NCBI RefSeq assembly: GCF_028737255.1
Contig: NZ_JAQZAN010000010.1
Coordinates: 1 to 64,000, forward strand
Length of the DNA: 64,000 nt
Direction: 5' to 3'
Origin: Actinomycetospora straminea
Lineage (GTDB): Bacteria > Actinomycetota > Actinomycetes > Mycobacteriales > Pseudonocardiaceae
The translations under genes and the position numbers were made by a program. Of the stretch, positions 1 through 64,000 are shown piece after piece (position 1 is the first letter of the stretch; every line of letters begins with the position of its first letter). The notes under the pieces were generated by a model, which made no database searches, was not told the DNA's origin, and was given only the letters and a program-made list of their open reading frames with translations.

Positions 1-366
1 ACTGCCCACGACGGGAACGACCCACCCCGGGGTTGACATGGGGTTGTCAAGGGCCAGCCGGAGGCTGGTCGCGCAGCGACGCGTGGCGCCCTTGACCGTG
101 AGGAACGGCCCGATCAAGCTCCCGGGGCCCTCCAGCGCCGGCCGCCGCGCAGCGGCGTCGATCTCGCGCCGCAGGCGCCCCGGCCGCCCGGCCATGAGGA
201 GCGCCGCGCGGGCGGCGCGTACCGGCCAACAGGCGGGCCCGCTTCGGCGACAGGTGGGCCTGCGGGCAGGGGCCGGGACGCCCGTGTCGGCCGGCCGAGC
301 CACGCTGGGGGCGTTCCGCGCTTCCCCCGCGGACGGGCCCCCTTCCGTCCTGTCCAGGAGGTGCTT

Positions 367-702
367 GTGGTCCAGCCCGCCGAGCTCCGGTGCCGGGAGC
401 AGCCCCGGCTCGAGGCCGAGCAGATGATCGAAGCCGCCGAGGTGGTGCGCCGGCGCGGGCCGGGCGGGTTCGCCGGGCTGGACCGCGAGTCGGCCGACGC
501 GCTGGGCGCGTTGCTGGAGACCCTCGCCGAGGACTGGCGCGAGCGCCCGACATCACCGCGGGTGTGGGAGCACGCTGCCCGCGCCGCGGAGCGCTTGGTG
601 CACGACCCGATCCGCGAGCCAGCTCCACAGTTCCCCGGCCCGCTGCCCGCCGGCTACGAGAGCCCGGTCAAGCGCCGGAACGTCACCGACCATCCGCTGT
701 AG
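367..702 (+). CDS. hypothetical protein, 111 aa
   Basis: I do not recognise this family. The protein is short, charged and probably helical, with a Glu/Ala-rich N-terminal half (EAEQMIEAAEVV) and a Pro-rich C-terminal tail. GTG at 367 is preferred over GTG at 361 because an AGGAGG sits about five bases upstream of it, whereas it abuts the earlier codon. It ends just before the broken ligase gene. Codon use is strongly GC3-biased, as expected for a real gene in this genome. The 366 bases before it hold nothing else I can support. Confidence 0.45.
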   Translation: MVQPAELRCREQPRLEAEQMIEAAEVVRRRGPGGFAGLDRESADALGALLETLAEDWRERPTSPRVWEHAARAAERLVHDPIREPAPQFPGPLPAGYESPVKRRNVTDHPL

Positions 703-856
703 CGCGACCGCAATGCACGATCGGCCAGTGTCTGCGCTTCTGCGCGATGTCCACACCTCCAAGACGCTTCGTCGCCGTGCCCTACGTCCACCGCTCGTTC
801 GGCGCAGATAGCTCCACGACCGGCGCAGTTCGGCGACCCTCGGTGAGAATCTCGCG

Positions 857-1790
857 GTGGTCGAGAAGGTCGCGGTGATGCTCTCGCGGCCGGTCGACGT
901 CCTCCGCCCACCGAGGGGCCGTGGGCCTACGAGCCCAAGCTCGACGACTTCCGCTGCCTGCTGTCGATCAGCGAGTTCGGCGACGAGCGCCTCGACTCGC
1001 GCCGCGCCAAGCCACTTGGGCGCTACTTCCCCGAGGTCGTGGCAGCCGCCCGGCTCCTGCCGCCCGGGCTGACCCTCGACGGGGAGCTCGTCATCGCCCA
1101 GGCCGATGGCGTGCATTTCGCGGCGCTGCAGCAGCGCCTGCGTCATTCGGCCCCTGCGGGCGCGGCAATGCTCGCCGCCGAGGTGCCGGCGGCCCTGGTC
1201 GCTTTCGACATCCTGGAGCACGACGGCCGCGACCTGCGTGCGGCGTCGTACGACGAGCGCCGTCAGGTGCTCGAGGACGTCCTGCTCGAGGCGCCCCGCG
1301 GCGTGGGGCTGATGCCCATGACCACCGACCCGGACGCGGCCGGCGCCTGGTTGCATGACCAGCCGCCCGGCATCGAGGGCGTCGTCGCGAAACGCCGTGA
1401 CCAGCGGTACCGCCCCGGCGTCCGCGGCTGGCAGAATTGCGGGCCCGCAGCACGACCGAGGCCGTCATCGGCGGCGTGTTCGGCACCCTCGATCAGCCAG
1501 AAGCTCTGGTTCTCGGCCGCGATCGGCGTGACCGGCTCCGGGTCGTCGGGCGGACGAGCCCGCTGCCGCTGGCCGCGCGCGCGGAGCTGCGGCGACTGCT
1601 GCGACCGCATGTCTCGAAGAGGTGGGACCTGGAGACAATCTTGCCCTTGAGCGCCGCCGGCCACTGCGTAGTCACCAAAGCACGACAGCCGCGTGGACCT
1701 GACGCTGCTGGGCGGCTCGCGGCACCGGCTCCTTCGAGCTCAGCGCGGACGCGTGGGCCGGTCCCGGACGTCGTCCCGGGGGGAGGGACC
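857..1790 (+). pseudogene. ATP-dependent DNA ligase (LigC-type), frameshifted remnant
   Basis: The translation carries the adenylation-domain signature of ATP-dependent ligases, but the reading frame changes at least twice. WAYEPKLDDFRCLL begins near 922 in a different frame from the upstream RPVDVL segment. A one-base loss near 1437 separates RYRPGVRGWQ from RARSTTEAVIGGV, which are contiguous in the family. A C-terminal SADAWAGPGR-like segment appears near 1740-1780 in yet another frame. The nucleotidyl-accepting lysine (codon 937-939) is present, but motif I reads K-L-D-D instead of the family's K-x-D-G. Such ligases join nicked DNA, often in Ku-dependent end joining. This copy is very unlikely to work, and no Ku gene is in the window. 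Confidence 0.8.
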
Positions 1791-2660
1791 GGCACCGTCA
1801 CGATGGCAGCTCGACCACCGTCGCTCGGCGGTGGCGTCGAGGGAACGCCGCAGGGCCGTGCGCGTGCCCTCGCCACCGTCGGCGGTCAGGTGCTGGCTCG
1901 ACGGGGCCACGGAGGTAGCTGTGAACCAGGAAAGGAGAACAGCCATCTCACGCTCGTGATCGACCTTCCCCTCCCCGATCCTGGTCTCCGCGGCACGGCG
2001 AAGCTCGTCCGTCCAGGGCGTTACCGACGGCAGCAGGGTCGGCGGAGCACTGGGAGGGCCATCCGTCGACATAGCCGCACGACCCTCTCGCTCGCCGGCC
2101 TCCACGACGATTGGAAGGGCCCGCCGCCCATCCCGCCAGCCGTGATAGCCGTCCGCGAGCCGCTCAACCGCACCGTAGTGAAGCGCCCGCGCGGGGGGAG
2201 CCGTCCAACAATCGAGCGTCGCGCGCGAGTTGAACTCGGTGGTCTGGTCCTCGAGTGGGGCCTGAGAGATTGGGCTGGGCATCGGCAAGGAGGGGGTCCC
2301 GAACCGGCCCCTACGTCTCCTCGACCAAAACGCGGGCAGCCTCCTCCGGTGAGGACTCTGTCGCGCTCGATGAGCACCTCGTTATAAGCCCGACCTGTGC
2401 CTGGTCAGCGCAGCACGCTCGCCTGTTCTGTGGTCAGCGGTGACTCAGGCATTCGGAGCACGTCGGGAGCCAGAGCCAAGCAGCATCAGCACCTATCCGC
2501 TAGAGGCTCTGCGCCGCGCTCGCCCTTGTAGCCACATGGGTTCGCAGAGTGAGTCACACGGTTGGCAAACATGGCGCCTCGAACAGAGTATTGACTCCTC
2601 GAGTGGGCGCGCGCGACCGTGGGCCCTGGCATAATAGCCGCCATCTCCGGAGGAGTACTC
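1791..2660. other. about 870 bases with no supportable gene
   Basis: Open frames here lack convincing start contexts or recognisable motifs and overlap one another on both strands. This looks like decayed DNA following the ligase remnant. Confidence 0.4.
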
Positions 2661-2807
2661 ATGTCTGGTGCCGATTACTAGGGAGAGCTCATCCGGGAAC
2701 GCGCAGAGACGCGGCAGGGCGATGAAGCAGAGGCGCGCCGTATCTACGAGCAGCGCAGGCGTCTTGAGGACGACGCTCGCCAGAAGACGGTCGACCGCCG
2801 GAAGTAG
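2661..2807 (+). pseudogene. small charged protein gene with in-frame TAG
   Basis: ATG at 2661 follows a GGAGGA ribosome-binding site and starts MSGADY, then TAG at 2679-2681. The same frame continues for 41 sense codons to a second TAG at 2805-2807. The continuation (GELIRERAETRQ, later ARRIYEQRRRLEDD) is a strongly charged helical segment with coding-like composition. The simplest reading is a 48-codon gene killed by one nonsense mutation at codon 7. Readthrough or a different short-peptide role is possible but unsupported. The family is not recognised. Confidence 0.4.
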
Positions 2808-3155
2808 ACGCCCCTGCGGCCCTCGCCCGAGAAGTATGCGTGCCGTTCCGTATAGAGGTCGAGAGTGGCTCCGACGGGCATGTCGGTACGCCTCGACAGA
2901 AGTCGGCCCCGAGGCGGGCTTGGCGTTTGACTGCAGCGGGATCCTCGACGCCGCTGCCCACCGGGGCCACGAGCAAGGGCGACGTCGGAGTAAGAGCGGG
3001 ACACCCGACGACCCAGCCTGGGGTACGACGGCCACGTCGCCCGAATCCGGGCCGGCGACGTAAATCGCCGACCGCATCCACCCCCGCGGCGCGCCGTACT
3101 GCGATACGTCTAACTCAAGGACATCGAGCTCGGACTAACGAAACTTCTTCAGTCA

Positions 3156-3467
3156 ATGCCCGAGTTCCTAGCAGCACCTCTGTCAAGCTGCCGCGAGCAA
3201 GCGCGCCCCGTCAGTGTGCGGCGGCCCCCTGATGGTGACGCCAGCAGTCCGACTTCATCGGCCCTACCCCCCGGAACGGACGTCGGCAACGTCGCTGAGT
3301 TCGACGGCAACGCTCCCCGCCTGACCGACGTGGCCGTGCTCAGCCGGCTCCCCATCACCCACGTCCGGTCCTACCAGCATCTGCTCGAACCCGGCGACGA
3401 CGACACCGTGTTCTCGCTCGCCGAAGCACGGAGGTACCTGAACTTGAGGAAGCACTGGAGACGATGA
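3156..3467 (+). CDS. weak hypothetical ORF, 103 aa
   Basis: The second half (VLSRLPITHVRSYQHLLEPG, then FSLAEARRYLNLRKHW) looks more protein-like than the first. No clear ribosome-binding site precedes the start and no family is recognised. It may be a fragment of a longer gene or chance. The flanks 2808-3155 and 3468-3701 show nothing I can support. Confidence 0.2.
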   Translation: MPEFLAAPLSSCREQARPVSVRRPPDGDASSPTSSALPPGTDVGNVAEFDGNAPRLTDVAVLSRLPITHVRSYQHLLEPGDDDTVFSLAEARRYLNLRKHWRR

Positions 3468-3701
3468 TCGAAGCCGTGCGGGTTATCTGGTTCCGGACGT
3501 AGCCGAAGGCCCCGTCCGAACAGCTCTGCACTGCCTCGCCGCTCGGACCACGAGCGCCACAGCACCCACCGTCCCAGGGCGACTTTCAGTCTCGGGCGTG
3601 GGAAAGGAGCGTACGCTCGGGCAACGCCACGATGCCGGTCAAGAAGAATGTAGCCGAAGGTGTTGTTTGGGCTGTAGCGAACCATCATCGCGCGCAGCCG
3701 T

Positions 3702-4454
3702 TCACGACGGCACCGCCCCGACCAGGGCCTTCTTCTCCAAGTAGTAGGCACTCGCTGCCTTCGATATGCTCCTGACGAAGTAGGCGTTGATGCCCGCACC
3801 AAAGACAGGGCCCGCAAACGGCAAAAATCCCGCGACACTCTTTGATGTCAGCTTCGCGGCAATCTTGGGCCCGAGCTTCGTTGCCGCTTTCTCGACGAGC
3901 TTCGTTGTCGCATTGCCCGCGAGCCCACCCGCCACTGTGCCAGCACTCTTTGCCGCACTCTTGAGGCCGAGCTTCGTGACGCCAGCACTTGCGGCAACCG
4001 ATGCCCCTGTACCTGCCAACTTGCCCGCAACTCCAGCTACTCCGTACTGTGAGATGCCAACAGCCAGAGGCACAGCTAGTGCCCCCACGGCGACTCCTGC
4101 TCCAATAGCTTCAGGCAGCTCATTCTCGGTCAGCGATCCCGCCCACAGCGCTAAAATGACAGCAAAGTCGTACTTGCCCTCGACTTTACAGCCGTATATC
4201 TGTCCGATACCCCAACTACAGAATGACATCTTGTACATTAAGAAGGCCAAGTCGGCGGCCAAAGCCGGCAAGTGGAGACCCGGTACGGCCGCGGCCGCAC
4301 CGCCTGCTGCTCCTGCCTGAGATGCTTGCCAGGCTACCCATGCCTTCTTCGACTTGAAGTTCTGAGCCGCTCGAATGGCAGTCTGAGGATCTCCAGACAT
4401 AGCGTTGAACGCATCTGTGATCAGGTTCGATGGTATGCGCAATTCTCTGGCCAT
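3702..4454 (-). CDS. EcsC-like alanine/glycine-rich membrane-associated protein, 250 aa
   Basis: The protein has long Ala/Gly-rich hydrophobic stretches (about residues 48-75, 100-150 and 210-225). It ends in a segment like the EcsC family signature: a PFAGPVFGAGINAYF stretch followed by a basic, aromatic helix. A middle segment (DLAFLMYKMSFCSWGIGQIYG) also fits that family. EcsC-type proteins are membrane-associated and functionally poorly defined; they recur near bacterial conflict genes. Base composition is visibly lower in GC than most of the window. It lies downstream of the STAND gene on the same strand, 111 bases away, so cotranscription is possible. The assignment rests on remembered family features, not on a search. 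Confidence 0.5.
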   Translation of the reverse strand: MARELRIPSNLITDAFNAMSGDPQTAIRAAQNFKSKKAWVAWQASQAGAAGGAAAAVPGLHLPALAADLAFLMYKMSFCSWGIGQIYGCKVEGKYDFAVILALWAGSLTENELPEAIGAGVAVGALAVPLAVGISQYGVAGVAGKLAGTGASVAASAGVTKLGLKSAAKSAGTVAGGLAGNATTKLVEKAATKLGPKIAAKLTSKSVAGFLPFAGPVFGAGINAYFVRSISKAASAYYLEKKALVGAVPS

Positions 4455-4565
4455 GTCATCGCCTAGAAGTTCGGTCCTACATGTCGTCAGCGCGTCGTAG
4501 CGTCGTGCACAAGGGCTCGTTAGCTGCTACCGTTCGAGCTTTCACTCTAGACCAGCGGCTGCCGA

Positions 4566-6785
4566 TCACTTGGCGAGGCAGTTCGTTTCCAATACCTGCG
4601 CAGGATACAGGTCCACATTAGGCGGTCGAGAGCGAACGAGCGTCTGCACATGCTGCCTCACGGCACGATCATCGCCGGAAGAGCCGGCAATCGATGCATT
4701 GAGTGCTAGCTCTGCGAGCTCCGCCTCCTCACTGCCATAGACCGCGAATGCACGCCGAGCAGAGCCCGCCGCTACCGCCGCAGCGTCATAATCCCGCTCC
4801 GAAAGATGCGCGCACGCCAAATTGAGCAGGCACAAACCTTCGATACGCGAGTCACCTATGGCGATGCCGCCTTCTTGACTGCCACGGGTGAACCAGTAGA
4901 TGGCATCATCGAAAGCTCCTTCCCCGAGGCGTGCCAAACCCATCCCGTTGTAAACGTAGCCCAAGGCCTCGAGGACGCCGGCCCTCTCATAGTGAGCAGC
5001 CGCGCTCGCACCATGCTCATAGGCCTCCGCCCACTGCTCGCCCGCGATGGCGACCATCTCGCGCAGGTCATGGAGGCGACCCAGGGACTCGTCGTTGTTC
5101 AGCTCTAGCTCTGACCCAATTGTCTCGGAGATGTCGCCTGCCTCGGCGACCTCGCCTCCGGACGCATGGGCCAGGCCCAGCACCAGTAGTGTGTGGAAGC
5201 GCCAGCGAACATCGCCGAGGCGCCCGAACTTTGTAGCCGCTACACGGAGCACCACGGCTGCCTCCGCCAGACGGTACATACGACGATATACATCACCAAG
5301 TGCCATCAAGGCCTGTGCTGCCTCGCGACTCTCTTCTACTTCGAGCTCGGCGCGCAATGGCTCGAGGAGTGCAATGCACTCACTCTCTGGACCCTCGATA
5401 AGCCTGACGAACGCCGCCGCTGGAAGCACCACTCGCTCCCTCGCGGCAATCGGGCCGAGGTCGTCGACCATCTGCGACACCGACCTGACCGAGCCGTGCC
5501 AGACAAGAAATTGCCATACACGAGCTAGGATGGAGGTTCCTTCAGAAAGGTCGCCAGCGCGAATCCTGTGATCGAATTCTCTACGATGTGCGTTAAGATC
5601 CTCGGGGGATGTCCATTCCGACGGCTTTACCTGCCGCGCAGAATGCCACTCGGCGATTCTTCGGTGAACCTTGTTGTGCAGCTCTGGATCGCCCCGTAGC
5701 CGCGCGTCGAGAAGGTCGGAATCAAGAGGATGAAGTTCCCAAACACGCTCCCTGCGGTCGAACGAAACGAGGTGGCGCCGTGCCAGCGCCGAAAGTACTG
5801 GCGGCACGTCGAGGTGGGGAGCGAAAGGCTTCAGCGTCCACTCGACGGTCTCGGTCGAGGTCGGCCGACGCCGAGCGCTCAACGTCATCAACACCAGTGT
5901 CTCGTCGTCATTTAGGGTCTCGTGCTGGTCATGGACCAGTCCTGCGACGATGTCGGGCCGCTCTGCGAAATTGTTCACTAGCTCGTCAAAGCTTGGTAGC
6001 GTCAAATAGTCGTGCTCAAGTGCACCCACCACGAGCTCCATCGCTCGCGGAACCCCGTGCAGTTTCTCGGCGGCGGCCGCGAGCTTCTGTTCGCTAGCGT
6101 CACGAATGCCAAGTGTTGCGTTGGGGTCGAGTTCACGCATGAACTCGACCGCCTCGTCGGTCGGTAAGCCGTCATCCAAAGACATAATTAGATTGTTACG
6201 TTGGAGCCCTGACTCCAACCGCAGGGGTATGCGAGATGTCACAAGCACACGAGGGTGTGCATCTGAGCGGAATAAGGCGTCGAGGAATTCCGAGAGGTCG
6301 GTACTCGCAGGCCGACCCTCGTCGGTGAGTACGTCTTCCAGGTTGTCGAGCAGGACGATGTAGACGGCCCCAGCCATCTCGTCGAAGAGCCGTTGGAGTT
6401 TTTCGATGGTTCCGGGTAGGTGTGACCAATACGTTCGAAGCCTTGCCGCCGTGTCTGCCGTGAAGAGTCGAGTACAGTTGAAGTAGATTGTCTCGAGGGA
6501 GAAGCCGTCGCGTCGAACACTGATGTAGGCGAGGCCAGCGACGGGAAGACGCTCGTCTGTGTGGGGCCAAACGTCTTTCTCCAGGCCGGCCAGCACGCGC
6601 GCCGCGAGTGCACTCTTCCCAATTCCACGACGCCCGACAAGGGTGAGCAGACGAGCCTGGTGCGAAGCGAGTACTCGCCCGATCTCCTCTCGGTAGGATT
6701 TCCGATCACGGAAACCGTCGAGGTTGAACGACACTCGTGAGCCAACGACCTTGTTGCCCAGTTGGACCGGGCGTGCTTGATCCAT
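4566..6785 (-). CDS. STAND-type NTPase with C-terminal helical (TPR-like) repeats, 739 aa
   Basis: A P-loop GRRGIGKS sits at residues 51-58, a Walker B-like YIVLLDNLED at about 142-151, and an RVLVTSR sensor-type strand at about 179-185. This is the order expected of NB-ARC/STAND ATPases. From about residue 440 the protein is a run of helical pairs resembling TPRs (for example ALMALGDVYRRM and GYVYNGMGLARLGEG). STAND proteins are nucleotide-driven switches in which repeats sense a trigger; many act in phage defence or regulation. ATG at 6785 is chosen because GGAG lies ten bases upstream and longer starts run into the divergent gene; the frame stays open to 6860. No N-terminal effector domain is visible, so any output would come from a partner such as the adjacent membrane genes (inference). 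Confidence 0.75.
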   Translation of the reverse strand: MDQARPVQLGNKVVGSRVSFNLDGFRDRKSYREEIGRVLASHQARLLTLVGRRGIGKSALAARVLAGLEKDVWPHTDERLPVAGLAYISVRRDGFSLETIYFNCTRLFTADTAARLRTYWSHLPGTIEKLQRLFDEMAGAVYIVLLDNLEDVLTDEGRPASTDLSEFLDALFRSDAHPRVLVTSRIPLRLESGLQRNNLIMSLDDGLPTDEAVEFMRELDPNATLGIRDASEQKLAAAAEKLHGVPRAMELVVGALEHDYLTLPSFDELVNNFAERPDIVAGLVHDQHETLNDDETLVLMTLSARRRPTSTETVEWTLKPFAPHLDVPPVLSALARRHLVSFDRRERVWELHPLDSDLLDARLRGDPELHNKVHRRIAEWHSARQVKPSEWTSPEDLNAHRREFDHRIRAGDLSEGTSILARVWQFLVWHGSVRSVSQMVDDLGPIAARERVVLPAAAFVRLIEGPESECIALLEPLRAELEVEESREAAQALMALGDVYRRMYRLAEAAVVLRVAATKFGRLGDVRWRFHTLLVLGLAHASGGEVAEAGDISETIGSELELNNDESLGRLHDLREMVAIAGEQWAEAYEHGASAAAHYERAGVLEALGYVYNGMGLARLGEGAFDDAIYWFTRGSQEGGIAIGDSRIEGLCLLNLACAHLSERDYDAAAVAAGSARRAFAVYGSEEAELAELALNASIAGSSGDDRAVRQHVQTLVRSRPPNVDLYPAQVLETNCLAK

Positions 6786-6872
6786 CTTGACTGAGCTCCA
6801 TTCGTTGACGACGAGGTCGTGGTCACGGACAATCTGACCCCTCGCGTGAGCCGAGGACAAGGGGGCATTCAG

Positions 6873-7760
6873 GTGCTGCAGACGGTCCGTCGCCTCCTTC
6901 GCGCGCCGTTACGTGCCAATCACGGACTGTACTGGGTTGGTGGCGGCACCCTCGTAGGCTTGCTCCTCATCGCCTCGGGTTGGCTTTATGAAGATAGCTC
7001 GTACCTTTCCAATCTCTTGCTCCAGGTTGGCTCCGCGTTCCTGCTCGTTGTTCCGCTTGCCGCCCTCGGTCGCCTGTTTGAGAAGCGATTGCAGAAGACT
7101 GAGGAGCGCTCGATCAGCAATTCCCAAGACCTACGGGAACTCGACTCCACCGTGGGTCGGAACCTCGTTTATCGCGAAGGGGTTCACGTAGACCATGGAG
7201 ACGGTGGATTCGAGGCGCCAACGGCCGTGCTCCGAGATCAGGTCCTAGACGCGATGAAGTCGGGGATTTTGGCGAGCGACGGCGTGCTCGTCGAGCGGAG
7301 AAGCTCAGGGGAAGAAGTGTGGCTTAGCGGGGGCGACGACAACCTAGTCCTACGCAGACTGGCTCCTTCTGGACAGGAGGTTGGGCGCGCGACCTGGTCC
7401 GATGACGACCCGCTTCCTCCTTGGACGATGCTCGACCCGCAACTCGCGGACGATCACGCGATCTCCTACGGCTACGACCAGGACCTCAACTCCAGGTTGC
7501 AGAAGCTTGTGAAGGTCGTCCGACATGGCTTGTCAGGTGCCGAGTACGGGTATCTCGAGAATCTGGTCGAAGTCGTCAACGAACAATGGGCCTTGACCAA
7601 GGATGGCCTTCGCAGTCTCGATCGTTACTACTTCATACCGCTCTCGAGATTGCTCGACACGCACGAAGATTGGCGCGCATACATGGGTACTAGGGGATGG
7701 GTCAACTGGAAGAAGTTCGATGAGGCCTTCTCGGCGGCAGAGCGCTACTACGATCGCTAG
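6873..7760 (+). CDS. two-TM membrane protein of unknown family, 295 aa
   Basis: Two hydrophobic helices lie at about residues 20-38 and 46-68. A charged, probably coiled-coil linker follows (FEKRLQKTEERS), then a roughly 200-residue soluble part without a recognised motif. GTG at 6873 has GGGGG about eight bases upstream and leaves an 87-base divergent gap to the STAND gene; an in-frame start at 6819 would overlap that gene. The architecture, two TMs then a sensor or effector region, and the head-to-head arrangement suggest a partner of the STAND NTPase, but this is inference. Confidence 0.6.
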   Translation: MLQTVRRLLRAPLRANHGLYWVGGGTLVGLLLIASGWLYEDSSYLSNLLLQVGSAFLLVVPLAALGRLFEKRLQKTEERSISNSQDLRELDSTVGRNLVYREGVHVDHGDGGFEAPTAVLRDQVLDAMKSGILASDGVLVERRSSGEEVWLSGGDDNLVLRRLAPSGQEVGRATWSDDDPLPPWTMLDPQLADDHAISYGYDQDLNSRLQKLVKVVRHGLSGAEYGYLENLVEVVNEQWALTKDGLRSLDRYYFIPLSRLLDTHEDWRAYMGTRGWVNWKKFDEAFSAAERYYDR

Positions 7761-7977
7761 AGGCAATCGTGCGAGCACTTCCCGTACAATTCTCAGAAAG
7801 CTCCGCGGTCGTACGTCGCGGCGACGCACGGAAGGCGTTGCGTGCGCGCGACATAGAACCGGTTGCCTACCGCCGCGGCCGGACCTGGGCCACAGTCTTC
7901 GTCGGGCTGGGCATCCCCTTCGGGTGACGTGAGGTCGCCCGGCTTGAGCTGCACTTCGCCACGATCGAACGTACGGC

Positions 7978-8681
7978 ATGACCAATCAGCCTCCCGAGTC
8001 CTTCCTTGGCCTCAGCGCGCTGCGCAGAACGGAGGGTTGGGCGCCAGCAATCGAAGAGCTCCGGGCCCGCTGGGAAGCCAACGCCGACGAGGCTCGTGCC
8101 AACGCGGAAGCGGTAGGTGCCCGCAACCACGGCCGGCGGGGCCGCATGGTGCTGGAGGTCGTGCTCTCTCGACAGCGTCGATACGACACCCGAATCCGCG
8201 GGATGCTGACGACCTGGCTCTCGCGGATCGAGGACCTCCATCAGAAGGCAACCATGGCCTGGGTCGCTGACCATCCCGAGTCGTTCCGAGACCTTGCCTC
8301 CCGTCAGGGCGAAACGAGCACCGTCATCAACGTGGCCTCTGCGCTGCTGCGCTACGGGCGCGATCACGACATCGCAGATGAAGACAGCGCCTCACAGGCG
8401 TGGGCACGCGGCACCGCTGGGCTGGAGCTCGCCTGGCGGCTAGACCCCTACGTCGGAGCAGTGAGCGGAATCGGGCCAGCCCTCTTCGCCTACACCCGCA
8501 TGCTGTGCGGCCAGGACACAATCAAGCCCGACGCCCGCATCCTGCGGCAGCTCTCAGCTCTGGGACTCACACCGCCGCGACCAGCGCTCCTGCAGCCTTC
8601 GTCGCCGCGGGTGCGGCCGCCCATGAACTCGGGATCAGCGTTCTCGAGCTCGACCAGTTGCTCTGGTACGCAGCTTCGTGA
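7978..8681 (+). pseudogene. frameshifted hypothetical gene
   Basis: A good start (ATG 7978, MTNQPPESFLGLSALRR) opens a protein-like frame to about 8565. The protein-like signal then moves to another frame, where AAFVAAGAAAHELGISVLEL continues to TGA at 8679-8681. The original frame runs on to 8781 with low-complexity, non-protein-like sequence. One indel around 8565-8580 explains this. The intact product would be about 234 residues. No domain is recognised. A sequencing error rather than real decay is possible. Confidence 0.55.
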
Positions 8682-9064
8682 TGCGCGCCATCCGCTCTCA
8701 GGGCGCTCCGGTCTGGCGACGTACCTGGGGGCGTTATCGGACCTGACCCGCAGTTCGTCTCACGGCGCAGTACAGACTTAGCGGCCCACCGATGTTCCAA
8801 GTCGCGCTGATGCCCGACGTTGAGCGGCGAGAAGGGTCGACCGAGTACTGAGTACTCACGTGCGGCGCAGGTGTCGTACCAGTGAAGGCGTTCCCCGCTT
8901 CCCGGGCCGGTGAGCGGGTTGACGAGGTCGACCCCGAGAGCTGAGAGAGGTTCCGCAATCGCATCAACATACTTCCGACCCGCGTAGATTTCGACGGTCA
9001 CGTCGCGGAGAGGACCCGCAAGTTCGGCCAGCCGATCGAAGGACTTGTTCCCGGTCGGCCACCG
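8567..9064 (-). pseudogene. DUF6884-like C-terminal fragment
   Basis: Reading the minus strand from about 9064, the frame gives WPTGNKSFDRLAELAGPLRD and then VEIYAGRKYVDAI, NPLTG and GERLHWY. This resembles the C-terminal end of the DUF6884 family as I remember it (VEIxAGxxYVxAL, then GERLxWY). No start codon or N-terminal two-thirds is present, because the frame runs into the 3' end of the next gene. Sequence beyond about 8870 down to the stop looks like read-out. It is best taken as a truncated remnant. Confidence 0.4.
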
Positions 9065-9092
9065 GTGACGGGGTGTGCTCGTGGGCTGATCG

Positions 9093-9962
9093 TCACTGCT
9101 GCCCGACGGCGTGCTGCCGGATCCGGGGGCGGCTGTTCTGCCACAGGTCCTCGAAGTGGCGGTCGGCGAGCTGCGCGAGGGTCCGGCCGCCGGGTTCCTC
9201 GGGGGTCAGCCGCAGTCGCAGGAACGGGGCGTGCACGGCCATCTGCTTGCGCCAGAACAGTCTCAGCAGGATGACGTCGTCGTAGCCGATGAGGTACACG
9301 ACCGGGTTGCCGTCGTAGAGCCGGGTCTCCACGGCCTCCAGCGCTGGGCTGGTCTCACAGTTCCAGTCCCAGTTCTGCAGCTCGGCGCGGATCTGGTCGG
9401 TCGCGAAGGACGACGCCTTGCCAAGCTCGGCGCTGCGCTGGGCGGCGTGGTCGGAGTCCGGGTCGAGGAGGAGCAGACGCGCCGTCGCCCCCTTCGTGAC
9501 GGCGCCCTTGAGCGCCTCGGCCAGGTCGTTGCCCGGCCCCGTCCAGCTCGCGAGGACCCGGACCGACGTCGCCCTGCGCACCTCCTCGGTCCACGAGGTG
9601 CGCGCGAGGTTCGGCGACGCGTCGGCGACGCCCACCTCCGCCAGCCGGGTCTCGAGCTCCGCGTCGCGGGTGACCGCGTCGGCGACGCTCCGCGCCAGGC
9701 TGCCCGTGCTGACGGCCTGGTGGACAGCGGTGATCTTCGTGTCGAGGTCCTCGAGCCGGGTGATCCGCTCGATCAGCCCGGTGATCGCCAGCAGCGCGAG
9801 CAGGCCGATCGTGATCCCGACCAGGGTGTTCTGGGAGAAGTCCCGGAAGAACTGCGCCACGAACACCACGAGGCCGACCACCGCGGTGGCGATCTCGAAG
9901 TACAGCCCGATCCGCCGTTTCAGGTGGCGCCCGAGCGCCCGCACGAAGTCAGCCGTCGACAT
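9093..9962 (-). CDS. two-TM protein with DUF5919/PLD-like C-terminal domain, 289 aa
   Basis: ATG at 9962 follows a GGGGGG Shine-Dalgarno. TM helices lie at about residues 20-38 and 46-65, followed by a coiled-coil-like stretch (LEDLDTKITAVHQAV). The C-terminal half, about residues 125-285, contains VRVLASWTGPGND, ARLLLLDPDSDHAAQR, YLIGYDDVILLRLFW and FEDLWQNS. This pattern matches DUF5919-type, phospholipase D-like domains found in actinobacterial regulators; classic HxKxxxxD motifs are not seen. It probably sits in the membrane with its sensor or effector domain in the cytoplasm. The gene is complete although flanked by remnants. Confidence 0.6.
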   Translation of the reverse strand: MSTADFVRALGRHLKRRIGLYFEIATAVVGLVVFVAQFFRDFSQNTLVGITIGLLALLAITGLIERITRLEDLDTKITAVHQAVSTGSLARSVADAVTRDAELETRLAEVGVADASPNLARTSWTEEVRRATSVRVLASWTGPGNDLAEALKGAVTKGATARLLLLDPDSDHAAQRSAELGKASSFATDQIRAELQNWDWNCETSPALEAVETRLYDGNPVVYLIGYDDVILLRLFWRKQMAVHAPFLRLRLTPEEPGGRTLAQLADRHFEDLWQNSRPRIRQHAVGQQ

Positions 9963-10090
9963 CGGTCCCCCCTCGCCCCGCGACGAGCATGGCGCCCGAG
10001 CACGACCGCGAGGAACGAGTGCCACCCTGACGGCCCAGGGACCGGGACGAGCCGTCGCCGCCCGGTTCCGCGGGGTGACGACGAGGGCGC

Positions 10091-10640
10091 TCAGCGCAGC
10101 AGCTCCCGCACCGCGCGGGCGTCGGGACACGCCAGGGCCGCGGCCGCCAGCCCCCGCGCCCGGGCCAGGTCGACGTCCCGCACCGCCTGCTTGACGACGC
10201 CCACGGCGGCGGGGGCCGCCGACAGCTCGCGCACCCCCAATCCCAGGAGCAGGGCGGCGGCCTGCTCGTCGCCGGCCACCTCGCCGCACACCGCGACGAG
10301 CGCGTGGTCACCGGCCCCCGCGGCGGTCGCCGCGATTAGCGCGAGCACCCCGGGGTCGAGGGCGTCGGCGAGCGCGGCGACCGCGTCGTTGCCGCGCTCG
10401 GCGGCCAGGGCGTACTGGGGCAGGTCGTTGGTGCCGATCGAGAGAAAGTCGACCATTGGCGCTAATGCGGCCGCCTTGAGCGCCGCCGCCGGGACCTCGA
10501 CCATGATCCCCACCCGAAGGTCGGCGGGCCGTCCCCGGCCGCCGGCGTCGATCGCGGTGTCGAGCGCGCCGCGGGCGGCGACGAGCTCGTCGACCGTGCT
10601 GACCATCGGGAACATGACGTCGACCGGGTGGTCGTGGGCG
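10091..10640 (-). pseudogene. ptsI: PTS enzyme I (PtsI), C-terminal fragment
   Basis: The encoded segment has the C-terminal landmarks of phosphoenolpyruvate-protein phosphotransferase: HPVDVMFPMVSTVDEL, VGIMVEVPAAAL, DFLSIGTNDLPQYALAAERG and VAVCGEVAGD. Enzyme I is normally about 550 residues, and only the last 180 or so, part of the PEP-binding barrel, remain. The phosphohistidine domain and N-terminal HPr-binding domain are missing. The family's usual NDLTQY reads NDLPQY here. A GTN-containing active-site strand and a Cys equivalent are kept, but a truncated barrel cannot phosphorylate HPr. Confidence 0.8.
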
Positions 10641-10824
10641 ACCCGGACGGCCGGTTCATCGACGGCGTGCGTGCCCCGGGCCCCTCAGACGTAGACATCG
10701 AGCTCGATTGCTCGCGAAGGGTAATCAGCCGGCTCGTCGCAGTCGAGCGGGCTTTCACGGCGCGGCCAGCGATCGGCACGCGAGCTGGCATCTGCGGGTA
10801 CGGCACCATGCCGGGATCCGACGC

Positions 10825-11145
10825 ATGGCCCACGCCTCCTTCAGAGCCGAGCAGGAAGCCGGGCGGTACGCCGAGCACGTCCGCCCGATCAACGAGCTCG
10901 TCGACGAACTCAGCGGCACCGAGCGCCGGTGGCTGCCCCACGTGCGCCCGCGCACGGTGGGACCGGCGCGCGCGTCCTGACGGTGCTGCGCGACCCGGGC
11001 CCGAAGACGCAGCGAGGTGTCGGCAGCGGGTTCCGATGCGTGGAGAACGACGACCAGACCGCGCAGACGCAGATGGAGCTGATGAGCGCCGCCGGCCTGG
11101 ACATCACCGACATCACGCCCCGGAACGCCTACCCCTGGTACATCA
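10825..11145 (+). pseudogene. uracil-DNA glycosylase, frameshifted and truncated
   Basis: ATG 10825 starts MAHASFRAEQEAGRYAEHV, typical of the actinobacterial uracil-DNA glycosylase family. The frame breaks near 10945. A second frame continues with ARVLTVLRDPGPKTQRG, VENDDQTAQTQMELM and ITPRNAYPWYI. It stops abruptly at the att-like repeat (11146), about halfway through the family. Family members remove uracil from DNA. Loss of the C-terminal half and one frameshift make this copy dead. The truncation point coincides with a sequence matching the 3' end of tRNA-Lys. Confidence 0.75.
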
Positions 11146-11168
11146 TTCGGGTTTCGAGTCCCTGACGG
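11146..11168 (+). repeat. att-like direct repeat, left copy (tRNA-Lys 3' end match)
   Basis: These 23 bases match 57569-57591 with one mismatch (T at 11152 versus G at 57575). They correspond to the T-arm and part of the acceptor strand of a tRNA-Lys gene, in the same orientation as the right copy. They sit exactly at the break of the uracil-DNA glycosylase gene. This is consistent with one end of an integrated element, although chance or a duplicated tRNA scrap cannot be excluded. Confidence 0.5.
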
Positions 11169-11450
11169 ACCATCGCCGCACGGCCCGGCCTCTTGACAAC
11201 AACGCAGTTCGACGACGGTCTGTGAGACCAGGAGAAGACCGCGCGGAGCCTCGACGGGTGCGAGCCGCCGAACGGGGCACGACCCTGGCCTGACGTCACG
11301 GAGGGTGGCAGCCTGCCGCCCGGGGGCTGCTCGACGGGACGTTGGGCCCCGCTCGCGCCGACGGCGCCCCCTCTCCGCGGGGCCTCTCGCCGAGAAACCA
11401 CGTGTGCGTCGGCATCGAGCTCGACCACCCGTCAGCGGAAAGGGCTATTA

Positions 11451-12323
11451 ATGACCGACATCGCGCTGGGGTACACGCCCAACACCAGGCGGGTGTACGA
11501 CGCACCACTACTGCGCGGTGTCGACGGCGACACGGTCAACATCGATCAGGCAGTACGCATGGTTTCCATCGACACACCTGAAACCCACCTCGGCGGCTCT
11601 GCTCCTACCGCGCAAGCCACCCTCGACCGATGCCGACAGCGACTCGAGAACGGCGACTACGACGCCATCGACGAAGTCCTGCGCGAACATCTCATCGAGC
11701 GGCTCGTTACTAACGCAGCGGCCAAGCACCTCGGCGCCGGCGCCCGCGCCGGCCAGGAGTTCGCCCGGATGCGCGCCGAGAGACTGGTCATCGACCCCAC
11801 CACCGGCGTCGGCAAGGTCGGCATCGTCGTCAGCGGAGAGGTCATCGAAGAGAACGGGCGTCTGCTGGCCTACGTCACTCCCTGGCTCAAAGCGCCCCTC
11901 CCGCACCCTGACGACCCGCGCCGACGGACCTTCAACCTCCAGCTGATCGAGACCGGCTGGGCCGCGTTCTTCCCGATCTACCCGTCCCTGCCCCGCGACG
12001 CCGACCTCAACCGCGCCGTCCGTGCGGCCGAAGACGCCTGGGAACGAAAGCTCGGCGTCTGGGACGAGTTCGGTCAGGACGTCCTGCTCGGCTACGAGTA
12101 TCGTGCCTGCCTCAAACTCGGCGCCGCCGATCCACCCAACGGACCCGCCCCTACGCCCGCAGAACGTATCGCCCAAGCCTTCCGACGCGTCTGCATCGAC
12201 GTGCGCGACCGGACGATCCTCGGACTCTTCGGCTACCACCAGATCGACCCACCCTATCGGCTTTGGACCTGGCAGGACGACCTCGACGAAGCCCGCACCG
12301 TCCTCAACCTCCGCGGTGCCTAA
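11451..12323 (+). CDS. staphylococcal-nuclease-like (SNase/TNase) domain protein, 290 aa
   Basis: The N-terminal part reads GVDGDTVNIDQAVRMVSIDT then PETH, matching the SNase OB-fold. The first catalytic Arg (R36) and the Asp/Glu pair region (D41, E44) are in place. NGRLLAYV supplies the second Arg (R137). NLQLIETGWAAFF follows as in the family. A roughly 50-residue insertion separates the two halves, and the C-terminal 90 residues are extra. SNases cleave DNA or RNA with Ca2+. No signal peptide is seen, so action would be intracellular unless exported by another route. A GGAAAGGG site precedes ATG 11451. It is the first intact gene inside the left att-like repeat. Confidence 0.75.
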   Translation: MTDIALGYTPNTRRVYDAPLLRGVDGDTVNIDQAVRMVSIDTPETHLGGSAPTAQATLDRCRQRLENGDYDAIDEVLREHLIERLVTNAAAKHLGAGARAGQEFARMRAERLVIDPTTGVGKVGIVVSGEVIEENGRLLAYVTPWLKAPLPHPDDPRRRTFNLQLIETGWAAFFPIYPSLPRDADLNRAVRAAEDAWERKLGVWDEFGQDVLLGYEYRACLKLGAADPPNGPAPTPAERIAQAFRRVCIDVRDRTILGLFGYHQIDPPYRLWTWQDDLDEARTVLNLRGA

Positions 12324-12445
12324 TCGGCTGACCCGAGCGCAAACAACGAGCACGCCGAGGAGTGCGCCGAAGGGTGTATTGGCTGCAGGAAAGAGCCTGT
12401 CGGTGCCCCTGTCGATCCACGCTGACTCGTGAGGAAGCTAGGAGA

Positions 12446-13024
12446 ATGTCAAACTACGCACCGCTCATGCAAGCGCTTCTGTGGATAGCATTGCTTGTCA
12501 CGGTGGCGGTCATCTTCCGCTCCGACGTCCGCCACTACGACACGCACTCACGCATCGGCTTGGAAAAGAGGGCCAGGTCAAAATCGGCCCGGTCGAGCTG
12601 GGTGAGCTACGGCGAGATGTCCAAGACGTTGCAGAGGGGATCTCGGATCTCGACAGGCGGGTTACGAGGGCCGTAGCTGGCGATGGCAGATGGGATGTAC
12701 AGGAATCTAGAGAAACTTGACCAGAGTGGCGGGTCTGGCAAGTATCGGATGAACGCAGGTCTTGAGAGGAAGCTCCGCTACTTGCGAGACCTTGGCTACA
12801 TAGACACGACAACTCCGATCCGAGATATACCAGAAGAAGGGTCACAACTCTCCTCTCATGTGAGGATCACTGAGAGAGGACATACATACGTGGAATTGCG
12901 GCGCTCTTTCAAGAACGAGTCACGAGTAGAGCCACGGAGGGTTGCTCGACCTGCACAGCCCCCCGGTCCTACCGCGATGCCCAGTCGAGGCGCAGCTCGG
13001 CGTGCACTCGGCGGGCGCCGTTAG
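12446..13024 (+). pseudogene. TM plus winged-helix-like protein, broken by two frameshifts
   Basis: ATG 12446, with GAGGAAG upstream, encodes MSNYAPLMQALLWIALLVTV, a TM helix. Near 12535 the coding signal moves to another frame (GQVKIGPVELGELRRDVQDV, a coiled coil). Near 12685 it returns to the first frame (YRMNAGLERKLRYLRDLGYI, then HVRITERGHTYVEL), which looks like a winged-helix end. A TM-coiled coil-wHTH protein of about 170 residues would be restored by two indels. The last 30 residues to 13024 are low-complexity. The family is unnamed to my knowledge. Confidence 0.5.
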
Positions 13025-14012
13025 GTGCCGAACGAGATAGGTGGATCGCCTGGACCTGCTCGGTGAGCCATGCGTGGCGACCACCCGCACAGCTGGCGCC
13101 GACATCGTCCTGAGCGGCCGAGCGCCGCAGACACGACTAGGAGAGCTCCGACTCGGAAGCGGATCTGCGCCACCGGGTTAGCACGCTTCACGGAACAGCT
13201 GACGGCTGCACAACTCGACGCCGGAACTCCGGCGGGGTGCGGTGCAGCACGGACACGATCCTCCGGCGACCACATCCGCCCCACGGGTCGCTGTCCGCGG
13301 AAGCGGGGGAAGGCCAGCCACGCAAGACCGACTTTCACCGAAGGATCAAAGTTTGTCCGGCCGCCGCACCGCCATTGTTGGCGTAGGGTATCGATGCCAC
13401 TACCGCTCGTGCTTGAATCGAAGTCTGAATTCTTTCACTTGCAGACAATCACTCGATCGGTCGCTAGGCGTCAACTCTACTTGGGTGGCACCCTTTCGAG
13501 ATGCTGGCGTCGACCTGCTGACAACTCGTCCCGCCAGTACGCCGCTCGCAACGTTCGTTGCAACTCCTCGGAGGACCGGTTGTTCCTGACAACCACGCCC
13601 GCCCGGGTCGACGATGTCCACTGAGGGCGCGACGGACGAGACGAGGCTGCTCGACAGCAACCCGGGCGTTCGAGAAGCGGTCATTGTCGATGCGCAGTAT
13701 GTCGAGATCGCCACCCGCCTGGCCCGACTGGAACCCTCGTCAGGAGCGCCTTGTGAACTGGGGATTCGCGATGACCCATACCGCTGTGCGGCGATGGGTC
13801 GAACCGTCGGCCCAGGCGCCGACGGGATTCCCCTACCCGCGAGCGGGTGTCGGGCACTGGGTCGACGGTGACGCTCATGCGTCGAGGTGACACTTGCCAG
13901 GAAACCCTCGGCTCACCAGGACCGTTCCCCCAGGTTGCGCACCCGCGCCCGAGGTCGTCGTCGCGCTCGGCGGGCGGTGCTCGTCAGATCGGTGCCCTGG
14001 TGGAGGTTTGAC
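13025..14012. other. about 990 bases with at most one weak ORF
   Basis: The only frame with some protein-like character is 13614-13871 (plus strand, MSTEGATDETRLLDSNPGVR, then VDAQYVEIATRLARL). It has no recognised family and only a weak start context. The rest reads as decayed sequence. Confidence 0.3.
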
Positions 14013-15392
14013 ATGGCTGGACGCATTGGAATCGCACTCTCAGGCGGAGGCCACCGCGCGACCCTGTGGTCCTTGGGCGCGCTGCTTTATCTGGTGGATG
14101 CCGAGACCAATCGCAACGTCGCCGCGATCTCCTCGGTCTCCGGCGGGTCGATCACCAACGGCGTAATCGCCCACGAAACAGACTTTGCTCATGTCGGCGC
14201 AGCCACCTTCGAGGCACGGATGGCTCCGCTGGTGCGCCACGTCGCCAGCACGGGACTTTTCTTCTGGGGCCGCGGGACCAATGCCTACGTACTCTCCGTC
14301 TTCGCTGGCGCGCTGGCCGGCCTAGGGGGAATAGTTACGGCTGTAGTGTTCCTCTGCCTCGAAGGGCTGTCCTGGCGGGCGGGCGCAACCGTCGCCGGTG
14401 CCGCGCTCGTGCTCGCCGTCACGGCGTGGTGGTTCGAGCGCCGCTCTAACGTCGTAGAAGGGGCGCTGGCGCGGGCCCACTTCCACCGCGATGGGCGACC
14501 GACGCTCCTCCGGGACCTGGACTCATCCGTCGATCACGTGTTCTGCACGACCGAGCTGCAATCGGGGCAGCATCTCTACATCGCCCCGCGCTTCATGTAC
14601 TCGTACCGGCTCGGCGTGGGGACGCCGGCGCAGTTGCGGCTCTCAACCGCCGTCCAAGCCTCAGCCTGCCTGCCAGGAGCCTTCTCACCTCGGCGGCTGC
14701 CGACCCGGCCGCACGCCTTCTCAGAAGGGGTGGGTGCTGGCGCCAAGGCCACCGACATGCTGCTCACCGACGGCGGCGTCTACGACAACATGGCAGACCA
14801 ATGGCTCGACGGACTGCAGGACCGGCTGCGGCGGCTGCCGCAGCTCCCCGTGACAGCGCGCACCCTCGACGAGGTCATCGTGGTCAACAGCAGCAGCCCC
14901 CCCGGCTGGACGCCGTTGCGTCGCGCCCGACTTCTCCTCGCCGGCGAGTTGGCGACCCTGAAGCGGGTGAACAGCGTCATGTACCAGGTAACCACCCAGC
15001 GGCGGCGACAGGCGTCGGTCCGGGCCTGGGACGCGGCCGCACGGGGCGGGGAGGGCCAACGCGGCGCCCTCATCCACATCGCACAGTCGCCGTTCACCGT
15101 TGCCGACGCTTACCGAAGTTCGACCGCATGGCCCGAGCGTGCCACCCGTGCGCAAGACGTCCTCACCCTGCTTGAGGACGGCCCAGAGGGTCGGGCCGCA
15201 TGGCAGCGCCGGGCCGAAGACAGCCGCGCGGTTCCGACCGTCTTACGGGCGTTGGGGCGCGAGGTCACGGTCGACCTGCTGGAGCACTCCTACATCCAAG
15301 CCATGTGCAACCTGCATGTCCTTCTCGACTACAAACTGCTCTCGCTGCCCGACCGCGCGCGCTTCGCCCGGCTGCTCGACGGCCCTCCGTAG
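14013..15392 (+). CDS. patatin-like phospholipase with internal membrane segments, 459 aa
   Basis: The patatin catalytic elements are in order: oxyanion loop GGGHRA (residues 11-16), nucleophile elbow ISSVSGGS (Ser43 is the expected nucleophile) and the acid motif LLTDGGVYDN (Asp253). Between the elbow and the acid motif there is a hydrophobic insertion of two helices (about residues 91-140), so the enzyme is probably membrane-attached. Patatins hydrolyse acyl esters of membrane lipids; several bacterial defence systems use them to kill the host cell. Start ATG 14013 has GGAGG six bases upstream. The gene stands alone, with no nucleotide cyclase or STAND partner beside it, so its trigger is unknown. 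Confidence 0.85.
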   Translation: MAGRIGIALSGGGHRATLWSLGALLYLVDAETNRNVAAISSVSGGSITNGVIAHETDFAHVGAATFEARMAPLVRHVASTGLFFWGRGTNAYVLSVFAGALAGLGGIVTAVVFLCLEGLSWRAGATVAGAALVLAVTAWWFERRSNVVEGALARAHFHRDGRPTLLRDLDSSVDHVFCTTELQSGQHLYIAPRFMYSYRLGVGTPAQLRLSTAVQASACLPGAFSPRRLPTRPHAFSEGVGAGAKATDMLLTDGGVYDNMADQWLDGLQDRLRRLPQLPVTARTLDEVIVVNSSSPPGWTPLRRARLLLAGELATLKRVNSVMYQVTTQRRRQASVRAWDAAARGGEGQRGALIHIAQSPFTVADAYRSSTAWPERATRAQDVLTLLEDGPEGRAAWQRRAEDSRAVPTVLRALGREVTVDLLEHSYIQAMCNLHVLLDYKLLSLPDRARFARLLDGPP

Positions 15393-15398
15393 CGGCCC

Positions 15399-15644
15399 TC
15401 ACCAGGTCGGCGAGGCCGCTGCCCCCTCCACCCGGTCGAAGTGGTGCACCAGGCGGGTTAGGTCTTTCCATGCGTCGCGGGCGTGCTGCCACGACTCTTC
15501 ACGCGGGCGTCCAGGGCCAGCCCGGCCCGCTGGTTGAAGTACGCCAGTCGGATTCGTTGTCTCGGTGCTCGGCATGCTGGCCTTCTCGGGTGGGTCAATG
15601 AGCTCGAAGACGGTGGCCTCGCCTGAGGCCGTGGACCACCGCTC
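15399..15644 (-). pseudogene. C-terminal scrap of an unrecognised protein
   Basis: Minus-strand frames give RIRLAYFNQRAGLALDA and then, after a frame change near 15515, EESWQHARDAWKDLTRLVHH to a stop at 15399. Both look like real coding sequence from one protein end. No family is recognised and no start is present. Confidence 0.25.
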
Positions 15645-15869
15645 CCCGACCGGCTCTGGGTCGCCATCACCTACGTGGCGACCTGGTCGGGCATGGTCTA
15701 CTCGCGTTCGTCCTTGGAATACTCCCGGCGCGTCCTGGGATGGCGCGCGGCCACCAGCATGCGCACCAGCCTGGTGCTCGACGCGCTCGAACAAGCCATG
15801 TGGACCCGCGCCCAGCAGGGCGTCGATGAGCTCGACGAGCTGGTCCACCACTCCGACGCGGGCTCGCAG
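15645..15869 (+). mobile_element. IS3-family transposase remnant, left part
   Basis: Frames here encode DRLWVA, ITYVATWSGMVY, SRRVLGWRAATSMRTSLVLD and LVHHSDAGSQ, the DDE integrase core of IS3-family OrfB. A frame disturbance lies near 15700. The gene is cut after GSQ by the IS30 element and resumes with QYTSI at about 17330. The 5' part of the element is missing. Confidence 0.7.
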
Positions 15870-15875
15870 CGCAGA

Positions 15876-15894
15876 TTCAACTGGTCGTCGCAAC
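15876..15894 (+). repeat. IS30 terminal inverted repeat, left
   Basis: It reads ttcaactggtcgtcgcaac and pairs with the reverse complement of 17304-17322 at 17 of 19 positions. Confidence 0.75.
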
Positions 15895-15899
15895 ACCAG

Positions 15900-17282
15900 C
15901 TACTGCGGCGACCGTAGGTGATCTTGGAGGGCTTCGCCAGGGGTGCGCCAGCCGAGGGTCTTGCGGGGTCGAGTGTTGAGCGCTGCGGCGACGGCGTCGA
16001 GCTCGTCGCGGCCGTGCCGGGCGAGGTCGGTGCCCTTGGGGAAGTACTGGCGCAGCAGCCCGTTGGTGTTCTCGTTGGTGCCGCGCTGCCAGGGGCTGTG
16101 CGGGTCGCAGAAGTAGATCTCCAGCCCGGTGTCGGATTGGAGCTGGAGGTGCTGGGCCATCTCCGCACCCTGGTCCCAGGTCAGCGTCCGCCGTAGCGCC
16201 TCGGGCAGCGTGGTGATCTGGGTGGCGATGGCGTCGCGGACGGCCTCGGCGCCGTGCCCGGCCAGCGCCGGTCCGTTCTTGGGCGTCGGGCCGCTGCCCT
16301 GGCTGTGCCCGGGCATCGGGGGCAGCTCGAGCAGCATCGTGAAGCGGGTGGCGCGCTCGCCCAGCGTGCCGATCGCGGAGCTGCCCACGCCGAGGATGAG
16401 GTCGCCTTCCCAGTGCCCAGGCACCGCCCGGTCCTCCGCCTCGGCCGGTCGTTCGCTGATCATCACTTCGGGGGTGAGGAACTTCTTGCCCCGCCCGCGG
16501 ACCCGGGCCCGGGGCACCCGCAGCACTCGCCCGGTGCGTAGACAGGCGGCCAGTTCTCGGCGCAGCGCGCCACGTCCCTGCACGTAGATCGACTGGTAGA
16601 TCGCCTCGTGGGAGACCCGCATGGAGTCATCGTCGGGGAACTCCACCGGCAGCCGGTGGGCGATCTGCTCGGGGCTCCACGCGGTGGCCCACCGCCGGTC
16701 CTGACGCGGCCCGTGCCGGCGCTTGCGCCACGGCACCTGCGGGCCGCCGATCGGGCGCCCGTCCGGGGCGGTGACCTGGCCGGCGAGTCGCTCGGTCACG
16801 TACTCGCGCAGCCGGTCGTTCCTGGCGAGCTTGGCGGTCTTTGGGCGGCGGGCCTGCCGCTCGGCATGCCACTGCGCCACCGAGGCCCGGTAGTCCATCC
16901 GGCCGCCGCGGGTGGCGGCGTTGCGGCGCAGTTCCCGGGAGATCGTTGAGGCGTCGCGCCCGATCGCTCGGGCGATCTTGCGCACCCCGAGCTCCTGGGC
17001 CCGCAGCAGCGCGATCTCCTCGCGCTCGGCGAACGAGAGATACCGGTCGAGGGGCTCGTCGAGGGTGAACGGCGGCATCCCGCCACCGTCACGGAACCAC
17101 CGCGAGCCGACCGGGACCGACACACCGCAGCCCAGCGCAGCGTCCTCGCTGGAGAGCCCCTCGGCGATCAACCGCCAGAACTGGCGCTGCACATCGCGCT
17201 GATTCGCCGGCGGCCGACCCGGCGACTGCATAGGGGCTCGTCCCGCCCGATCCGAAGCCCGTCCTCTTGCTCGTTCCGCCAC
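15900..17282 (-). CDS. IS30-family transposase, 460 aa
   Basis: An N-terminal helix-turn-helix region (LSFAEREEIALLRAQELGVR, then IARAIGRDASTISRELRRN) is followed by the IS30 DDE core: GHWEGDLILG, TWDQGAEMAQH and the NENTNGLLRQYFPKGTDL region carrying the last acid. This enzyme catalyses transposition of the surrounding element. GTG 17282 is chosen because GGAGGG lies just upstream and the frame before it crosses the right inverted repeat; ATG 17231 is an alternative. The gene looks intact, so the IS could be active. Confidence 0.85.
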   Translation of the reverse strand: MAERARGRASDRAGRAPMQSPGRPPANQRDVQRQFWRLIAEGLSSEDAALGCGVSVPVGSRWFRDGGGMPPFTLDEPLDRYLSFAEREEIALLRAQELGVRKIARAIGRDASTISRELRRNAATRGGRMDYRASVAQWHAERQARRPKTAKLARNDRLREYVTERLAGQVTAPDGRPIGGPQVPWRKRRHGPRQDRRWATAWSPEQIAHRLPVEFPDDDSMRVSHEAIYQSIYVQGRGALRRELAACLRTGRVLRVPRARVRGRGKKFLTPEVMISERPAEAEDRAVPGHWEGDLILGVGSSAIGTLGERATRFTMLLELPPMPGHSQGSGPTPKNGPALAGHGAEAVRDAIATQITTLPEALRRTLTWDQGAEMAQHLQLQSDTGLEIYFCDPHSPWQRGTNENTNGLLRQYFPKGTDLARHGRDELDAVAAALNTRPRKTLGWRTPGEALQDHLRSPQ

Positions 17283-17303
17283 GACACCCTCCTCGATCAG
17301 GGC

Positions 17304-17322
17304 GTTGCGACGACCCCTTGAA
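17304..17322 (-). repeat. IS30 terminal inverted repeat, right
   Basis: Its reverse complement is ttcaaggggtcgtcgcaac, which differs at two positions from the left repeat. Confidence 0.75.
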
Positions 17323-17327
17323 CTCGA

Positions 17328-17640
17328 GCAGTACACGTCGATTGCGTTCACCAAACGCCTCGCCGAGGCCGGCGCGGCACCCTCGGTGGGCTTGGTCGGC
17401 GATGCCTACGACGGACGCCCTGGCCAAGTCGACGATCGGACTGTTCACGACCGAGCTGATCAAGTCCCGAGCGCCGTGGCGCACCGTCGAACAGGTCGAG
17501 ATCGCCACACTCGAAACGGTCGACTGGGTTCAACCATCGCCGCCTGCACAGCACCTGCGGCGACTCCCACCCGCCGAGCTCGAAGCCGCCCCACTACCGT
17601 CACCACCGGCCCCACCTGAGGCCGGCGCACTCAAGCCGAT
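17328..17640 (+). mobile_element. IS3-family transposase remnant, right part
   Basis: QYTSIAFTKRLAEAGAAPSV resumes the interrupted OrfB. Further segments in a shifted frame (STIGLFTTELIKSRAPWRTV, VEIATLETVDW, PPAELEA) match the C-terminal end of the family. There are at least two frameshifts. The element is dead irrespective of the IS30 insertion. Confidence 0.65.
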
Positions 17641-18060
17641 AGCTCTCCGAACACGCCGGAGCGGTTCTTCAAGCCCCGGCGACGGTGGCGCAGTTCGCGG
17701 TCGGCGATCTGGGCGCCAAATCCGCCCGGGGCGGGTGTTGGTGGCGAACGCGGTGACCCGGTTGCCGTCGTGATTGGTGATCCGCAGCTGGGCGCCCGGG
17801 TGCGCGCTCGACCCGAGCGATGACCCGCATGCCCGCCGGCCACGAGGCGAGGTTGAGCATCCCGGTGAGCCCGCGACCCACGCCCCGGCACGGACCCCGC
17901 CCTCGGCGTCGAGTGCCCGACCTCGCCGAGTCCAAGTCCTCGCGAGCAAGTCGGCGGTGTGCTCGGGCGGCCCGAACCCGACCAAGTACGGCTGCGGCGT
18001 CCGGGTAGGCGAGTGATCAGGCCGTTGCGGCGCAGCCGGGTCACGTCCTAGCTGGCGCGG
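17631..18060 (-). mobile_element. IS1380-like transposase remnant
   Basis: Minus-strand frames give RVIARVERA, HPGAQLRITNHDGNRVTAF, ATNT and QIADRELRHRRR. This pattern is typical of IS1380-family DDE transposases (FTDxDGHRxTAFxTNT, then ADLELRHRRRARxEDR). The pieces lie in different frames and both ends are lost. Confidence 0.5.
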
Positions 18061-18872
18061 TTCATAGGTGATTGCGCAGGTGGGCGCCCTGCAGGCCCGC
18101 GGCGCGCATGAGGCACCCGACGTTCGTTGCACGAGACCCGTCGCTCGCAGCGGCGCAGCGTGTCGTGCATGCGAGGGACGCCGAAGATCTATCGGCCGGT
18201 CGTGCGTCGCGGATCTCAGCGAGGATCTAGGCACCGTCATGGCCCGACGCGCTGGCTAGATCAGAATTGTCCGCATCCTGCGGCCCAGACAAGTCGGCGG
18301 TTCACAGCCCAAGACCGTCGGCGGACAAAGTCGAGCGGGCTGACACTCCTGCTCGCCAACGTCGGGTTGCTGGGCCGAACGAGTGCCTACCGCCGAGACC
18401 TGTTCCCGTACATTCGCACATCTGCGTATACCCAGCGTTGCTGCGACGTGAAACGCTCGAGGAGATCAATTGGGACAAGGACCAGGGGTCGATGGTGGCT
18501 GTTCCGCACTCAAGGTGTCCCTGCGCCCGAGCCGTGCAACGGCAGTGGCTGTCAAATTGGCGCATCGCGAAGTTCTCGAACCTTACTGGAAAGACGACCA
18601 CTTCCGGCGCGCTATTGGGTCTTATCAGTGAGCCGACTTCTGTAGCGCGCATTGGAGTTCATGCTGCTGCATACTTGTGCTTGCGCCATCACGGGCCGCG
18701 ACCGAGCGCAAACGTTGTCTGCCACTTCCAAGAGCGCTCGAGCCTCGTCAAACCCGCGAGCCGGGCGGCAGCAGGCAGCCGTCCGCGGACCCCGATCTCG
18801 TCGGCGGGCGCGCCGCTGCTCGAGCGACGGAGCGGACATCAACTCCATCAGCCGGAAACGTCTTCTGCATCC
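18061..18872. other. about 810 bases without a supportable gene
   Basis: A long plus-strand frame crosses here (to 19442), but its composition is unlike real genes in this window and no motif is visible. I treat it as spurious read-through of decayed DNA. Confidence 0.35.
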
Positions 18873-19217
18873 TCACGCGTTGGCCGTCAAGGGTCCACTC
18901 ATGACGCCGCCAACCTTGAGCCGGTTACCCTGCTTGGCGACCGAATCGCCATGAACCAGTACGTCCTGCCGACCCACGCGCACGGCAGCTGTCGAAGCGG
19001 CGAGGTCGACCACAACAAGGACCGTCGCACCGGTGTTGCTGTTCGTGAAGGTGAACGTGCACGAGGCCTGCCACACAACTGGCTTCCCGCCGACCGTCAG
19101 TCCTCCACAGGTGCTCTCCGTAACGGGTCCTGCGGCCCATTTGCCCGGTGCCCCGGACAGGGTCGTCTCCGGGTTCGCGGTGGCCACGACGTCACCGCTG
19201 ACTGCGACCCGCGACAT
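18873..19217 (-). CDS. small beta-rich protein, possible PAAR-like tip, 114 aa
   Basis: ATG 19217 has GGGAGG close upstream. The protein starts MSRVAVSGDVVAT and ends with RVGRQDVLVHGDSVAKQGNR, a layout reminiscent of PAAR-like spike-tip proteins, which combine short beta strands, Gly-rich turns and a closing GD motif. A cysteine pair lies in the middle (TCGGL, ASCTF). It is divergent from, and 239 bases away from, the first gene of the contractile-particle operon, which is why a role as spike tip is attractive. Sequence evidence is weak, and it could be an unrelated small beta protein. Confidence 0.45.
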   Translation of the reverse strand: MSRVAVSGDVVATANPETTLSGAPGKWAAGPVTESTCGGLTVGGKPVVWQASCTFTFTNSNTGATVLVVVDLAASTAAVRVGRQDVLVHGDSVAKQGNRLKVGGVMSGPLTANA

Positions 19218-19455
19218 CACGCCTCCCGACTTGAAGAGCGACCGGTGGACCACCGACCGCAACGTCATGGAACTTCGGCACGATACCTCATACCCATACT
19301 CCGCAGCTACCGATGCAACGATCGTTCTTCGACGGCCCTGGAAGTACTACGCGTCCATGAGGCGATCATGGAGTTTATCGAGAACATCAAGCCGAGCGCC
19401 TCCCGCGCGGCGCTTCCAGCGTTAGGCAAAGCGTCGTGTTGAGGGAGGCCTTTCG
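19218..19455. promoter_or_regulatory. divergent intergenic region before the contractile-particle operon
   Basis: The first operon gene is plus strand and the PAAR-like candidate is minus strand, so any promoter for the 16.6-kb operon should lie here or upstream. I cannot mark -10/-35 boxes with confidence. Confidence 0.3.
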
Positions 19456-20394
19456 GTGAACTTCGAGGACGCCACGCTTGTCCGACTAGCCGACCCGAAT
19501 GAGCGTAGATCTATTTTCGACGAACTGAGCTTGCAGCATATTCTGGAAGCAGCGGTCGACACGTCCGGCATTACCCTCGAGGGACCTTACGACGCTACAT
19601 TTGACGAAATGCGGCTGGGTGTGTCCGCGACGCCTGTCATTAAGGCCGAGGGTGGATGGTCGGACTTCTCGCAGACCGAGCGCGTCGTGGCACGCTTCGA
19701 CGTTGCCTGGCCGCCCGGCCCGGATCAGCTCCACGCCGACCTCATGTGGCATGGCACTGTCATCGCCCGCGCCGCGGCGCCTTCGGGTGTGGTAGACGCC
19801 ATCGGGGCCGACTGGCCGGACATCGCCTCGCTGGACGATGACATCGCACTGCTGCCCGCCGAACCCGCAGAACTTGAGGCGGCGCGTCGCCGGGTACTGC
19901 TCGCCCGATTGAGGGCTGGGGCCGCTCAACCGGACGCCATTAGCGATCGCCTCGTCGACGGTCTGCTCGAGAGCACGGGAGTCGCGTCGGTCGGCGAGCT
20001 CGCCGACCGCCACGCCGGCGACTTGGCAACCGGCCTGATCCGCATCCACTTCGCCGAACGCCCCGCGCCGCCGCCCATGCCTCGACAGTTCCTCGTCGAT
20101 GTGGCGTTGCTCGTCCGCGCCGGGGTCGACAGACTCGCCGACCTCTTCGCCGTCAGCGCCGCGATGCGCAGCGCCCTCGGGCCCGAACTGTCGTACCCGC
20201 AGGAGCGCGACCACGCGCGCCGCGGCCCCGTCGTCGCCTGGGTCGTGCCCGCCGAGACCTTCGACGACGAGGACTGGCCCGGCGCCGAGCCGGGCCAGGC
20301 CGCGGAGGCCGCCCGGCTGGCGCGCCGGACGGCGGCCGCCGCCTGGCTCGCTCCGGCCGGCATCGCGCTCGTTCCGGTCCTGCCTGCCGCCTGA
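19456..20394 (+). CDS. unknown protein, first gene of contractile-particle operon, 312 aa
   Basis: GTG 19456 follows GAGGGAGG. The N-terminal half resembles a beta-rich domain (ITLEGPYDATFDEMRLGVSA, ERVVARFDVAWPPG). The C-terminal half is Ala/Arg-rich and helical, with a repeated VGELADRHAGDLA / VDRLADLFAVSA theme. No family is recognised. Position directly before the sheath suggests an assembly or cap function, by analogy with tail terminators, but nothing in the sequence proves it. A 65-base gap with a strong RBS separates it from the sheath gene. Confidence 0.7.
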   Translation: MNFEDATLVRLADPNERRSIFDELSLQHILEAAVDTSGITLEGPYDATFDEMRLGVSATPVIKAEGGWSDFSQTERVVARFDVAWPPGPDQLHADLMWHGTVIARAAAPSGVVDAIGADWPDIASLDDDIALLPAEPAELEAARRRVLLARLRAGAAQPDAISDRLVDGLLESTGVASVGELADRHAGDLATGLIRIHFAERPAPPPMPRQFLVDVALLVRAGVDRLADLFAVSAAMRSALGPELSYPQERDHARRGPVVAWVVPAETFDDEDWPGAEPGQAAEAARLARRTAAAAWLAPAGIALVPVLPAA

Positions 20395-20459
20395 CGCAGC
20401 CGAAAACGATCGCCACCGACCCGTTCCCATCCACAGCACCCGCCCGGAGGACCGTCGAA

Positions 20460-21629
20460 ATGCCCACCGCCGCATTTCCCTTCGTGGAAGTCCAGATCGA
20501 CACCTCCGGGCTGCAGCCGACCGCGCAGCGGGCGCCAGGTGTGCTCGCGGTCGTCGGTGAAAGCGCCGCAGGAAGCGCCGCGGCGAATGTGCCATTGCGA
20601 ATCGATACCGCAGCCCAGGCGGCCGAGCTGTTCGCGTCCGTCGACGCGGATGGGGTTGTTACCCCGAGTCCGCTGTACCGCTCGTTGAACACCGCACTCC
20701 TCCAGGATCCGCGTCCGTCGACGATCTACGGGGTCAAGGTCGACGCCGGTCAATACGGAGCTGGGTTAGCTGCCCTGGAGGCGGCCGACGACGTCACGTT
20801 CGTCTGCCTTGCCGAGGTCACCGATGTCGGGACACCTGCCGCGGAGAATCCGCCAGCGCCACCAACTGACCTTCACGCACTCAAGGCGCACTGCGAGCAG
20901 ATGTCCGCGGCCGGTCAGAAGCGCATCGGGGTTGCGATGATCGACCCGACGACGGCGAAGACCCCGACCTACGTTCAGGCGGTCGTCGGCGCAGTTGACA
21001 GTCTGCGCAGCGACACAAGCAGAATGATCATGATCGCGGCCCGTGGAGGCACGGGGGACGCGGCCGTCGCCTCGGCGGCGGCGATCGCCGGCCTCGAACC
21101 GCACATCTCCACGGTGCTTAAGCGGGTCCGGGGCGTGACGATGCCGGTCGAATCTCAATATGCACCCGGAGAAATTATAGGCCTGTCGGACGCCAACATC
21201 ATCCCGATCATTGATCCCGCGCTGGTCGTCGGCGAGAGTCTGCATCTTGCCGAGGGCCGGTGCTTCACCACCGACGCCAGCCTGCTCTATGTCGACATCG
21301 TTCGCGTGCTGGACGACATTGACTTCAGGCTCAAGGCGGGGCTGATCGGCCTGGTTGGCAGCGCCCGAATTACTCTGGCGGGCCTTTCCCGTGTGGTCAC
21401 GCGCGCCGCGGGGATCCTCGGGCCGCTGGTGCGGTCGAGCGTGATCGCCGACTACACGGTCACGATCCCGGTGCTGGCGATCCTCCGCATCCCTGAGAGC
21501 AGTTGGACGCCTTCCGACGCCGCGATTGTTGCCACGGCACGCGCCAATCGCGAGGTTGATATGTTCGTGACCGTCACCTACGGCCCGGCCGTCCATCGCC
21601 TCAAGGTCACCCTCAGCCCGCGCTTCTAA
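20460..21629 (+). CDS. contractile tail sheath protein, 389 aa
   Basis: The N-terminus, sheath-like central domain and C-terminal ASWTPSDAA-type region followed by an (R/K)xVxMFVTVTYGPAVHRLKV strand fit phage and injection-system sheath proteins, whose C-terminal strand meshes with neighbouring subunits. VLAVVGESAAG early, RMIMIAARGGTGDA mid-protein and IPVLAILRIPESSWTP are family-like. At 389 residues it is about the size of compact sheaths. The sheath contracts to drive the inner tube through the target envelope. ATG 20460 has GGAGG upstream. It is the clearest marker that the operon encodes a contractile particle. Confidence 0.8.
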   Translation: MPTAAFPFVEVQIDTSGLQPTAQRAPGVLAVVGESAAGSAAANVPLRIDTAAQAAELFASVDADGVVTPSPLYRSLNTALLQDPRPSTIYGVKVDAGQYGAGLAALEAADDVTFVCLAEVTDVGTPAAENPPAPPTDLHALKAHCEQMSAAGQKRIGVAMIDPTTAKTPTYVQAVVGAVDSLRSDTSRMIMIAARGGTGDAAVASAAAIAGLEPHISTVLKRVRGVTMPVESQYAPGEIIGLSDANIIPIIDPALVVGESLHLAEGRCFTTDASLLYVDIVRVLDDIDFRLKAGLIGLVGSARITLAGLSRVVTRAAGILGPLVRSSVIADYTVTIPVLAILRIPESSWTPSDAAIVATARANREVDMFVTVTYGPAVHRLKVTLSPRF

Positions 21630-21664
21630 AACGACGACGTCACCAATTGCGGCCGGAGGACGCC

Positions 21665-22093
21665 ATGCCCGACTGGAATACCCGTCTCGCCGTCTATATC
21701 GATGACGCGGATGACCCACTCACCCCTATTGATGCGTTCAGCCCGTCGTTCGCGCTGAACGCCGAGCCATTGCACTCCATCGAGCAGACCCACCTCGGCG
21801 TCGTTTACGCCCCACAGACAATCACGTTCTCGATGACGGTTCGCGCGATCGGTGATGCCGTCGCGAAGCTCACGACCATCGCCCTTCAACGTAAGCGGTT
21901 CAAGGTCGCGCTGGAGTTCCAGGGCGACCGCAGCGACTGGGCCTTCGACTCGATTGTCCTGTCGGACTGCATCATCACCAGTGCCAGCCCGAGCCCCGCA
22001 ACGATCTCCGGGGCCCCGGCTGCCACCTTCTCCGGGATGAGCTTGGCCGCCGGAGCTACGCCGGCGGGCGGCGTGGAGGTGACCGTTCCGTGA
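21665..22093 (+). CDS. inner tube protein, 142 aa
   Basis: A small protein directly after the sheath, as in contractile tails. Segments such as MPDWNTRLAVYIDD, QTHLGVVYAPQTITFSMTVR and FKVALEFQGD are beta-rich and fit the Hcp/gp19-like tube fold. GGAGGA at 21655-21660 fixes ATG 21665 rather than an upstream in-frame codon. Tube hexamers stack inside the sheath. The fold is inferred from size, order and strand pattern. Confidence 0.65.
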   Translation: MPDWNTRLAVYIDDADDPLTPIDAFSPSFALNAEPLHSIEQTHLGVVYAPQTITFSMTVRAIGDAVAKLTTIALQRKRFKVALEFQGDRSDWAFDSIVLSDCIITSASPSPATISGAPAATFSGMSLAAGATPAGGVEVTVP

Positions 22094-22109
22094 CTGGGAG
22101 GCGAGCGCG

Positions 22110-22361
22110 ATGACAGCGGCCGGCGGGCGCGGCGCGCGGGTCGGTCGGACCGGCATCGCACTGGTTCATGAGGGTGAGCTGGTGCTGCCGGCGGCGGGCA
22201 GCGAGGCGCAGGCCGAGCAAGCACTTGAGGACGAGCGAGGTGTCGTCACCTACTTCTTTCCGGTGGAGATTGAAGTCCGCTCGGCGGCGTCCGACCTGGA
22301 CCTCGACTCAGTCGCCGACCGCGTCTTAAGCCGTCTGGCCCAGGGCTTGGAAGGAGTCTGA
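22110..22361 (+). CDS. small operon protein, 83 aa
   Basis: It begins MTAAGGRGARVGRTGIALVH and continues with EGELVLPAAGSEAQAEQ. A GxALVHEGELVLP pattern like this is seen near the ends of tape-measure proteins and in small tail proteins. GGGAGG precedes the ATG. Its place between tube and the large protein matches that of a tail assembly chaperone in phages, but the sequence is too short to assign. Confidence 0.55.
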   Translation: MTAAGGRGARVGRTGIALVHEGELVLPAAGSEAQAEQALEDERGVVTYFFPVEIEVRSAASDLDLDSVADRVLSRLAQGLEGV

Positions 22362-22368
22362 GGCGGTC

Positions 22369-25300
22369 GTGCCGGTAAAGGTTCAGGTGCCGATCCGGGT
22401 CGTCGTCGACCCGCACGGGCTGATGTCGCGGCTGGACGACCTCGGCCAGGCGGTCGAGTCCGCGACGACACGCGCCCTGCTCCGCTCAGTGGACGTCCTA
22501 GTGGAGCGCCGCGGCGGGTGGGTCGCCCACGAGACCGCGTCCCCGGTCCTGACCTGGAACGGCGAGGGCCTTTCCGACGTTGCGGTGACGACGCGCCGAC
22601 TAGCCGAAGAGGCCGTCCGGCGGGCCATCGCGGCAGCCGTGGCGGCTGGTCTACCCGGCGACGATGCCGGCGACGCGGGTCTGGCCCGGCGGCTCGTCGA
22701 CGACCCGGCGGAGGCGCTTGACCCGGACCGGCTGGCCGCAGCGGCCGGGCTCTACACGATTCCCGGCTATGAGGACGGCGAGCCGACTATCGTCGTCTTC
22801 GACGAACCCTTCGACGTCCACAACGACGACGTACGTCTGCAGTGGGAGCCCGTGTCGCCGGGGCCGGCGATGTCGGAGAGATTCCGAGCTGAGCTTCAGA
22901 TCCGCTACGGCACCCGGGTGCCCGCGCAGGTCGGCGTGATCTTCCAGGGCGACGACGGGCAGCTGTGGGTCTACGTCGAGCGCGTCGCCACAGGGGAGGT
23001 CCTGCTCGACGGAGCCCTGGGGCCGCTGCTGGTGCGCGAATTGCGAACGAGCGCCGGCGACGTCGTTGCCATCGACACCCCATTCGTCCCATCCGCCGGA
23101 TCCACCTATCAGCTGCGCTATCTCGGCCGAGGGAACACCGATGCGGAGCGGCTGCAGGCTTTCCTGATCTTCTACGGACCGGCCCTGGCGGAGCACGTCC
23201 GTGCCGACCTGCCTACCGGCGTCGAGAACGCGGACGCGCTCGTCGCTGCCCGCGTCGAGGAGACCGCCCGGCGATGGGCCACAACCGGAGTCCCGGCAGA
23301 CACCCGGACCTTCCTCGTCTTGGTCGTGGACGGCAGACCGTTCCTGCTGCAGGGCACGGTCGACGTCGCGGCCGACCTCGATGCGGAGCTCGTCCCAATC
23401 GTCACGCTCGTCGACGCACCGCGTACCGAGGACGAACCGGGTACAGGCGAGAGGGGACTCGCCGGGGACGAGGGAGCTGGCCGGGAACGGAGCGGGGAGG
23501 GACGGTCGGATGAGCAGCGGGGCGGGGAGGGCGACGCCGGTGACCAGGTCGAGACCGGCGGTCCACTCGGTACTACCGCCTCCGATGTTGACCGTGTCTG
23601 GCCGATTGCGAGCCTGACGGGCGACGTGCTCGCCTGTACCCCGTTCCTGGGCGAACCGGCTGCTGCGGATCTTGTTGATGACGGCGGGCTGTTGGACCGG
23701 ATGGGCCGGCTCGCCGCGGCGCTGGAGGTCCCCGAGTGCGGCTACCTCGGCCGGTTTGCGATCAACGCCGCGGAGGTGGTTGCCGCGCGGGCCCGCGCTG
23801 TGGGGGTGGCCGCCGCGCAGGCGTCGACCACCAACGATGTCACGATCCGCCACGACGGGCGCGGCAACAACGGCTTTCTCGACGTCCGTCCCGGCGCCTC
23901 GCCGGAGTTCGAGTACCTGCGCCTGCTCGGTGGCCTCGCCGCACAGGTGCATGACTTCGGCTCCGCGGTGGCGGATATCTACCTCCTCCCGGCGAATCGG
24001 CACCTGGTCCGCGTAAACGAGGGCGGGAGTCCGAACGTCAGCGGGTGGATCCTGCGCTTCCTCAGCGAGTTTCCAGACGCCGTGCAGGCCGGGTACATGC
24101 ATCTGTATGCCGAGACATGCCGCGTGCTGCTGCTCCAACAGTTGCGCACCTCTCGCGCCGGCATTCTGGGCCGTTGCGCACGGCTCGACGAGACCGCCAC
24201 CGCGTTCGCGCAGACCCTGGACATCCTTGGCGAGTCCCTGGTTCAGCTATCGACGCTGCGTGCGGCCCTGCGGCATTCCGCCGAGGTGCACGTCGTGGGG
24301 ACGGTACGGCAGGTGCTGTCGGTGCCGGAGACCGTGCCGGATCCGGAGGGTGCGTCTGTCGCGCTGCCACCGCCCATTGACGACGTGCCGGCGCGCATCC
24401 TTGCCGTGGTCGGCGACGCGACGGTGCAGCGGCGGGGCGACGAGCGAGTCGTGCTGCATCGCGGCCGGACGTGGACGTTGGCCGAGCTCGACGCCGCCGT
24501 GGGCGTGCGTCGCCAGCTCATCAACCAGGTCGATCCGCTGTTCTTGCAGGTGGAGAACCTGGAGTGGCAGTACGCGGCTATGCAGCGCGACCCTGCTGCA
24601 CCGCGGCGGTTCCTCGAGCAGCTCCTCGGCAGGATGGCCGAGGCCAATAAGTCGATGCTCGACGAGGCCTCCGACCCCGACGATGGCGCGTTCTTCGCCC
24701 TGGAGGCGTCGCAGTACGTCCAGCGGGAGGGCGGGCGCGATTGGCGCGGCCTGCGGTATGACCTGCAGGGCGTTCATGCCCTCGCCGACGAGCAGTTGCG
24801 CCCGGCCATCGGTCACGACGTCCTCTACGTCGCGGGGATAAATGACGCCATCGGCCGTAAGGCCGCCTTCGACCAATTCCTGGCCGTTTTCGCCACCGGT
24901 GGAATCATCCTGCTCGGGTTGCTGTGTGCCCCACTTGGCGCGGTCGTTGTGGCCGCAGTGACGGGCATCGCCGGGCTCGCCCTCACCGCGCACGATGTCC
25001 TCGAGGCTCGCCGACAGTCCACGCTGTACCGAGCGCTAGAGGATCCCGAGCTTTTCCTGCGGTGGCAGGAGGTGCAGCTCGCGCAGCTGATGGCCGGTCT
25101 CGGGGTCGCATTCAGCGTTTTCGACGTCGTCGGAGTCGGTCGCGCCGCCCACGTCCTGGTCGACGCTGCCCGGTACGGCCTGCGGGTCGCCGAGCGTGCC
25201 AGTGTGGGTCTTGCAGCGCGCTCGCTGGCCCGCTCTGCCCGCCGCGAGATCGTCCGGAACATGACGCGGGAAGTCCTGGAGAACGCGGTACGCCAAGCCG

Positions 25301-25458
25301 TCACGGAGGCCGCGATCACCGCCGCACTCGACCGGCTGCTGCCTGCCGTGATCACGCCAGTCCTCGTGCCCTGGTTGCGCGAGGTCGCCCGAGAGCACGG
25401 CACCCTCGGCGAGGTGGACGCCGCCCTCGGTGAGCTCGTCCCCAGGAGCACACCGTGA
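22369..25458 (+). CDS. large operon protein, possible tape measure or cargo, 1029 aa
   Basis: Start GTG 22369 with GAAGGAG upstream. The N-terminal 340 residues are mixed alpha/beta. Residues about 350-390 form a Gly/Glu/Arg-rich, disordered linker. The middle is mostly helical. A long hydrophobic block lies at about 836-878 (LAVFATGGIILLGLLCAPLG and following), then amphipathic helices to the end. Order after the tube gene suggests a tape measure, which sets tube length and often holds membrane-active helices. However, the folded N-terminal part and disordered linker are unusual for one, so a loaded effector with a pore-like end is an alternative. No enzymatic motif is recognised. It overlaps the next gene by four bases. 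Confidence 0.75.
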   Translation: MPVKVQVPIRVVVDPHGLMSRLDDLGQAVESATTRALLRSVDVLVERRGGWVAHETASPVLTWNGEGLSDVAVTTRRLAEEAVRRAIAAAVAAGLPGDDAGDAGLARRLVDDPAEALDPDRLAAAAGLYTIPGYEDGEPTIVVFDEPFDVHNDDVRLQWEPVSPGPAMSERFRAELQIRYGTRVPAQVGVIFQGDDGQLWVYVERVATGEVLLDGALGPLLVRELRTSAGDVVAIDTPFVPSAGSTYQLRYLGRGNTDAERLQAFLIFYGPALAEHVRADLPTGVENADALVAARVEETARRWATTGVPADTRTFLVLVVDGRPFLLQGTVDVAADLDAELVPIVTLVDAPRTEDEPGTGERGLAGDEGAGRERSGEGRSDEQRGGEGDAGDQVETGGPLGTTASDVDRVWPIASLTGDVLACTPFLGEPAAADLVDDGGLLDRMGRLAAALEVPECGYLGRFAINAAEVVAARARAVGVAAAQASTTNDVTIRHDGRGNNGFLDVRPGASPEFEYLRLLGGLAAQVHDFGSAVADIYLLPANRHLVRVNEGGSPNVSGWILRFLSEFPDAVQAGYMHLYAETCRVLLLQQLRTSRAGILGRCARLDETATAFAQTLDILGESLVQLSTLRAALRHSAEVHVVGTVRQVLSVPETVPDPEGASVALPPPIDDVPARILAVVGDATVQRRGDERVVLHRGRTWTLAELDAAVGVRRQLINQVDPLFLQVENLEWQYAAMQRDPAAPRRFLEQLLGRMAEANKSMLDEASDPDDGAFFALEASQYVQREGGRDWRGLRYDLQGVHALADEQLRPAIGHDVLYVAGINDAIGRKAAFDQFLAVFATGGIILLGLLCAPLGAVVVAAVTGIAGLALTAHDVLEARRQSTLYRALEDPELFLRWQEVQLAQLMAGLGVAFSVFDVVGVGRAAHVLVDAARYGLRVAERASVGLAARSLARSARREIVRNMTREVLENAVRQAVTEAAITAALDRLLPAVITPVLVPWLREVAREHGTLGEVDAALGELVPRSTP

Positions 25459-26885
25459 CAATCGGTGCCGCGGCTCTACAGCCAGCCATTCGGGCATGGG
25501 CTCGCCGGCAGGCCCGCACCCTAAACGCCCTGGAGCGCGCCCTGGAGATCGTCTACCGCGACCGGCCAGGCATCCGGACCCTCGACGAACTCACTACATC
25601 CCTGCTGCTGGCGGTAATGCGCCGGCACGAGGCGACTGTCGACGGCGCGCTGCACCAGATCGACGACGTCATGGCACGTTTGATGGAGGACGTCGACCGG
25701 CTCCGCACAGCCGCAGCGCAGGGCCGCCCCCCAACCATGCGGGAGGCGGACCTGCACGTCCTGGCCGAGGCGCTGGCGGAGATGGTGAGCTTCCAGGACC
25801 GGGTGCAGTCCATGCTGGACACCGACCCCACCCGAGTGCAGGAGATCCTCCGCGACATAGTGGGTGCCCAACCATCGCCGGTGCCGCGGCCCCCGATACA
25901 GGGTGCGCCCACCCTCGTTGAGAGCCGGCGGCGCGGCGCCGAGGTGCTGCGCTGGGCCGAGGAGGTGCTGGCCGCGCACGCGGCGGGCCGAACTCTGGAG
26001 GTCAACCCGGTCCGGGTGCGGCCCCATCCGAGGCTCATCGAGCGGCTGGAGCGCATGCGCGAGGCGATGGCGGCCTACCGAAGTACCACGCACTCCGACC
26101 CTGTGGCGGCACACGAGGCGGCCGAGGAGCTGCGGCGAATGGTTGCCGAGGCCAACGAGACGCTACGATTGTTCGGCGATCGGTTCGAGGTGCGCACAAC
26201 CGGGGACCGTGTCGTGCCTACTCGACCCGACCCCGCTGCGGCGGCGGGCACCGTTGACGCGGACCTGCTGGCCGTGCGCCACGCGCTTACGGCCGAACGA
26301 GTGCATGCGCCTGCTGGGGAGCTGTTCGGGGTGCTGACCGTCGCCGAGCCGACCGTGCGCGCGGACGGCGTGCTCGGCGAGCCGCTCGCCCGGGACCTGC
26401 CGGACGTCGGGCTGGAGAAACACCTCCCGACACCAGATGACATCCGTGGCTTGCCGACCGACCCGCCATGGCTGGCGGCCCGGCTCGCTGACCTGCTGAC
26501 CAGCGCCGGCCACGAATGGGAGCGGGCCCATCTGATCGGGCCTGGCTTCGGCGCAGAGCTCTTTGAAGGGATCACACTCGCCCCCCGTGGGGTCAACCAG
26601 ATAGCGCAGAACCGCGGTATTGAGGGGTTCCTCCGACACGCTGCGGAGACCGTCGGCGGCGATGTGCGGGTCGCCGCCGAGGTGCATAGCCGCCGGCTCG
26701 CGATACCGCTGGCCGGCGGCACGTTCGAGCACATCGACGTCATGGAGTCGGTGCACTACCGAGTGCCGGTGCAGGACGGGCCACCGCTGATCTACGACAT
26801 CTACGTCAACCCCGACGGCAGCTGGCACGTCGAGCACAACCTCCCGGCCGGCGTCCTCGACATCCCGACAGGCGGCTCCGGATGA
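25455..26885 (+). CDS. putative toxin/effector with polymorphic-toxin-type C-terminal domain, 476 aa
   Basis: Residues 1-260 are helical with coiled-coil character (HQIDDVMARLMEDVDRLRTA, LRRMVAEANETLRLF), suited to packing or trafficking. A flexible stretch follows. The C-terminal 125 residues contain WERAHLIGPGFGAELFEGIT (His359 in the RAHLxGPGFG motif), NQIAQNRGIEGFLR and a strand-rich end. This resembles the C-terminal domain called polymorphic toxin type 4, as I remember it. Its chemistry is not established to my knowledge. GTG 25455 overlaps the upstream stop and ATG 26882 overlaps this stop, so it is translated with the tail genes. No immunity gene is obvious next to it. Confidence 0.6.
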   Translation: MTIGAAALQPAIRAWARRQARTLNALERALEIVYRDRPGIRTLDELTTSLLLAVMRRHEATVDGALHQIDDVMARLMEDVDRLRTAAAQGRPPTMREADLHVLAEALAEMVSFQDRVQSMLDTDPTRVQEILRDIVGAQPSPVPRPPIQGAPTLVESRRRGAEVLRWAEEVLAAHAAGRTLEVNPVRVRPHPRLIERLERMREAMAAYRSTTHSDPVAAHEAAEELRRMVAEANETLRLFGDRFEVRTTGDRVVPTRPDPAAAAGTVDADLLAVRHALTAERVHAPAGELFGVLTVAEPTVRADGVLGEPLARDLPDVGLEKHLPTPDDIRGLPTDPPWLAARLADLLTSAGHEWERAHLIGPGFGAELFEGITLAPRGVNQIAQNRGIEGFLRHAAETVGGDVRVAAEVHSRRLAIPLAGGTFEHIDVMESVHYRVPVQDGPPLIYDIYVNPDGSWHVEHNLPAGVLDIPTGGSG

Positions 26886-27379
26886 GCTCAAGCTTCCAGC
26901 ACTATCTCGCCGTCCCGTCCGCGATCCTGTCCGATGGCGCATTGCTCACCATTCCGCTGTGGGCGGTCACGGCGATGTCGGTCAGCGCCACCTACCACTT
27001 GCCGGCGATCGGGTCGGCCGGAGCGCGCGCCGGTGTCGCCGCCCATGACGACACCGTCACTCTCGCCGGTGTGCTCGTCGGGCCCGAGCGCTATGCGTGG
27101 AAGCTGGCGCTGGAGCGGCTCGCCGAGGCAAGCCGGCACGGGTCGGCGCTGGCCGCCTATACCGGTGGCGCTGTCGGTGGGGCCATCCTGGTTACGTCGA
27201 TGACCATCCGCACCGACATGTACTTCCAGTCCCTGGCGTTCAACGTCACAGCCGGCAAGCGCGACGCCATCGACGTCACAATGGCGCTCGTCCACGCGCC
27301 GCTGCCGAGCGCGCTCGGGGTGCTCCTCGATGTCGCGAGCATCGGCGTCGGCGCCCTCGCAGACTGGGCTGGCAACTGA
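26882..27379 (+). CDS. GpU-like tail protein, 165 aa
   Basis: The segment DDTVTLAGVLVGPERYAWKL (a beta strand plus helix), then GGAILVTSMTIRTDMYFQSL and RDAIDVTMALVH, resembles P2 GpU-type tail-terminator or Afp7-like hub-adjacent proteins: a central test-of-wild strand followed by a terminal hairpin. No LysM motif is visible. It starts on an ATG inside the previous stop region. Position between the possible tape measure/effector and the spike fits a tube-initiator or hub connector. Confidence 0.45.
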   Translation: MSSSFQHYLAVPSAILSDGALLTIPLWAVTAMSVSATYHLPAIGSAGARAGVAAHDDTVTLAGVLVGPERYAWKLALERLAEASRHGSALAAYTGGAVGGAILVTSMTIRTDMYFQSLAFNVTAGKRDAIDVTMALVHAPLPSALGVLLDVASIGVGALADWAGN

Positions 27380-27921
27380 TGACCATGCCCGCGGCCCGGA
27401 CCGACTTCCGACGCCTGCTCGTCGCCCCGCCGGACACGGGGGTCCCCGCCGGCTGGACCGCGGTTGACGAAGCCCTGCTGGCCGGTGTACCGCACCGCAT
27501 ACCGCTGACCGGGGACCTGGTGCTGCTACTCGTCGTGCCGACCGGCCTCGCTACTGCCTGGCAGGGCGCCCCGGCGGCGGCTGTCGTAACAAGCAGCCGC
27601 ACCGGACTGGCCGCGCGGCTGGGGTCCGCGCCCGGCGAACCCGTGCCAGCACCACCGCACTCTCCGGCGCGGCTGGTCCTGTTGCAAGCAAGGACGGTTG
27701 CGGGCGCACTTCCGCTGGTCGCCGCAGGGCGGGCGCTGCTGCCACCTACTGACGCCGCGGCTGGCCTGCGGATCGAGCTGCTTGTGCGCGAATGGGACAT
27801 CCGGGCAGGCAGCCTGCGTGGGCCGGGCGACGTCGGGTCCCGGCTATCGCTGGCGTGGCGGCGAATCGACCAGGGCAGCGCGGCGTGGCCCGTTGACGAG
27901 GCGCCGAGGGGGCGCTCGTGA
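27379..27921 (+). CDS. unknown operon protein, 180 aa
   Basis: ATG 27379 overlaps the preceding TGA by one base and the next gene starts inside its stop (GTGA), so translation is coupled on both sides. Sequence is Ala/Leu/Pro-rich with strands such as LVLLLVVPTGLATAW and RIELLVREWDI. No family recognised. It may be a hub or spike accessory by position. Confidence 0.65.
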   Translation: MTMPAARTDFRRLLVAPPDTGVPAGWTAVDEALLAGVPHRIPLTGDLVLLLVVPTGLATAWQGAPAAAVVTSSRTGLAARLGSAPGEPVPAPPHSPARLVLLQARTVAGALPLVAAGRALLPPTDAAAGLRIELLVREWDIRAGSLRGPGDVGSRLSLAWRRIDQGSAAWPVDEAPRGRS

Positions 27922-29903
27922 TCCTCGCCGGCCACGATCCCCATTCCAGAGTCGGCACGCAGGCGGGCTGGGCGCTCACGTTCCATGCCGAGACCGGGTT
28001 GCCCACACCAGGCGTCACTCTGCTGGAGGCGGTCACCTCCGACCGCTACGACGCGACGATCTTGGCGACGTTACCCGGCGGACTGGAGGGCGGCTCGTAC
28101 ACCATCACCGTGGAGGGCATGGTCGACGCCGACCATCTGGCCCTCGCCGCACGCGCGCCGCGCTCGACGGTCTTGCGGCTCCATCTGTTCTGGTACGACA
28201 CCGGCGGCATCGGCGGATACCTCGCCGGCATCGCGTCGCTCGGCGTGGGCAGCGGGGGATTTACCAAGCGGCTCGTGGCGGAGCTGACCGTGGTCGAGGT
28301 GACCCGCCGCGCCGGCGCCCGCCGCTACGAAACCGTGATCACCGCCCGCGAGCGGGTGTTCGAACGGCTCTCGGCCGCGATCGTCCAACCGGTCTGCGTG
28401 GCAAGCCCGAAGGTCGTCGCCGAGCTCGCCGCGCAGAACACCGGGATCCCGCTGACCGTCCACACCGGTTTCCATCCGGACGGCACGCTCCCGGGGTCAT
28501 CATCCTCGGAGGTCGCGACCGCCCTTACGACCCTTATGCGCGGCGAGACCTGGCGCGACGCGCTCGGGCGGCTCGCACGGGCTATGGAGGACGCGACGGC
28601 AAGCTACGGTCGGGGAGTGCTCCTGGTCCGCGACGGCGGGCTGCACCTCGGCGTCCGCGACGGCCCAGTGGGCGGCGGCATCGTCGAAGTGACCCCGAGC
28701 AAAGGACTCGTCGAAGTCGGCGGGGCCGCAGCCGGCGAAGGCTCACGGGTCCGCCGCACCCTCGTCCTGAAAGGCCGCCCAGATCTTAAGCCCGGGGCCG
28801 TCGTCAAGTTCGACATGCCGCCGACCGAGCGGACCGCCCCCATCACGCCCTCAATCGGCGCCGCGATCACCCGCAGCCTCGGCGCAGTCGGCCCGGCGCG
28901 CCCAAGCTTGGGGGACAGCATCGCCAACCCCCAGCTGCTCTACGTCGAGTCCGTCGCCCACCGGCTCGGCCGCACGTCCGGCTTCGTCACGACAGTCACC
29001 GGCGTCGAGGTCGACCAGCCCGGCCCAGCCGAGCAGCTGTACGAGTCGACGCCACCCTCGGGTCCCCCACGGCGACGCGCCGGACGCGGCAGCGGTGACA
29101 CAGCCGAACGCGCAGCGCTGGCCGTCGGCGACCGCGTCACCGACGCACTCTCGGCGCTGCGTCTCATCAACGGCGGCGAGGTCCGGGCCGCAACCGCGGC
29201 CGGCGCGGGCAGCGCCACGGAACCCCCGAGACGAACGACGACAGTGTGGCGCGGGCTTGTCGACCCTGACGGGCACCCCAACAGAATTACCCGGCTGCCC
29301 GTGCGCCGCGAGCATCCGGACGTCCGCGAACGCGTCCCTCAGGCCAGTCCGTTCGCCTGGGGCGCGACCGGCCTCGTGGTCCCCCGCTACCCCGGCACCC
29401 GCGTCCTGCTCGCCCACGGCCACGGCGACAACGACGACCCCGTTGAAGTCGGCGCGGTGTGGGAAGCCGGCTCGGGGCCCGACGCGCACCCCGGCGACTG
29501 GTGGCTCATCCTGCCCGCCGAGGTCGACGCCACCCAGCGCGCCTCCCTGCCCGACGACACCGTTCCCGAGCCCTACACCGGCAAGGTGACGCAGGACCTG
29601 GTCGACGCCGATGGCAACCGCGTGATCGAAGTCGGCGAGCTGACGATCCGCGTCACCCGGGAGGCCCTGTCCTCGGCAGGCACCCGTGCGAAGCGGGCGG
29701 GCGAGGTCGAAAACGGCCCCGCCGACAGCGTCACCATCGAGCACGCCGACGCCGGCTCGTCCATTGTCATGACCTCGGACGGCACCGTGCACATCACCGC
29801 CAAACGGATCGCGCTCGACGCGGGTGACGACGGAGAGATCTCGCTCAACGCCAAGTCAGTCAACGTGACCGTTGGCGAAGCCATGGATGTGAGCAAGCAG
29901 TGA
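27918..29903 (+). CDS. VgrG-like hub and spike protein, 661 aa
   Basis: The N-terminal 350 residues look like the gp27/GpD hub: a run of strands and YETVITARERVFERL-type helices, then VTPSKGLVEVGG. An OB-like segment follows with VWRGLVDPDGHPNRITRLPV, VPRYPGTRVLLAHGHGDND and PVEVGAVWE, as in gp5/VgrG. The end is a short repetitive beta prism or helix (SVTIEHADAGSSIVMTSDG, HITAKRIALDAG, EISLNAKSVNVTV). This is the central baseplate spike that punctures the target. GTG 27918 overlaps the previous gene by four bases. A PAAR tip, if used, would have to come from elsewhere, such as the divergent gene at 18.9-19.2 kb. Confidence 0.75.
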   Translation: MILAGHDPHSRVGTQAGWALTFHAETGLPTPGVTLLEAVTSDRYDATILATLPGGLEGGSYTITVEGMVDADHLALAARAPRSTVLRLHLFWYDTGGIGGYLAGIASLGVGSGGFTKRLVAELTVVEVTRRAGARRYETVITARERVFERLSAAIVQPVCVASPKVVAELAAQNTGIPLTVHTGFHPDGTLPGSSSSEVATALTTLMRGETWRDALGRLARAMEDATASYGRGVLLVRDGGLHLGVRDGPVGGGIVEVTPSKGLVEVGGAAAGEGSRVRRTLVLKGRPDLKPGAVVKFDMPPTERTAPITPSIGAAITRSLGAVGPARPSLGDSIANPQLLYVESVAHRLGRTSGFVTTVTGVEVDQPGPAEQLYESTPPSGPPRRRAGRGSGDTAERAALAVGDRVTDALSALRLINGGEVRAATAAGAGSATEPPRRTTTVWRGLVDPDGHPNRITRLPVRREHPDVRERVPQASPFAWGATGLVVPRYPGTRVLLAHGHGDNDDPVEVGAVWEAGSGPDAHPGDWWLILPAEVDATQRASLPDDTVPEPYTGKVTQDLVDADGNRVIEVGELTIRVTREALSSAGTRAKRAGEVENGPADSVTIEHADAGSSIVMTSDGTVHITAKRIALDAGDDGEISLNAKSVNVTVGEAMDVSKQ

Positions 29904-30385
29904 CTAGTCCCACGCCACCCAGGACCTCCGAGGACGCCGAGCAGCGCGCACTCGGCTGGGCCCTGCGCTGCGATCTCATCAGCCCCGGTGTCGACATCGG
30001 CCGCGATATCCGGCTGCGCCACGGCCGCGACGGCCTGGACCTCGACCTCGTCTCTGGCGTCGACTGCCTCACCCAGCACCTCGCGGTCGCGCTCACGACG
30101 CTGCTGGGCAGCGACGTCCTCAACACGACGTTCGGCTTCGCCGGGCTCGCCGCGATCGCCGAGGAGCAGATCCCGGTGCTGGTACAGGAGCGGTTACGCG
30201 TTGCGGTCGTCGGCGTGCTCAACCGGGACCCTAGGGTGCGGCGGATCGTCGACGTGAAGATCGCCGATCTCCGCCTTGACGCGCCTTCGCCGGGCAGTCG
30301 AGAGCTGGGTGTGCGGGTCGTCTTCGAGACCGTCACTGACGACAGGGTCGCCATCGACCTGGGAAGGCTGGTGCCCGTTGCCTGA
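29900..30385 (+). CDS. gp25/GpW-like baseplate wedge protein, 161 aa
   Basis: The C-terminal part has the family's pattern: AIAEEQIPVLVQERLRVAVV, then LNRDPRVRRIVDVKIADLRL. This corresponds to the lysozyme-like EPR/core-bundle wedge component that couples baseplate opening to sheath contraction. The size is typical. GTG 29900 overlaps the spike stop. The gene directly precedes baseplate J, as in phage Mu, P2 and injection-system clusters. Confidence 0.75.
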   Translation: MTSPTPPRTSEDAEQRALGWALRCDLISPGVDIGRDIRLRHGRDGLDLDLVSGVDCLTQHLAVALTTLLGSDVLNTTFGFAGLAAIAEEQIPVLVQERLRVAVVGVLNRDPRVRRIVDVKIADLRLDAPSPGSRELGVRVVFETVTDDRVAIDLGRLVPVA

Positions 30386-31802
30386 CGATCACTCGCAACC
30401 CGTGGACGTGCTCGCGGTCGACGAGGCCGTCACGAGGTCGACCGGCTCGGAGGGGTTCGGAATCACCGACACCGGCTTCGTGGCAAAGCCGTACGCGCGC
30501 CTACTCGCCGAGAAACTGGCGACAGCACAGCTGGTGCTCGGCGAGGGGCTCGACCTCACCGGCGGCTCGGTGATCCGCAAACTGCTGGAGGTTTGCGCAC
30601 TGGAGGACGCCCGCACATGGGCTGCCCTGGCCGCCTGGTACGACGACAGCTTCGCAGTCTCCGCAACGGGCTCGGCGCTGGATCGGCTGGGCGTGGAACT
30701 CGGCCTGCCACGGCCGTGGGAGGAGGCCGTGGGTGAGGTGACCCTCACCCTGACTGCGACGCTGCCCGCGGACGTCGCGGTGATCACGATCCCGCGCGGC
30801 GCGCGGCTGTTGACCGCGGGCGGGCACCATGCCGCGCTCGAGGAGACGGTCGCGATGTCGAACGCGTCCCGGCAGCGGATCGCAGCGGTGCGCGCGTTCT
30901 ATCCCGGGCCCGAGCATAACCTCGACCCCGGAAACCCGACCCAGAAGCTGGACCGCTGGCATCCCGACGACCCTTCCCTCGCCGCGCTAGTCGCGCTGGA
31001 GCAGACCCTCGGCTCGGCGCCGATAGCGATCGGCCACACCTTGCCGCTCACTGGGGGCGAGCTGCGCTGGCCGGACGCCCGCTACCGAGACCTTGTGCTC
31101 CGCGCGCCCCGCTCACTGTGGCGGGCGGACGCACTCGAGCTCGCCGTCTCGCTGGTTCCCGGCGTACGGCAGGTGACGGTTCGCGACTCTTGGGGTGGGC
31201 TGGACCTGTCGGAGGCGGTGTTCGGCGGGTTTCGGTTCCTGGAGCGGCTATTCACTACCGAGCGCGACGTCGCCAGCCCGTTCTTCGTCAGCGTGTTGGT
31301 GGCGCCGACGCCAGCTGCATTGTGGGACGGCCCGGACGGGCTGCGGGCTGCGATCGAGGCGGAGATTGAGGACCTGCGGCCGATCAGCATCTTCCCCAGG
31401 ATCGAGCGGGTGGACGAGGTCGGCATCGGGATCGCTGGCGCCGTCACCGTCGAGGGCCTTCCGCTCCCGAGCGGCACGAGCGATGTAGTCAACGCCTCGT
31501 CCCTGGCGCGGGCGCTCAAGGTGCGCCTGCTCGGCCGGGTCCGACGCTATGTGGAGGCGCTGCGCTTCGGCGAGCCCGTGCGGTGGGCGGAGATCCTGCA
31601 CGCGCTCATGGACGAGCCGGGCGTCGCCGACGTGACCGATCTGCGGCTGCTGCGCTACCCGCCCGGGCCGGAGGCCCTGGAGCTACCCGCCGTGCCCGCG
31701 CTGGGTGCTCCGCAGGTACACGCCCTCGGGGAGAACGTCGTGCTCTCCCCCACCCAGGTTGCGGTGTTTGTCGATGACGACGCTCGGTTGCGGGTCCGAT
31801 GA
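30378..31802 (+). CDS. baseplate J-like protein, 474 aa
   Basis: The start is TTG 30378, with GGGAAGG upstream and an eight-base overlap with gp25. The N-terminus (LTGGSVIRKLLEVCALEDAR, WYDDSFAVSATGSALDRLG) and the following strand region VTLTLTATLPADVAVITIPR then GARL are diagnostic of the GpJ/gp47/gp6 family, whose members form wedge arms around the hub. Later blocks (GGLDLSEAVFGGFRF, FPRIERVDEVGIGIAGAVTV) continue the fold. Size is typical. It shares TGA/ATG overlap with the next gene. Confidence 0.8.
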   Translation: MPDDHSQPVDVLAVDEAVTRSTGSEGFGITDTGFVAKPYARLLAEKLATAQLVLGEGLDLTGGSVIRKLLEVCALEDARTWAALAAWYDDSFAVSATGSALDRLGVELGLPRPWEEAVGEVTLTLTATLPADVAVITIPRGARLLTAGGHHAALEETVAMSNASRQRIAAVRAFYPGPEHNLDPGNPTQKLDRWHPDDPSLAALVALEQTLGSAPIAIGHTLPLTGGELRWPDARYRDLVLRAPRSLWRADALELAVSLVPGVRQVTVRDSWGGLDLSEAVFGGFRFLERLFTTERDVASPFFVSVLVAPTPAALWDGPDGLRAAIEAEIEDLRPISIFPRIERVDEVGIGIAGAVTVEGLPLPSGTSDVVNASSLARALKVRLLGRVRRYVEALRFGEPVRWAEILHALMDEPGVADVTDLRLLRYPPGPEALELPAVPALGAPQVHALGENVVLSPTQVAVFVDDDARLRVR

Positions 31803-34261
31803 CCGCCCCAACGGACACGGGCCCGACTCCGCTCGACCCGGACGTGCACGGCTCTGCAGCACATCGGCTGATGCGCGAGCACCTCACAGGCCCGCTGCAG
31901 GCCGGCGCGGCCGAGTCGCGGCTGGCCCTCTCGCCATCCGGGACGGTGGAGATGTCGAGCCCGACCCGTGAACCGCTCGTTCTCGCGGCCCCGACCCGGT
32001 CATTGGACGACTTGGCGCTGTCGCTGCGGGTCGAGGTGGTCGGCGGCGACACCGTCGTCCTTCACTTCGCGCCGGGTACCGAGGCGGGCGCGGCGCTGCC
32101 CGTCCTGCGGCTCGCGGCCGACCCGGGCACGGGCCTGGCCGCACCCTTCAGGCTGCGCCTCTCGCTCACCCAGATCCGCGGCACGACCAGCCGTCCGGTG
32201 CCGGCCGCGGCGCTGGCCGAGCACATCGAGCTGCGCCTGGTCGAGGGCGTGCTGGGCCGGCTCGTGTACCTGCTCGGGGCGGAGAAGGCCCGGCTGCGCC
32301 GGCAGGCCCGCGAGCTCGCGGGCGTCCGCCGCCTGAACGGTGCATATGGCGACGCGCTAGACCGGTGGGGCGCCGAGCTGGGCGTGCCTCGGCTGCTCGA
32401 CACCATCCGCTTCCGGGAGCCGGCGGCGCACGAGCGGGCGACCGTGTTCGGGTTGATCACGTTCGGCGAGCGCCGGTTCGGTCCGGGCTCCGCCGGTGAA
32501 GTCACCGCCGAGGCTCGCCGGGAGCCGGATCGGGAGTACCGCCGCCGCCTGGCGATCTACCGGTCCTGGCTGTACCCCTCGCCGGCCCAGGTTCGCGCGC
32601 TGCTCAACGGACCGGGCCGGGCGGACGAGGCCAACGCGGGCATGCTTGCTGACATCGGGATCACGGCACGGGCCGCGGTTCGCGACACTCCCCGACAGCC
32701 GGCCGTGGCCGTACACCTGGTAGCCGTCGATGACCCCGAGCTGCGGACTGGGCTGCACGAACACATCCGGCGCACGGCCCTGGTGTGGCCCGGCGACAGC
32801 GCGACGCCCGAGGCCGTGCACGCAGCCCGGTACCTGCCACAGGCCATGCGCGAGGCGACCGACGAGTTGCGAGCCCGCTTGCGCGCAGCCTTTGAGCTTC
32901 CCCCGGACGTGGCGCTGGCGCCGCGCCTCGCCCAACTACTGGACCGCGTCGCCCGCTGCCGACAGGCCTTGGGGGGGACCGATCGATGGCGGGTCCGCCG
33001 CGGCCAGGACCCCGACGGCGGCAGCCGGTACGAGCTTGGGTTGGGCGCGGACATCGAGCCCCTGGCCGCCGTCGACCTGGACGCAATGGCAGAACGTCTA
33101 CGCAGCGACGATATCGACCTGCCCTCGACGCCGACCAGCGCCGAACCGGACCCGGCCGAGACGAGGGCGCTGCTAGCCGCCGCGCAGCCCGTGGACGCAA
33201 TAACCGATCCCGATGGTGCGTGGCTGCTGGCTGCCGGCGGTCTACAGACGGTGCACCGGATCGCCGACGACCTACTGTACGTCTCGCACCTCTCAACCTT
33301 CGGGCTGTCGGTCTCCGGGCCCGCGGCGATCACTAGCGGGTCGACGGTGACGCTCGAGGCCCGGTACCACGCGGCCGGAGAGCCTGGCAGCCATGCGCTG
33401 ATACTCGCCGGGCTCACCGCCAGCGCCACGACCTGGACCGGCGCCGGTCGGGATCCATGGCAAGTCATCGACGGCGACGATGCGCAGGACGCATGGAACG
33501 CCGCGCTCGTCACGCCGGGCATGGCGGCGCCGGTGCTGGAGGCGGCCGGGTTGCCGAGTATCGAGGACCCGGACGGCGTAGCCACAGCGCTCGCGGACCT
33601 GCCCGCTGAGCTGATCGCGACGCTGCGCCTAGCCCCGACCACTGCCCGCCGGATCACCGCGGGCCGGCCGGAGGCTGTCGACGAGCTGCGGCAGTTGCTG
33701 AACACCTTCGGAGAGCAACGGTTGAGCGCTGCGCTGCTGCTGGTGCTGGGCGACGAAGATGTTGTCGTCGTTGTCGGAGGCGTCGCGCTACCCGTTGCCG
33801 GCCTCAACCTCACCGACCGCACCGCGACGCTATTTCGCTGGTATGCCAGCCGCGTCTGGCCGGTCGAGCCGGGAGAACCGGCTCCGGTCTCGATCGGCTA
33901 CCTCGGCGCGCGGACCGAACTCACCCCGAGGGCCCCGGGACTGTATGCAGTCGTGGCGCTCGGGCAGGTCCGAGTGCAGGCGGCTGGAACCGCTCCGTAT
34001 GAGTTCGCCGTCGAACTGCCGGCCGGCGTCACCATCAGCCTCCTGCAGTACGAGTACCTGATGAACCTGCTCGCCCACGTTCACCCGATGGGTGTCCGGG
34101 TCGATACATCGACGGTGCGCCAGCGGCACGTCGACCTCAGCGACGACGGCCGCGCGGAGCCGATCCCCCCGGACGTCTCCCGCACGTTCCGCTGGTTCCG
34201 TCGCTCCCGGTTCCGCGGCCGCACCGCCGCCGGCACACCCAGCGCACTGGAGCAGACATGA
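31799..34261 (+). CDS. large baseplate component (GpI/Afp12-like position), 820 aa
   Basis: Segments GAYGDALDRWGAELGVPRL and EYRRRLAIYRSWLYPSPAQV are typical of baseplate wedge proteins after J, where GpI or Afp12 proteins sit. The protein is unusually long. The C-terminal 60 residues, LLQYEYLMNLLAHVHPMGVR then DVSRTFRWFRR, look conserved and may bind fibre proteins. A beta-rich middle region (about 480-720) may add a receptor or carbohydrate-like domain. ATG overlaps the J stop by four bases. Fold assignment rests on position and short motifs. Confidence 0.65.
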   Translation: MTAPTDTGPTPLDPDVHGSAAHRLMREHLTGPLQAGAAESRLALSPSGTVEMSSPTREPLVLAAPTRSLDDLALSLRVEVVGGDTVVLHFAPGTEAGAALPVLRLAADPGTGLAAPFRLRLSLTQIRGTTSRPVPAAALAEHIELRLVEGVLGRLVYLLGAEKARLRRQARELAGVRRLNGAYGDALDRWGAELGVPRLLDTIRFREPAAHERATVFGLITFGERRFGPGSAGEVTAEARREPDREYRRRLAIYRSWLYPSPAQVRALLNGPGRADEANAGMLADIGITARAAVRDTPRQPAVAVHLVAVDDPELRTGLHEHIRRTALVWPGDSATPEAVHAARYLPQAMREATDELRARLRAAFELPPDVALAPRLAQLLDRVARCRQALGGTDRWRVRRGQDPDGGSRYELGLGADIEPLAAVDLDAMAERLRSDDIDLPSTPTSAEPDPAETRALLAAAQPVDAITDPDGAWLLAAGGLQTVHRIADDLLYVSHLSTFGLSVSGPAAITSGSTVTLEARYHAAGEPGSHALILAGLTASATTWTGAGRDPWQVIDGDDAQDAWNAALVTPGMAAPVLEAAGLPSIEDPDGVATALADLPAELIATLRLAPTTARRITAGRPEAVDELRQLLNTFGEQRLSAALLLVLGDEDVVVVVGGVALPVAGLNLTDRTATLFRWYASRVWPVEPGEPAPVSIGYLGARTELTPRAPGLYAVVALGQVRVQAAGTAPYEFAVELPAGVTISLLQYEYLMNLLAHVHPMGVRVDTSTVRQRHVDLSDDGRAEPIPPDVSRTFRWFRRSRFRGRTAAGTPSALEQT

Positions 34262-34304
34262 CCGACAGTGGCGATACCGAAGCCGACCCGAACAGGAGGC
34301 CGTC

Positions 34305-35006
34305 ATGCCCTTCGAGTTCCAGACTGGGTTTGAAGAGGTCGACCCGACCTGCATCGCGTCCTTCGCGCGGACGTTTGAGCATGCCGACTGGATCGACGGC
34401 GAAAGCATTGTGCAGGCGGAGTCGACGGCGGCCGACGAGGGGTTCAACTCCCGCTTCCACAAGATAATCGGAGATCTTGATGCGTTGGCCGCGGACGCCC
34501 GGCGCGGCCTTGAGTGCACGGCCGCAGTGCGGACAAGCTTGTTCGCGCTCCTAGCCGAGATCGAGGCTGAGCTGTCCCGGCTCGGTGCCGCGGTACCGAC
34601 GACAATGACTCTTACTCCAACACTCGCGTCGTTCGGCGACGACCCGTGGTCGCACTTCGCCGGTGGCGCGGAGAAGCGGATTGGTCTGGCATCGGCGCAG
34701 GGGATGATGGCACTCACCCTTCCCGCAGGGGCGACGCTCACGGGGTTTCGCGTGACCGGGCGGAAAGGCGCTGGCAACCTGTCGGTAGACCTTATGCGCC
34801 ACGACCTCGCCGTCGGCGCCGACCCGGAGCAGATCGTCGGCGTTACGCCAAGAGACGGCAACTTCGATCTGAAACGATCGATCTCCGCAGGTCCCTTGGC
34901 GACTATCGAGGAGAGGTTCCGCTACTACGTCCTCGCCCAGGTTGACGGGGCGGCCCTCGGCCCCGTGCGGCTCACCGGCATCCAGATAACTACGATGATG
35001 TCCTGA
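34305..35006 (+). CDS. possible tail fibre or tip protein, 233 aa
   Basis: An AGGAGG directly upstream selects ATG 34305. The first 90 residues are helical (FARTFEHADWIDGESIVQAE, IGDLDALAADARRGL). The rest is beta-rich (MALTLPAGATLTGFRVTGR, YYVLAQVDGAALGPVRLTGI). A helical stem plus a beta-sandwich head is common in fibre or receptor-binding proteins, and genes in this slot after the baseplate usually encode them. No named domain is recognised. Confidence 0.6.
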   Translation: MPFEFQTGFEEVDPTCIASFARTFEHADWIDGESIVQAESTAADEGFNSRFHKIIGDLDALAADARRGLECTAAVRTSLFALLAEIEAELSRLGAAVPTTMTLTPTLASFGDDPWSHFAGGAEKRIGLASAQGMMALTLPAGATLTGFRVTGRKGAGNLSVDLMRHDLAVGADPEQIVGVTPRDGNFDLKRSISAGPLATIEERFRYYVLAQVDGAALGPVRLTGIQITTMMS

Positions 35007-35017
35007 AAGGATTTCTC

Positions 35018-36052
35018 ATGACGAACGATCTATTCATCAAGGTCAACGCAGCCGACGACGGGGCGCGCCCCCTTCCGCCCGACACCGCAACTTGGACATC
35101 CCCATCGATCTGGCTGACCAACCAACGGGGTGATGGGATTCCCAGCGCGGTCGTCGGCCAGGTCAACGTCGTCAATGTGCAGGTCGACAGCATCAGCCCT
35201 GACCCGAAGACGAACGTGAAGGTGCAGGTGTGGGTCTGCGACTACACCGCAGGCGGCGTCGGGCCGGATTCTGTCCTCATCTCCGGCAGCGCTGGCGGGA
35301 GCACCGGCAAGATCGGAACCACCATGACCGCGGTGGCGGCAGGCGCCCCCGGGATCGCTCGCGTGGAGTGGACGCCAGACACCGCTGATCTCATCAACAC
35401 CGGCGATCCGAACTCCGGCCACGTGTGTGCCGGGGCCAACGTCTTCGTCCAGGGCGCAGCACCCGAAGGGAGCCTCAAGTCGTCTGGGTTCGTAGACGTG
35501 GTGAACAATCAGCACCATGCCCAGCGCAACCTCACCGTGATCCGAATCGGGGGGTTGGTAAACTTCACCATGGGCGTGGTCAATCCGGGCCTGGAGCTGG
35601 CGCGTTTCCATCTGCAGGCGGCGCCGGTTGACCCCGAGCTGGTGATGGGACCGCTGGAGCGGGAGACCCTCCTCACCGCACACTTTGTCGACCTGCTCGG
35701 CGCCGAGGAGCCGGTCCGTGTCCCGCTGGAGTGCATGACGGAGCCGTTGGAGCGCACGCGACTGGCCGGGGGCGGAGAACTCATCCTGCTAGGCATGCCG
35801 GAGCCAGTCCCGCTGCGTCCGGCGACGGCCCCCCTTGACGCTCAACTCGTCACTGCCGAGGGCAGCGACCAGCACTTGACCGTCGAAGTCGAGCCCGGCG
35901 ATCGGCTGCCGGTCACACTACGTGCAAGGCTCGGCGATGGCGATGTCGGCGACGTTCACGGAGTCGAACTCACCCAGATCGATGACAACGGCAATATTCT
36001 TGGCGGCGCTCGGGTACTGCTGGTGAACACACCGAACTGGGTGTGCCCCTAA
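35018..36052 (+). CDS. beta-rich protein ending the contractile-particle operon, 344 aa
   Basis: It begins MTNDLFIKVNAADDGARPLP and shows repeated beta-sandwich style strands: SPSIWLTNQRGDGIPSAVVG, VNVVNVQVDSISPDPKTNVK and RIGGLVNFTMGVVNPGLELA. The two halves look like two Ig-like or CARDB-like domains. There is no signal peptide. As the last gene of the run, it could be a receptor-binding or decoration protein. ATG 35018 follows GAAAGGA by a short spacer and is 11 bases after the previous stop. Confidence 0.6.
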   Translation: MTNDLFIKVNAADDGARPLPPDTATWTSPSIWLTNQRGDGIPSAVVGQVNVVNVQVDSISPDPKTNVKVQVWVCDYTAGGVGPDSVLISGSAGGSTGKIGTTMTAVAAGAPGIARVEWTPDTADLINTGDPNSGHVCAGANVFVQGAAPEGSLKSSGFVDVVNNQHHAQRNLTVIRIGGLVNFTMGVVNPGLELARFHLQAAPVDPELVMGPLERETLLTAHFVDLLGAEEPVRVPLECMTEPLERTRLAGGGELILLGMPEPVPLRPATAPLDAQLVTAEGSDQHLTVEVEPGDRLPVTLRARLGDGDVGDVHGVELTQIDDNGNILGGARVLLVNTPNWVCP

Positions 36053-36432
36053 CTGTGAGACTTGCGCGACCGGCGTTGCGAGGCAACTCCAAGTGCGAAG
36101 CCGAGACGGGCAGGCGTGCGCCAACCCCGAAACACAACCCACAGTGTCTTAGAATAGGCGCGGGCTCGAACGGCCGCGGTAACACACGCCATCAAGGATG
36201 AATGGCCAGAGACCCACTTAAGCTCCGCTCGGCCTGGACCGACGGATTGCAAGCAAGCACGTCAACGATCACGAAGGTCTGGGGGCGCTCATGTAGGTCG
36301 CGCCAGAGCCAGCACAAAGCTTCTCGGCCCGCATCTGCACTCGACGAAGACACAGCGTGGTCGTGCGAACGCGAAACGACACGAACTTGAGAAGTGAACG
36401 TTCCATAGGCAGTGAGGCCATGAGCTGAACGA
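36053..36432. other. 380 bases after the operon without a gene
   Basis: A small stem (36075-36079 with 36083-36087) lies just after the last stop but is too short to call a terminator. No coding signal is recognised. An eroded N-terminal part of the LuxR-type gene is possible. Confidence 0.3.
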
Positions 36433-36792
36433 GTGAAGACAATCGACGATCTCCGGCGTGGTAGGGCACACTGTTCGTCATCACCTTTTAGCGTTGGCCG
36501 GGGGGACGCTGTGGCCGGTTCTCTTCGACTCGCGAAGTCTGCAAGCCGGAGCCTGCGCAATAGGTCTACGCTCACGCGCCGCGAGGTCGCGGTTCTCTCC
36601 CTGCTGGCAGACGGCTTCACCGCCGCGAGAATCGCGCGCACACTATCTGTCAGCGAGCGGACAGTACATAAGCATCTCGAACACATCTATGCAAAATTAA
36701 CGGTTTCGGATCGACTGTCGGCAGTTCTCGTCGCGCAGGAGCTCGGCCTGCTCGACTCGACCCCGCCACTTTCCTGTGGCGACACGGTTTAG
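36433..36792 (+). CDS. LuxR-type HTH regulator, short or truncated, 119 aa
   Basis: The end of the protein is a clear LuxR/GerE helix-turn-helix: LTRREVAVLSLLADGFTAAR, then TLSVSERTVHKHLEHIYAKL. Full LuxR or response regulators usually exceed 200 residues, so either this is a stand-alone HTH protein or an N-terminal sensor domain has been lost. GTG 36511, with GGGGGAC upstream, would give a 93-residue protein and may be the true start. It lies between the contractile-particle operon and the protease pair and could regulate either, but no operator is visible. Confidence 0.6.
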   Translation: MKTIDDLRRGRAHCSSSPFSVGRGDAVAGSLRLAKSASRSLRNRSTLTRREVAVLSLLADGFTAARIARTLSVSERTVHKHLEHIYAKLTVSDRLSAVLVAQELGLLDSTPPLSCGDTV

Positions 36793-37278
36793 TTCCTTTG
36801 GGCGGACCTCTCGGGAGTGGCGTTAGCGGGAGCAACGGATGATCTCCCGGGCTTGTTGCAGTATTAGGGTCGTGAGACAGCTCCACAGGGGTTGGGCACT
36901 CTGCCGAGGCCGTACGCTTTGGCCCGGGAGACGACGGTACTGCGTCGTGTAGCTGCGGTGAGGTGGGCCCCGAGAAGTTGATGATGACGACGCCTAAGCT
37001 AGTCAACTTCAACGTCCCGGAAACCCGATGTCGCAGCCTACGACCGTGCTGCCCGGCCGCCACGCCCTCAGCTGTACTCCACTTCCGAAAGAGCCAGGAA
37101 AGGTGGCTGGGTACGCACAGCGTACTGACCCCGGACACCAACAGACGAGCGGCCCTTGCGCTATAGCCGGCTGCCGGTGCCGTGACGGCAACAGCAACGC
37201 AATCGCGTCGGAATTGCAACTCGCGGAAGGGAGGGTTCCTCTAGCGAGTCGGGTCTGGGGTGGTCTACTTCTGGTGCG
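36793..37278. other. 486 bases without a gene
   Basis: No frame has a good start and protein-like composition. It should contain the promoter for the subtilase gene. Confidence 0.3.
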
Positions 37279-39018
37279 GTGGAACGCGACGAACTCACCC
37301 CGATCTTCTACGGCACCGGGCCTGCCCCCGCACCGTGGGCAACGGACTGCCCGGTCCGATTTGACGTCTGGCAGGCCTACGCCGGGACGTGGCCGCAAGG
37401 TACCGAGCGTCGGCTCGACGTCATCCTCGCCATCAACGAGGAACACGGGACGCGCCGCGTCCTCGATCGGCTCGGCACAATCCCCGCCTGCGCCCCTGTT
37501 GCCGCTGGCGGCTTCGTCGTAGCCAGGCTGACGCCCGAGGAGCTGATCCGCGTAATCCTCCCCCTAACGAATCTGTACGGCCTCCTGCGCCTAGCTCAGG
37601 AGCAGAGCCTCGAGACCTTGATCGCGCTGGTATCCGACCGCGACGAGATTGTGCCGTTGTTTGATCCCCAGGAGCGCGAGGAGCGCCGGCAGGAGCGCAG
37701 ACGGCATCTCACATGGTTCCTCCGGCTCCTCAGCGCGGTTCTCGGCGACGTGTACTCGCTCACAAGACAGTGGACACCGGTGAAGGCCGCCGAGGCTGTT
37801 CAGAACGCGGTGCTGGACCCGGAGGCAACGCAGCCCGTTCAGCCGGCGCCGATCGGCCCGGTCGACCGACGTCGCCGTTATCCTATCGTCTCGGTCACGA
37901 CAAATCGTCGCTCGACCCCGGCCGTGCTGCGGTCCCGCCGAACGATCAAAGCCGATGCTGCCGAGCAGGTTTTCTCGGTGGACACCAGCGCGATCGGTTG
38001 GGCGGTCTTAGACACTGGCATCGACGCTCACCACGAGGCGTTCCACGATTGGGACACGACGGGAGCGACCCCAATTGATCGAGGGAACCGGGTGGTCCGG
38101 GCGTTTGACCTTGTGGATGCACGAGACTCCGTCTCAGAGGAGGTCCTCGATAACGGGCTTATCGACTGGCCACGGCTGCTGCCCCACCTCGAGATGCCCA
38201 CACCATCACCAACGCTGGTCATGTCCTCGCGCCCGCCACAGCACCTTTACCGCGCGCCTACGCACGCGCACGGGACGCACATCGCCGGGATCATAGGCGG
38301 GTGCTGGCCGGAGAAGGGGCTTTACGGCATCTGCCCGACAATCCGGCTTTATGACTTCCGCGTGCTGGACGACGAGGGCGACGGCGACGAGTTTTCGATC
38401 GTCACCGCGCTGCAGGCCGTCCGGTACATCAATGAGCAAGCCGGACGACTTGCTATCGCTGGCGTGAATGTTAGCCTTTCGGTGCCGCACGACGTCGCTA
38501 CCCACTCCTGCGGGTGGACGCCCGTGTGCATCGAGGCCGACCGGCTCGTCAGGTCGGGCGTGGTCGTCGTCGCGGCGGCTGGCAACGCCGGGTTCAGCGG
38601 CGTAATGACCACGCTTGGGTCCGACTACCGGTCCGCCAGTATCTCCGATCCGGGCAACGCAGAACTCGCTATAACGGTTGGATCTACGCACCGCAGCGAC
38701 CCGCATCGCCACGGCGTGAGCTATTTCTCCAGCCGCGGTCCAACTGCGGACGGCAGGCGCAAGCCCGATCTGCTCGCGCCCGGTGAAGACATCGACGGGC
38801 CGGTGCCAGGCGGAATGGCGGCAATGCACGGGACCAGCCAGGCGGCCGCTCACGTCAGCGGCGCCGCCGCGATGCTCCTGGCGCGATATCGCGAGCTTCT
38901 CGGCCGGCCCGAACGAGTCAAAGCCATCCTCTGCGATACAGCCACCGACCTCCTTCGCGAGAGGGACTTCCAGGGGCTCGGCCTCGTCGACGTCCTTCGC
39001 GCCATGCAGTCCCTGTGA
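37279..39018 (+). CDS. S8-family subtilisin-like serine protease, 579 aa
   Basis: The catalytic triad is complete: Asp245 in AVLDTGID, His331 in HGTHIAGI and Ser520 in MHGTSQAAAHVSGAAAML. AAAGNAGFSG supplies the oxyanion Asn region. The first 200 residues are an extra N-terminal domain with a charged helix (EEREERRQERRRHLTWFLR-type) and no recognisable signal peptide, so the enzyme probably works in the cytoplasm. That is unlike most secreted subtilases. It is six bases before the MBL-fold gene and the two are surely cotranscribed. Such cytoplasmic protease pairs recur in actinobacterial conflict loci; the substrate is unknown. Confidence 0.85.
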   Translation: MERDELTPIFYGTGPAPAPWATDCPVRFDVWQAYAGTWPQGTERRLDVILAINEEHGTRRVLDRLGTIPACAPVAAGGFVVARLTPEELIRVILPLTNLYGLLRLAQEQSLETLIALVSDRDEIVPLFDPQEREERRQERRRHLTWFLRLLSAVLGDVYSLTRQWTPVKAAEAVQNAVLDPEATQPVQPAPIGPVDRRRRYPIVSVTTNRRSTPAVLRSRRTIKADAAEQVFSVDTSAIGWAVLDTGIDAHHEAFHDWDTTGATPIDRGNRVVRAFDLVDARDSVSEEVLDNGLIDWPRLLPHLEMPTPSPTLVMSSRPPQHLYRAPTHAHGTHIAGIIGGCWPEKGLYGICPTIRLYDFRVLDDEGDGDEFSIVTALQAVRYINEQAGRLAIAGVNVSLSVPHDVATHSCGWTPVCIEADRLVRSGVVVVAAAGNAGFSGVMTTLGSDYRSASISDPGNAELAITVGSTHRSDPHRHGVSYFSSRGPTADGRRKPDLLAPGEDIDGPVPGGMAAMHGTSQAAAHVSGAAAMLLARYRELLGRPERVKAILCDTATDLLRERDFQGLGLVDVLRAMQSL

Positions 39019-39024
39019 GCCGGT

Positions 39025-40107
39025 ATGCTTCGATTCGATTTCCTTGATGCCCGGCACGGCGACTGCTTCCTGGTTCGGTGGGGCGACGGTCGGGTCATGC
39101 TAGTCGATGGCGGGCCTAGTCCGGTGTACCAGGACTCGCTTCTTCCCTACCTCGAGACGCTACCGCCAACCGGCAACGGTCGACGGCACATCGACGTAGT
39201 ATGTGTCACTCACGTCGACGATGATCACATCGCCGGCATTGAGCGGCTCCTAACCGAATTGAGCCGTAAGCAACGGGATGGCGAGGCCCTGCCGTTCCAG
39301 GTTGGCCAGACCTGGTTCAACGCGGCAGACCAAATTGTGAACTCCCAGGCACCGGCGTCCGCCGCCGCGGTGCGCCGGCTGCTCGCGACCACGCCGCGTG
39401 GGGCGGCGTCCATAGCCAGCATCGCTCAGGGCCAGCGGGTCCGAACGCAGGCGAAGCAGCTCGGCATCGACCTTAATGTCGGATTTCCCGATCGCACCCT
39501 ACTTTCCTGCAATCGGATTGAAGTACACGGTCTAGACGTGAAGGTGGTGGCGCCGGACACTGTCGCGCTGGACGCGTTGCTGGCTAGGTGGCGGGCAGCG
39601 GAGTCGGCTCGCGACGCCGGCATCGTAACCGCAGGATACACCGACTACTCGATCCCCAACCTCTCAAGCACTGTGCTACTCATTGAGCACCTCGAGCGAC
39701 GGGCGCTACTAACCGGTGACGCGCGCGGAGACCGGATACTTTCGGGGCTCGAGGAATGCAAGCTTCTCAAGTCGGGTGCACGGATGCACGTCGACCTGCT
39801 GAAACTGCCGCACCACGGCAGCAATAACAACGTCACCTCTGACTTCTTCGAGCGAATTCATGCCGACCACTATGTCATCTCGGCAGACGGCGTCGCGCAC
39901 CACCACCCTAACGAGCAGACTCTCACCTGGCTTGTGCAGTCGAGAAGTCCAGAAGACATTTTTACCATTCATTTGACCAATAGCATCGAATTCGCCGAGA
40001 TGGCACTGCAGGAGCTTGCGGTCGGCAGACGTTTTCGCACCGCGGTCCGACATGCCGCCGAGCCAGCTGCCATCGTTAGTCTCGGCGCCAAGGCCCCAGC
40101 ACCATGA
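39025..40107 (+). CDS. MBL-fold metallohydrolase (ComEC/Rec2-like type), 360 aa
   Basis: The motif HVDDDHIAG (residues 63-71) is the metal-binding HxDxDH type of the metallo-beta-lactamase fold. LLTGDARGD and LKLPHHGSNNN follow as further metal-ligand motifs, in the order found in ComEC C-terminal hydrolases. There are no membrane helices, so this is a stand-alone soluble enzyme, likely acting on nucleic acid or a phosphoester. Pairing with the upstream protease suggests one unit in which one enzyme might activate or be activated by the other (inference). Confidence 0.8.
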   Translation: MLRFDFLDARHGDCFLVRWGDGRVMLVDGGPSPVYQDSLLPYLETLPPTGNGRRHIDVVCVTHVDDDHIAGIERLLTELSRKQRDGEALPFQVGQTWFNAADQIVNSQAPASAAAVRRLLATTPRGAASIASIAQGQRVRTQAKQLGIDLNVGFPDRTLLSCNRIEVHGLDVKVVAPDTVALDALLARWRAAESARDAGIVTAGYTDYSIPNLSSTVLLIEHLERRALLTGDARGDRILSGLEECKLLKSGARMHVDLLKLPHHGSNNNVTSDFFERIHADHYVISADGVAHHHPNEQTLTWLVQSRSPEDIFTIHLTNSIEFAEMALQELAVGRRFRTAVRHAAEPAAIVSLGAKAPAP

Positions 40108-41026
40108 GTAGCGAACGCAGCAGGACCCGGCTCGCCCTCTCCAGTTGTCGTCTAGGGAGCGCAGCGGGGTTCGACACCGGGACGGTCCGGAACTAAAGTT
40201 CATCTCGTCATGAAGTTAAGCCCGACTCCAGCCCGTGGTCGATCCGCTCCCTGGCCGGAGCTGACATCGACGCAGCCGGCAAGGCCTCAAGGAATTGGGT
40301 CGACGCACGAACCTCGGGAGCGATCAGGCCCGACCGGCCGCATTGGTGGGTTGCGTCCCGTGGAGTGGTGGAACTTCGGGCTCATCGCGTGATCTATACG
40401 CCGGGTCAAATCATGCCTTCAGCAGTTCGTGCTGGCCACCGCGTCCTCGTTGGCGGGCGCGGTGAGCAGGGTCATGGAGTCTTCGGCAAGGTAGCGGCGG
40501 TCGCCCGTCTGCCATTCGTCCTCGACCCGGCCGCCCGCTGGTCCGGTGCCGACCGGGGCGCGGTCGAGGTCGGCACCGCGGCGGCACCGGACGTGCGGGT
40601 CGACGCGACGGGCAGGCGCGCCCGCAGCGCCGTCGACGTGCGGCGGCCGGCCCGGGCGTGGGTTGCGTCCTCCTGCGCCCTGCCCCTCGGTGATCGTGAC
40701 CCGCTGATGCGCCGCGCGATCGCCCTCGACCGTCCCGGCTACCGCGTCGGTTCAGGTTCGTGGCTGACAATCGGCTGGGTGGGGCCGGGACGCCCGCTGC
40801 GGATCTCGACCGAGCTCGCCGCCCGCCTCGAGGCGGTGGGTCCCACGCGCCGGATCGGCGTCGCGGACCTCACGTCGTGCTCGCGACCGAGCCGGCACCG
40901 GTTCGCGAGCGCGGCTTTTCCCTGCCCAGACGGAGTGACGATCCCGATCAGCGACGCAGCCCTCACCCAGGACGCGCTAACCTCCCAGGGCACCTCGATC
41001 GGCCCGTCGCGGGAGTACGCAATCGG
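40108..41026. other. about 900 bases of mostly decayed DNA
   Basis: Apart from the transposase scrap at 40419-40545 I see no gene. A long plus-strand frame covers the interval but is Arg/Pro-rich and has no motif. Confidence 0.35.
40419..40545 (-). mobile_element. possible IS256/mutator transposase C-terminal scrap
   Basis: The minus strand encodes EDEWQTGDRRYLAEDSMTLL followed by a short tail and a stop at 40419-40421. This is similar to the last 30 residues of some actinobacterial IS256-family transposases (DEW..xRRYLxxxSMxxL). Nothing upstream matches. Confidence 0.35.
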
Positions 41027-41199
41027 GTGAGCACCGACCTCGCCTCCGCGGCCGCCCGCACCGATGACGACCGCGCACGTCACCTGCGGACCCTGACCGG
41101 TGCCCTTGACCGGTCCTGGTGCGCGGCGAGCCGCTCTGGGCCCAGTACCGCTCGTGGCTGCGGGAGGACGTCCAACGGGGCGGACCGCACGTGGCGTAG
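41027..41199 (+). pseudogene. small frameshifted gene before the DedA-like gene
   Basis: GTG 41027, with GGAG upstream, opens STDLASAAARTDDDRARHLR. Near 41120 coding character shifts frame to RGEPLWAQYRSWLREDVQRG, ending at TAG 41197-41199. Together these look like a roughly 57-residue protein with one indel. No family is recognised. Confidence 0.3.
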
Positions 41200-41218
41200 T
41201 CGGCCCCTGGAGGAGGTC

Positions 41219-41875
41219 GTGACCATCCCGATCGAGCGCGTCCTCGTGTGGGCCGCCGTCCCGGCGGTGCTCGTCGTCGTCCCGTTCCTGCTCTGGGGCT
41301 CGGACGTCGTGACGTGGACCGCGTCGGTGATGAGCCCGACCACCTCGTCGACAGCCATCGCCGTCGGCGTGTTCTTGCTGCTCGCCGTGGACATCGCGGC
41401 ACCGGTGCCGTCCTCGCTCGTGTGCCTTGCCGCCGGTGCGTTACTCGGTGCGGCGCTGGGCACAGCGGTCAGCGCCGCCGGGCTCAGCGTCGGGTGCGCG
41501 GTCGGGCTGGGGCTGGCGCGCCGGGTGGGCAGCACGCCCTCGCGGTGGCTGCTCGGCCCCGAGCCGTTCGACCGGCTCCGGCGCCTCGGTGAACGGCACG
41601 GCGTCGCGATCCTGGCCGTCTGCCGGCCGGTGCCGGTGCTGGCCGAGACGTCGGTCGTGATGGCCGGCGCCGTGCGGATGCCGCTCAGTGCGGCGCTGGC
41701 CGTGACGACCCTGGCCAACATCGGCGTCGCGGGGTGCTACGCGGTCGCAGGGGCCTGGGCGTGGTCGGGCCGAGGGACGTTCCCGGTGGCGGTCGCGGCG
41801 GCGTGCTTGCTGCCCGCGGCCGCGTGGTCGGTCGTCCTGGCCGCCCGCCGCCGGGTCACGGCCGCCGATCGGTGA
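41219..41875 (+). CDS. DedA/VTT-domain-like membrane protein, 218 aa
   Basis: GTG 41219 follows GGAGGAGG. There are about five hydrophobic helices. The middle carries the re-entrant-type pattern of the SNARE-associated/VTT fold: AAPVPSSLVCLAAGALLGAA, GLGLARRVG, then LGERHGVAILAVCRPVPVLA with ETSVVMAG. The central acidic residue and Gly/Arg pattern fit DedA proteins, which take part in lipid flipping and membrane homeostasis. Its 3' end overlaps the convergent gene by 20 bases. No functional link to the neighbours is evident. Confidence 0.65.
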   Translation: MTIPIERVLVWAAVPAVLVVVPFLLWGSDVVTWTASVMSPTTSSTAIAVGVFLLLAVDIAAPVPSSLVCLAAGALLGAALGTAVSAAGLSVGCAVGLGLARRVGSTPSRWLLGPEPFDRLRRLGERHGVAILAVCRPVPVLAETSVVMAGAVRMPLSAALAVTTLANIGVAGCYAVAGAWAWSGRGTFPVAVAAACLLPAAAWSVVLAARRRVTAADR

Positions 41876-42701
41876 CCCGCGGGACCCGGGGGCTCCGACG
41901 CGGTCCGGCACCGTCCGGCAGCCGGAGGGTCCCTCGCGCGTAGCCGCAGAGGACGTCGGCGTCCCATCCGCCCAGCCAGAACGACGCGCGCCACGGCTCG
42001 TCGTGGTCGGTCGCGTCCAGCCAGCCGTGCGGGTCGTCGATCTCGGGCTCCGAGCTCAGGACGTAGTCGTAGCGCATGAGCGCGCCGAAGAACCGCGCCG
42101 CGCCGCCCCCGTCGGCTCCGAGGTTCCCCGTGAGGAAGGCGAGCCGCTCGGCGATCGCGGTCCTGAGCGGCTCGGCGGCGTCGGCCAGCTCCGCGCGGAG
42201 CGCCGTGACCCGAGCGGCCCAGGTGGCGGTGAGATCCTGCTCGCCGGTCGCCTTCCGGATCTCGGCCGCCCCGAACTCCACGCCGCCCGCGAACAGCTCG
42301 GCGTAGGGGAAGGACGGGTCGGCGGGCACCACCGCGCGCGCGGCGCGGAAATCGTCGCGCGCGACCTGCAGGTGGAACGGGTAGAGGGGTTCGAGGCCGT
42401 CGTCGGCCACGACACCGTTGCGTCCCTCGAACTTCGGCGCGTCGAGCAGGTCGACCGTCGCACCGACCAGGGGATGGTCGGGCACGGCGATCCCCTCGTG
42501 CGCGACGGCGTCGACGGCCACCCCGATGTCGCGGCCGTGCGTGCGGCGGAACGGTGGCGGTTGGAACGAGACGATCCGGTCCAGGTCGGGTTCGCCCGCG
42601 TAGGCGTGCACGTACCCGGACACGCCGCGCGGCTCGTCGTAGGGGTCCGGATCGGTCGCGAGCCGGCACTGGAACCACCCGGCGAAGCTCAGCTCGATCA
42701 T
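41856..42701 (-). CDS. unknown protein of the quinoprotein cluster, 281 aa
   Basis: It begins MIELSFAGWFQCRLATDPDP and continues YDEPRGVSGYVHA. I recall similar uncharacterised proteins near oxidase clusters but no named domain. The sequence is soluble and mixed alpha/beta, with several Trp near the end (SFWLGGWDADVL). ATG 42701 overlaps the ferritin-like gene's stop (ATGA), so the two are translationally coupled. It is the last gene of the leftward three-gene operon. Confidence 0.65.
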   Translation of the reverse strand: MIELSFAGWFQCRLATDPDPYDEPRGVSGYVHAYAGEPDLDRIVSFQPPPFRRTHGRDIGVAVDAVAHEGIAVPDHPLVGATVDLLDAPKFEGRNGVVADDGLEPLYPFHLQVARDDFRAARAVVPADPSFPYAELFAGGVEFGAAEIRKATGEQDLTATWAARVTALRAELADAAEPLRTAIAERLAFLTGNLGADGGGAARFFGALMRYDYVLSSEPEIDDPHGWLDATDHDEPWRASFWLGGWDADVLCGYARGTLRLPDGAGPRRSPRVPRVTDRRP

Positions 42702-43882
42702 GGTGCGACCTCGACGAGGCTGCGGCGGACGAAGCCGATCGTCTCGCCGACCGCGGACAGGCGTGGGGTCCGATCGCCCAGCTCGACGGCTTCCGCCACG
42801 ATCGCGGCGAGGCGTTCCAGGACGAACGTCCAGCGCGCCGCCGGGAACGGCGAGAGCGCGACGTCGGAATAGAGCTCGAACGGCGGGCCCGCGCGTCGGG
42901 GATCGGCGGGGTCGCCGGCGGGCATCTCGGTCAGGACCTCCGCGATGGGTCGTATCGCGGTGCTCATCAGCCGCGCCGCCGCCGAGCGCACGGCCTGCTT
43001 GGCGCGCGTGCCGCCGCCGAGCGCGAAGAACTGGGCGAGCAGCAGAAGCACCACCTCGTAGACGGCGTTGAACAGCTCGGCGGTGCGCAGCGCGTCCGGG
43101 TGCGTGAGCACGGTCCCTGGTCCGGCTCCGCGCAGGTCGCGGGTCTGCGGGTTGGGCACGACGTCTCGGGCGGCGGCGAAGTGGCCGGCGTCGGCGTACT
43201 CCTTGCGCACGTCGAGGAACCGCGCGTAGTGCGACCCGCGCCGGTCGGCGGGAGTGCCCTCTCCGTCGCGCACGATGTCGTCGATGGCGGCGAAGGCCCC
43301 GGCCCGGTCCACGACCCGCCGGACGTCGAGCTCGACCGACCAGTCGTCGTCGATCTGCGCCTCCGGCGGCCCGATGAACAGCGTGCGCTCGTCGAGCGAG
43401 GCGAACCCCTGCCGGATCTGCTCGTAGAGCTCCCCGACGAAGGTGTACTCGAGCTCGTCGGGCGCCACCGCGTCGAACGCCGAGGCCTCCTGCGGTCGCG
43501 CCGGCGGGTCGGGCAGGGCGTGTCCCTGCGGCAGCTCGAAGACGAGCATCCGGTACAGCGCCTCGTCGGAGAACGGGACGAGGTCGAACGCGAACGGGTA
43601 GTAGCCGACCTGCTGGGGGAAGTTCGGTCGCGACAGGTGCGGACCGGCGCCCACCGCGGCCAGCAGGTTGGACACGGTGGCGAGGTGCCCCATCTCCTCG
43701 ACCGCGACGCGCAGGATGACGCCCTCCCACTCGCGCGCGAGGCGCTGCTGGGGACCGGTGAGCCCCTCGCTGAGGTGCTTCTTCATCGTCAGCGCCGGGA
43801 ACAGGTACTGGATCATGAGGCCGTGCTCGATCTCGGCGGCCTCGCGCAGGGCCAGCACGAGCTCCTCGCGTGTGTCGATCAC
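42698..43882 (-). CDS. ferritin-like (VioB/RebD-type) protein, 394 aa
   Basis: The N-terminus carries the diiron-type ferritin pattern: EIEHGLMIQYLFPAL (Glu17, Glu19 and His20) and VEEMGHLATVSNLL (Glu62, Glu63, His66). This matches the ferritin-like domain associated with VioB/RebD-type iminophenylpyruvate dimer synthases. A second helical half follows (AELFNAVYEVVLLLLAQFFA). The role could be an iron-dependent oxidation or oxygen handling step. ATG 43882 overlaps the upstream zincin stop. Only family resemblance supports the metal site. Confidence 0.75.
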   Translation of the reverse strand: MIDTREELVLALREAAEIEHGLMIQYLFPALTMKKHLSEGLTGPQQRLAREWEGVILRVAVEEMGHLATVSNLLAAVGAGPHLSRPNFPQQVGYYPFAFDLVPFSDEALYRMLVFELPQGHALPDPPARPQEASAFDAVAPDELEYTFVGELYEQIRQGFASLDERTLFIGPPEAQIDDDWSVELDVRRVVDRAGAFAAIDDIVRDGEGTPADRRGSHYARFLDVRKEYADAGHFAAARDVVPNPQTRDLRGAGPGTVLTHPDALRTAELFNAVYEVVLLLLAQFFALGGGTRAKQAVRSAAARLMSTAIRPIAEVLTEMPAGDPADPRRAGPPFELYSDVALSPFPAARWTFVLERLAAIVAEAVELGDRTPRLSAVGETIGFVRRSLVEVAP

Positions 43883-46035
43883 GATCGATCACCCCTCCGG
43901 TCGGTCGCGGGCAGAGCCGCCCGGGACGTCTCGACGTCGCGGGCGACCCGCTCGAGCACCCGCGTCCGGACACCCCGGCTGCGCAGGGTCGGGACGATGG
44001 CGTCGAGGACGGCGCCCGCCCGCTCGTCGCGGCCCCGCCTCGCCTCGGCCTCGGCCAGCGCCGTCATCGCCTGGTTCAGCGAGATGTTGTCGAGGCGCGC
44101 AGGCGCCGTGCCCGCGGCGCCAGAGGGCGCGACGACCTCGCGCAGCAGCGCCGCCGACTCCTCCGGTCGGGCCGGGTGCACGGTGAGCTGGCGCTCGGTG
44201 GTGAGCTCCTTGAACGGTCGGCGGGCCGGGAAGCCGCGCACGAGCCGCGCGTACGTCGCCAGGGGATGCGCCCCGTGCTCGTCGATGACCTCCTGCAGCG
44301 CGTCGTTCCCGGACTGCAGGGCGGCCGCACGCGAGCCGAGCGTCTGGAACAGCCAGCCGGTCTGCGTGCCGACGAGCAGCTCGCCGACGCGCTGGTCCTC
44401 CTCGGTCATGGGGGGTCGGATCCGCAGCCGGACCTCGGGCGAGACCACGACGGACCCGTCGGGGGCCGTGTAGCGCCCGCGCACCCGGTACTCGCCGGGC
44501 TCGTCGAAGGACGCGCCGAAGGAGTCCGCGCCGATGTAGGCGCTGTCGTAGATCGCGAGCCCGGGCCGCAGCCGCCGTGTCCGTGCCTCGTGGGTGCACC
44601 GGCGCAGCAGCGGCCGGTGCAGGACGACCCGCCCCGAGGGCCTGCGCACGGCGATGCTCATCCGGTCGTCCTTGGGATGCAGCGACGGCACCACCGCGAC
44701 GCCCGCCGGGTCGGTCGCCGCCAGCTTGATCTCGGCGACCACCGGCTCGCCCCAGGAGTACGTGGCGCGGGTGCGCAGCTCGAGCTCAAGGCCGGATTCG
44801 TCGCGTTCGGCGGCCTCGAAGGCCGCCGGGTCGACGTCGCCCGCTCCCCCACCAAACGGGTTCCCGCCCATGATCACGTCGTGCAGGGGTGCGTGGCGCA
44901 GGTGGGCCAGCTCCGCCGGGGTGAACGCGAAGGCGAAGTCGCGCCAGTAGGCCTCGGTCCCGCTCCCGCCGCCGGTGGCCGCTCGGTACTCCTGCGGGTA
45001 GTTCATCCACGACCGGTCGCCCCGCCCCGAGTGCGGGCCGAGCGGTGCGGGCGGCAGGGCCAGGTTCTTCTCCCAGGAGTGCCGCAGGTTGAAGCAGTGC
45101 CCCAGCTCGTGGACATAGGTGCGCAGCTGGGCACGCCGGGCCTTCGGGCCGGAGCCGGCGATGACGTCGTTGAACACCGCGCAGCCCTGCCGCCCGCGTC
45201 CGGCCTGGTCGAACATGATCCCGCGCACCGGGCTCGGGTGGTCGTACGCGGTGGCCACCAGCAGCCAGACGCTCCACTGCCGGACGTCGGCGAACCGCGA
45301 GGCGTGGTTGACCATCGCGGCGTGCAGCTCGTCGTCGCCCCACTGCCGGTCGGGCCCCGCGCCGGAGACCGGCACGACATCGGCCCCTCCCGCCACCGGC
45401 GTGAGCTCGACGCCGGCGTCCGCGAACGCCCCGGCCACGGTGAGCACCCGCTGCGGCGTGCCCTCCGGGCGCGGGAGGAGCCCGGTGTCGTAGGACACGA
45501 ACGGCTCCTGGTCGGTGACCGTGTCCTGTTCGTAGACCACCGTGCGGTACCGGGCGGAGACGAACTCGCAGCTCCACGTGGTACCCGCGGACTCGGCGGG
45601 CGAGCTCAACCGGATCGTCGCCGGGCCGGGCGGCGCGGTCGGCGCGGGCGCTCCCGAGGGCTCGGTCCCGGCCACCTCGACCCGGGCGCCGGTCGGTCCC
45701 GCGGGCCAGGTGGCCCGCACCGCGCCCTCGATGCGGACCGAGGACGCCGTCCCCGTGACGACGGGGTCGGCCATGACGAAGCTGCCGGTGTACCGCGTCG
45801 TCGCACCGGCCACGGCGAAGACGTCGGCGCTGACGCGCGGTCCGCCGATCACACCGTCGAGGTCGATCCGGAGCTCGACGACGTCAGCTCCGTCGTCACG
45901 GGACCCCCGGTAGCGACCGCTGACGTGACTCGTCCCGACGACGGTCGCCGGCGGCGTGGATCGCCGGGACGTACTCACGTCCGATGCCGCGTCGGCGCGG
46001 GCCGATGCGCGAGGCGTGGTCGTCGACTCAGCCAT
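43879..46035 (-). CDS. zincin-type metalloprotease-like protein, 718 aa
   Basis: The motif HELGHCFNLRH (residues 309-319) is an extended HExxHxxxxxH zinc site as in metzincins. The N-terminal 150 residues contain beta strands and Pro/Ala linkers without a signal peptide. The C-terminal region has an Ig-like beta domain (YRVRGRYTAPDGSVVVSPEV) and a helical TPR-like end (LNQAMTALAEAEARRGRDER). ATG 46035 follows GGGGGA. It leads the leftward operon and faces the rightward operon across a 366-base divergent region. A role in maturing the quinoprotein or its peptide substrate is only a guess. Confidence 0.75.
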   Translation of the reverse strand: MAESTTTPRASARADAASDVSTSRRSTPPATVVGTSHVSGRYRGSRDDGADVVELRIDLDGVIGGPRVSADVFAVAGATTRYTGSFVMADPVVTGTASSVRIEGAVRATWPAGPTGARVEVAGTEPSGAPAPTAPPGPATIRLSSPAESAGTTWSCEFVSARYRTVVYEQDTVTDQEPFVSYDTGLLPRPEGTPQRVLTVAGAFADAGVELTPVAGGADVVPVSGAGPDRQWGDDELHAAMVNHASRFADVRQWSVWLLVATAYDHPSPVRGIMFDQAGRGRQGCAVFNDVIAGSGPKARRAQLRTYVHELGHCFNLRHSWEKNLALPPAPLGPHSGRGDRSWMNYPQEYRAATGGGSGTEAYWRDFAFAFTPAELAHLRHAPLHDVIMGGNPFGGGAGDVDPAAFEAAERDESGLELELRTRATYSWGEPVVAEIKLAATDPAGVAVVPSLHPKDDRMSIAVRRPSGRVVLHRPLLRRCTHEARTRRLRPGLAIYDSAYIGADSFGASFDEPGEYRVRGRYTAPDGSVVVSPEVRLRIRPPMTEEDQRVGELLVGTQTGWLFQTLGSRAAALQSGNDALQEVIDEHGAHPLATYARLVRGFPARRPFKELTTERQLTVHPARPEESAALLREVVAPSGAAGTAPARLDNISLNQAMTALAEAEARRGRDERAGAVLDAIVPTLRSRGVRTRVLERVARDVETSRAALPATDRRGDRS

Positions 46036-46401
46036 CCGGTCCCCCGTCGGATGATCGATCGTGCGTGGAGCGACGATAACGCGCGGCACCCCCGCGCGGA
46101 ATCCCGAGAGCCGCCCGAGCGGCCGGTGGAAACACTCGAGAGATCGGCTCGCCGGCCCGCTCTCTGCTCCGCGACCTCGAACGGCGTATCGTGGCCGTCC
46201 GCGGTGCGCCGGTCGGGTGGTCTCGATTCTCCGGAACGGTTCGACGATGGTGGCCCGATCCCCCGGTCGTTACTCTAGCGGCAGAGCGCGACAATTCTGA
46301 TCAACCGTGGCCGACACGAAGATCCGTCGATTGCTCACATCCCGACGGGTGACCGGTGGCACGTGCCGGGCGCGCGCTCGGAATTGAAGCAGGGGGGGCG
46401 A
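46036..46401. promoter_or_regulatory. divergent intergenic region of the quinoprotein cluster
   Basis: Both operons start outward from here, so shared promoters and regulator sites are expected. I cannot point to specific boxes. No coding signal is seen in it. Confidence 0.4.
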
Positions 46402-47343
46402 ATGGCTACGATCACCTTCGACACGCCCGCGCACCTGCGGGACGCCCCGGCGGGCTCGCCGTTCTACGCGGCCTGGCACCGGGAGATCGCGCGCCTGGTC
46501 AACGACCGGGTGCCCCTGAGCCGACCGGGCCGCTCGGTCGACCCCAGCGTCGTCGACCTCGAGGTCGACGAGGAACGCCTGAAGACCTGGACCGGCTTCT
46601 CGCGTCCGCTGCTCATGGAGCACCGGGACGACCGACCTGCGGCGTTCGCGGCGAGCGAGGACCGGTCGGTGCAGATCGAGTACCTCGAGTGGCACGTCAC
46701 GCGGACCGACGGCGCCATCACCAAGATCACCTTCACCACCGAGACCCCCGAGTACTACGCGGTGCTCGCGGCCACCGAGCCGCAGGTCCTGCTCGACCTC
46801 TATCGCCGCCTCGTCAGCCCCCAGGTCCAACTCGCCGACCTGGTGGGCGCCGGCGGCACGTACAAGCCGCGGAACAAGTGGAACACCACCCTCGGCATCG
46901 TGCACTACATCATGCCCATCAACTCGATGAAGGACATGCTCGGCGTATCCGAGGAGATACAGAACGCGGCCGACGCGCGCGACAATTTCGAGCCGTTGCC
47001 CTACCAGCGCATGACCGGAGCCGACGCGCGGCTGAGTTTCGACAACTGGGTGATGACCCGGCGTGGCCTCTCGGTCGCTCCCTGGAATCCCCCCGGGCTC
47101 TACATCGTCGACTGGGACGACACGGGCTGGACGAAACCCGACGGCACCCCCGTCGACGACTACTGGACGGTCGCGCGCGGTGCGGAGGGAATGGTGCTGC
47201 GGCTCGAGTACGAGGTGCCGGCGACGGAGGACTTCGTGGTCGGCGACATCGCCATCGGCGGGCGACCGATCACCACCGGCGGCGAGGTCGCAGAGCACAT
47301 CGTCCTGTCCGCCCGTACCGTCGCCGGGAGGGAGTCCCCGTGA
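46402..47343 (+). CDS. unknown protein preceding the Dyp-type peroxidase, 313 aa
   Basis: ATG 46402 lies after GGGGGGG. The protein is soluble, with segments FYAAWHREIARLVNDRVPLS, RNKWNTTLGIVHYIMPINSM and WNPPGLYIVDWDDTGWTKPD. The stop overlaps the peroxidase start (GTGA), implying coupled translation and perhaps a shared complex. The family is not recognised. Its Trp/Tyr richness near the middle and end is notable beside an enzyme that makes a tryptophylquinone. Confidence 0.7.
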   Translation: MATITFDTPAHLRDAPAGSPFYAAWHREIARLVNDRVPLSRPGRSVDPSVVDLEVDEERLKTWTGFSRPLLMEHRDDRPAAFAASEDRSVQIEYLEWHVTRTDGAITKITFTTETPEYYAVLAATEPQVLLDLYRRLVSPQVQLADLVGAGGTYKPRNKWNTTLGIVHYIMPINSMKDMLGVSEEIQNAADARDNFEPLPYQRMTGADARLSFDNWVMTRRGLSVAPWNPPGLYIVDWDDTGWTKPDGTPVDDYWTVARGAEGMVLRLEYEVPATEDFVVGDIAIGGRPITTGGEVAEHIVLSARTVAGRESP

Positions 47344-49061
47344 CCGCCAACCCCTCGGACGTGCTCGCCTCCCTCACCGAGGCCGTGGCGACGCCGCTGG
47401 CGAACCTCGAGGTGCCGTCCGCGACCACGCACCTGCCCGCGGCACCGGTCGCCGACGCCGGCCCGCCCGAGGGCGCCGCGGGGCCGGCCGAGCCCCGGTA
47501 CGACGCGGAGGCCGCGGCCGATATCCAGGGCAACGTCGTCCCCGGCTTCAACAAGGACCACCAGGAGTTCCTGTTCCTGCGGTTCGGCGACCCCGACGGG
47601 GTGCGGGAGTGGCTGCGCTGGCTGCATCCTCGCCTGGCGTCCATGGGCGAGGTCCTGCAGTTCCGGGACGAGTTCCGCAGCGAGCGGCTGCGCCAGGGCA
47701 CGCGCGACCCGGGAATGTCGTCGACGTGGACCGCACTCGCCCTGTCCCACCCCGGCATCGGTGCCCTGCTGGGCCAGGCCGAGGCCGACGCCTTCGGCGA
47801 GCACAGCTTCCGCCAGGGTCTGGCCGCGCGCTCGACCTATCTCGGTGACCCGAGCGACCCGGCCCGTCCCGGGCACCGCGACTCCTGGGTCGTCGGGGGT
47901 CCCGGCGAGGAGGCCGACGCGCTGGTCATCGTGGCGGCCGACCGCGACGCCGACCTGCGGACCGCCGTCGACGACACCGTCGCGGAGGCGACGGCCCGCG
48001 GACTGACCGTCCAGTTCTCACAGCGCGGCGACACGCTGCCCGAGCCGTTGCAGGGCCACGAGCACTTCGGGTTCAAGGACGGCGTCTCCCAGCCCGGGGT
48101 GCGAGGCGCACTCGCCGGCTCGGGGCTCGAGCTCACCCCGCGGTTCCTGGCCGCGGACGATTCGCGCTCGGCCCTGTTCGCGAAGCCCGGCCAGCCCCTG
48201 GTGTGGCCGGGGCAGTTCCTGCTCGGCGAGCCTCGGCAGGACCCGCAGGACCCGCTCAGGCCCGCGGCCGGCGCCGCGACGTTCCCCGCCTGGGCGAGGC
48301 GCGGGTCGTACCTGGTCTGCCGCCGGCTCGACCAGGACGTGCTCGGCTTCTGGGAGTTCGTGGCGTCCTGCGCCGACGAGCTCGGCACCTCACCGGTCGC
48401 GTTCGCGTCGATGCTGGTGGGGCGCTGGCCGACCGGGGCCCCGCTGATGCGCTCGCCCGACCACGACGACCCGACCCTGGCGGGCGACGAGTTCGCGAAC
48501 AACCACTTCCTCTTCGACGACGACACCCGCCGCTCCCGACTCGCGCCGATCCCGGGGTACGGCGGCGACGACCACCGGCTCGCGGCCGCCGACGTGTTCG
48601 GGCGGCTGTGCCCGCACGCTGCGCACATCCGCAAGGTGAACCCACGGGACAGCGCCACCGACTTCGGGGCGCCGGCCGACACCCTCATGCGGCTCATGCT
48701 GCGCCGGGGGATCCCGTACGGCACCCCGATCGCCGGGGTCGCGGCCCCGACGCCCGAGCAGGCGGCCGAGCCTCGCGGCCTGCTCTTTGCGGCGTACATG
48801 AGCTCCATCGAGGACCAGTTCGAGTTCGTCTCACGGCGCTGGGCCAACGCGACGACGATGCCGAACCTCGGCGGGCACGACCCGATCATCGGACAGCGTG
48901 ATGCCGCCGGCGATCGGGCGCGGTCGTTCACCGTGCCGACCCCCGACGGGGGCACGGTCGACCTGACCGTGCCGCGCGACTTCGTGGTCCCGTCGGGCGG
49001 CGGGTACTTCTTCGCCCCGCCGATCAGCGCCGTGGGAGGCGTGCTGGCGGCAGACCGGTAG
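47340..49061 (+). CDS. Dyp-type heme peroxidase, 573 aa
   Basis: The GxxDG motif (GFKDGVSQPG, with Asp247 the distal acid) and the proximal heme region CPHAAHIRKVNPRD (His426 or His429) identify a dye-decolourising-type peroxidase. The first 60 residues are a Pro/Ala-rich extension with no Tat motif, so it is probably cytoplasmic. It would use H2O2 to oxidise a partner. Since LodA-like oxidases release H2O2, the peroxidase may consume that product (inference). GTG 47340 is coupled to the preceding gene. Confidence 0.85.
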   Translation: MTANPSDVLASLTEAVATPLANLEVPSATTHLPAAPVADAGPPEGAAGPAEPRYDAEAAADIQGNVVPGFNKDHQEFLFLRFGDPDGVREWLRWLHPRLASMGEVLQFRDEFRSERLRQGTRDPGMSSTWTALALSHPGIGALLGQAEADAFGEHSFRQGLAARSTYLGDPSDPARPGHRDSWVVGGPGEEADALVIVAADRDADLRTAVDDTVAEATARGLTVQFSQRGDTLPEPLQGHEHFGFKDGVSQPGVRGALAGSGLELTPRFLAADDSRSALFAKPGQPLVWPGQFLLGEPRQDPQDPLRPAAGAATFPAWARRGSYLVCRRLDQDVLGFWEFVASCADELGTSPVAFASMLVGRWPTGAPLMRSPDHDDPTLAGDEFANNHFLFDDDTRRSRLAPIPGYGGDDHRLAAADVFGRLCPHAAHIRKVNPRDSATDFGAPADTLMRLMLRRGIPYGTPIAGVAAPTPEQAAEPRGLLFAAYMSSIEDQFEFVSRRWANATTMPNLGGHDPIIGQRDAAGDRARSFTVPTPDGGTVDLTVPRDFVVPSGGGYFFAPPISAVGGVLAADR

Positions 49062-49134
49062 CCGCCGCTGCGCGGGGGACATGCGTCCGTGCTCTGCCGG
49101 CGGGCGCGACGCCGCACGAGAGGGAGGCTCCACC

Positions 49135-51123
49135 ATGGGACGGACGCTGCCCGAGGAGAACCTGTCGCAGACCGTGATCGACGAGGCGACGTTGGCCGCA
49201 GCGGTTGACGACGCGGTCGCCCGGGTCCTGGCGGCCCCCGATCTCGCCGAGCAGGACGTGCCCGACGAGGTCGAGCGACTCCTGTCCGGGGACGGCGGCG
49301 CGCAGGCAGGGGCCGGCGCGACCGCGGCCGCCGGGATCGCCCAGCAGGCGGTGACCCTGGACGGCCTCGAGGTCATCCAGGAGGTCCAGGATCCCGACCA
49401 CTCGGTGCCGCTCGTGGCGGGCAAGACGACGATCGTCCGGGCGTACCTGAGCTACCTGCAGCCGGTGTCGGTGCGCGGCGAGCTGCACATCGCCCGCAGC
49501 GCCGCCGGCCCCTGGCGCACGGTCGCCTCGATCGGTGCCGCGCAGCTCCATCCCTCGCGGTCCGGCAGCTCGCTCGCGCAGCTCCGCACCCGCCGGGTGG
49601 ATCTCGACCACAGCCTGAACTTCCAGCTGCCGGCCGACCTGACCGCCCCCGGCGACCTGGTGCTGCGCATGGGAGCCGTCCGACGCGACACCGGCACGCC
49701 GCTGCCGTCGCTGGCGGCGTTGCCGACCCGCACCGTCACCTTCCATCCGGCGGCCCCCTTCCGTCTGCGGCTCGTCCGCGTCCGCTACCGGTACGGCACC
49801 CCGCCCCGCATCCACGAACCCTCCGCGACCGACGTGACGCTGATCGCGTCCTGGCTCCGGCGGGCCTACCCCATCGCCACGCTCGAGCTGAGCACGACGA
49901 CCATCGACGCGAACCAGCCACCGATGCAGCCGCCACCGGAGTTCGGTCCCGAGGCGATCAACGCTCAGCTCATCGCCCTCCGGGCGGTCGACGTCGCCAG
50001 CGGCACCGACGAGCGCACCCACTACTACGGCATGGTCGCCGACAGCGGGTTCTTCATGCGGGGCAAGGCCTCGGGCATCCCGCATCCCGCCCGCCTGGGC
50101 GTGGTCGCCTCGGGACCGACCGGGCCGAGCACCTTCAGCTGGGACTTCGACGGCTCGTACGGCGACTGGTACGGCGGGCACGAGCTCGCGCACACGCTCG
50201 GCCGTTTCCACGCGGAGTTCTGCAACGCCGGTGGCGGCGCCCCCTACCCGTTCCCGAACGGCCAGCTCTCCGACGCCGACGAGAGGTTCATCGGCATCGA
50301 CGTGGGGGATGCGGCGCTCGGCCTGCCGATGCGGGTCCTGCGCGGCACCGTCGCGCACGACGTCATGACCTACTGCGACGACCAGTGGTTGAGCTCCTTC
50401 ACCTACGCCGGCGTGCTCGAACGACTGGCCGAGGAGGACGCCCTGGCGGCGGGCCCGGGGACGCGAGCCCTGGCCGGACCGGCGGCGGTCCTCGACGGAG
50501 CGGAGGCCATGGTGCGGCTCATCGCGGCGGTCAACGTGACCCGGTCCTCCGGGTCGGTCACGGCGGTCCTCCCGTCCGCCGAGGCCGCGGATCCCGACCC
50601 CGGCGGGGCCGCCGGCTACGACGTGGCGGTCCGCGTGGTCGACGCGGAGGGGACGGTGCTCGACGAGCGCCCGGCGGTGTTCATGCCGAGCGCCTGCGAG
50701 GAGGCCGACGAGGACGTGACCGGTGTCGTCGACATGACCCTGCCCACGCCGGCGGGAGAAGCGGTCGTGGAGGTGCTCGTCGCCGGGCAGGTGGTTGACA
50801 GCCGTCCGGTCGGCGGCGAGGTCAGCCCCGTCGGCGCGGTGGTCGGCGCCGACCCGAGGGCGGACAGCGCGGGTGGGCCGAGCGGGGGGTCGGCGCTGGA
50901 GCTGCGGTGGGACCGGCCCGAGGCGCCGAGCGGACAGCGCTACACGATCCAGGTCAGCGAGGACGGCGGCGAGACGTGGCGGACGGTGGCGGTCGACCTC
51001 GCCGAGCCCGCCGTGAGCCTGGCGCCCGAGGAGCTCACCGCCGACGAGATCACCGTGCGCGTGCTGGCCACAACCGGGACCGGTGCCACGGCGGAGCGCA
51101 CCGACACCGTGCGCGTCCGGTGA
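49135..51123 (+). CDS. second zincin-type metalloprotease-like protein, 662 aa
   Basis: HELAHTLGRFH (residues 349-359) is again an extended zinc-binding motif, but the flanking sequence is unlike the leftward zincin. A helical N-terminus (TVIDEATLAAAVDDAVARVL), beta domains and a C-terminal fibronectin-like domain (GQRYTIQVSEDGGETWRTVA) surround it. No signal peptide is seen. GGGAGG lies upstream of ATG 49135. It sits between the peroxidase and the quinoprotein oxidase with small gaps. It may act on the cluster's own proteins or on external targets. Confidence 0.75.
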   Translation: MGRTLPEENLSQTVIDEATLAAAVDDAVARVLAAPDLAEQDVPDEVERLLSGDGGAQAGAGATAAAGIAQQAVTLDGLEVIQEVQDPDHSVPLVAGKTTIVRAYLSYLQPVSVRGELHIARSAAGPWRTVASIGAAQLHPSRSGSSLAQLRTRRVDLDHSLNFQLPADLTAPGDLVLRMGAVRRDTGTPLPSLAALPTRTVTFHPAAPFRLRLVRVRYRYGTPPRIHEPSATDVTLIASWLRRAYPIATLELSTTTIDANQPPMQPPPEFGPEAINAQLIALRAVDVASGTDERTHYYGMVADSGFFMRGKASGIPHPARLGVVASGPTGPSTFSWDFDGSYGDWYGGHELAHTLGRFHAEFCNAGGGAPYPFPNGQLSDADERFIGIDVGDAALGLPMRVLRGTVAHDVMTYCDDQWLSSFTYAGVLERLAEEDALAAGPGTRALAGPAAVLDGAEAMVRLIAAVNVTRSSGSVTAVLPSAEAADPDPGGAAGYDVAVRVVDAEGTVLDERPAVFMPSACEEADEDVTGVVDMTLPTPAGEAVVEVLVAGQVVDSRPVGGEVSPVGAVVGADPRADSAGGPSGGSALELRWDRPEAPSGQRYTIQVSEDGGETWRTVAVDLAEPAVSLAPEELTADEITVRVLATTGTGATAERTDTVRVR

Positions 51124-51151
51124 CCGAGCCGCCGACCTGAACGGAGCTCCG

Positions 51152-53155
51152 ATGCCCTCCGAGGACGTCGTTCGCTGTGCCGTCCACCCCGCCCTCGGCG
51201 TCGCCCGGGTGGGGAACGCCCCACCCGACGACGTCGTCCTGGCCCCCGAGGTCCCCGGCCGGCCCGCTCGTCCCGGGGACGGTGGTGGCCACAAGGACGC
51301 GAGCGGCCGAATCCGGCGCGAGGCGGCCCGGTTCCGGGTGTACGGCTACGACGCCCGGGGCGAGGTGGTCGGCGAGATCACGGCCGCCGACGCGGAGATC
51401 ACCTGGGAGGTGCACCTCGCCAACCGCAAGGCGGCCTGGTACCAGTTCCTGAACCCGCTCGACCTCAAGCAGTTCGCCATGGTCCCGCCGCGCCGCAACG
51501 CCGACGTCCCGGCCGAACGCAGGCGCAACCTCGTGATCGACCCCGGCGCCCGGTCCATCAGCGGCGTCGACGTCAGCGGGCCCGAGTACGTCCTCGACGA
51601 GGGCTGGATCGCCTTCCGCCAGGGCAACCCGATCCAGGTGGCCCTCGGTGAGATCCGCACCGACGACGCGGGGCGTCTCCTGGTCGTCGGGGGCGCCGGG
51701 CGCTCGGCGTCGCACGACGGCTCGCGGGCCACGACCTTTGCCAACAACGACGGCTGGTTCGACGACACCTCCGACGGCACGGTGCGGGCGACCGTCCGCG
51801 TCGGCGGTCGCGAGCTGGTCGCCGAGCCGGCGATGGTGGCCGTCGTCCCACCCAACTACGGGCAGGGTCTGTTCGGCCCGGTCACGATGTACGACGTCGT
51901 CCACGACCTGCACGTCCGACGGGGCTGGGTGGCGCCGCCGGAGCGCCTCACCTTCTGGGAGCACGTCCACCCGATCCTCGAGCGCCTCGCCGGGAACCAG
52001 TGGGTCAACCACGGGATCTACGTCCTATTCGGCGCCGGTTCGCCGAGCGACCTCGCCGACCCGGAGTACCTGGAGCGGCTCGCCGACCCCGACGCGCCGC
52101 ACGCGCCCGCGCGACGCGCCCTGTTCGACTGGTTCCGCCCGCCACCCCCGCCGTGGGACGAGCCGGGCACCTCGGCGGTGCTGCCGGCTCCGGAGCCCGC
52201 GGGCCTGCCGCCCTTCTACGGCGACGGTGTCGACTACACCGACACCGCCGTCTACGACCTGGCGCTGACTTCGACCCAGTACGAATGGCTGCGGCGCTGG
52301 GCCGACGGGGAGGTGGAGACCGGCGAGCGACACGAACCTCCGGCGAGCCTGGACGACGTGCCGCTCGCGCAGCAGCCGGCCGCGCTCGACCGCGCGCCGC
52401 TCGACGACTGCCTGGGTGGGCCGTTCCACCCCGGGATCGAGCTGACCTGGACGTTGCGGGTGCCCCGCATGTGGCGCGGCGCGGACTCCCCGTTCCGGCT
52501 GCGGGTCCTCGAGCCGGGGCCGGAGCCGTCCGACGACTACGGGAGCTCGCTCACCCCCGAGACCGCGCTCGGACCGGGCGGCCCGCTCGACGGCAGCGGC
52601 CCCGGCACGTTGACGCGGTGGATGGGCGTCCCGTGGCAGACCGACGAGGCCAGTTGCCTGTCCGGCTACAACACCTCGAACTACCTTCCGCTGCCGTCGT
52701 TCTGGGCCGCGCGCGTGCCCAACCACGTCCTGGCCGCGGAGTCCTACGCACGCCTCGGAGAACCCTCGCTCTCCCCGGTCCAGCGGATGAAGCACCTGAC
52801 CTACCGGCAGTTCTGGCTGCGCGACCTCAACGCCAGCGGCGAGTACGAGGCCCGGATCAACAACATGGTGCGGAACTGGCACGCGGTCGGGATCGTCGCC
52901 GAGCAGCCCGCGCCGGAGGCTGTTCGGGGCGACGAGTGGCCGTCGCGCTACTGGGTCGAGACCGGCCGGGCCGAGCGCTTCACCGAGCCCGACGCCACCT
53001 TCGAGCAGGTCAAGCGAGCCGAGCAGCCCGAGGCGGCGGCCGAGAGCGGTGCCGCGCTCCCGACCGTCGCGGCCGAGGCCCAGCCGGCGCGTCCCGACGC
53101 CGAGCGCGCCGCGCACCCCCGCCCGCGGCGCCACGTGGTCCGTCGCGACCGGTGA
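51152..53155 (+). CDS. LodA/GoxA-like quinoprotein oxidase (tryptophylquinone type), 667 aa
   Basis: N-terminal CAVHPALGVARVGNAP and ITWEVHLANRKAAWYQF match the LodA family, whose members oxidise amino acids (lysine or glycine) with O2, giving H2O2 and ammonia. The C-terminal catalytic part has LGGPFHPGIELTWT, PWQTDEASCLSGY and LPSFWAARVPNHVL. In this family a Cys and a Trp are cross-linked to form CTQ. Cys502 and Trp518 are the candidates here, a closer spacing than I remember for LodA, so the exact Trp is uncertain. The last 60 residues are a charged tail. GGAG precedes ATG 51152, and the stop overlaps the LodB-like gene. Confidence 0.8.
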   Translation: MPSEDVVRCAVHPALGVARVGNAPPDDVVLAPEVPGRPARPGDGGGHKDASGRIRREAARFRVYGYDARGEVVGEITAADAEITWEVHLANRKAAWYQFLNPLDLKQFAMVPPRRNADVPAERRRNLVIDPGARSISGVDVSGPEYVLDEGWIAFRQGNPIQVALGEIRTDDAGRLLVVGGAGRSASHDGSRATTFANNDGWFDDTSDGTVRATVRVGGRELVAEPAMVAVVPPNYGQGLFGPVTMYDVVHDLHVRRGWVAPPERLTFWEHVHPILERLAGNQWVNHGIYVLFGAGSPSDLADPEYLERLADPDAPHAPARRALFDWFRPPPPPWDEPGTSAVLPAPEPAGLPPFYGDGVDYTDTAVYDLALTSTQYEWLRRWADGEVETGERHEPPASLDDVPLAQQPAALDRAPLDDCLGGPFHPGIELTWTLRVPRMWRGADSPFRLRVLEPGPEPSDDYGSSLTPETALGPGGPLDGSGPGTLTRWMGVPWQTDEASCLSGYNTSNYLPLPSFWAARVPNHVLAAESYARLGEPSLSPVQRMKHLTYRQFWLRDLNASGEYEARINNMVRNWHAVGIVAEQPAPEAVRGDEWPSRYWVETGRAERFTEPDATFEQVKRAEQPEAAAESGAALPTVAAEAQPARPDAERAAHPRPRRHVVRRDR

Positions 53156-54207
53156 CGCGGGTCGTGATCGTGGGTGGCGGACCCGCCGGGTCTGTCGCCG
53201 CCCTCGTCCTCGCCGGGCGCGGGATCGCCGTGACCGTGGTCGAGTCGCGCGCCGCGCCCGAGCGCAAGGTCGGGGAGTGCGTGCCGCCGTCCGTGACGCC
53301 GCTGCTGCGCCACCTGGGCTGCGAGGACCTCATGGAGCGAACCGGCCACCTCCGGTCGCTCGGCAACCGTTTCGTCTGGGGATCGTCGCGACCCGGCGAC
53401 CGGCCGTTCCTCACCGGCGCGCAAGGCGACGGCTGGCACGTCGACCGTGCCGTCCTCGAGGCAGACCTCGCCGCCCGGGCGCAGGCAGCGGGCGCGACGT
53501 GGGAATCGGGACGCCGCATCGTGCGGTGCGAACGCGCCGGCGACCGCTGGCGTGTCACGTGCCGCGACAGCCGTGTCCTCGACGCCGACATCGTCGCCGA
53601 CGCCACCGGCCGAACCGCCTTCGTCGCCCGTCGCCTCGGTGCGACACGGGTGCGCTACGACCGCCTGGTCGGAGCGTGCGCGTTCCTGTACAGCGCCACC
53701 CCGGACACCGACACCTACACCCTCGTCGAGGCCGTGCCCGAAGGCTGGTGGTACTCGGCAGTGTTGGCCGACGGGCTCCTGGCCGTCGCGTTCATGACCG
53801 ATGGGGACCTGCTCGACCGACGGGCCTGGCGGTCCCTGCTGGAGCGCACGGATGCGACGTGGGCGCGGGTACGCCATCATTCCTATACCGTGACCGGAGC
53901 CGTCCGCGTCGCGCCTGCGGATACATCGCGCCTCGACACGATCGCGGGCGAGGGGTGGCTCGCTCTCGGCGACGCCGCGGCAGCGTACGACCCGCTCTCC
54001 TCCTACGGAGTCGGCTCGGCGATGGGCTCCGGCTTCTACGGCGGGAACGCGATCGCCGATTTGCTTGCGGGGCGGCCAGAGGCCCGCGAGGCCTATCTGA
54101 CGATCATGCAGAACGCGTATTGCGCATTCCTGGACCAACAGTTAGACCACTACGCACGGGAGCGACGGTGGCCGCACGCCGTGTTCTGGGCGCGCCGCCG
54201 GCCATGA
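53152..54207 (+). CDS. LodB-like FAD-dependent maturation enzyme, 351 aa
   Basis: The N-terminus has the FAD dinucleotide-binding motif VVIVGGGPAGSVAAL. KVGECVPPSV follows, as in flavin halogenase/LodB-like proteins. LALGDAAAAYDPLSSYGVGS is the second FAD-binding (GD) region. LodB proteins are required to build the tryptophylquinone in their LodA partner. GTG 53152 overlaps the LodA-like stop by four bases. This strict coupling supports the pairing. At 351 residues it is typical. The halogenase WxWxIP signature is absent. Confidence 0.8.
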   Translation: MTRVVIVGGGPAGSVAALVLAGRGIAVTVVESRAAPERKVGECVPPSVTPLLRHLGCEDLMERTGHLRSLGNRFVWGSSRPGDRPFLTGAQGDGWHVDRAVLEADLAARAQAAGATWESGRRIVRCERAGDRWRVTCRDSRVLDADIVADATGRTAFVARRLGATRVRYDRLVGACAFLYSATPDTDTYTLVEAVPEGWWYSAVLADGLLAVAFMTDGDLLDRRAWRSLLERTDATWARVRHHSYTVTGAVRVAPADTSRLDTIAGEGWLALGDAAAAYDPLSSYGVGSAMGSGFYGGNAIADLLAGRPEAREAYLTIMQNAYCAFLDQQLDHYARERRWPHAVFWARRRP

Positions 54208-55320
54208 CGGAGCACACGTCGAGCGAGAGTCGCCGGCCACACGCGGCGACGACAAACCTCGCGGAAAATTATCGAACGAACCCGATGCCCGCCCGAGAAG
54301 AGGACTGCAAGCCACCGAACGTGCGCCGTGCCATCGTTCCGCTGTTCAGTAGACGTGTACTTTACGGCTCGACCCACCACTCCGACCCGTAGATCCGGTG
54401 ATGCGACTGTGCCTACATCGCCTCTAGACTGACTTCTGCGCCTGAAGTAATCGCCAGTGTGCACCCAGTGACATTGTGACCATCAGTCACACATCGTTGC
54501 TTTCCGTGGCGTGATTGCTAAGCCATTGCCGTGATAACTCCTATCATCGCTTGCTCTTGCAAGAGTTGCTCGGGAGACTCATGTGGTCACTGCAGCGTCT
54601 GCAGCTCCGCACTCTGTAGGCGGTTTTGCTTGGAGTGTCCGCCCAAGGGGGCGATCAAGCGATGGCCTGGCGATCGAACGCTAGCTTCCCCGTCCGCACG
54701 AACGGTCTGTCCGTAGCGCCGCTCTTGGATGAGGACTACGTTGTCGCGCTCGACGCGTGGCACACGGCTGGAATCGGAAGCCACTCCTTGTCCCGCCCAG
54801 CAGTTCTTATGATGGTCGCTAATCAATCTAACCGTCCGGCGCCGAAAGCGCGGCGGAGAGTGGCGACCAATCGACGAGGGCGCGGCCAAGCACGTCGGAG
54901 GCGATCGGATCTTGCCCTCAGCTGCATTTCTCCAGCCACTGAGCAGGTCGCTGCTATTCGACGTGTTTTGGCGGAAGCCGCGGCTCCGCCATAGATCGCC
55001 TGGAAAAGGGCGATATAGGGGCAGCGCGTCGAACGCCCGACCGAGGCTAGTTATCAGTCAGGGACAGCACAGCTTTCGCTCAAGCGAGGCGCGGACGCCA
55101 CAAAAGTGGCCCCCACAACCGTAATACGTGGTCGACGCGCATGCCGGACCCGCATCGAGCGCTCCGTTGATTCAGTCCCTTCCTCAAATCCAGAAGAAGC
55201 GCGCCAAGCGACTTCAACGAAGGAGGTGGGTCGAGTGTACATAGGTATGTTGTGGGCGAGGTCAAGGAGCCTCAGCCGAAGTTGATCATAGCTCTTTCAG
55301 ATGACAAGATGGAGGCGTAA
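54208..55320. other. about 1.1 kb without a supportable gene
   Basis: A candidate at 54662-54994 (plus strand, MAWRSNASFPVRTNG...) lacks motifs and a good ribosome-binding site. The interval is of lower GC than the preceding operon and looks like a composition boundary. Confidence 0.35.
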
Positions 55321-56223
55321 ATGAGGACCGTCGGAATTAGACACAGGACAGCGCTGCCTCTGCGTGAGCTCTCCGGTCTCGACCTTCGCCGCGGAGAGCA
55401 AGGTGACTTCGAACTCCTCGCGGTCGGTGACGAGGACTTCGCAGTGATCGCCGCCACCCTGGATGTCAAGGACGAGCCGGGGCGAACATGGCGACACGAT
55501 CTGTGCCTGCCTCTGCGCGACACGCGGGTCGAAATGCAATCAGGCTCCGGCTTCGAAGGCGTTGCGACTGACGGCAACGGCGCAGTCGTTCTACTTCGGG
55601 AAGAAGCGGCCCAGCTGCTGACCATGACACCCAACCTCTCGCAATTACTTCAAATTTGCCCGCTTACTGTGCCGGATGATCACCCTCAGCTGAGTCCAGG
55701 ATGGCATCAGGACCCCAACTCACGTGGAGAAGGCCTCATACTACTTAAGGACGGCCATGTCCTTATGGCGAGACAGAAGGACGACCCCTGCCTGATTGAG
55801 TTCGGGCCTGCGGAGCACACACCGAACGGCATCGCTGCTGCCACGATTCTAGGCTCAGGCGAGTCCTTCCAGCTGCCGCAGCCCGGACCACAAGAATTGG
55901 TGCCCCTCGCAGTTTGGTTACTGGCCGATAACACAAAGGAGGCGCTGCCGACTATCAACGACATCGCAGTAGGACCTGATGGCCGGGTGTACGTTCTGAG
56001 CTCCAAATCGAAGGTGATCGCTCGCCTTGAAAAAGACCTGAAGCCTGGGAAACACTTTCGCGCCGCGATCACATGGCGAATCGACGAGGAAGACCTTCCT
56101 GGTGGTGAGAACGCTCAGCCCGAGGGCTTGGCGATGCTCCCCTCGGGCCGCGCCATTGTAGCACTTGATACCAAGAACGCCGGGTGCAACCTCGTCGTGC
56201 TCAAGCGACTCAAGTACGACTGA
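55321..56223 (+). CDS. beta-propeller-like protein, 300 aa
   Basis: GGAGG six bases before ATG 55321. Three or four repeated segments resemble propeller blades: GFEGVATDGNGAVVLL, GEGLILLKDGHVLMA, INDIAVGPDGRVYVLSS and PEGLAMLPSGRAIVALD. This is similar to SdiA-regulated/YncE-like propellers. No signal peptide. It likely binds a protein or small ligand. Composition is lower in GC than the upstream operon. Its neighbour is a membrane-anchored protein on the same strand, 144 bases away. Confidence 0.65.
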   Translation: MRTVGIRHRTALPLRELSGLDLRRGEQGDFELLAVGDEDFAVIAATLDVKDEPGRTWRHDLCLPLRDTRVEMQSGSGFEGVATDGNGAVVLLREEAAQLLTMTPNLSQLLQICPLTVPDDHPQLSPGWHQDPNSRGEGLILLKDGHVLMARQKDDPCLIEFGPAEHTPNGIAAATILGSGESFQLPQPGPQELVPLAVWLLADNTKEALPTINDIAVGPDGRVYVLSSKSKVIARLEKDLKPGKHFRAAITWRIDEEDLPGGENAQPEGLAMLPSGRAIVALDTKNAGCNLVVLKRLKYD

Positions 56224-56367
56224 CGCAGATTCGGGTGTTGCACTACTTGCCACGGAGCCCTCAGCATGTTGACCTCGAGGTCATGTTGCCCAGTAGCTCT
56301 GGCCACATATCACGCTGAATTGGGGGCTGAGTTGCCTAGAGACAACAATGGTGACAAAGGAGGCGGC

Positions 56368-56841
56368 ATGAGCAGGATCCAGGCGTGGCTAACCATTGCA
56401 GGCGGATTGATCGCCATACTCGGCTTCTTTGGTATAGCGCAATTCACCGACCTCATCAACAGTCCTGCAGGTCCTGTCCCTCCAGGCACGACCCAGAACT
56501 CTCCAGGTGCAGGTATTGCACCTCCTGTAGACGCACCGCCAATTCCAGAGCGCCCACCAACTGTGCCGACCGAAGTAATAGGCTCATGGAGCGGGTATGG
56601 ACTTCAGTACGCTAACGATCCCTACCCGCAAAGCCTCGAGGTAACCTTTACTTCCAACGGAACATACTCGAAGGTAACCGAGGGTGCGGCCCGGGACGAC
56701 GGGCGCTTCGTTGTTTCGGGCTCGTCGATCACATTCATGCCAAGATCAGGCCCGCCATATACCTGGCAGTGGGAGCGAACCGGGCAATCCGTCCTCATTC
56801 TCCAGAACGAGATGCGGCAGTACAATCTGGAGCAGACTTGA
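56368..56841 (+). CDS. membrane-anchored small beta-barrel-like protein, 157 aa
   Basis: AAAGGAGG precedes ATG 56368. One N-terminal TM helix (AWLTIAGGLIAILGFFGIAQ, about residues 6-25) leads to a Pro-rich linker, then GSWSGYGLQYAN, VTFTSNGTYSKVTEG and ITFMPRSGPPYTWQWER. This resembles a lipocalin-like or DUF-type small beta-barrel stress domain (GxWxG start). It is probably anchored facing outward. The function is unknown. Confidence 0.6.
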   Translation: MSRIQAWLTIAGGLIAILGFFGIAQFTDLINSPAGPVPPGTTQNSPGAGIAPPVDAPPIPERPPTVPTEVIGSWSGYGLQYANDPYPQSLEVTFTSNGTYSKVTEGAARDDGRFVVSGSSITFMPRSGPPYTWQWERTGQSVLILQNEMRQYNLEQT

Positions 56842-56973
56842 GTTATGCTGCCAGGGTTCGGGTGACGTCGGTCGCCTTCCCCACGGAGACCCCCACCTCG
56901 GCGATCGCGGCCTTCCGCGCTCGGCGCTGCCAGCGGTGCTGTGGGCGGGGCGTGCGGGTTGTCGGACCCGTCA

Positions 56974-56987
56974 CCCCCCCCCCCCCC
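56974..56987. repeat. homopolymer tract of 14 C
   Basis: Fourteen consecutive C lie in non-coding DNA after the 157-residue protein. This may be a replication-slippage site or an assembly uncertainty. The surrounding 56842-57550 holds no supportable gene. Confidence 0.7.
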
Positions 56988-57550
56988 GCGGACCGGCCTG
57001 CGTGGCGCACACGGGGGCGTTGACGCCAACCCACACACCTAGTCAGGAGGCGTTCCTGGGCTGCTCATCGTTCCCCGTCCAGCACAACCCGTCATACGTT
57101 CCCTGCATCGCAGAGCCAAGGGGGAGAATTACGGACAGTCGACCACCTAACGTGATGTTCATTTGGACAGACCAGCACAGGCCAGCTATTGGCTCCCAGT
57201 CGTACTCCGTGGCGGTATCACCCGACGGCACCGTCGCCTACGCAGCACCGGCGGAACCGGCCAGGACGGCGCTGAGGCACGAGCATCTCGACCGAGACTT
57301 CGCGATGGGCCAGCTGCGAGCCGTTCCCGTCGGGACTCGTGAGAGCGACATACTTCGTGCACGACGAGCCAGGGCTAGCGCGCACCCGCTGGCTTCGACG
57401 CGGGAGTCTTGTTCCCGGTGAACGGTCCCGGTTTGGGAACCGCTTACGTCACACAACGACCACAGCTAACAAGCCATGGCTGATGATCGAGTCGCGGCCG
57501 CACCGTCGCTGACCAGCGCAGATGAGCACCGCACGTCACCTGAACGAACG

Positions 57551-57597
57551 TGACTCTCGTCCATTGGGTTCGGGGTTCGAGTCCCTGACGGCGCACC
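57551..57597 (+). pseudogene. tRNA-Lys 3' fragment (att-like, right copy)
   Basis: The run starts with tgactct, like the anticodon arm of tRNA-Lys(CUU), then is degenerate. From about 57569 a good T-arm (stem, 7-base loop ttcgagt, stem) and acceptor strand ending acggcgcacc follow. No 5' half (gcgccgt start) is found upstream. 57569-57591 is the right copy of the repeat at 11146-11168. This is the usual trace of integration into a tRNA gene. It cannot be a working tRNA. Confidence 0.6.
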
Positions 57598-57599
57598 CT

Positions 57600-58033
57600 T
57601 TCTGCTGGTCACAGCTCTACGGAGCGATCTTCCGGGGTGACTCCCTTTACCTTCGAGGCGCGCTTACCCCTGCGCGATCACGTCGGAGGCGGTCGCTCGA
57701 AGATCGGCAGCGGCCGACTGAGTCCCCGATATGTCAGGCATTAGGCCGCCGATGGGGCGGTAATCGATGTTTCGTCGGCCGTTACGTTCGGTAGCTGGGC
57801 GCCTGCTTCGTCTTTCCCCGATCGTTGTCTAGTGCCACGGCACCCCTGCCTTCCTACGGTCGGCTGGCATGGGGGGACGTTAGATGGTGCTCGCGTGTCG
57901 CTGTATGCGCGCGCGTGCGGCTAGAAATAGCGCCTCGCCGGGATCGACACGGGTCCGGTCGACGCGCTCGACCGCGGCGGTGAAGCGACCGACGTAGTCG
58001 CGGTGACGTATTGCCAGGCTCGTCGTCAGCCGC
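57600..58033. other. about 430 bases without a gene
   Basis: Lies between the tRNA fragment and the 3' end of the leftward TPR gene. No coding signal is recognised. Confidence 0.35.
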
Positions 58034-60916
58034 TCACGCCGAGTCGTCGGCCGGTCGGTCCAGCGCTCTCCTGACGAGGGCGAGGCGCGCAGCGAGCTCC
58101 GGATGCGCGTCGTAGAGCCGGTCGACCTTGGTCCGGGAACCGAGCCGGTGCCACCCGATCCCGCGGCTTTGCTCGAGACTCTGCACCGCGACGTCGGGCC
58201 GCCCGCCCGCGACTGCCACGGCGGCCGCATCGGAGGCGAAGCCCGCGAAGCGGCGCAGGGACCTCCGGTCGCCGACGCCGCGCCCTAGGCCGTAGACGAC
58301 GATCTCGGCGAGATCGGTCGCCACCGCGACCGCGTCGGCCGCACTTGCCACCTTGCCGGACTGGCGCACTGCTAGGTCGGCCCACGCCCATGCCGCAACG
58401 AGGCGCTGCTCCGCGGTGCTCGTCGCGTCCGTTGCCGCGCTCCGGGTCGCGGCGAGCGCTCCGTGGAGGTCGGCCACCGACCCCGTCTCCCGGTGACGTC
58501 GTTCCAGAGCGGTCGCGAGGTTCGCCTGCACCGTGGCCCGTCCTGCAGCTGTCGGCGGAGCGGCCGCGAGGGCCTTCTGCTGGGTCGCGACGGCCTCGTC
58601 CAGAGCTCCTGCCGCCAGCAGGGCGTTCCCAAGGTTGGAGAGGTATCGGTAACGGCCTGCGCCCGTCGTTGGCCGGGCGTCGATGGCCTCCTGCGCTGCC
58701 GCTACAGCGGCCGCGCGGTCCCGGTCACCGTCGATCCCGCGCGACTCGGCGATCCGGGCTCGGGTTTGCAGCGCCGAACCGAGGTTGGTGAGGATCCCGC
58801 TCCGGTCGGGGTCGCCGTCCGGGGCCGCGGCCACCGCGCGCCGCAGCACGGCCACCGCCGCATCCGCGTCGGCGGGGTCGTTGTGCGCCTCGGCGCGGGT
58901 CCGCTGCAGCTCACCGAGGTTCGACAGCCGACCGGGAAGGTCCGGATGGTCGGACGGGGTCTCGGCCACCGACGCCTGCAGGGCCTCGATCGCCTCGTCG
59001 AGATCGCCGACGTCGCGCCGGTACTCGAACCGGCTTCGCAGGATTGGGCCGAGGTTGCTAAGCCGTTGCGTGTGGTCGCGGGTGCCTCGTGTGGTGCTCC
59101 CGAGCGCGGCCCGAGCGGACCTGACCGCGTCGTCGAGGACCCTGGAGTCTCCAGTGAGTTCGGCGAGCGTGTGGAGCGCGACGGCCAGGTTCGCCTGCGG
59201 CGCGGGATCGTCGTCGTTGCCTGTCGCCGCGGCGCGGAGCGTGTCGACCGCGCAGCTGAGGTCGGTCGGGTCGCCGATCAGGTCGTAGCGGGTGAGGAGC
59301 AGGATCGCGAGGTCGGTGGGGTCGTGCTGCTCGTGGAGCACGCCGATGCCTTCGTCGAGGAGAGCCACGCTCTCAAGCCGTTTCGCTTGGGTGTGCAGCG
59401 TGTGAGCCAGGAGGACGACGCGGCCGGCCCGCGCGGGATGCTCAGCGGGTGTCGCCGTGACGGCGGCCCGCGCCTCGTTGACCGCCTCGGCGACGAGCGC
59501 CCCGTCGGCCGTGCGCGCAGCGAGCGCGCGCAGCGCCTCGGCCAGGACGGCCCGGACGGCAGCTCTCGCTCCGTGATCACGGGGCAGGAGCGCGAGAGCC
59601 TCGCGTCCGGACTCGACTGCGAGCCGGGCGACCGCGACCGAGCCGGTCAGCTCGGCCCAGGTCTTCCGCGCCTGTGCCAGGGCGGCCAGGTACTGCCCGC
59701 GTTCGGTCGGGTTCGCTACCCCACGCACTGCCTCGGCCGTCAGCTCAACGGCCCGTTCGAGATCTGGCTCTGACTGCAGCCGGAGGCCCCGGGTCCGCAG
59801 CATGCCCCCGAGCGCAACCAGGGTCATGGCCCGCCGGGGCTCGTCCCAACCGTGCTCGGCGACGATGTCCTCAAGGAGTCGGATGTGCTCATCGACTGCG
59901 GCCCCACCTCCCGCACCCCGGGTCACGAGCGCGTTCACGAGGTTCGACCGGCGCATGGCGCGCTCGGGATGGCCGGGCGGGGTCCGCTCCACGGCCAGGC
60001 TCAGCAGCCGCACCGCCTCATCGGCGTCGGTGGTCGGCCCCACGCCGCGTTCCGCGCGTCCGCGCAGCGCTGAACCGAGCGACGTGGCGACTCCCGCCCA
60101 GATAGGGGCCGTCTCGTCGATAGCGTCCAGCGCCTCCCGCAGCGTCGCGACCGCGGCGTGCCACGGGACCGCCGCGCCGCTGCGGCTCCCAAGCTGGACG
60201 AGGGCCGTTCCCAGCTGGGCAAGCCGCGCCGGCCGGCGGGGGTCCTGGTCCGGCGTCCGCAGCACAGCAATGCCGAGCAGGCCGACGGCCTCGGTCAGGT
60301 CAGACACCGCTTCGGTGAGCTCGTAGCGGTTCAGGTGCGCACTCCCCAGCCCCAGCGCGACGTGCGGCCGGTCGGCGGGGTCCTCGCCCTGGGCCTCCTG
60401 GTAGTAGCCGATCGCGGTGTCGAGGTCCGCCGGGGTGTTCCGGAGGCGGAACCGCAGGGCGAGCGCCTCGCCGAGGTTGTACGAGCGGTCGCGGCGCTCG
60501 GGGTCTCCCTCCGCTGTGGCCGCTCGTGCCTTCTCCAGCGTCTCGACTGCATGATCGAGGTCGTCGGCACTTCCGGTGCTCCGGGCGATGCTCACCTCGA
60601 CCGCGCCGAGGTTGGCCAAGTAGCGCCGCATGCTCGGGTCGCCGGCGCCAAGTTCGACCGCCCGGGTCAGTGCCCGGTGCGCCGCCCCAAGATCGGCCGG
60701 GTTCCCGCGGCGCTCCCAACGGGTGCGCAGCGCCGCACCCAGATTGGACAGGCGGGCCGGGAGACCAAGGTCTCCGACCTCGGACCGGGACACGGCACGG
60801 TCCAGCATGGCGACGGCATCGTCAAGGAGTACCGGGTCGGCGCTGCCGAGGGCACGGGCGAGGGCCGCCGACCCCGCCCGGCCGATCTCGTCCGGCGTCG
60901 GCTCCGGGTCAGTCAC
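58034..60916 (-). CDS. large TPR-repeat protein of the CHAT operon, 960 aa
   Basis: The protein is almost wholly tandem helical repeats with an LxNLGxAL signature (LSNLGAALR, SYNLGEAL, LAQLGTAL, LSNLGPIL, LTNLGSAL, LSNLGNAL among others) separated by about 40-50 residues, each with a DLDxAI/AVE helix. These are TPRs of the type found with CHAT proteases. A C-terminal 100-residue end (GGRPDVAVQSLEQSRGIGWH) resembles the linker usually placed before CHAT domains, but no CHAT core is fused here. GTG 60916 overlaps the upstream stop by four bases. It probably recognises a trigger or the protease target. Confidence 0.8.
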   Translation of the reverse strand: MTDPEPTPDEIGRAGSAALARALGSADPVLLDDAVAMLDRAVSRSEVGDLGLPARLSNLGAALRTRWERRGNPADLGAAHRALTRAVELGAGDPSMRRYLANLGAVEVSIARSTGSADDLDHAVETLEKARAATAEGDPERRDRSYNLGEALALRFRLRNTPADLDTAIGYYQEAQGEDPADRPHVALGLGSAHLNRYELTEAVSDLTEAVGLLGIAVLRTPDQDPRRPARLAQLGTALVQLGSRSGAAVPWHAAVATLREALDAIDETAPIWAGVATSLGSALRGRAERGVGPTTDADEAVRLLSLAVERTPPGHPERAMRRSNLVNALVTRGAGGGAAVDEHIRLLEDIVAEHGWDEPRRAMTLVALGGMLRTRGLRLQSEPDLERAVELTAEAVRGVANPTERGQYLAALAQARKTWAELTGSVAVARLAVESGREALALLPRDHGARAAVRAVLAEALRALAARTADGALVAEAVNEARAAVTATPAEHPARAGRVVLLAHTLHTQAKRLESVALLDEGIGVLHEQHDPTDLAILLLTRYDLIGDPTDLSCAVDTLRAAATGNDDDPAPQANLAVALHTLAELTGDSRVLDDAVRSARAALGSTTRGTRDHTQRLSNLGPILRSRFEYRRDVGDLDEAIEALQASVAETPSDHPDLPGRLSNLGELQRTRAEAHNDPADADAAVAVLRRAVAAAPDGDPDRSGILTNLGSALQTRARIAESRGIDGDRDRAAAVAAAQEAIDARPTTGAGRYRYLSNLGNALLAAGALDEAVATQQKALAAAPPTAAGRATVQANLATALERRHRETGSVADLHGALAATRSAATDATSTAEQRLVAAWAWADLAVRQSGKVASAADAVAVATDLAEIVVYGLGRGVGDRRSLRRFAGFASDAAAVAVAGGRPDVAVQSLEQSRGIGWHRLGSRTKVDRLYDAHPELAARLALVRRALDRPADDSA

Positions 60917-61560
60917 GGTGTCGCGGGGCCCGGGGCCGGGCAGGCGTCGGGCGCCGAGATGCCCACGGCACGATCCAAGTCGACGACGATCTCGCCCACG
61001 TCCGCCTTCAGACGCAGGTCGCCGTCGCGCAGCGCGACCACCTCCCCGCAGCGCACACCGGCGTCCGTCACGACGGACAGCCGCGGCTTGGCCTTCGGCG
61101 GGCCGTACCAGGTCAGCCCGACCGCGCCGCAGAGCAGCGCGGCACAAACCATCGCCGACACCACACCCCGCCCGAGCGCGCGCGATGCCCCATCCGCCTC
61201 GCCGAGTCGCGACGCCAGCCGGGGGTCGGCCGCGGTCTGGTCGATGATCTCGGTCATCCGGCTGGCGAAGGGGAGTCCGTGCGCGGCGCGCATCAGCAGG
61301 ACCGCCGAAGCCGCACCGGCGATGAGGGCCGCGAGCAGCAGACAGCCGACGATCGCCGCCGCAACCGGGGCCAGCTGGGTGACGTCGCTGCGTCCCTTGA
61401 TCAGGCTGAACCCGATGAGCCCGGCAAGCAACGCGCCGAGCCCGTTGCGCCAGGCCAGCGCGGCCGCCTGGATGCGCGGCGTCTCGTCCGCGAGCAGGTC
61501 GAGGCTCTCCCTGGCTGCCCGCCGGGCCCGGTGCGGCGCCGGTGCCGCTGGCCCGATCAC
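60913..61560 (-). CDS. three-TM membrane protein of the CHAT operon, 215 aa
   Basis: Hydrophobic helices lie at about residues 38-55, 65-91 and 131-151, with a small soluble C-terminal domain (LRLKADVGEIVVDLDRAVGI). No family recognised. Start GTG 61560 overlaps the stop of the zinc-ribbon gene. In a CHAT system a membrane protein may be the cleaved effector or the anchor; nothing in the sequence chooses between these. Confidence 0.7.
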   Translation of the reverse strand: MIGPAAPAPHRARRAARESLDLLADETPRIQAAALAWRNGLGALLAGLIGFSLIKGRSDVTQLAPVAAAIVGCLLLAALIAGAASAVLLMRAAHGLPFASRMTEIIDQTAADPRLASRLGEADGASRALGRGVVSAMVCAALLCGAVGLTWYGPPKAKPRLSVVTDAGVRCGEVVALRDGDLRLKADVGEIVVDLDRAVGISAPDACPAPGPATP

Positions 61561-61868
61561 GACAGCTCAATGTTCCAGTACGCACCGCAGCCGTGCTCGC
61601 CGCCGGGACGACCCTGGTGGTCTCTCGTGCACGTGCACAGCAGCGGCACGGTGGCGGTTCGGGCTTTCCCTTTGCTTCGGGTCCCGCGGTTCGCCTGGGA
61701 CACCACTGGGAAATCCATCGGGCCATGGCACCGTGGACACAGCCCGTGCAGCAGCACGCCGCGCCTCATCGGGGTCTCTTCCGTACAGCTGTCCACGAAA
61801 GCCTTCGAGTATCCGTCCTCAGTGTGCTCGTCGAATTCGAGCTCCTTGTGCGCGGGGGGGTTGGCCAC
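61557..61868 (-). CDS. small zinc-ribbon protein of the CHAT operon, 103 aa
   Basis: Cys44-x2-Cys47 (CPRC) and a second knuckle around Cys78/Cys80 to Cys94 (TCTRDHQGRPGGEHGCG, then AYW) form a probable zinc ribbon. The first 35 residues are acidic and helical (KELEFDEHTEDGYSKAFVDS). GTG 61868 has GAGGAGA upstream, 20 bases after the CHAT gene's stop. It is likely an adaptor or nucleic-acid/protein binding partner. I know no name for the family. Confidence 0.65.
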   Translation of the reverse strand: MANPPAHKELEFDEHTEDGYSKAFVDSCTEETPMRRGVLLHGLCPRCHGPMDFPVVSQANRGTRSKGKARTATVPLLCTCTRDHQGRPGGEHGCGAYWNIELS

Positions 61869-61888
61869 GGTCTGTCTCCTCAGGCCGG

Positions 61889-63199
61889 TCACGGGCCGGT
61901 GTGGGTGAACGGGGTCCACAGATGCGGCCACTGCGGTGTCGCGGCGCGACGGGCGCGGACGATAACGTGCAGCGCCGCCGCGGCCTCGGCGGAGCGGACC
62001 CGCCTGTCCCCGGCTATCGCCGCGTATAGCTCGGCGAACACCGTCGACGTCGTCGCGCTGTCCGCCGACCAGGTCGTTGCGACGACGTGCCGGTATCCCG
62101 TGTAGTGCAGCGCCGCGGCCAGGGTGATGGCCTCGTCGAGCAGGTCCACCCCGCCCACCGCCGTCTTGCACGCCGAGAGGCCTGCGAATTCTCCGCCGGA
62201 CCGGCTCTGGGACAGGGCCTCGACGGTGAGCCGGGACCCGTGTAGCAGCAGCGCACCCTGCGACGGATCTGCCAGGTCCTGGTCGCCGTGGCAGACGAAG
62301 TGCACCCAGCGATGCCGTTCGAGCTCGCGCGCGACGGCCGACGCGGTGGCCGCGGGCCCCTCCAACAGGGTGCAGTGGTCCGGACCGAAGGCTGCGACGA
62401 GGGCCTCGCGCTCCGCGGTGCCGTCGAGCTCGGCCTGGCCACTAACCTTAGACGCGTCTACTAGCAGGAGCCGGCCGTCGGTGATCTCGGGGTCCTCTGG
62501 CTCGACGCGCGGCCGCCGGGCGTCGAGGAGGGCCCGGACCGTGGGGGTATACGACGAGACGACCCGGTCAAGCACGGTCCGCGGGTCGGCACGGCCCTCC
62601 GCCGCGTCCGCGTGGTGGCCTGCGGAGTGCAGTGGCAGGAGCGTGAGCGGCCCGGTCGGGCACCACCACAACCGCAGCCACTGAGCGGTCGAACGCTCGG
62701 GCGTCATTGTGAGGCCTAGGGTTGTCAGGACGGGGTCCGCGATGGTGTCCCACATCCAGGCCTGGAGGTCAGTGAGCATCGCGTCAACCTCGTCATAGGC
62801 CTCCTCCACCGCCTGGGCCGCGGCGAGCACGCGGGCCGCGGCGCCGCGCCCAGTGCCGGTCGCGGCTTCGGCGTGGGCCGCCTCCGCCGCCTCCGCCCGT
62901 TGGAGGACCGTGAGGTAGTGGTTGGCACGTTCGGTCGCCGACTCGAGACCGAGCGCTGGCAGTGGAACCGGCGTGACCCCCTCGTGCTCGACGACGAGTG
63001 CGTCGCACTCCCACCGGCTGACGTTGATCACGACGATCGGCCCCGTACCCTTCGCGGGCCGCAGCTGCTCGGGCTCCGGCGCCCTTAGGAAGTCCGCGAA
63101 ACCGTCCTTGCCGCGCACCTCCTCGACGAGCTCGTCCCACTCCCTGGAGAGGGCCGCCCGCCGATCGGCGGCATTGTTCGCACCAGCCGGGTCGACCAT
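61889..63199 (-). CDS. CHAT-domain cysteine protease, 436 aa
   Basis: The C-terminal half carries the CHAT (caspase-like) dyad: His304 in VHFVCHGDQD and Cys344 in LSACKTAVGG, with LLLHGSRLTVEAL between them and HYTGYRHVVATTWSADSATT after. The N-terminal half is helical (coiled-coil-like ATERANHYLTVLQRAEAAEA) with a WLRLWWCPTGPLTLLPLHSA segment typical of CHAT leaders. CHAT enzymes cleave specific protein targets; some act in phage defence or cell death. The first gene of the leftward operon, 71 bases from the divergent TPR gene. Confidence 0.88.
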   Translation of the reverse strand: MVDPAGANNAADRRAALSREWDELVEEVRGKDGFADFLRAPEPEQLRPAKGTGPIVVINVSRWECDALVVEHEGVTPVPLPALGLESATERANHYLTVLQRAEAAEAAHAEAATGTGRGAAARVLAAAQAVEEAYDEVDAMLTDLQAWMWDTIADPVLTTLGLTMTPERSTAQWLRLWWCPTGPLTLLPLHSAGHHADAAEGRADPRTVLDRVVSSYTPTVRALLDARRPRVEPEDPEITDGRLLLVDASKVSGQAELDGTAEREALVAAFGPDHCTLLEGPAATASAVARELERHRWVHFVCHGDQDLADPSQGALLLHGSRLTVEALSQSRSGGEFAGLSACKTAVGGVDLLDEAITLAAALHYTGYRHVVATTWSADSATTSTVFAELYAAIAGDRRVRSAEAAAALHVIVRARRAATPQWPHLWTPFTHTGP

Positions 63200-63270
63200 G
63201 ATCTGACAGTCGTGCGAGGTGCAACGGCCATTACAGTTCCCCGACCGGCGCCCTTGGCTGGCGGTGTTCG
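63200..63270. promoter_or_regulatory. divergent promoter region of the CHAT/TPR genes
   Basis: Seventy-one bases separate the two start codons, so both promoters must lie in or overlap this gap. Specific boxes are not recognised. Confidence 0.4.
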
Positions 63271-64000
63271 GTGACCTCAGGCACGCAGGACGAGCTCGTC
63301 GCCCTCCTCCAGGCGGCTGTCCGCAATGCGCCCGGCGGGGTGCTCACCGCAGCGTCGGAGCAAGCCGCCGACCAGCTCGCGGAGCTCCTGGGTCCGCCGC
63401 CCGCGGCAGACCCGCGCCTTGTCCATGCCCTCGCTGTTTTCCATCTGGCCCGGTTCCAGGCCCTCGACCTTCCGAAGGGCGAGGAGGACCTAGGGGCCGC
63501 GATGGCATATTTCTCCGCGCTCCACGACCGGTACCCGGAGCTGGTGCCAGAGAGCCTCCGGAAGTTAGTCGGCGTCTCTAGTCCTGAACCAGACGGCAGC
63601 GAACTGCTCCGCGCCGCCCTCGACCAAGGGGGCGACGGCGAGCTCCTCCGTGAAGCCGTCGCCCTGCTCCGGGCCGAGATCGACCATGAGCCCGCCGCAG
63701 CCCTCTACGCGAATCTCGGCGTCGCTCTCCGCGCGATGTTCGAGGAGACCGGAGACCGCGCACACCTCGACGACGCCGTCGAAGCTCTTACCCGCGCTGT
63801 GGACGCGGCGGACCTCGAAGACGAGAGCCGGGTGCTGTTCCTCTCCCAGCTCGGCGCGGCCCTGCGGGAGCGATCGGGCTTCGCCGACCGGGCCGCGGAT
63901 CTCGACGCGGCTGTTCAATACCACCGCGAGGCGACCGGCTTGGCCCGCGGAGCCGCCTGGCCGCCCGCCGCCCAGAACCTCGGCAACGCCCTCACCGACC
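63271..64000 (+). CDS. TPR-repeat protein, partial (runs off the window)
   Basis: GTG 63271 opens TSGTQDELVALLQAAVRNAP, and the frame is open to the window end (243 codons seen). From about residue 125 TPR-like repeats appear with LYANLGVALRAMFEETGDR, LFLSQLGAALRERSGFADRA and AAQNLGNALTD, the same kind as in the 960-residue protein. It may carry its own C-terminal CHAT or other domain beyond the window. The divergent layout with the CHAT operon suggests one system. Confidence 0.75.
   Translation, partial: MTSGTQDELVALLQAAVRNAPGGVLTAASEQAADQLAELLGPPPAADPRLVHALAVFHLARFQALDLPKGEEDLGAAMAYFSALHDRYPELVPESLRKLVGVSSPEPDGSELLRAALDQGGDGELLREAVALLRAEIDHEPAAALYANLGVALRAMFEETGDRAHLDDAVEALTRAVDAADLEDESRVLFLSQLGAALRERSGFADRAADLDAAVQYHREATGLARGAAWPPAAQNLGNALTD

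Follow-up and report, generated by a model that had tools for sequence, protein, structure and literature searches.

The window analysed here, 64,000 nucleotides of an Actinomycetospora straminea contig, contains an operon that probably encodes a contractile injection system (CIS) with a modular protein toxin as its cargo; the lineage would be a separate one that is seldom encountered. In the arrangement we propose, genes g1-g4 and g7-g13 would provide the cap, sheath, tube, baseplate and attachment parts, and g5 (hereafter A) would act as a dedicated carrier. The N-terminal domain of A, some 90 residues long, may dock at the hub/tube-initiator end of the lumen, and its hydrophobic segment may help to cross the target membrane on sheath contraction. 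The toxin would travel with A either as a separate partner, B (g6, with an Ntox4 domain), as in the window (split type), or as the C-terminus of A itself (fused type). Loading, docking and membrane passage are predicted steps, and the candidate targets are rivals, eukaryotes and the producing cell. The case is read from the operon, its conservation and its toxin domain, from the conserved N-terminus of A and the exchange of toxin ends, and from the single strong copy of A in those operon-bearing genomes that were searched.

The operon and its relatives

Fourteen plus-strand open reading frames (ORFs) lie at 19456-36052 in the order given by a first-pass annotation of this DNA, and the operon it proposed is borne out by these ORFs and by the conservation of the structural genes across 31 loci. 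Where it had many genes overlapping by 1-8 bases, we find six such junctions, of 1 or 4 bases each (25455/25458, 26882/26885, 27379/27379, 27918/27921, 29900/29903 and 31799/31802), the others being short gaps. Among the parts it claimed, three are matched in PHROGs profile searches: the contractile tail sheath (g2, 20460-21629, 389 aa; phrog_279 tail sheath, 1.8e-6), the gp25-like sheath initiator/wedge (g10, 29900-30385, 161 aa; phrog_975, 1.1e-6) and the baseplate J wedge (g11, 30390-31802, about 470 aa, start uncertain; phrog_6, 9.3e-29). Its tube and hub/spike lean on gene order and conservation, since Pfam and NCBIfam give almost no names to operon proteins beyond sheath, gp25 and J; for the hub, weak profile matches can be added. 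Against solved structures, the g10 profile (A7) matched a 'Baseplate wedge subunit' (ORF61, 5e-10) and the g11 profile (A6) a 'Wedge 2 protein' (1.3e-11), the g9 profile (A8) weakly matched a Gp5/Vgr OB-fold protein (0.008) and gp45 puncturing proteins (0.45 and 0.52), and the sheath and tube profiles had no match.

By position, the first gene of the set (g1, 19456-20394, 312 aa) is a candidate tail cap/terminator; its best AlphaFold model reached pLDDT 73 and pTM 0.60, the five models spanning 47-73. From gene order, g3 (21665-22093, 142 aa) is probably the tail tube. The next gene, g4 (22110-22361, 83 aa), has a conserved Y.FPVEIEVR stretch (alignment A5) and may be the remnant of a tape-measure C-terminus, which it resembles; a likeness to the A N-terminus was unsupported (probability 3.9 over 11 columns). 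Downstream of A and B, g7 (26882-27379, 165 aa) probably acts as tube initiator, judging from its place, which is that of the initiator in the published S. davawensis CIS, and is followed by a putative baseplate hub accessory (g8, 27379-27921, 180 aa) and a putative VgrG-like hub/spike (g9, 27918-29903, 661 aa). The distal end of the operon would comprise a third wedge or receptor-attachment protein (g12, 31799-34261, 820 aa), a fibre or adaptor (g13, 34305-35006, 233 aa) and a variable, fibre-like protein (g14, 35018-36052, 344 aa). Beyond it lies a short plus-strand ORF with a LuxR-type HTH (36433-36792; Pfam GerE, 1.2e-16), a possible regulator or remnant.

The comparison set comprised 31 loci with the same structural genes, 16 of them close to one another, from actinobacteria, a cyanobacterium, Paraburkholderia, a planctomycete and myxobacteria. 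As the named carriers span five phyla, the earlier label 'actinobacterial' is too narrow. Eleven of the 14 operon families were traced in 26-31 of the 31 loci, a co-occurrence far beyond chance: g1, g2 and g3 were found in all 31, g7, g9 and g12 in 30, g4 and g13 in 29, and g8 in 26. In the tree, the neighbour of the window is a sister locus (support 1.0), with which it shares 52-81% identity in core proteins (sheath 77%, g7 81%, J 74%); A is 29% identical and B has no match, so the proposed cargo varies while the structural genes are kept, in favour of the cargo reading. Conservation of g13 covers the N-terminal 95 or so residues, to which its sister-locus match is confined, and its C-terminus is variable; g14 has relatives in three loci (L103, L104 and L105, 27-47%) and no match in the sister locus. 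Many relatives have a small gene of about 110 aa after the hub, 'PAAR-like' by position only, and its copy in locus L086 is blank in Pfam. The near-blank Pfam/NCBIfam record and the spread across phyla suggest that injection-system catalogues may miss a lineage. That lineage is known here from genes, its particle, loading and toxicity remaining predictions.

The first-pass annotation saw no capsid, portal, terminase, holin or endolysin gene, and none was found among the ORFs scanned, namely 31 window ORFs with Pfam and ten with PHROGs (a set that left out g5 and g12-g14). An IS30-like transposase (15900-17354) was the one protein encountered with an rve domain. The window sheath and J had zero matches in 50,697 phage records and the sheath profile (A1) found no relatives among viral contigs; a fragment of the S. 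canus-type sheath (15% of the query) matches one Thermoanaerobacterium phage. The description of the operon as a poorly described injection machine, neither a prophage nor the standard extracellular set, holds up. A search for an attachment-site repeat at tRNA-Pro (17513-17601) gave none, the other matches being 12-18 bases long. Sigma-70-type promoters (0 found vs 1.0 in shuffles) and terminators (4 vs 5.4) showed no excess. The S8 protease, MBL and patatin genes beside the operon had no blastp match among the genes called in the first eight relatives.

A proposed toxin module between tube and baseplate

B (g6, 25455-26885, 476 aa) ends in an Ntox4 domain (PF15541, residues 354-443, E=3.3e-22) that scores 79.3 bits against a curated cut-off of 25 and was absent from the first-pass annotation; the Ntox4 score of the L102 B is 18.1 bits, under that cut-off. 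From their sequences, A (g5, 22369-25458, 1029 aa) and B, placed between tube and baseplate, look like cargo, and these 1029- and 476-residue proteins, which had been picked out for mass spectrometry, look like a toxin module. The A proteins have a common N-terminal domain of about 90 aa (alignment A4, ten A proteins), followed in g5 by a variable middle and a hydrophobic segment near 846-864 (from hydrophobicity); such segments occur in 15 of 17 A entries, the two without being L105 proteins.

Within the Myxococcus phylum, one pair of A proteins shares 64.5% identity over 1108 residues and gives no alignment past that point. The polymorphic-toxin pattern of a kept N-terminus and an exchanged C-terminal toxin is thus found here, in the identity over residues 1-1108 and in AvrRxo1 and AHH ends. 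In one member of that pair, the Myxococcus A (L008), NCBIfam recognises AvrRxo1 at the C-terminus (9.2e-95; 317.5 bits, cut-off 300), and this end also matches the solved structure 4z8q (2.8e-37). The following gene has an Arc1 antitoxin motif, as defined in the published text (PMC4938570), with a spacing of 26 and F replacing Y/L; the relaxed motif, with any residue at the Y/L place, occurs in one of 788 proteins of the loci and in none of 20000 shuffles of the Myxococcus partner, and a phmmer search of that partner against solved structures gave no Arc1 match. The A proteins of S. canus and L103 end in an AHH nuclease (4e-7 and 7e-8), a slot protein of L105 has a PT-TG pre-toxin domain (1e-7), and the Nodosilinea B matches Tox-REase-9 below cut-off (7e-4). 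HNH and PD-(D/E)XK readings of the Phytohabitans, Aquisphaera and L086 B proteins, made by eye, were unsupported by Pfam/NCBIfam, as was a common N-terminal domain of B proteins by hhalign (probability 0.6 vs the window B).

A looks dedicated to the operon, judging by its distribution. For 30 of the 31 loci, the genome or record also contains an A-type gene; the remaining locus is cut by a contig end. The A profile matched 11/11 operon-bearing genomes (up to 150 candidates scored per genome), 10 of them by construction because their A proteins built the profile; A is also present in the later-fetched operon loci L086-L101 and L102, none of which was used for profile building. Across 193 Myxococcus-phylum genomes, the A N-terminal profile had matches only in the two operon carriers (up to 27 candidates scored per genome).

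Alternative readings of the operon

A could instead be a tail tape measure with a toxin as passenger, a tape-measure/effector hybrid of the kind that the published text argues for S. davawensis Tme (PMC11126660), and we take this to be a serious possibility, if less than a probable one. It would suit the place of A between tube and tube initiator in 26/31 loci, its rank as the longest ORF of the window operon, the hydrophobic segments of most A entries and the one strong copy per genome in 10 intact cases (up to 150 candidates scored per genome). That A occupies the phage tape-measure place and is usually single, as a structural part would be, counts against the cargo reading. Outside the 26 slot cases, A lies elsewhere beside the operon in 3/31 loci, on another contig in 1/31 and is unseen in 1/31, where the contig end cuts the locus; that A is not tied to the slot favours the carrier reading. 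The out-of-slot A genes of Myxococcus, S. canus and L103, and that of the other Myxococcus-phylum carrier (G920), which is on a different contig from the operon, among other genes, speak against a tape measure. So, weakly, does L105 with its two large slot proteins (1041 aa and 879 aa): the evidence is weak because only the 1041-aa protein matches an A (Nodosilinea, 24% over 620, 6e-15), the other having an A-like start by eye only and a match to the Aquisphaera B (1.8e-5). We consider it rather unlikely that the operon belongs to the S. davawensis (Tme-type) group and is hence known in kind, even though the published order of locus tags there (effector 7576, tube initiator 7578, spike 7580, tip 7582; PMC11126660), taken from the text, resembles that of A, g7, g9 and the small post-hub gene of many relatives, and that group is likewise described as cross-phylum with a plasmid copy, the S. 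canus locus being plasmid-borne too. In that text, membership of the group is set by length, by synteny and by an effector N-terminus carrying DUF4157, a domain that was unmatched in 13/13 proteins scanned as A (those of L007 and L103 lacked their first piece, and the L105 879-aa protein is an A by eye only); HExxH was also absent from lists of 17 and 16 entries, two in both and some incomplete.

The machine may also, as a serious possibility though a less than probable one, be no weapon but act inside or on its producer, serving development or programmed death as the cytoplasmic Streptomyces CIS does. In favour of this, the ORFs scanned contained no lysis gene, no immunity gene was seen beside split-type toxins (in the window, no gene lies between B and g7 to serve as one, which also counts against the cargo reading), regulators stand at operon ends (in the window an HTH of LuxR type, in L086 BTAD and, by eye, LuxR-like in L103), and the S. 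canus operon end carries a LysM gene. Against this, a small downstream gene accompanies 6/8 fused-type A genes, one with the antitoxin motif, and the toxin ends and g13 C-termini are diverse. The first-pass annotation also raised a tailocin, here considered as an R-type tailocin killing by membrane depolarisation, with g5 and g6 as unrelated insertions. R-type tailocins are not known to inject a toxin and are released by a host lysis cassette. Sheath, gp25 and J, each matched by profile, stand in P2-like order, and the g10 profile weakly matches 'Sheath Initiator PA0617' (0.0041); we nevertheless judge this very improbable because the operon carries a toxin module, with Ntox4 in g6 and an A-type gene with a common N-terminal domain in nearly all of the genomes or records, and neither holin nor endolysin was matched among the ORFs scanned.

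Comparison with known systems

We do not file the toxin-loaded CIS proposed here under extracellular CIS (eCIS), Tme-type CIS, tailocins or type VI secretion systems (T6SS), because AAA+, Pvc16_N and DUF4157 are all unmatched. T6SS are marked by a membrane complex, ClpV and Hcp, and no such Pfam match was found among the 31 window ORFs scanned. With Afp/PVC-type eCIS, the window has in common sheath, gp25, J and toxin cargo, Ntox4 being listed among PVC-associated toxins in the published text (PMC3482391). It differs in giving no match to AAA+, Pvc16_N or DUF4157. As described, eCIS loci invariably encode an AAA+ ATPase (PMC10020575) and are recognised by ten or more core genes with Afp12, 13, 14 or 16 (PMC8213781); in line with the first-pass annotation, neither AAA+ nor LysM was matched in g1-g14, nor was Pvc16_N (PF14065), although a terminator recognisable only by structure could be g1; as to the core set, Pfam/NCBIfam left the proteins given unnamed. 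A 764-aa minus-strand ORF (4566-6860), about 12.6 kb from the operon, has AAA_16/AAA_22 matches below cut-offs, and nothing was seen tying it to the operon. For the gp25 profile, the match to Afp9 is no better than E=0.1, compared with 5e-10 for ORF61, presumably a phage protein. By sequence, the nearest solved relatives of J and gp25 are myophage baseplates (ORF61/62, Phi92 gp145 and gp88), whose names point to a phage origin; unlike myophages, the window shows no gene for head, packaging or lysis among its scanned ORFs and does have a toxin domain.

The nearest published system is the S. davawensis CIS with Tme (Nagakubo 2024, PMC11126660), compared by description. Like the lineage proposed here, it is a cross-phylum contractile system with a reported plasmid copy, and its large effector, encoded immediately before the tube initiator and spike, has hydrophobic segments and a C-terminal nuclease, and the BN159 gene order given in the text is similar, a likeness of description and not of sequence. 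Tme, as described, has an N-terminal DUF4157, compared with 0/13 for the proteins scanned as A, and the toxin here may be a separate gene. The S. lividans SLP effectors Sle1/Sle2 (Nagakubo 2026, PMC13277306) are similarly described as a modular two-gene system with a swappable functional domain, but DUF4157 is present in Sle2, and Sle1 has a long coiled coil. With polymorphic toxins as described by Zhang 2012 (PMC3482391), our loci have in common an N-terminal carrier that is conserved and C-terminal toxins that are exchanged, as well as a pre-toxin domain (one locus) and an antitoxin motif (one partner gene); the trafficking part differs, being an N-terminal domain outside Pfam/NCBIfam that is found with the operon. 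We also entertain, as an idea somewhat short of probable, that this is a new CIS lineage, lacking AAA+ ATPase and DUF4157, in which a myophage tail was domesticated separately from T6SS and Afp/PVC. Each effector would be directed to the particle by a single conserved, folded N-terminal domain and could be divided into a carrier and a separate, exchangeable toxin; if so, it would constitute a natural plug-in loading system. For published eCIS effectors, no specific conserved loading sequence is reported as detected (PMC11297309), and cargo is therefore hard to predict, whereas the effector proposed here would be marked by a conserved N-terminal domain, so that searches could pick out cargo, including unlinked cargo such as that of G920.

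The operon, its core and its distribution

The operon comprises fourteen plus-strand genes (g1-g14, 19456-36052), which overlap by 1 or 4 bases at six junctions, much as the first-pass annotation had described. Profile searches identified the sheath (g2, phrog_279), gp25 (g10, phrog_975) and J (g11, phrog_6, 9.3e-29); Pfam and NCBIfam were nearly blank on the remaining operon proteins, with the exception of g6 (25455-26885), which carries an Ntox4 domain at its end (Pfam E=3.3e-22; 79 bits, the cut-off being 25). The absence of capsid, portal, terminase, holin and endolysin genes claimed earlier held among the 31 window ORFs run against Pfam, and in agreement with the same annotation no AAA+ match was found in g1-g14. 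The host genome assembly spans 6.29 Mb in 56 contigs. Five structure models of g1 gave pLDDT values of 47-73, the best having a pLDDT of 73 and a pTM of 0.60.

Scanning genome contigs by pattern yielded eight first relatives, from Nodosilinea, Paraburkholderia (three), Aquisphaera, a deltaproteobacterial MAG, Myxococcus and Phytohabitans. Across the 31 loci eventually compared, sheath, tube (g3) and g1 were always found; g7, hub (g9), gp25, J and g12 were present in 30 (the exception, L090, being a 5.3-kb contig), g4 and g13 in 29 and g8 in 26. In many loci a gene of ~110 aa sits between hub and gp25, and none was called there in the window, Phytohabitans, the delta MAG or Nodosilinea.

At E<=1e-20, the sheath profile A1 matched a single genome, the known carrier's own, in each of the phyla of the window (396 genomes), Nodosilinea (292) and Aquisphaera (246), together with 2/195 genomes in the Myxococcus phylum and 2/249 in the P. 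caffeinitolerans family, the latter both known beforehand. Nodosilinea is a cyanobacterium. In the Phytohabitans family, 21 of 290 genomes matched at E<=1e-10: Phytohabitans, 16 mutually close genomes, three distant ones and one in between. A distant copy also sits on a Streptomyces canus plasmid. The window sheath had no match in the window's 99 other nearest genomes, nor did profile A1 in viral contigs, or the window sheath and J in phage records. Because so few genomes and no viral or phage records matched, the lineage is rare, patchy and absent from phages so far as the searched collections reach.

In a FastTree phylogeny of six core proteins, the window's nearest branch is Phytohabitans (support 1.0), followed by Nodosilinea (0.99), and the window is not placed next to the 16 close loci of the family that includes Phytohabitans, a placement that points to horizontal transfer. 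In Phytohabitans flavus (L009) the sheath and J frames are each broken (about 10576-10579 and 20645-20654), through either decay or sequencing error, so that fragments of these two proteins were used in the tree.

Genes flanking the operon

Upstream of the operon, the window encodes a patatin-like protein (13887-15392), as does the S. canus plasmid (L040:8687-11842), and an IS30-like transposase (HTH_38 and rve domains) beside tRNA-Pro(ggg) (15900-17601); no end repeat of this tRNA was found in the window. A 174-aa ORF (10091-10615) matching only the C-terminal part of a PEP-utilising enzyme domain (5e-43) is probably a gene remnant. After g14 lies a 119-aa ORF with a LuxR-type HTH (36433-36792); by eye, a LuxR-looking gene adjoins the g5 homologue of locus L103, and locus L086 has a BTAD-type activator at its operon end, so that shared regulation is possible. 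Directly downstream (37279-40107) are a subtilisin-type S8 protease (1.4e-36) and a metallo-beta-lactamase-fold protein (2.6e-12), neither of which has a match among the genes called in the eight first relatives. The right flank includes a LodA-type lysine oxidase (51083-53155) and a CHAT-domain protein (61889-63199). Elsewhere, a RimK-like ATP-grasp gene and a partner of unassigned family lie downstream of g13 (L031:3680-6793, L102:16993-19171); the Myxococcus set also includes a PhyH-like gene and recurs in G920, an operon-bearing genome of the Myxococcus phylum, and in the delta MAG.

A putative carrier with a conserved N-terminus and exchanged ends

The slot between g4 and g7 holds g5 (A, the putative toxin carrier) and g6 (B, the putative toxin). 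Between the window and Phytohabitans, core proteins are 52-81% identical (g1 52, sheath 77, tube 72, g4 75, g7 81, g8 61, hub 57, gp25 72, J 74 and g12 58%), whereas A reaches just 29%, similarity in g13 is restricted to the N-terminal part, and window B and g14 have no match there.

Two arrangements recur. In the split type, A (949-1084 aa, apart from one whose call begins late and is shorter) accompanies a separate B (441-583 aa); it comprises the window, Phytohabitans, Aquisphaera, Nodosilinea (A and B on two different contigs), L102 and, with one truncated case, the 16 close loci. In the fused type (n=8) A measures 1313-1587 aa and would itself bear the toxin end; a small gene follows it in six (Paraburkholderia x3, delta MAG, Myxococcus and G920), none being evident in S. 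canus or L103. The slot contains A in 26/31 loci; in three (Myxococcus, S. canus, L103) A is beside the operon but elsewhere, in one (G920) it is on a separate contig, and in L104, which is cut by a contig end, it was unseen. The L105 slot holds two large proteins, one of 1041 aa (24% identity to Nodosilinea A over 620, 6e-15) and one of 879 aa with a PT-TG domain, a match to Aquisphaera B (1.8e-5) and an A-like start by eye only.

About 90 residues at the A N-terminus (V.VPIRL.VD, a helix-like stretch, W.G) could be aligned in ten A proteins. The resulting profile, scored against up to 150 first-look candidates per operon-bearing genome and up to 27 per genome in the Myxococcus phylum, gave a single strong match in ten of the 11 genomes or records that bear the operon, which follows by construction, the profile having been made from those A proteins; the delta MAG, outside the profile, gave a weaker, frame-broken match. 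The informative evidence is that no second strong copy appeared in these 11, and that among 193 genomes of the Myxococcus phylum the profile matches just the two operon carriers. Two extra matches, one of them from the window's genome, lie near E=0.009 and were taken as noise-like. By eye, 15 A proteins from the 16 close loci, a set retrieved later, open with the same motif; the remaining one, in L100, has its start called further downstream. Querying with Myxococcus A gave matches in 8/10 genomes and recovered the unlinked G920 A.

The C-terminal ends differ. Myxococcus A ends in AvrRxo1, a zeta-like toxin (NCBIfam 9.2e-95; solved structure 4z8q, 2.8e-37); its 102-aa partner contains the Arc1 motif, as given in PMC4938570, with a spacing of 26 and F replacing Y/L, and had no Arc1 match by phmmer against solved structures. 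G920 A is 64.5% identical to Myxococcus A over 1-1108, beyond which they do not align. AHH ends A in S. canus and L103. Ntox4, listed in PMC3482391 as alpha+beta, PVC-associated and from Nitrosococcus and Frankia, matches L102 B below the cut-off (0.0034). L102 branches far from the window, yet its B resembles window B (28% over 110 residues, 8e-4), while the window's sister bears a different B; Aquisphaera B is related to L086 B (30% over 466 aa, 6e-32). Because B differs between lineages but is well conserved in the close loci (mean identity 0.835, 15 complete proteins), exchange, as judged from these comparisons, occurs between lineages and not at each step. Upstream of the S. canus operon, an annotated DNA/RNA non-specific endonuclease (L040:13336-15216), its start lacking an A-type motif by eye, is a possible second cargo.

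Sequence shows the structural genes, the toxin domain, the conserved N-terminus of the putative carrier, the exchange of ends and the co-occurrence of A with the operon. The N-terminus of A may load it into the tube at the hub end; its hydrophobic segment (846-864 in window A, with comparable segments in 15/17 A entries) could aid membrane crossing, and B, or the fused end of A, would act inside the target.

Comparison with known contractile systems

No paper recognisable as describing this lineage was found in the literature searched; an earlier description is possible, because supplementary files and a figure of S. davawensis relatives lay outside that search. The nearest sequence relatives of J and gp25 are proteins that, to judge by their names, are probably phage wedges; in the same comparison All3318 (7b5h), presumably of the Anabaena thylakoid CIS, scored 1.3e-4 and Afp9 0.1. 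The AAA+ ATPase and Pvc16_N are termed invariable in eCIS in PMC10020575; because neither was matched in g1-g14, we do not file the operon, on its sequence, under eCIS. With regard to Tme-type CIS, as portrayed in PMC11126660, the defining DUF4157 was unmatched in 13/13 proteins scanned, but the operon resembles these systems in gene order, cross-phylum spread and a nuclease effector.
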